Shown: positions 1-15,792, counted from the stretch's first letter. The stretch is DNA of 15,792 nucleotides from a bacterium (GCA_021160245.1 JAGHCW010000198.1:1-15792); one strand, 5' to 3'. Made by a program: numbers and translations. The notes: a model not told the origin generated them from the sequence alone.

Positions 1-1041
1 CTGCACCTGCTTCCCTTGAATATCTTCAGCGAATTGCTTGTATCGAGGCACTGCATTGCTGGAGAAGAAGATTATTTCGTCGGCCAGTGCTTCATCGATT
101 CGCTCTTGAGTCCAAATCCAATGTCTGCCCTTTGGTGGTGACAGAAGCCCCTGGTTACCAAAGCGCCTTGGTTCGCCCTGACCTGCAGCGTTCATTGAAA
201 CGGATTTGAATCGTCTGCCGGTAGCCGCGTCGAGATGTGGATATTCTTGCGCTGTCTCCTCGTCTGTTCTCGGGATGAATATTTTATTGTATGACCATCG
301 ATTGGATTTAGAGAACCAGAAGATCGTATCCGTGATGATGCCAAAGCGATTGCCGTCGTTATGACTGTAAGATCGTCGCCAAGTAATCTCGTTGCGAATA
401 CCATCCAGTCCGAATATCTCTCCTAGAATGACACGGATATAAGCGTTCACCCGCCAATCACAATGCACATAAATGCTGCCATCCTCCGCCAGCAAATCGC
501 GCATTAGGACGAGGCGCTCGTAGATCATTGCGATGAAGGAGTCGGCGCCTTTGCCCCATGTGTCGCGGTAGGCGATCTCTTCCATTATGTTTGGCTTTTT
601 GGTGAACGTGTCGCCGCCGATCTCGATGTCCATGGAAAAGTCCGCGCCCACGTCAAAGGGCGGGTCAATGTAGATCAGCTTGAGGCCACCCTGCGCCTCG
701 ATCTCCTGGCGCAGCGGGCCGTTCTTCAAACTGGAGAGGATGAGCTTGTTATCGCCCCAAATCAGCTTGTTCGTCCAGCCCTTGAGTTGGCGGCCGCGGT
801 CGTCCAAGAGGCCCAATTGCAGAGCAGTGTCAGCGGGCTTCTCGGCGCGCGGCTCATCGACCTGTTCGATGACCTGAAATGGCAGGACGACGCTCGTAAC
901 CTCGCTGGTCTTGCCGTTCCAGACCAGTTCCACCTCACGCTTGTCAGCAAACAGCAGGAAGCGATACTTATCCGGCAGCGGCTTATCCGCCTCGATATAG
1001 CGGATGACTTCCTGTCTTTCCTGATCGGTCAGTCGCGGCAT
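1..1041 (-). CDS. DNA methyltransferase, type III Mod-like (partial, C-terminus outside window)
   Basis: The frame is open from an ATG at 1041 to base 1, giving 347 codons with no stop, so the C-terminus lies beyond the window. The start is well supported: GGAGGA lies 5 nt upstream (+ strand 1047-1052). The N-terminus (MPRLTDQERQEVIRYIE, then KYRFLLFADKREVELVWNG) is an accessory segment seen ahead of the catalytic domain in Mod-like enzymes. Next come IWGDNKLIL (about 108-116) and the catalytic motif IV at 126-129, DPPF inside LIYIDPPFDVGADFS. A later segment, EDGSIYVHCDW, is typical of beta-class amino-methyltransferases. The enzyme should transfer a methyl group from SAM to an adenine N6 or cytosine N4 in a specific DNA sequence. 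Whether it pairs with a type III restriction subunit or is an orphan cannot be seen, because the downstream gene is outside the window. It follows the radical SAM gene after a 111-bp gap and has its own strong RBS. Confidence 0.9.
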   Translation of the reverse strand, partial: MPRLTDQERQEVIRYIEADKPLPDKYRFLLFADKREVELVWNGKTSEVTSVVLPFQVIEQVDEPRAEKPADTALQLGLLDDRGRQLKGWTNKLIWGDNKLILSSLKNGPLRQEIEAQGGLKLIYIDPPFDVGADFSMDIEIGGDTFTKKPNIMEEIAYRDTWGKGADSFIAMIYERLVLMRDLLAEDGSIYVHCDWRVNAYIRVILGEIFGLDGIRNEITWRRSYSHNDGNRFGIITDTIFWFSKSNRWSYNKIFIPRTDEETAQEYPHLDAATGRRFKSVSMNAAGQGEPRRFGNQGLLSPPKGRHWIWTQERIDEALADEIIFFSSNAVPRYKQFAEDIQGKQVQ

Positions 1042-1152
1042 CGGCGTCCTCCAGAGTTCTCAGCTTTTAGGCCCGGCGTCCATCCTTTATTCCAGCAATT
1101 GTAAGAATACCGTTACTCAGATAATTTTACAGTGCCATTTGTGCCGCATCTC

Positions 1153-2547
1153 TCAGCGCCTCGCTTTGCGGAGGACGGAGCGGATGCGGCCGGCGAGGCG
1201 ATCGGGTTGGCTGATTGCTTTTAGCGCCCACGAGGCGAGGCGCTTTGGTGAGCGGAGTTTGTGCGATAGGTTCAGCCGTTCGATGCGACTCTCATATTCT
1301 CTGAGGTCGTCGAACGTTAGGTTCTTGAGTTTGACATTCGTGCCGCCTCGGGCCTTGCTTTTTACGTTATCAAACTCGTCCGGGTCGGACATCTCGGCGA
1401 GGCAGCCTGCTTCGACTATTGCTCGATACATATCGGTCTCAGGCAGCGCGGAGCAGAAATAGACATAGATGTCATCTGGCTTTGCGCGCCTCATCAAATC
1501 ATAGGTCGCCTGAAGCTCCTCTTTTGTCTCATCGGGTGCGCCTAATATCACGTTGGCGGTGGCCTGAATGCCGGCCTTCCTGCACCACCGGAAGGCGTCC
1601 TCAACCTGCGACGGCGTGATGCCCTTTTTATAGAAATCTAGTACCCTTTGCGAGCCAGCCTCGACCCCAAAGCTGATGACTTTGCAGCCACAGCGCTTCA
1701 TCGTGGCTAAGAGTTGTGGGTTTATCGTATCGACCCTCGCGCTGCAATGCCATTTGGGGGAGAGTCGCTTTGATGCGAGGATATTCCCCAGCTCCTCGAA
1801 CCAAGAGATGCCAAGTAGCGACATTGTGTCGTCCTTGAAAAAGATGCCGACGCTTGGGCCGAAGCGCCCGATGACCTCCTCGATTTCCGACGCGACATTC
1901 GAAGCAGAGCGCTTCCTGAGCTTGCCGAAGAGTTTATCGAGCGTTGGCTTGCAGAAACTGCACTTGAATGGGCAGCCGCGCGTTGCGATCATCCCGACCT
2001 GATTAAGCCCGCCTTGACGCTCATATCTGGCGTAGTCGATCAGGTCTCTTGCGGGAAACGGCAGAGCGTCGAGGTTCTTGATAAATGGCGACGCGGGTGC
2101 TTTATGCAGTTTCCCGTTCTTGAGGCAAGCTGTGCCGTTCGTGTCGATTTGGGTTCCTGAGGCGAGATGCTCGATGAACTCCACAAACGCCCGTTCGCCC
2201 TCGCCGATGAGAGCATAATCGAAACCCGCTCGCAGAACCTCTTCAGGCAGAATTGTAGCGTGAACGCCTCCTGCAACAACAATGGCGTCCTTCGTAACTG
2301 ATCTGACGAATTTCAGGACGCGCTTTGCCCGCCCAAAGAGCGGCGATGTGAAACCGAACGCGATTATATCCGCATCCGCAAACTCGCCTTCAAATGGGTC
2401 AAGGTACGCCTCAAATGTCAGGTCAATGACGCCGACGTCGTGGCCCGCGGCGCGAAGGCTGGAGGCCACGTACAGTATCCCCAACGGCTCCTCGTCGAGT
2501 ATTCCGCCCTGGTAGTCGAATCTCGGATATACGAGCGTGATCTTCAT
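1153..2547 (-). CDS. B12-binding-type radical SAM enzyme (BchE/HpnP-like architecture)
   Basis: The gene encodes 464 aa. Residues 1-130 or so form a Rossmann-like cobalamin-binding-type domain (KITLVYPRF at the start, VVAGGVHATILPEE near 90-103, IGEGE near 114-118). The cobalt-coordinating DxHxxG motif is absent, as in many members of this group. The radical SAM domain has the CxxxCxxC cluster motif as RGCPFKCSFC (Cys192, 196, 199), then the FGVEAGSQRVL strand/loop near 293-303 that contacts SAM. The C-terminal 80 residues are basic (LRSPKRLASWALK, ending RSVLRKARR), as in family members acting on lipids, isoprenoids or peptides. It should cleave SAM reductively using a [4Fe-4S] cluster, possibly with methylcobalamin as methyl donor; the substrate is unknown. 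Its ATG overlaps the TGA of the small ORF upstream (ATGA), so translation is probably coupled. No strong Shine-Dalgarno sequence is seen. It is probably the last gene of the cluster. Confidence 0.9.
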   Translation of the reverse strand: MKITLVYPRFDYQGGILDEEPLGILYVASSLRAAGHDVGVIDLTFEAYLDPFEGEFADADIIAFGFTSPLFGRAKRVLKFVRSVTKDAIVVAGGVHATILPEEVLRAGFDYALIGEGERAFVEFIEHLASGTQIDTNGTACLKNGKLHKAPASPFIKNLDALPFPARDLIDYARYERQGGLNQVGMIATRGCPFKCSFCKPTLDKLFGKLRKRSASNVASEIEEVIGRFGPSVGIFFKDDTMSLLGISWFEELGNILASKRLSPKWHCSARVDTINPQLLATMKRCGCKVISFGVEAGSQRVLDFYKKGITPSQVEDAFRWCRKAGIQATANVILGAPDETKEELQATYDLMRRAKPDDIYVYFCSALPETDMYRAIVEAGCLAEMSDPDEFDNVKSKARGGTNVKLKNLTFDDLREYESRIERLNLSHKLRSPKRLASWALKAISQPDRLAGRIRSVLRKARR

Positions 2548-2729
2548 CGAATTTTGCCGCTATCTATGTAGCGCCTCGCGCAAATGATGATCCCGATAGT
2601 CTTAATCATGAGCTGGATATTAGGCGACTTGGGGATCATCCGCAAGGGCACACATGCCCGAATTATCTGACTGGGGCTTGCCAAGAGAAATCTGGGGAGC
2701 AACTTCCGTTGATCGAAGATGTTGTCCAA
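2544..2729 (-). CDS. small basic ORF coupled to the downstream radical SAM gene; possible gene remnant
   Basis: A 61-codon frame starts at a TTG, or can be read from a stop at 2754-2756, and ends in a TGA that overlaps the ATG of the radical SAM gene. The product is basic and partly hydrophobic (LLPRFLLASPSQIIRA, then IQLMIKTIGIIICARRYI). I do not recognise it. Its character resembles the basic, helical tail found at the C-terminus of many radical SAM proteins. It could therefore be the surviving 3' end of a decayed third radical SAM gene. Alternatively it is a genuine small protein, or even a peptide substrate, translated just ahead of the enzyme. No Shine-Dalgarno sequence precedes the TTG, and the frame is closed by two stops upstream (2754-2756 and 2772-2774). 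The 4-base overlap is the best argument that it is translated. Confidence 0.4.
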   Translation of the reverse strand: MDNIFDQRKLLPRFLLASPSQIIRACVPLRMIPKSPNIQLMIKTIGIIICARRYIDSGKIR

Positions 2730-2808
2730 TAGGTCGGTCTTTCGACGGAGATGTTACAAACTGTTTAGCGTTCAGTTACGGCGAAGCAAGCAGATTCTGG
2801 TCGGCTTT

Positions 2809-3078
2809 CTAAGACTCCGGCCCATCCGGTTCATCCCATCCATTGACGCAACCAACCACTCCCACAACGATGATCATTCCTCCGACAGTGATGGCGATCA
2901 CACCACCAGTACGACCCAAATTTTGACCGAGTCTGCTCAGGATATACCATGTCGTCTGTGCCCGAATCCGCCTAACATTCTGTGATTGTGGTGTCTTTTC
3001 GACGGTTCGCGTTGCGCCGAATAGACCGACAAGGATCAGGATTATCCCCATCCAAATCATCAGTTTGAAGACGTTCAT
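2809..3078 (-). CDS. small two-helix membrane protein, unknown function
   Basis: The gene encodes 89 aa with an ATG preceded by GGGAG at a 6-nt spacing (+ strand 3085-3089), which supports the start. Residues about 5-21 form a hydrophobic helix (MIWMGIILILVGLFG). A basic, polar stretch follows (residues 24-56, with VRRIRAQ and SRLGQNLGR). A second hydrophobic helix spans about 59-80 (VIAITVGGMIIVVGVVGCV), and the tail is acidic (WDEPDGPES). By the positive-inside rule the basic loop should be cytoplasmic, placing both ends outside. The N-terminus is vaguely like DUF2905-type small membrane proteins, but the rest does not fit. No function can be assigned. It lies 57 bp after the CinA-type gene and about 80 bp before the small basic ORF, inside the radical SAM cluster. 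Confidence 0.75.
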   Translation of the reverse strand: MNVFKLMIWMGIILILVGLFGATRTVEKTPQSQNVRRIRAQTTWYILSRLGQNLGRTGGVIAITVGGMIIVVGVVGCVNGWDEPDGPES

Positions 3079-3135
3079 TACAATCTCCCGGTGAATCAGA
3101 TGCGCAAGCCGCGACTCAATTCACAATTATCTTTC

Positions 3136-3627
3136 TTAGCTCAGCAGAAGGCTCAGCGATTCGAATGCGCCGTGAAACTTGACCGCCAGCCGAGGCGCCT
3201 CGTAATGGAATCGGTGAGATTCTGTCGATGTTGCGGTCGAGATGGCGATGAAGAATGTCCCTGGAGGGAGAGTATCGCCCTCGGATGCGGGCCCTGCAAA
3301 GCCTGTTGTCCCAAGGCCGATGTCAGAGCGACAGAGCTCGCGGACCTTCGCGGCCATGATCTTAGCAACCTCTGCGCTTGCAACGCCATATCTGTCGATG
3401 AGTTCATGAGGCACTCCGAGCAGCTCGATCTTCGCGCTTGGGTTATAGACACAGAGGCCGGCGATGAAGAACTTCGAGCTACCGGGGACGTTTGTCAGAA
3501 CGTGCGAAACAAGTCCTCCGGTGAAGGATTCTGCGACTGCAAGCGTCAAGTTCCGTTTCGTCATGAGGTCCGCCACATCATGTGCCAGCCGCTCAGATTC
3601 TGCCCTTAGCTCGGCAATATCAGACAC
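3136..3627 (-). CDS. pncC: CinA C-terminal-domain amidohydrolase (nicotinamide-nucleotide amidase type)
   Basis: A stand-alone CinA C-terminal domain. I chose the GTG at 3627, which overlaps the end of the upstream radical SAM gene by 8 bases and has a purine-rich GGGAAGAAG stretch upstream. It gives 163 aa, the usual length for PncC (about 165 aa). A longer ATG frame from 3684 would add 19 residues unlike the family. Family motifs appear in order: VAESFTGGLVSHVLTNVPGS (31-50), with the nucleophile Ser34 in the usual AESxTGG; GLCVYNPSAKIELLGVP (57-73), with the Tyr and Lys of the Ser/Tyr/Lys active site; then GVASAEVAKIMA; TTGFAGP (107-113); and PGTFFIAI (122-129). The usual Cys after the nucleophilic Ser is Phe here. 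Characterised members deamidate nicotinamide mononucleotide to nicotinic acid mononucleotide, recycling pyridine nucleotides. Why it sits between radical SAM and membrane genes is unclear. Confidence 0.9.
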   Translation of the reverse strand: MSDIAELRAESERLAHDVADLMTKRNLTLAVAESFTGGLVSHVLTNVPGSSKFFIAGLCVYNPSAKIELLGVPHELIDRYGVASAEVAKIMAAKVRELCRSDIGLGTTGFAGPASEGDTLPPGTFFIAISTATSTESHRFHYEAPRLAVKFHGAFESLSLLLS

Positions 3628-4966
3628 CGCTCTTCTTCCCAAGCATCCGTCTGATGGCCCTTTTTGCGCCATAGATAATGCCAAAGACCTTCCCGAGCAG
3701 TCGGGTTCGCTTGTTCATGTAAAAGAGCCGCCTCAAGCCCGATTGCGTCTTGGGCAGCGTCGTCTCGTTCGGAGAGAGCATGCCCTCCTCGACTGCGGTC
3801 TTGTGTATCTCGGCATGAGGTTCGATGCGGATGTAACTGGCGAATACACGACATCTGGAGCGAAGCTTGAGCTTTGCGCTCACGAAGAACTTGAGCAGCT
3901 TGAAGAAGTCCGAGAGCCGCTCCCCGGGCGGGCTTATGAAAAAGTTGTACGAAACTCTAGCGCGAGGATCGCGACTCGCCATCTCAAATGTTTTCTCTAT
4001 ATCTCTTCGCCTCGAGACCTTTCCCATGCGTTTTAGAACGTGATCGGCAAAAGCGTCTGGAGAAAAGGCGAACTCAACGCAGCCCGCCTCGACCGCAAGC
4101 TCCCACTGCTCCTTCGAAAGATTACGCTCTGCAAACCAGGCGATCCAATCGACCTTGTCGCCCAGGCCCCGGCGGATAATCTCGCTGCAGACCGCCTCGC
4201 AGTGGGACGATGGGATATTGAAGACGGGGTCAATGAACTGGAACGTCTTGAGGCCGTGCTGCTCGATGAGCATTTGGACTTCATCAACTATTCTCTCAGG
4301 TAGCCTGCACCGCACTCTTGAGCCATTCAGGAAGGGATAGACGCAGTATATGCAATGTTGGGCACAACCCCTACTGCTCTCGACGCCCACGTTAAACGGC
4401 GCCCTCAAGTACGGCTTGGGGTCAACGATATAAGGTTCAGCGTCCGGATACTCCGCCAGATCGAAGAGCTCGCCTCGGCCGGCGTTTTTTATCTTGCCAT
4501 TCGCTCGATAGAGCAGGCCGCCAACTTCTTCCGGGCGGCTCAGACTCGAAGATAGCGAGCGGAAAACATACTCGCCCTCGGACACGATGCCAAAATCGAG
4601 CTGGGGAACCCGCTCCATGATCTCTTCTGCGTAGATCGAAAATCCAGGCCCCCCGATCACGAGGCATGTTCCCGGACACTTGGCCTTGATGGCCTCGGCC
4701 GTTCGGGGAGTCTCAAGGAAATAGTAGAAGCGGTCGCGGAATTGGGTAGTATCGACATTGCGTAGGGAGATGCCGACCATCTCCGGGCTCTGCGTTGAAA
4801 GGGCTTGGTCAAGCGCGTCGTAAGGCCGCTCTTGAAGGTTCATATCCAGCACTTCGATCTCGTGCTCAGTGGACTTTCTCATGAATCTACCGAGCGCGTT
4901 CAAGCCTGCCGGGAATACGGGTGGCTCAAGACGTCCGAGATAGGCCTGAACAAGTAGTATCCTCAA
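3620..4966 (-). CDS. B12-binding-type radical SAM enzyme
   Basis: The gene encodes 448 aa. The start is a TTG whose last two bases overlap the TGA of the VanZ-like gene (TTGA), a coupled junction. The N-terminal domain (MRILLVQAYLGRLEPPVFPAGLNALG, continuing to LVIGGPGFSIYAEEI near 102-116 and VSEGEYVF near 128-135) has the B12-binding-type Rossmann pattern without the DxHxxG cobalt-ligand motif. The radical SAM cluster motif is SRGCAQHCIYC, with Cys201, 205 and 208. The SAM-contact region, normally GIESG-like, reads VEFAFSPDAF near 297-306 and is followed by LKRMGKVSRRRDIEKTF, the usual MGK(x)n(D/E)I segment. The C-terminal tail is very basic (YMNKRTRLLGK, GAKRAIRRMLGKKSG). The substrate is unknown. 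It differs markedly from the other radical SAM protein in this cluster, so the two are unlikely to be recent duplicates and may act on successive steps. Confidence 0.9.
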   Translation of the reverse strand: MRILLVQAYLGRLEPPVFPAGLNALGRFMRKSTEHEIEVLDMNLQERPYDALDQALSTQSPEMVGISLRNVDTTQFRDRFYYFLETPRTAEAIKAKCPGTCLVIGGPGFSIYAEEIMERVPQLDFGIVSEGEYVFRSLSSSLSRPEEVGGLLYRANGKIKNAGRGELFDLAEYPDAEPYIVDPKPYLRAPFNVGVESSRGCAQHCIYCVYPFLNGSRVRCRLPERIVDEVQMLIEQHGLKTFQFIDPVFNIPSSHCEAVCSEIIRRGLGDKVDWIAWFAERNLSKEQWELAVEAGCVEFAFSPDAFADHVLKRMGKVSRRRDIEKTFEMASRDPRARVSYNFFISPPGERLSDFFKLLKFFVSAKLKLRSRCRVFASYIRIEPHAEIHKTAVEEGMLSPNETTLPKTQSGLRRLFYMNKRTRLLGKVFGIIYGAKRAIRRMLGKKSGV

Positions 4967-5382
4967 TATTTCCGCCTCGCCCGCGTGCTTCGGATGCGTC
5001 GAAAAGTGAAGATTATGGCTTGCGCCAGAGCCGCCCCGACAACATCCGCGCCGATGTCCCTGAAACTGGCGTCTCGACCTTTGACGAAGTATTGGTGGAA
5101 CTCGTCCGTCGCGGCGAACGCAAGGCAGAATATGACCGCCATCAGCCCGGCCATGATTGGGCCATAAGAGAGCGGCCTTTGTCTGAACGCGATGTGAGCG
5201 AGCAAGCCCATCAAAAAATACTCGATCGCGTGCAACACGTAGTCTGGGAGGCGATTCAGTTCACTAGGGACGCTCGACATGGCCGAGGCAATAAAGACTA
5301 GTAGGCAATAGAAAGCGAGTGATCCCCAGATTAGACCGGGGCGAGGCGAGATTCTCATATATGTATCCCAATCATTGTGCAT
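4963..5382 (-). CDS. VanZ-like integral membrane protein
   Basis: The gene encodes 139 aa with four predicted membrane helices (about 16-36, 47-66, 73-91 and 109-128) and a basic C-terminus (FRRIRSTRARRKY). VanZ-family hallmarks are clear: DYVLHAIEYFLMGLLAH near 47-63, then ATDEFHQYFVKGRDASFRDIGADVVGAAL near 91-119, with the conserved DE(x)HQ, GR(x)(x)(x)(x)D(x) and D(x)(x)(x)N/G elements. VanZ proteins are associated with low-level teicoplanin resistance in enterococci, but most bacterial homologues have no assigned biochemical role and probably act at the envelope. An ATG at 5358 (MRISPRP) would remove eight residues and is an alternative start; neither has a good Shine-Dalgarno sequence. 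It is the first gene of the cluster, with a candidate promoter about 45 bp upstream. Confidence 0.88.
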   Translation of the reverse strand: MHNDWDTYMRISPRPGLIWGSLAFYCLLVFIASAMSSVPSELNRLPDYVLHAIEYFLMGLLAHIAFRQRPLSYGPIMAGLMAVIFCLAFAATDEFHQYFVKGRDASFRDIGADVVGAALAQAIIFTFRRIRSTRARRKY

Positions 5383-5427
5383 AGCGGACAGTCTGGCTTC
5401 AACCTGATTCTTCTAGCTCCTTAAGAT

Positions 5428-5455
5428 ACTATACGCAGCCGGCGCCTCTGGGCAA
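5428..5455 (-). promoter_or_regulatory. candidate sigma70-type promoter for the VanZ/radical SAM cluster
   Basis: On the minus strand, TTGCCC (+ 5450-5455) is followed after 16 bp by TATAGT (+ 5428-5433). These match the -35 and -10 consensus at four and five of six positions. Transcription would start near 5420, about 40 nt upstream of the VanZ-like ATG. The assignment rests on sequence matching by eye only. Confidence 0.4.
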
Positions 5456-5509
5456 GCCCTCGATTGGTGCGAATTGGCAGGCGGCAGATATGCGCACGCG
5501 CTGTTCTGA

Positions 5510-7636
5510 TTACGGCCTACTGCCCCGGTCCGATTGGTGTGGAGGTGGCATCCCCGGACCTATGAGCCGGCGTCCATAGATCTCAGCGCGGCCGAATGAC
5601 GCTGCAATTCGCCACTTGGGGGAATGACGAATGGTCTCGACCGTCGGATCGGGCCTGCTATTGCCACGGGGTCTGCTGCCAAGGAAGACGTAGGCCGGCG
5701 TCGCGCCCTCATTTCCTCTGTGAAGTTCGTCAAAATAGAAGGGGTTGGAAGCGGGGTATAAGATACTTCTCTCGCAGATGGCGGGTATCCAAAGGCCGCT
5801 GTAGTCGTGTTCGGGGACATTCAAGATTATCTCAGCCCGACTCGTATTCTGTTTGATCCATTCAAACGCGCGCATGTCGTCCTGCGAAACGGAGCTCTGA
5901 GACGAGAAATTTACAGTGTAAAATTGATTGTAATAATCCCAGCATAGGCCGGCCACAAGGACCACTGCCATCCCGACCACAGAGAGGCCGACCGCTGCGA
6001 CGGCGAGCTTGCGCTTCCGCGCAAAAGACCATAACTGAAACAACAGTAAGGCGAAGACTAGCGGAAGAACATGTCGAAAACGAAGCGCGCCTAGCCATTG
6101 AGTGTCAAGCAATTTAGAAGCCACGCGTAGTGAAACAACAATAACCGCAAGAAATGCGCAGGCCAGCGGCAACACTCTAGAGACCCGGTATCGAACGAGC
6201 GCTTTGGAGGATTGCGCCAATCCTAGCTTGCTCTTAGCTGTAAAATCCATCAGTTTATCGACGAGACCGGCGCAGATCACGGACATCGGGGCTAGCAGCA
6301 TCATGGCCATTCGTTCTGGATACAGAGCATAAGAAAACGGCAGTATCCAATACTGCGAGTTCACGACCAGGCCGATTGGAACCAGGGAGGACAGGAATAC
6401 CGACAATCGCATCTTCCAGCTGAGCGTCGAGATGAACATACCCAAAAGGATGATATACACAAAAGGGTTCTTAAACGTAAAACGTATGTATAGGGGGATA
6501 GTCCGGAGGCTGTCTTGGATGGTCCCGTTCCAGGAATGCCCCTCGTCCCTTTGCCACGATTTGCACCACTGGACCTCCCCCTCGCTCACTTCCGGCGAAA
6601 ACCCAGCGAGGAATGGCCCGACCAATAGAAGCGCGATTAAAGAGACCAGAAAGCCTCTCCCGGCATAGGCTTTGAGACGGCCGAGTCTGCTTGTGGCCAC
6701 GGCGTACAATGAGAAGCACAGGCAAAAAGCAACCAAGAAATAGGTTGCCCCCAGAAATGGGATCGAATGAGTGAGCAATGCGGCGCCCCATAAGGAGGAC
6801 TGAACTAGAAGCCCCAGAAAGCTGTGGTCACGGCTTAAACGAAAGAACGGCCCAAGTGCGGCTAGAATGAAGGCAAATGACAGCACTGTGGGATTGCCAC
6901 CTCCCTCACTGTAAATCTGAGGCGAGGCGGCAAGGAAGGTTGCAAGGGCCGCGGTACAAAGAGAGACGGCCGGGTTAAACCACACTCGAAGGAGCAGAAA
7001 CAGTCCAAAAGCCAGAAGAATGTACGTAAGACAAGTCCATAACATGGCACTGGTTTGAACTTCCAGCTCGGAAGTCAATGATGTGCAAGCGATGAGCACG
7101 GAGAAGCCTATCGGGTATTCGCCAAAAGAATCGATGGGAAGAAGCGGTCTATGAGTTCTCGGTATCGAATCGCTGTCGATTATGAGCCTAGCGTTGTAAG
7201 CATGCATGCTCATGTCGGGCCCTGGTGGCACGATCGCATTGACGGTCGGCAAGAGCCGGGCCAAGACGATTACAGCGGTCACAACTGCCAGCAGGAGCCA
7301 TGTTTCTTTGCCGAGACCCCTGGTCGGCCGGCGAGGCAGTCCTTTGTTGCCTCTCACTCCCAGGAAAACCAAAAGTCCGGCAAGAGCAAGAACTACTACC
7401 CAAATCAGAGATGACAGCGAGATCGGGATGTATCTTGTGAGCCAGGGCAGAAATGTCCAGCAGCTTATGCCGAAGAAGATGCAGTATATCGCTCTGGTGA
7501 AGAGATCGAGCGCTCTGAAGCCGCCCAAAATCCAGAGCAACGTCGCTGGCAGAGCGAACATTCCGACCGCCGGGAACGCAACTAACAAGGCGATAAGCAG
7601 AAGCCATACTACTGCAGTGGTGCGATTGGTGTTCAC
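5510..7636 (-). CDS. large polytopic membrane protein, glycosyltransferase-C / DUF6541-like
   Basis: The gene encodes 708 aa from a GTG at 7636, with a G-rich stretch (GGGGGGGA) about 6 nt upstream as a possible RBS. There are a dozen or more hydrophobic segments, from WLLLIALLVAFPAVGMFAL (11-29) through the 520-570 region, and then a soluble C-terminal domain from about 585 (DDMRAFEWIKQNT, ILNVPEHDYSGLW). This plan, with an acidic motif in the first large extracytoplasmic loop (PPGPDMSMHAYNA, Asp141 and His145) followed by GEYPIGFSVLIA near 172-183 and a C-terminal periplasmic domain, is that of GT-C glycosyltransferases and DUF6541 proteins. These use polyprenyl-phosphate sugars as donors. 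Donor and acceptor cannot be inferred. It lies downstream of tRNA-Leu and 127 bp upstream of the VanZ-like gene, perhaps with its own transcript. The word CGAGGC, common elsewhere, is almost absent here. Confidence 0.75.
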   Translation of the reverse strand: MNTNRTTAVVWLLLIALLVAFPAVGMFALPATLLWILGGFRALDLFTRAIYCIFFGISCWTFLPWLTRYIPISLSSLIWVVVLALAGLLVFLGVRGNKGLPRRPTRGLGKETWLLLAVVTAVIVLARLLPTVNAIVPPGPDMSMHAYNARLIIDSDSIPRTHRPLLPIDSFGEYPIGFSVLIACTSLTSELEVQTSAMLWTCLTYILLAFGLFLLLRVWFNPAVSLCTAALATFLAASPQIYSEGGGNPTVLSFAFILAALGPFFRLSRDHSFLGLLVQSSLWGAALLTHSIPFLGATYFLVAFCLCFSLYAVATSRLGRLKAYAGRGFLVSLIALLLVGPFLAGFSPEVSEGEVQWCKSWQRDEGHSWNGTIQDSLRTIPLYIRFTFKNPFVYIILLGMFISTLSWKMRLSVFLSSLVPIGLVVNSQYWILPFSYALYPERMAMMLLAPMSVICAGLVDKLMDFTAKSKLGLAQSSKALVRYRVSRVLPLACAFLAVIVVSLRVASKLLDTQWLGALRFRHVLPLVFALLLFQLWSFARKRKLAVAAVGLSVVGMAVVLVAGLCWDYYNQFYTVNFSSQSSVSQDDMRAFEWIKQNTSRAEIILNVPEHDYSGLWIPAICERSILYPASNPFYFDELHRGNEGATPAYVFLGSRPRGNSRPDPTVETIRHSPKWRIAASFGRAEIYGRRLIGPGMPPPHQSDRGSRP

Positions 7637-7694
7637 TGCCGGTCCCCCCCAATTCTCACGCTGCCGACAAGTCGCCGCATTCCAGTGAGTTAAA

Positions 7695-7783
<89 letters not shown>

Positions 7784-7798
7784 ATTAGGCTGAATAGC

Positions 7799-7828
7799 AT
7801 TACTTTCGAATGTTCGCGACTACGTCAA
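7799..7828 (-). promoter_or_regulatory. candidate promoter of tRNA-Leu
   Basis: On the minus strand, TTGACG (+ 7823-7828, five of six to the -35 consensus) is followed after 18 bp by AGTAAT (+ 7799-7804, four of six to the -10). This places the start of transcription about 8 nt ahead of the mature tRNA 5' end, a common arrangement for tRNA genes. The -10 is weak. Confidence 0.4.
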
Positions 7829-7833
7829 AACAA

Positions 7834-7855
7834 TTGGGATACCATTTGGATACCA
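7834..7855. repeat. tandem 11-bp repeat upstream of the tRNA promoter
   Basis: On the plus strand, TTGGGATACCA (7834-7844) is followed directly by TTTGGATACCA (7845-7855), ten of eleven identical. The period equals one DNA helical turn, and the pair ends 5 bp upstream of the candidate -35 of tRNA-Leu. This is a typical place for an activator or UP-type element. Confidence 0.6.
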
Positions 7856-8030
7856 CCCGATATCGCTGCCACCGATTGATGCTATTCATTTTCATGTGGA
7901 TCAGATTCGGTTATATTACGTGCCTTGTCAAGAGCGCTGATTGCTTCTTTGAGTTGATCCTGATGCAAATGCAATATCTCACGGCAAGCGCACCAACTCG
8001 GAGCAGGAAAGGAGCAAGGCCCGAGCTTGG

Positions 8031-10055
8031 CTACTCGTGGAATTGAACCATCGACATCAGCCCCGCGAGTCTCGTGCGGCTGGGACTCTCGAGTTTGATG
8101 GACGAGATCACAATGTTGCCACTGCCGTAGAATCTCAACGCGATATGCTTCACCATGCGTTTCTCAAAAACCCATTCAGGTCGAGAGCCGAGATCGATAT
8201 TGACGAGGTCGAAGCTCCCGGCGTCAACGTGCGTGCTAGGGTCGCCCTCTAGCCATCTGGATGAGGTAAGCTGCATCGCGGGTTCTTTCCGAACCTCCCT
8301 CGGGCGAATCTCTGATCTTGGATTGTCTCGCGTCTCATCCTCCGGCAGTAGTATCCACACTAGCTGGCAATCGATGCTTCTGGACAATTGTGTGCGATCA
8401 ATTGAGATAACGACATTGGCGATCCCAAGCGTTGAAGTATTCAGAAGAGGGCTTGTCAGAACGGCGGCTTCGCTCTCTGTGATTCTCATATTGATGGCCG
8501 TGTTCAGACCTTTGTTGGCTTCATCAGAGGAGTCGATCATGGAGAGCTCGGCGCCGCTACACTTCCATTGAGAGAGGGGAAATCCACCCGGTCCCCAGAA
8601 GAGGCTCTTTTGGCCATAACTCAACTTCCCGAAGCGCGCCGCCAATTGTTTGCATTGCAGGGAGAGCTCGTTGTCCTGCTGAGCACCGAAGCCGACCATT
8701 TTGAAGAAGAATTCGGGAGCGGCATGGTCCTCATATAAGTAGTTTATCAGTTTCTCGCACCTGAATTTGCCTGCCGATGTGCTGTCGTACTCGCTGATCC
8801 GAGACAGATTGAACTGTGGGTCAATGTTGGCAAAGTATAGAACAGTCCCCGGTTTGGGTGTTCCCACAACTCCCCAGATTGAGCTGAGAGCCTTTCGGAT
8901 CGGTATGGATTCGCTCCAGGTTCGGGTATTCATGTAGGCAAATGGGATTTGGCCGATGAAGAGAAGGATTGCGGCCGCGGAACCGATTGAGGCCAGTCGC
9001 TTAGTCCAGTGGAACCTGGTGAATTTGCCTGCCAGCTTTCGAACACCGATGACGAGGCACCATGCCACCGCCATGGTGTAGCCGGCGCTCGGGACATAAA
9101 CAAATCGCTCCTGGGGCTCAATCTGAAGGGGCGGCAAGAAGGGCAGAAGCAGAAATACTAGTGCGAAAATATACTGCCTCCTCGCAAATGGTATCATGGC
9201 GAGCAGCAATACCCATATCTGATTTGGGAAAAATGCCAGTCGAAGGTACTGGCCCATTTTGGCGAAGAGGCCAAGTGGATCGTCCAAGAATAGCCTCATG
9301 TAGCTCACATTCTGTTCATATCGAGCGATCCTGAAGACGATATAGACGGCAAGTATGAGCAAAAACGGCGAGGCGTTCTTCGCTATCGCGATGACAGAGT
9401 CTTTTAGGCGAGTGCTCCTAACTCTTGTGCACGCGTCGAATGCGATCATGACAAATGGAAGCGTTACCCCAACCTCCTTTGAGCCAAGACACAGGACAAC
9501 GAACACGCCGGTGAAGATGAGCCATTTGCGAATTTGAGCGGGCGTTCCACGCTGTCGAGCGTCGAGGTAACGGCTGAAGGCAAGAAGAGACGCAAGATAA
9601 AACGTCAAACATGAGACGTCAAAGAGCGACACGATCAGACAGATGCACTCGCTATGTATCGGGTGAGTGGCGAATATCAGCGCCGAGGCGACGCTCACGA
9701 ATCTGTTTCGGAAGAGAACCTTTGCCAATGAAAAGACCAGGAATACGTTGATAAGATGAATAAAGATGAGCATAAAGCGATAGCCTACGTAGTTGGACTC
9801 GAACAGAGCGTATCCAATACGGAAGATAACCATCGCTGTGGGTCGGCAGAAGTTCCATAGCCCGTTCCAAGTCTGGTCGATTAGCGCCGCAAGAGAGAAC
9901 GGCAGCATGTGGGCGAAGGTCTCCGGAATCGGAAAGTCATCCAGGCTCACGCCATATATCAGAAGCGACACTAAGACCGTCAAAGGTATGAATACATACC
10001 ACCGCGAGAGAAACTCAGCGGTCTTAGATTCCCAGTGTGTCAGGCCATTCTCCAT
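8031..10055 (-). CDS. polytopic membrane protein, TMTC/PMT-like (putative lipid-linked-sugar glycosyltransferase)
   Basis: The gene encodes 674 aa. The first membrane helix (VFIPLTVLVSLLIYGV, about 21-36) is followed by SLDDFPIP with the acidic pair Asp39/Asp40, as expected for the catalytic first loop of GT-C enzymes. Next come RPTAMVIFRIGYALF (71-85), YRFMLIFIHLINVFLVFSLAKVLF (92-115) and ALIFATHPIHSECICLIVS (125-143). The R-P-(x)n-HP(V/I)HSE series is the signature of the TMTC/DUF1736-related group, whose eukaryotic members are O-mannosyltransferases. About ten helices run to roughly residue 365. The C-terminal 300 residues look soluble and extracytoplasmic (from TRTWSESIPIRKAL onward) rather than tetratricopeptide repeats. 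Donor and acceptor are unknown. The ATG at 10055 lacks a clear Shine-Dalgarno sequence. A candidate promoter lies 115 bp upstream. Confidence 0.78.
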   Translation of the reverse strand: MENGLTHWESKTAEFLSRWYVFIPLTVLVSLLIYGVSLDDFPIPETFAHMLPFSLAALIDQTWNGLWNFCRPTAMVIFRIGYALFESNYVGYRFMLIFIHLINVFLVFSLAKVLFRNRFVSVASALIFATHPIHSECICLIVSLFDVSCLTFYLASLLAFSRYLDARQRGTPAQIRKWLIFTGVFVVLCLGSKEVGVTLPFVMIAFDACTRVRSTRLKDSVIAIAKNASPFLLILAVYIVFRIARYEQNVSYMRLFLDDPLGLFAKMGQYLRLAFFPNQIWVLLLAMIPFARRQYIFALVFLLLPFLPPLQIEPQERFVYVPSAGYTMAVAWCLVIGVRKLAGKFTRFHWTKRLASIGSAAAILLFIGQIPFAYMNTRTWSESIPIRKALSSIWGVVGTPKPGTVLYFANIDPQFNLSRISEYDSTSAGKFRCEKLINYLYEDHAAPEFFFKMVGFGAQQDNELSLQCKQLAARFGKLSYGQKSLFWGPGGFPLSQWKCSGAELSMIDSSDEANKGLNTAINMRITESEAAVLTSPLLNTSTLGIANVVISIDRTQLSRSIDCQLVWILLPEDETRDNPRSEIRPREVRKEPAMQLTSSRWLEGDPSTHVDAGSFDLVNIDLGSRPEWVFEKRMVKHIALRFYGSGNIVISSIKLESPSRTRLAGLMSMVQFHE

Positions 10056-10399
10056 GACGAGAAGACTGCCAGTTCCCTACCGTCTTTGCAACCCTGGCCC
10101 AAGAAGGAGATGACTATTTTATGTATTCGCTCTCGACGAGGCGCAGTATCGCTTTCGCCCGATGAGCTCATTATCTACACGGATTGGCTGACGTTTAACT
10201 CGATCGTTGACGAAAGAGGTTGCAAAACAAACCCGTGCCGCTTAACCTCAACTTGCATGATATGAGGAGGCAATTCTCATCTGGAGACCGTCCAAATGTG
10301 AATTGCGCCGCGTCGAGGCCTGATTCCCGTTCTGGGCAACCTCCATATTCGCCATTCGCTAAACATTCCGATTCAGCTTGAGGGGACAACGTCAAAGAG
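10056..10399. other. 344-bp divergent intergenic region
   Basis: This region separates the minus-strand GT-C-like gene from the plus-strand transporter. I see no convincing gene in it. A minus-strand promoter candidate is listed separately. For the transporter I found no convincing -35/-10 pair. ATGAG at 10262-10266 and CTCAT at 10276-10280 form a weak inverted repeat on the plus strand, with GAGGAGG between the arms. Confidence 0.6.
10170..10198 (-). promoter_or_regulatory. candidate promoter for the TMTC-like gene
   Basis: On the minus strand, TTAAAC (+ 10193-10198) is followed after 17 bp by GATAAT (+ 10170-10175). The -10 matches five of six consensus bases and the -35 four of six. It would start transcription about 105-110 nt upstream of the ATG at 10055. 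Seen by eye only. Confidence 0.3.
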
Positions 10400-11773
10400 A
10401 TGACCGATAAGCCGACCAGAAGAGCCGCGCTGCTCATCGCGGTCATCTCATCATTCCTGATCCCGTTCGTGAGTTCCGCCGTCAACATCGCGCTGCCCAC
10501 CATCGGCAAGGAGTTTGGGAGCAATGCCCTCGCGCTAGGCTGGATTTCGACCTCATATCTGCTTGCATCGGCGATGTTCCTCGTGCCGTTCGGGCGACTC
10601 TCCGACATCTATGGCCGGAAGCGACTCCTAAAATGCGGCATGTTCATTTACATAATCGCCTCGTTCTTCTGCATCATCTCAGACTCCGCCTCGTTTCTGA
10701 TAGCGTCCCGCTGCCTGCAAGGGATTGGAGCCGCGCTGTTCTTTGCGCCATCTCTCGCCATTCTGGTCACGGTTTTCCCGGAGAACAAACGAGGCAAGGC
10801 CCTGGGGATAGCTATCGCCTCGGTCTATCTTGGCCTTTCTGCAGGTCCATCCATCGGCGGCATTATGACGCAACATCTAGGCTGGCGGAGCATTTTTGCC
10901 GTCAACTTCGCACTCGGCGCCTTGGTCATCATCGTCATCTACACAATGCTGAAGGGCGAATGGGCGGGCGCAAAAGGGGAGAAGTTCGACCTCACTGGCT
11001 CCGTTATCTATAGCCTCGTCCTTGTTGCGACCATATATGGTTTCTCACATTTGTCAGAGTCGCTTGGCCACTGGTTCTTTGGAGCAGGCGTAGTCGGGCT
11101 GATAGCGTTCATCGCATTTGAGATGAGGCAGGAAAGTCCAGTCCTCAATGTCAAACTCTTCGCGGGGAACCGGGTCTTTGCGCTGTCCAACGTTGCGGCG
11201 CTCGTCAACTACAGCGCGACTGCCGCCGTAGTGTTTCTGCTTAGCCTTTACTTGCAGGCGATCAAAGGCCTCAGCCCGCAGGACGCCGGCCTTATCATGC
11301 TATGGCAGCCCATAACGCAGGCGATTATTTCGCCATTTGCTGGAAGACTTTCCGATAAAGTTGAGCCTCGAATAGTCGCCTCGGTCGGCATGTTCCTGAC
11401 CGCTGTTGGGCTTGTCCTTTTGGCATTCTTGGGTGACGCAACCTCGCTTACTTACGTTCGCGCGGTCCTAATCCTCATTGGGCTTGGGCTTGCGCTATTT
11501 TCATCCCCAAACACGAACGCCGTGATGAGTTCTGTCGATAAGAAGCACTATGGCTTCGCCTCGGCCACTGTCAGCACGTTCCGCCTCATCGGGATGACGC
11601 TCAGCATGGGCATCGTGATGCTGCTCCTATCGCTCTATATCGGCGAGGCGCAGCTGGCGCCTGCGCACCACGCCGGTTTCCTCGACGCCCTCAGGATGAC
11701 CTTCGCCATCTTCGCCGCTCTATGTGCCGCCGGCGTTCTTGCCTCGTTCGCCCGAGGCAAGCTGCGCGCCTAG
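10400..11773 (+). CDS. MFS transporter, DHA2 (EmrB/QacA) family
   Basis: The gene encodes 457 aa, with fourteen hydrophobic segments expected for DHA2 drug:H+ antiporters. Motifs seen: motif A GRLSDIYGRKR (65-75) between helices 2 and 3; motif B RCLQGIGAAL (104-113) in helix 4; motif C LGLSAGPSIGG (144-154) in helix 5, the antiporter motif; and GWRSIFAVNF (161-170). The helix-1 signature, usually LD(x)(x)VVNVALP, reads PFVSSAVNIALP, so the familiar acidic residue is missing and proton coupling or specificity may differ. It probably exports a small hydrophobic compound or metabolite across the inner membrane. The ATG at 10400 has only a weak AAAGAG ahead of it; a stronger GAGGGGA lies too far upstream. 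It is the only confident plus-strand gene and uses the word GCCTCG heavily, often as Ala-Ser codons (GCC TCG). A 9-bp hairpin lies at its 3' end. Confidence 0.9.
   Translation: MTDKPTRRAALLIAVISSFLIPFVSSAVNIALPTIGKEFGSNALALGWISTSYLLASAMFLVPFGRLSDIYGRKRLLKCGMFIYIIASFFCIISDSASFLIASRCLQGIGAALFFAPSLAILVTVFPENKRGKALGIAIASVYLGLSAGPSIGGIMTQHLGWRSIFAVNFALGALVIIVIYTMLKGEWAGAKGEKFDLTGSVIYSLVLVATIYGFSHLSESLGHWFFGAGVVGLIAFIAFEMRQESPVLNVKLFAGNRVFALSNVAALVNYSATAAVVFLLSLYLQAIKGLSPQDAGLIMLWQPITQAIISPFAGRLSDKVEPRIVASVGMFLTAVGLVLLAFLGDATSLTYVRAVLILIGLGLALFSSPNTNAVMSSVDKKHYGFASATVSTFRLIGMTLSMGIVMLLLSLYIGEAQLAPAHHAGFLDALRMTFAIFAALCAAGVLASFARGKLRA
11738..11761 (+). repeat. perfect 9-bp inverted repeat at the 3' end of the transporter gene
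   Basis: CTTGCCTCG (11738-11746) and CGAGGCAAG (11753-11761) are perfect reverse complements with a 6-nt loop TTCGCC. The arms are two inverted copies of the word that is over-represented across the window. The hairpin ends 10 bp before the stop codon at 11771-11773. No T-run follows directly, so it is not a classical intrinsic terminator, but it could slow or end transcription with help. Confidence 0.6.
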
Positions 11774-12268
11774 ATCCATTGCCGCAGGGGCAGTCATTTT
11801 CTGTTTGCCATCTACCCGAAAAATTAGATTGACGACAAAGGACATTGCGGGATGAGCACATTTATCGTGCTGTGGGGAGGCTATGAGCTTGGAAGGCGTC
11901 GGTCTGTGAGTTGCGTCCGCTGGGTGATTGTGGAGTGCGGCGGCTGGACACCGCTTTGGTTTGCCGCGGCCAGGCGCTGGCATCCACGCTATATTGATTG
12001 GCGTCCAGATCGAAATATCTGTCTGAAAGGCCAAGAAAGCAATCTACAAGAGAGTGATGTCAAGCCACCACCAATGAAAGCGGCGTCGAGCCACCGCACT
12101 CTAGAAGGCAGGCGCCATCTGAGTCAATCTGATTCTTCGGGATCTAAGGATTCACTTGACACAGGATACGATAACCATAGACAAGTACTTGATAATTCCG
12201 GCAATAAATAGGTTTCACCGGGACGGGCCGATGCTTCAGTCTGCAGCGAATGGGATGAGAAGCGGGGG
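11774..12268. other. about 500 bp without a convincing gene
   Basis: I see no recognisable gene. A 119-codon plus-strand frame (11852-12211) has an unnatural, Ser/Arg/Trp-rich product with no domain pattern. A perfect TTGACA stands at 12156-12161 but lacks a good -10 at 16-18 bp. Just after the transporter stop is a short TGCC/GGCA hairpin with a T-rich flank (about 11781-11805), too weak to call a terminator. Confidence 0.5.
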
Positions 12269-12586
12269 GTGATTTCGGAATCGATAGCACAGGGCATTAG
12301 ATCCGCCTTCACGACCCTAATTATGGAGACCTATGTAAATCCGTGGCGCCCTGTCCCGCCCACATTATGGCTCGTGTTCTGGTGTCTATGGTCAATGATA
12401 ACGACGCGGCGTAGAGCTAACTTGCCGTGGTCAAGGTGGCGAAGGTGGGCGCTCTATTATCTGGCAGTGATTCCCACACTGGGATGCGATGCCTTCGATG
12501 AATTATCAGACTATTTGAGGGGGAATATGCCGCCTCCAGAACCGTTCCCGGTCGCACCCACATCGTCTGAAGCCCGTGGAAGCTAA
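12269..12586 (+). CDS. hypothetical small membrane protein (doubtful)
   Basis: An open frame of 105 codons from GTG at 12269; an internal ATG at 12323 would give 87 aa. The product is tryptophan-rich. It has two moderately hydrophobic stretches, PPTLWLVFWCLWSMI and WALYYLAVIPTLGC, separated by a basic loop (TTRRRANLPWSRWRR), followed by an acidic/proline-rich tail (DAFDELSDYLRGNMPPPEPF). This is consistent with a small two-helix membrane protein. No family is recognised. There is no clear RBS at the ATG; the GTG has only a G-rich stretch. It lies alone in a gene-poor region, so chance openness is quite possible. Confidence 0.35.
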   Translation: MISESIAQGIRSAFTTLIMETYVNPWRPVPPTLWLVFWCLWSMITTRRRANLPWSRWRRWALYYLAVIPTLGCDAFDELSDYLRGNMPPPEPFPVAPTSSEARGS

Positions 12587-12951
12587 ATTGAGGTGATAGA
12601 GGCAGAGAAGGCTAGGTCAGCGAAGCGGGATGCGTCGAAGTAGGCTCCTGTTGCGAGGAAGATGCGTAGCAACGTGCTCAGGAGATGGTCTTGATCCGAG
12701 AGCAGGACGGGATGGCGACGCACTTCGACGACGCCTGGCGGGTGCCTATGGCACACGGGGGGGGGACCCACTCGAAGGGGCTGTTGGCCGGAACCCGCGT
12801 GGGGTGTAGCTCCCACCCGCCTGGGGGGCGGGCTCTCCAGCCTACAATTTGAGAGCCAGCCCGATAGGTTGAATCTGAGTCCCCATTACACATTGATTCT
12901 GGTGATTAACGAACCACTGAACCGCCGTCTGAAAAGCCCGCTATGCGTCGC
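12587..12951. other. 365-bp gene-free region between the small ORF and the peptidase
   Basis: No convincing protein gene. The first part (12587-12740) is featureless. The second part (12742-12857) is a dense series of GC-rich inverted repeats with a run of nine G residues at 12757-12765, listed separately. Two overlapping minus-strand frames here (12583-12816 and 12678-12893) look like chance or decayed reading frames. No intrinsic terminator with a T-run was found after the peptidase stop codon. Confidence 0.55.
12742..12857. repeat. cluster of four GC-rich inverted repeats (possible structured RNA or dispersed repeat)
   Basis: Four stem pairs lie within 116 bp. GTGCC-TAT-GGCAC is at 12742-12754. 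GTGGG (12799-12803) pairs with CCCAC (12812-12816). CCCGCC (12816-12821) pairs with GGCGGG (12827-12832) around TGGGG. GGCTCTC (12831-12837) pairs with GAGAGCC (12851-12857) around a 13-nt loop. Neighbouring stems share one or two bases, so they cannot all form at full length at once. A G9 run lies at 12757-12765. Which strand is transcribed, if any, is unknown. Confidence 0.5.
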
Positions 12952-14895
12952 TCAGCCAAGCGTCTTGATGGCGGCCATGGCATCGGACAGCAATTCGTCG
13001 GGGCTGATGGGCTTCCCAACGGCTTTTTTCATCCACAGGTCTGGGTAGATGTTGCCCAGAGCGCATATCCGCTCCAATTCTAAGGCGAGGTCGTGGCTCT
13101 TGAAGTAATTCTCAAGCTGGTGATTGATGATATGCCCAATCGGGTAGTCCGGCAAGTAGAGATAATTCGTAATCATGTGCGAATAGATGGCCAGGATGGA
13201 ATCGTCGGACTTGCCAAAGTGAGGCTCCCAATACTTGGCCCAAATGGCATTCGCGGCATCCAAGACGCTCCGCTTCAAATCGGCCGGTTTTGCGTCAGGG
13301 CACTTGTAGAGGTATCGCCAGGCGGCCATATCCACAAGCGACATTGCCGCAATCTCGCACGTCGATAGGTATGAATGTATCGCGGCTTCCGGGTTCGCCT
13401 CTTCGGCGGATATGCCGAGAACCTCTCTGTCTTTCCCCTGAAACAAGAACGCTATCGCCTCCGTGAAGGCCGTATTCGGAACACCCTCGAGCATTGTATG
13501 ATCGATCATATTCATGCTGATCGTCTGCTCCACAGTGTGGCCCAGCTCGTGCATAGCGATATTGAAAGCGTTGTAGTTCATCTTGCCATTCTCAGTGCGG
13601 ATTCTGAGCAGTGCCATTTCGTCTCGCATCCCGGCGCCGCGAGCGTGACCTGCGCTTCTTGATGGCTCGGCCCGGATATGAGTTGCGAGATATTGAGCCT
13701 TATCTCTCGAGAAGCCCAACTTCATGAGGATTTGCGGGATATTTTCGTTGAACGCATCGATATCCGGGTAATGCTTCTCAATGAGCCCGTCGAGCTCCGA
13801 TTGGCTCTCCATCGGCTTGAAGCCCTGATACCAGATGTCATAGGGTCTGAGATGGCGGCCCAATCGCTTCTTCATCTCCGTGGCTACATCACCCAGCGCC
13901 GGCGATGAAAGCAGTTGATCGAACATCTCCTCAGCCCTTGCCTCAGGAATCTCTCTGTGAAGGTTGAACCGGCGGTCAATCAGCGTCTTGTTGACTGTGT
14001 AGTATTTGTCCTGGCCCCGCTGGGCCTTGAAGACGTCAAACCAGATGGAATAACGGCGCTCACCCTCAGGCGTGAAGGCTTTGCTCTTGCCCGCCTCGTC
14101 AAAGCACTCATTGGTATATGGGCTCCAGACGGTCTTGCTGCTATTGATGACCTCGATCGGGATGGTCCCCTCGATGATATGTCTCATCACCCTCAGGATG
14201 AGTTCCTGCTTGGGCATGCCTTCGGGGTCGGCGTATAGCGCCTTTAGCTCGTCTCTTAGGCCCCAGTGCGAGATAAGCCGCTTTTCCTTCGTGTAGAGCC
14301 GCTTGCCGTCCTCGCCGACGAGGCAATTCATGAAGATATTGTAACCATTGATATATGTGTCGGCCTTGTTGACCGCGAGGAATATATTGTGCGAGACATC
14401 GGCCGGGACCCGGCTCTCGTAGTTCGCAAGCCTGACCTCTACCCATTTCTCCCGGCTCCATTCCGCATGATTCTTAATCATCGACTCGAATGTCTCCCGC
14501 TTGAAATTAAGCAGTATCACGAATGGGAGCTTGAGGTCGAATAGGTCGTCGGTTACGTGCTTGAACGGATTGAATCTCGCAAGCAGCTCATCTTGAGGCG
14601 AGAATGGGCCGAGCTCCAGATCTTTCCACTTGCTGAAACTCGTGTGGACCTCGAGAAGATGCCCGTGCAGTTTCTCAAACACGATCTCTAGTTTACCGCG
14701 AAACGCGGCGAGCTCCGTGGCATCATCTATGAAATACTTGAGGCAGAAATTGCCCAAGTCTTCCGGGGAGCCATCCTCTTTCTGCCAAAGCGAAAGTACT
14801 TGCTCAAAACCATTCTTGAATCGCTCTTTGCTCTTGAACCGCTTGCTCACCTCACCAAAGGTCTGCTCTCGCAGCTCGCTGGGAACATCAAACAT
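12952..14895 (-). CDS. zinc metallopeptidase, gluzincin type (M2/M3-like, HELGH)
   Basis: The gene encodes 647 aa from the ATG at 14895, chosen because AAAGGAG lies 5 nt upstream; an in-frame ATG at 14937 would add 14 residues but has no RBS. The zinc site is clear: AMHELGHTVEQTI (His449, Glu450, His453), then FTEAIAF with the third ligand Glu479, 26 residues after the second His. This is the spacing of gluzincins such as thimet oligopeptidase (M3) and ACE (M2). The C-terminus has DYPIGHIINHQLENYF, the helical segment with Tyr/His that binds substrate in related enzymes, and GNIYPDLWMKKAVGKPIS. The N-terminal two-thirds is helical and matches no family I can name confidently. No signal peptide is seen, so it is probably a cytoplasmic oligopeptidase. 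It is monocistronic as far as can be seen, with a repeat-rich leader upstream. Confidence 0.85.
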   Translation of the reverse strand: MFDVPSELREQTFGEVSKRFKSKERFKNGFEQVLSLWQKEDGSPEDLGNFCLKYFIDDATELAAFRGKLEIVFEKLHGHLLEVHTSFSKWKDLELGPFSPQDELLARFNPFKHVTDDLFDLKLPFVILLNFKRETFESMIKNHAEWSREKWVEVRLANYESRVPADVSHNIFLAVNKADTYINGYNIFMNCLVGEDGKRLYTKEKRLISHWGLRDELKALYADPEGMPKQELILRVMRHIIEGTIPIEVINSSKTVWSPYTNECFDEAGKSKAFTPEGERRYSIWFDVFKAQRGQDKYYTVNKTLIDRRFNLHREIPEARAEEMFDQLLSSPALGDVATEMKKRLGRHLRPYDIWYQGFKPMESQSELDGLIEKHYPDIDAFNENIPQILMKLGFSRDKAQYLATHIRAEPSRSAGHARGAGMRDEMALLRIRTENGKMNYNAFNIAMHELGHTVEQTISMNMIDHTMLEGVPNTAFTEAIAFLFQGKDREVLGISAEEANPEAAIHSYLSTCEIAAMSLVDMAAWRYLYKCPDAKPADLKRSVLDAANAIWAKYWEPHFGKSDDSILAIYSHMITNYLYLPDYPIGHIINHQLENYFKSHDLALELERICALGNIYPDLWMKKAVGKPISPDELLSDAMAAIKTLG

Positions 14896-14900
14896 AGGAA

Positions 14901-14907
14901 CTCCTTT
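14901..14907 (-). promoter_or_regulatory. ribosome binding site fixing the peptidase start
   Basis: AAAGGAG on the minus strand, followed by TTCCT and then the ATG at 14895. It is the best Shine-Dalgarno match in the neighbourhood and shows that the in-frame ATG at 14937 is probably not the start. Confidence 0.8.
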
Positions 14908-14917
14908 TTTCATTTGA

Positions 14918-14935
14918 GCGAACATCTGAGTTCGC
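14918..14935. promoter_or_regulatory. perfect inverted repeat ahead of the peptidase RBS (operator or leader hairpin)
   Basis: GCGAAC (14918-14923) and GTTCGC (14930-14935) are perfect reverse complements around six bases. The element ends 10 bp upstream of the RBS, so it can act either as an operator for a dimeric regulator or as an RNA hairpin next to the RBS. GAAC-N6-GTTC resembles LexA-type boxes (GAAC-N4-GTTC or GAAC-N7-GTTC), but the spacing fits neither. Confidence 0.45.
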
Positions 14936-14978
14936 ACCTATCGAAATAACGCTAATGATCGTAAATGGACTGCCGCCC

Positions 14979-14998
14979 GGCAGACTCCAATCTGCCGC
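14979..14998. repeat. 7-bp inverted repeat in the peptidase leader
   Basis: CGGCAGA (14979-14985) and TCTGCCG (14992-14998) are perfect reverse complements with a 6-nt loop. CTGCC at 14970-14974 can pair instead with GGCAG at 14980-14984, so two hairpins compete for the same bases. A second copy of the 11-mer CCCGGCAGACT (14976-14986) occurs at 15052-15062. Confidence 0.5.
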
Positions 14999-15010
14999 GT
15001 CGCTTTTTAT

Positions 15011-15030
15011 CTCATTCGTCCTCATTCGTC
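15011..15030. repeat. perfect 10-bp tandem repeat
   Basis: CTCATTCGTC occurs twice back to back (15011-15020 and 15021-15030). The period of one helical turn upstream of the peptidase gene would suit a regulator binding site, but a chance duplication is possible. Confidence 0.7.
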
Positions 15031-15063
15031 GCATTAGACCAAGCCAATGATCCCGGCAGACTG

Positions 15064-15792
15064 CTAATCCGTTTGACCACCTCGTCTGGCGATGATCTGG
15101 AATGTGTTCTGGGAGCGGATGAGGCTGTTGGCTATTATGCAAAGCGCCCCGTATCGGCGGGCGCAGTATTTGTCGAGCCTGATTATAGAGAGCCCATTGG
15201 CCTCAAGCACGGAAAGCACTTGTTCCGGGTCGATTCCCCCGAATTGACGCTGGATGTCCGATGTTGAGTAGTCAATGTCCTTTGCCTCATCGGGGAATTT
15301 TCTGAGATACCGTCTATAGATCGCCTCGTCTAGGGTGGCCGCCGCCCGGTGCATGGCGAACCTGAGTTTGCTTGATATGGCCTGCTTCAAGGGTTCATGC
15401 GTTATGAGAATGATGCCGCCTTCGGTCAGCCGCTTTGCCGCCAGCTCGAGCGCTTTTGGGACGTTCGTAACGTGGTGCAGCGTGCCGCAGAAGACGATGA
15501 GATCGAATTTGCTCCCGCAATTTTCCAGAAAATGAAACATGTCCGCACAGACGATCTTCGGTCTGACGTTGAGTTTTCGACCCGAGATTTTCTGCCTGAA
15601 CGCGAGCAGCATCTCGATAGAGAGGTCCAGCGAGGTAACGTCGAATCCGCTCTCGGCCAAAAGAAGCGAGACCTTGCCCGTCCCGCATCCGACGTCAAGC
15701 GCAGTTGGGCTTTTCGTCTGCTTTGCCAGTATCTCGCTGATGAGGCGGAATGTCGCCGCGCGCCGCTTGCGCTCATGGAAGTTGGTTTCCTC
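15064..15792 (-). CDS. class I SAM-dependent methyltransferase (partial, N-terminus outside window)
   Basis: The frame is open from the window edge to a TAG at 15064-15066, giving 242 visible residues; the start lies beyond the window. An internal ATG at 15660 lies after motif I and is not the real start. Motif I is ALDVGCGTGKVSLLLAESG (visible residues 31-49), which binds SAM. It is followed by VTSLDLSIEML, with the acidic ribose-binding residue; KIVCADMFHF; motif IV FDLIVFCGTLHHVTN; and LTEGGIILITHEP. This is the Methyltransf_11/25 pattern. The C-terminal part (YRRYLRKFPDEAKDIDYSTSDIQRQFG, then LEANGLSIIRLDKYCARRYGALC) is a variable substrate-recognition region; the acceptor is unknown. Members act on quinones, lipids, sugars or natural products. 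The gene ends 168 bp before the peptidase start. Confidence 0.9.
   Translation of the reverse strand, partial: EETNFHERKRRAATFRLISEILAKQTKSPTALDVGCGTGKVSLLLAESGFDVTSLDLSIEMLLAFRQKISGRKLNVRPKIVCADMFHFLENCGSKFDLIVFCGTLHHVTNVPKALELAAKRLTEGGIILITHEPLKQAISSKLRFAMHRAAATLDEAIYRRYLRKFPDEAKDIDYSTSDIQRQFGGIDPEQVLSVLEANGLSIIRLDKYCARRYGALCIIANSLIRSQNTFQIIARRGGQTD

What the first reader, a model, noticed from the sequence alone, without database searches (positions are those of the whole stretch)
1..15792. Strongly over-represented word GCCTCG/CGAGGC, mostly extended to CGCCTCG/CGAGGCG
Counting by eye I find about 43 copies of the hexamer on both strands in 15.8 kb, where roughly 10 would be expected at this base composition. 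About 28 copies extend to the heptamer, where about 3 are expected. Copies occur in genes on both strands and in different reading frames (for example Ala-Ser as GCC TCG, or Ser-Leu as AGC CTC G), so codon preference alone does not explain it. Known words of this behaviour include HIP1 in cyanobacteria, Chi sites, and DNA uptake sequences. No function is established here.
Basis: partly seen in the sequence, partly recalled or inferred. Interest (0 to 1): 0.62.

Follow-up and report, generated by a model that had tools for sequence, protein, structure and literature searches.

The report
Genome-wide repeated DNA word, YGAGGCGC
An uncultured bacterium and two related species carry thousands of extra copies of one short DNA word, scattered evenly through genes and the gaps between them; codon usage and strand direction do not explain it, so the word is probably kept by a DNA-handling machine that prefers it, but which machine is not known.

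Summary
The window has 44 GCCTCG hexamers and 29 CGCCTCG heptamers; the genome has 3,707 heptamers against 762 of the reversed word. After synonymous-codon shuffling CGAGGCG is the most over-represented heptamer in this genome (436 against 140, z 25) and in two relatives of another genus, but ranks 2547th in a third relative. It is enriched in all six frame/orientation classes and between genes, evenly over contigs. The fuller word is YGAGGCGC. Function is not shown. Chi-like or chromosome-orienting roles are disfavoured: the excess has no strand polarity. Single-step repair bias is disfavoured: no donor neighbour is depleted enough. DNA uptake sequences match in density and lack of orientation bias, and competence genes are present, but enrichment is weak (3-5 fold) and single-mismatch copies far outnumber perfect ones, unlike known uptake sequences. 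Best account: weak biased fixation by a sequence-preferring DNA-handling step, uptake first, non-polar repair or methylation next. New member of the class of genome-wide words, filed under no known family.

The parts
510..516 (+). CGAGGCG (followed by C: full 8-mer)
   Evidence: exact match
694..700 (-). CGAGGCG (followed by C: full 8-mer)
   Evidence: exact match
988..994 (-). CGAGGCG
   Evidence: exact match
1157..1163 (-). CGAGGCG (followed by C: full 8-mer)
   Evidence: exact match
1194..1200 (+). CGAGGCG
   Evidence: exact match
1231..1237 (+). CGAGGCG, overlaps the next copy
   Evidence: exact match
1236..1242 (+). CGAGGCG (followed by C: full 8-mer)
   Evidence: exact match
1344..1350 (-). 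CGAGGCG
   Evidence: exact match
1487..1493 (-). TGAGGCG variant (followed by C)
   Evidence: exact match; variant enriched 2.6x
2158..2164 (+). TGAGGCG variant
   Evidence: exact match
2407..2413 (-). TGAGGCG variant
   Evidence: exact match
2572..2578 (-). CGAGGCG (followed by C: full 8-mer)
   Evidence: exact match
3191..3197 (+). CGAGGCG (followed by C: full 8-mer), overlaps the inverted copy at 3196
   Evidence: exact match
3196..3202 (-). CGAGGCG (followed by C: full 8-mer)
   Evidence: exact match
3729..3735 (-). TGAGGCG variant
   Evidence: exact match
4008..4014 (-). CGAGGCG
   Evidence: exact match
4085..4091 (-). CGAGGCG
   Evidence: exact match
4193..4199 (-). CGAGGCG
   Evidence: exact match
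4471..4477 (-). CGAGGCG
   Evidence: exact match
4973..4979 (-). CGAGGCG
   Evidence: exact match
5342..5348 (+). CGAGGCG
   Evidence: exact match
6918..6924 (+). TGAGGCG variant, overlaps the next copy
   Evidence: exact match
6923..6929 (+). CGAGGCG
   Evidence: exact match
9369..9375 (+). CGAGGCG
   Evidence: exact match
9684..9690 (+). CGAGGCG
   Evidence: exact match
10137..10143 (+). CGAGGCG (followed by C: full 8-mer)
   Evidence: exact match
10657..10663 (-). CGAGGCG
   Evidence: exact match
10687..10693 (-). CGAGGCG
   Evidence: exact match
10816..10822 (-). CGAGGCG
   Evidence: exact match
11377..11383 (-). CGAGGCG
   Evidence: exact match
11557..11563 (-). CGAGGCG
   Evidence: exact match
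11582..11588 (-). TGAGGCG variant
   Evidence: exact match
11644..11650 (+). CGAGGCG (followed by C: full 8-mer)
   Evidence: exact match
14092..14098 (-). CGAGGCG
   Evidence: exact match
14594..14600 (+). TGAGGCG variant
   Evidence: exact match
15322..15328 (-). CGAGGCG
   Evidence: exact match
15741..15747 (+). TGAGGCG variant
   Evidence: exact match

Best explanation
Shown: 5'-YGAGGCGC-3' is a genome-wide, orientation-free word that accumulates in two genera of this family, in genes of either strand, all reading frames and intergenic DNA, with sites turning over between species while the excess persists. Inferred: the word is maintained by weak biased fixation (scaled strength about 1, from a 3-fold excess), because a DNA-handling step that acts on either strand prefers DNA carrying it. 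The most likely step is type-IV-pilus/ComEC natural transformation with a modest sequence preference, so that incoming alleles with the word replace alleles without it, as in DNA uptake sequences but much weaker.
For: Rank-1 heptamer after synonymous shuffling in G000, G001 and G002; all six frame/orientation classes up 2.3-6.6 fold and intergenic 67 against 14.8 in G000. Density about 1 per kb and forward/reverse balance 1861/1846, 1235/1235 for YGAGGCGC: the density and lack of orientation bias reported for USS/DUS (PMC1626085). Same flanks in two genera: Y before and C after GAGGCG. Even over contigs and near-random spacing. Excess maintained with turnover: 50% of sites kept between G001 and G002 against 42% for composition-matched words; only 6 of 77 directed comparisons kept between G000 and G002. 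ComEC, DprA and secretins present.
Against: [quoted passage not shown] here 436 perfect against 2,101 single-mismatch copies. Enrichment is 3-5 fold, far below known uptake sequences (only about 4 copies per Mb of the 9-mer USS would be expected by chance against about one per kb found, PMC1626085). No excess of close inverted pairs. The relative without the word, G003, has the same competence genes. No receptor was identified and transformation is not documented in this group. The secretin matches lie below the PilQ family cut-off.
Confidence: 0.35

Rival explanations
1. A recombination or repair enzyme (for example the AddAB-like helicase-nuclease found here, or mismatch repair) treats the word specially, and biased gene conversion or selection for repair enriches it: a Chi-like role without replication polarity.
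For: Two PDDEXK_1 nuclease matches in nearby long frames on G000 contig C135, and matches in all relatives; G/A-rich word of Chi-like length; most Chi-like words are over-represented (PMC8022716).
Against: Excess is unpolarised although the contigs do carry strand-specific GC3 skew: 146 against 178, 61 against 72, 101 against 88; 75% polarity excluded in all three genomes, 65% excluded in two and borderline in the third. E. coli Chi lies almost only on the leading strand (PMC8022716).
Confidence: 0.22
2. Context-dependent mutation or repair makes the word more often than it destroys it; no function.
For: Weak excess and high turnover. A neutral process would also be even over coding, non-coding, strand and contigs.
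Against: A mechanism acting on one mismatch should deplete one donor neighbour; the excess is about 290 sites in coding DNA, and no single neighbour loses more than about 30 against expectation; the sum of 21 neighbours is slightly above expectation (2101 against 1896). It would need an 8-base context on several substitution types. Absent in G003 of the same family.
Confidence: 0.22
3. A methylation-linked word as proposed for HIP1: a DNA methyltransferase marks YGAGGCGC and repair or another reader favours it.
For: The genome is very rich in DNA methyltransferases: 33 PF01555 matches, 28 in G002, one of them in the window's left end. HIP words replace one another sporadically between genomes (PMC4390886).
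Against: Known HIP words are palindromes, some with cognate methyltransferases; this word is not a palindrome. G003 also has 15 such matches without the word. No methylation data.
Confidence: 0.13
4. Codon or dipeptide preference, or a general bacterial compositional habit.
For: Glu-Ala (GAG GCG) and Ala-Ser (GCC TCG) frames hold most copies. Several unrelated genomes have a high raw ratio to the reversed word. AGGCGCTG is over-represented in 39% of Proteobacteria (PMC8022716).
Against: Synonymous shuffling leaves about a 3-fold excess overall and an excess in every frame, and the word tops intergenic DNA. In three unrelated genomes with high raw ratios it drops to rank 32-159 (z 3.0-4.5) after the same shuffle. 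AGGCGCTG itself is only 47 against 34 here.
Confidence: 0.04

Closest known systems
DNA uptake sequences of Neisseriaceae (DUS) and Pasteurellaceae (USS)
   Same: About 1 copy per kb, both orientations equal, genes and intergenic DNA, shared by genera of a family, competence genes present.
   Different: Weak enrichment (3-5 fold), shorter and looser core, mismatched copies outnumber perfect ones, no close inverted pairs, no known receptor, unrelated phylum.
HIP1 (GCGATCGC) and other highly iterated palindromes of cyanobacteria
   Same: Top-ranked word of the genome in all contexts, even spread, present in some relatives and absent in others. The same method recovered HIP1-type GCGATCG in genome G049 (66 against 8).
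   Different: Not a palindrome; weaker; no methyltransferase assigned.
Chi sites (RecBCD/AddAB) and KOPS-type orienting words
   Same: Short non-palindromic G-rich word, over-represented; helicase-nuclease genes present.
   Different: No strand polarity.

Membership tests
DUS/USS uptake sequences | About one copy per kb, no orientation bias | tested here: met
   3707 in 3.43 Mb, 1861 against 1846
[quoted passage not shown]
   436 perfect, 2101 single-mismatch in coding DNA
DUS/USS uptake sequences | Higher density in non-coding DNA | tested here: not met
   0.93 per kb intergenic against 1.04 per kb genic in G000, though the fold over expectation is higher between genes
DUS/USS uptake sequences | Competence machinery present | tested here: met
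   ComEC, DprA, secretins; not diagnostic, G003 has them too
DUS/USS uptake sequences | Preferred uptake of word-bearing DNA | not testable with these tools
   needs an uptake assay
HIP1-type words | Palindrome | tested here: not met
   YGAGGCGC is not self-complementary
HIP1-type words | Cognate DNA methyltransferase | tested here: inconclusive
   33 candidates, specificities unknown
Chi sites | Polarity with replication | tested here: not met
   no polarity against residual GC3 skew; 75% excluded
Chi sites | RecBCD or AddAB type enzyme present | tested here: met
   two PDDEXK_1 frames on contig C135; subunit identity inferred
KOPS/AIMS chromosome-orienting words | Strong strand skew | tested here: not met

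The most novel reading that the evidence does not exclude
A weak, non-palindromic uptake-type or recombination-type word in an uncultured phylum far from Neisseriaceae and Pasteurellaceae, which would make sequence-biased DNA exchange a more general habit than the two classic families, and catch such a word at low strength (scaled bias about 1) without the strong consensus of the classic cases.
Probability: 0.3. Interest if true: 0.7.

Novelty: new member of a known kind. Interest (0 to 1): 0.45.

Why it matters
Genome-wide words mark a machine that reads DNA by sequence. If it is an uptake preference it would extend sequence-biased transformation to a new phylum; if not, it names a non-polar word with no assigned function.

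Tried and rejected
Codon usage (synonymous shuffle): not sufficient. A general bacterial habit: raw ratio to the reversed word is high in some unrelated genomes, but after codon control the word is not top there; the reversed-word control alone is therefore weak evidence. Part of a longer dispersed repeat: flanks carry little information beyond a few bases. Terminator-like inverted pairs: none in excess. Regular spacing: none, near-geometric. Contamination or a local island: even over contigs. Recently acquired genes poorer in the word: no consistent trend with codon typicality in G000 or G001, a hint in G002. A dialect of the same word in G003: none found. Literature on the word itself: nothing relevant.

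Full report
WHAT WAS CLAIMED. The counts are 44 and 29.

WHERE IT COMES FROM. The window is contig C189 of a 3.43 Mb, 244-contig assembly (G000, 94.8% complete). Only four genomes of its phylum are held, all of one family: G000 (genus g1), G001 and G002 (g2), G003 (g3). The nearest named relative found is a contig labelled Candidatus Coatesbacteria bacterium B130_G9, 73% identical in one protein; the label is the depositors' own. The window's genes are ordinary: radical SAM/B12 proteins, CinA, VanZ, an MFS transporter, a mannosyltransferase-like protein, a methyltransferase, a tRNA-Leu.

IS IT MORE THAN CHANCE? Genome-wide there are 3,707 heptamers, 1861 in one orientation and 1846 in the other, against 762 of the reversed word. 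That control alone is weak, because some unrelated genomes show similar raw ratios. The stronger test shuffles synonymous codons within each gene, keeping every protein and every codon count. CGAGGCG is then the most over-represented of all heptamers in G000 (436 against 140, z 25), G002 (219 against 87) and G001 (219 against 93), but ranks 2547th in G003 (38 against 35). Three unrelated genomes with high raw ratios fall to ranks 32, 159 and 91. The method's positive control came by accident: G049 shows GCGATCG, the HIP1 core, at 66 against 8 in only 20 kb. In G000 all six frame/orientation classes are enriched 2.3 to 6.6 fold, and the word is the top heptamer of intergenic DNA, 67 against 14.8. 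Gene calls came from a simple codon-model caller written here, so some of the DNA counted as intergenic may be missed genes.

WHAT IS THE WORD? Relative to the shuffled genes, GAGGCG is enriched only when preceded by C or T (3.1 and 2.7 fold in G000; A or G about 1), and most when followed by C. The 8-mer CGAGGCGC is 4.7, 3.9 and 4.1 fold enriched in G000, G001 and G002 and 0.46 fold in G003. Whole-genome counts of YGAGGCGC against its reverse are 2470/295, 1127/162, 2097/306 and 339/311. So two genera share the same word and the third lacks it. Density is even over contigs and spacing is near random.

STRAND POLARITY. Contigs carry residual GC3 skew independent of gene strand, which I take as the mark of leading and lagging strands. 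The excess of the word does not follow it: 146 against 178 (G000), 61 against 72 (G001), 101 against 88 (G002). Contig-level over-dispersion is 21.3, 16.7 and 15.6; with 75% polarity the fifth percentile would be 62.7, 24.9 and 31.7, with 65% it would be 36.7, 16.5 and 17.5. E. [quoted passage not shown] A Chi or KOPS role in its usual form is therefore disfavoured.

TURNOVER. Between G001 and G002 (86% nucleotide identity) the word is kept at 54 of 107 directed sites, 50%, against 42% for composition-matched words. Between G000 and G002 it is kept at 6 of 77. I judge the difference from matched words not significant (my own rough estimate, not a tool result). The excess is thus kept up by new copies as well as by retention. 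At stationarity a 3-fold excess corresponds to a scaled fixation bias of about ln 3, near 1; this is an inference.

DONORS. If one repair reaction made the word, one neighbour should be emptied. None is: the lowest in G000 with sizeable expectation are CGAAGCG at 57 against 87 and CGAGGGG at 49 against 70, while the coding excess is about 290 sites. The word is drawn from many neighbours.

MACHINERY. ComEC, DprA, secretins (below the PilQ cut-off) and AddAB-like nuclease-domain proteins (subunit identity inferred) are in all four genomes, including G003. DNA methyltransferases of PF01555 are unusually many: 33, 15, 28 and 15 matches in G000 to G003.

INTERPRETATION. Uptake sequences are the best analogue: about one copy per kb and no orientation bias are described for both USS and DUS (PMC1626085). 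[quoted passage not shown] Membership is therefore not claimed. HIP words are palindromes linked to methyltransferases (PMC4390886); this word is not a palindrome. What remains is a non-polar, non-palindromic, weakly driven word. I put natural uptake preference first (0.35), non-polar recombination or repair preference and context-dependent mutation next (0.22 each), and methylation after that (0.13).

CAUTION. Over-represented octamers of no known function are common; one survey of Proteobacteria lists 75 that are more widespread than Chi, the commonest being AGGCGCTG (PMC8022716). AGGCGCTG itself is only 47 against 34 here, so it is not the same word, but the survey argues against assuming a function.

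Noticed in passing
genome G000; window 1-1041 (-): 33 PF01555 DNA-methyltransferase matches in a 3.4 Mb genome, 28 in relative G002; one, type III Mod-like by eye and cut by the contig end, lies in the window.
   Followed up: partly
G000, G001, G002 coding DNA: A second, weaker word CAAGAGC/GCTCTTG is also above the codon-shuffled expectation (195/95, 105/55, 107/61; G003 52/34).
   Followed up: no
L118 (G049): An unrelated genome with strong HIP1-type enrichment, GCGATCG 66 against 8 in 20 kb.
   Followed up: no
window 12952-14937 (-): 661-aa protein without a Pfam match but with an HELGH motif (MHELGHTVEQ), suggesting a metallopeptidase; only one relative found, in Ca. Coatesbacteria B130_G9.
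   Followed up: no
   Followed up: no
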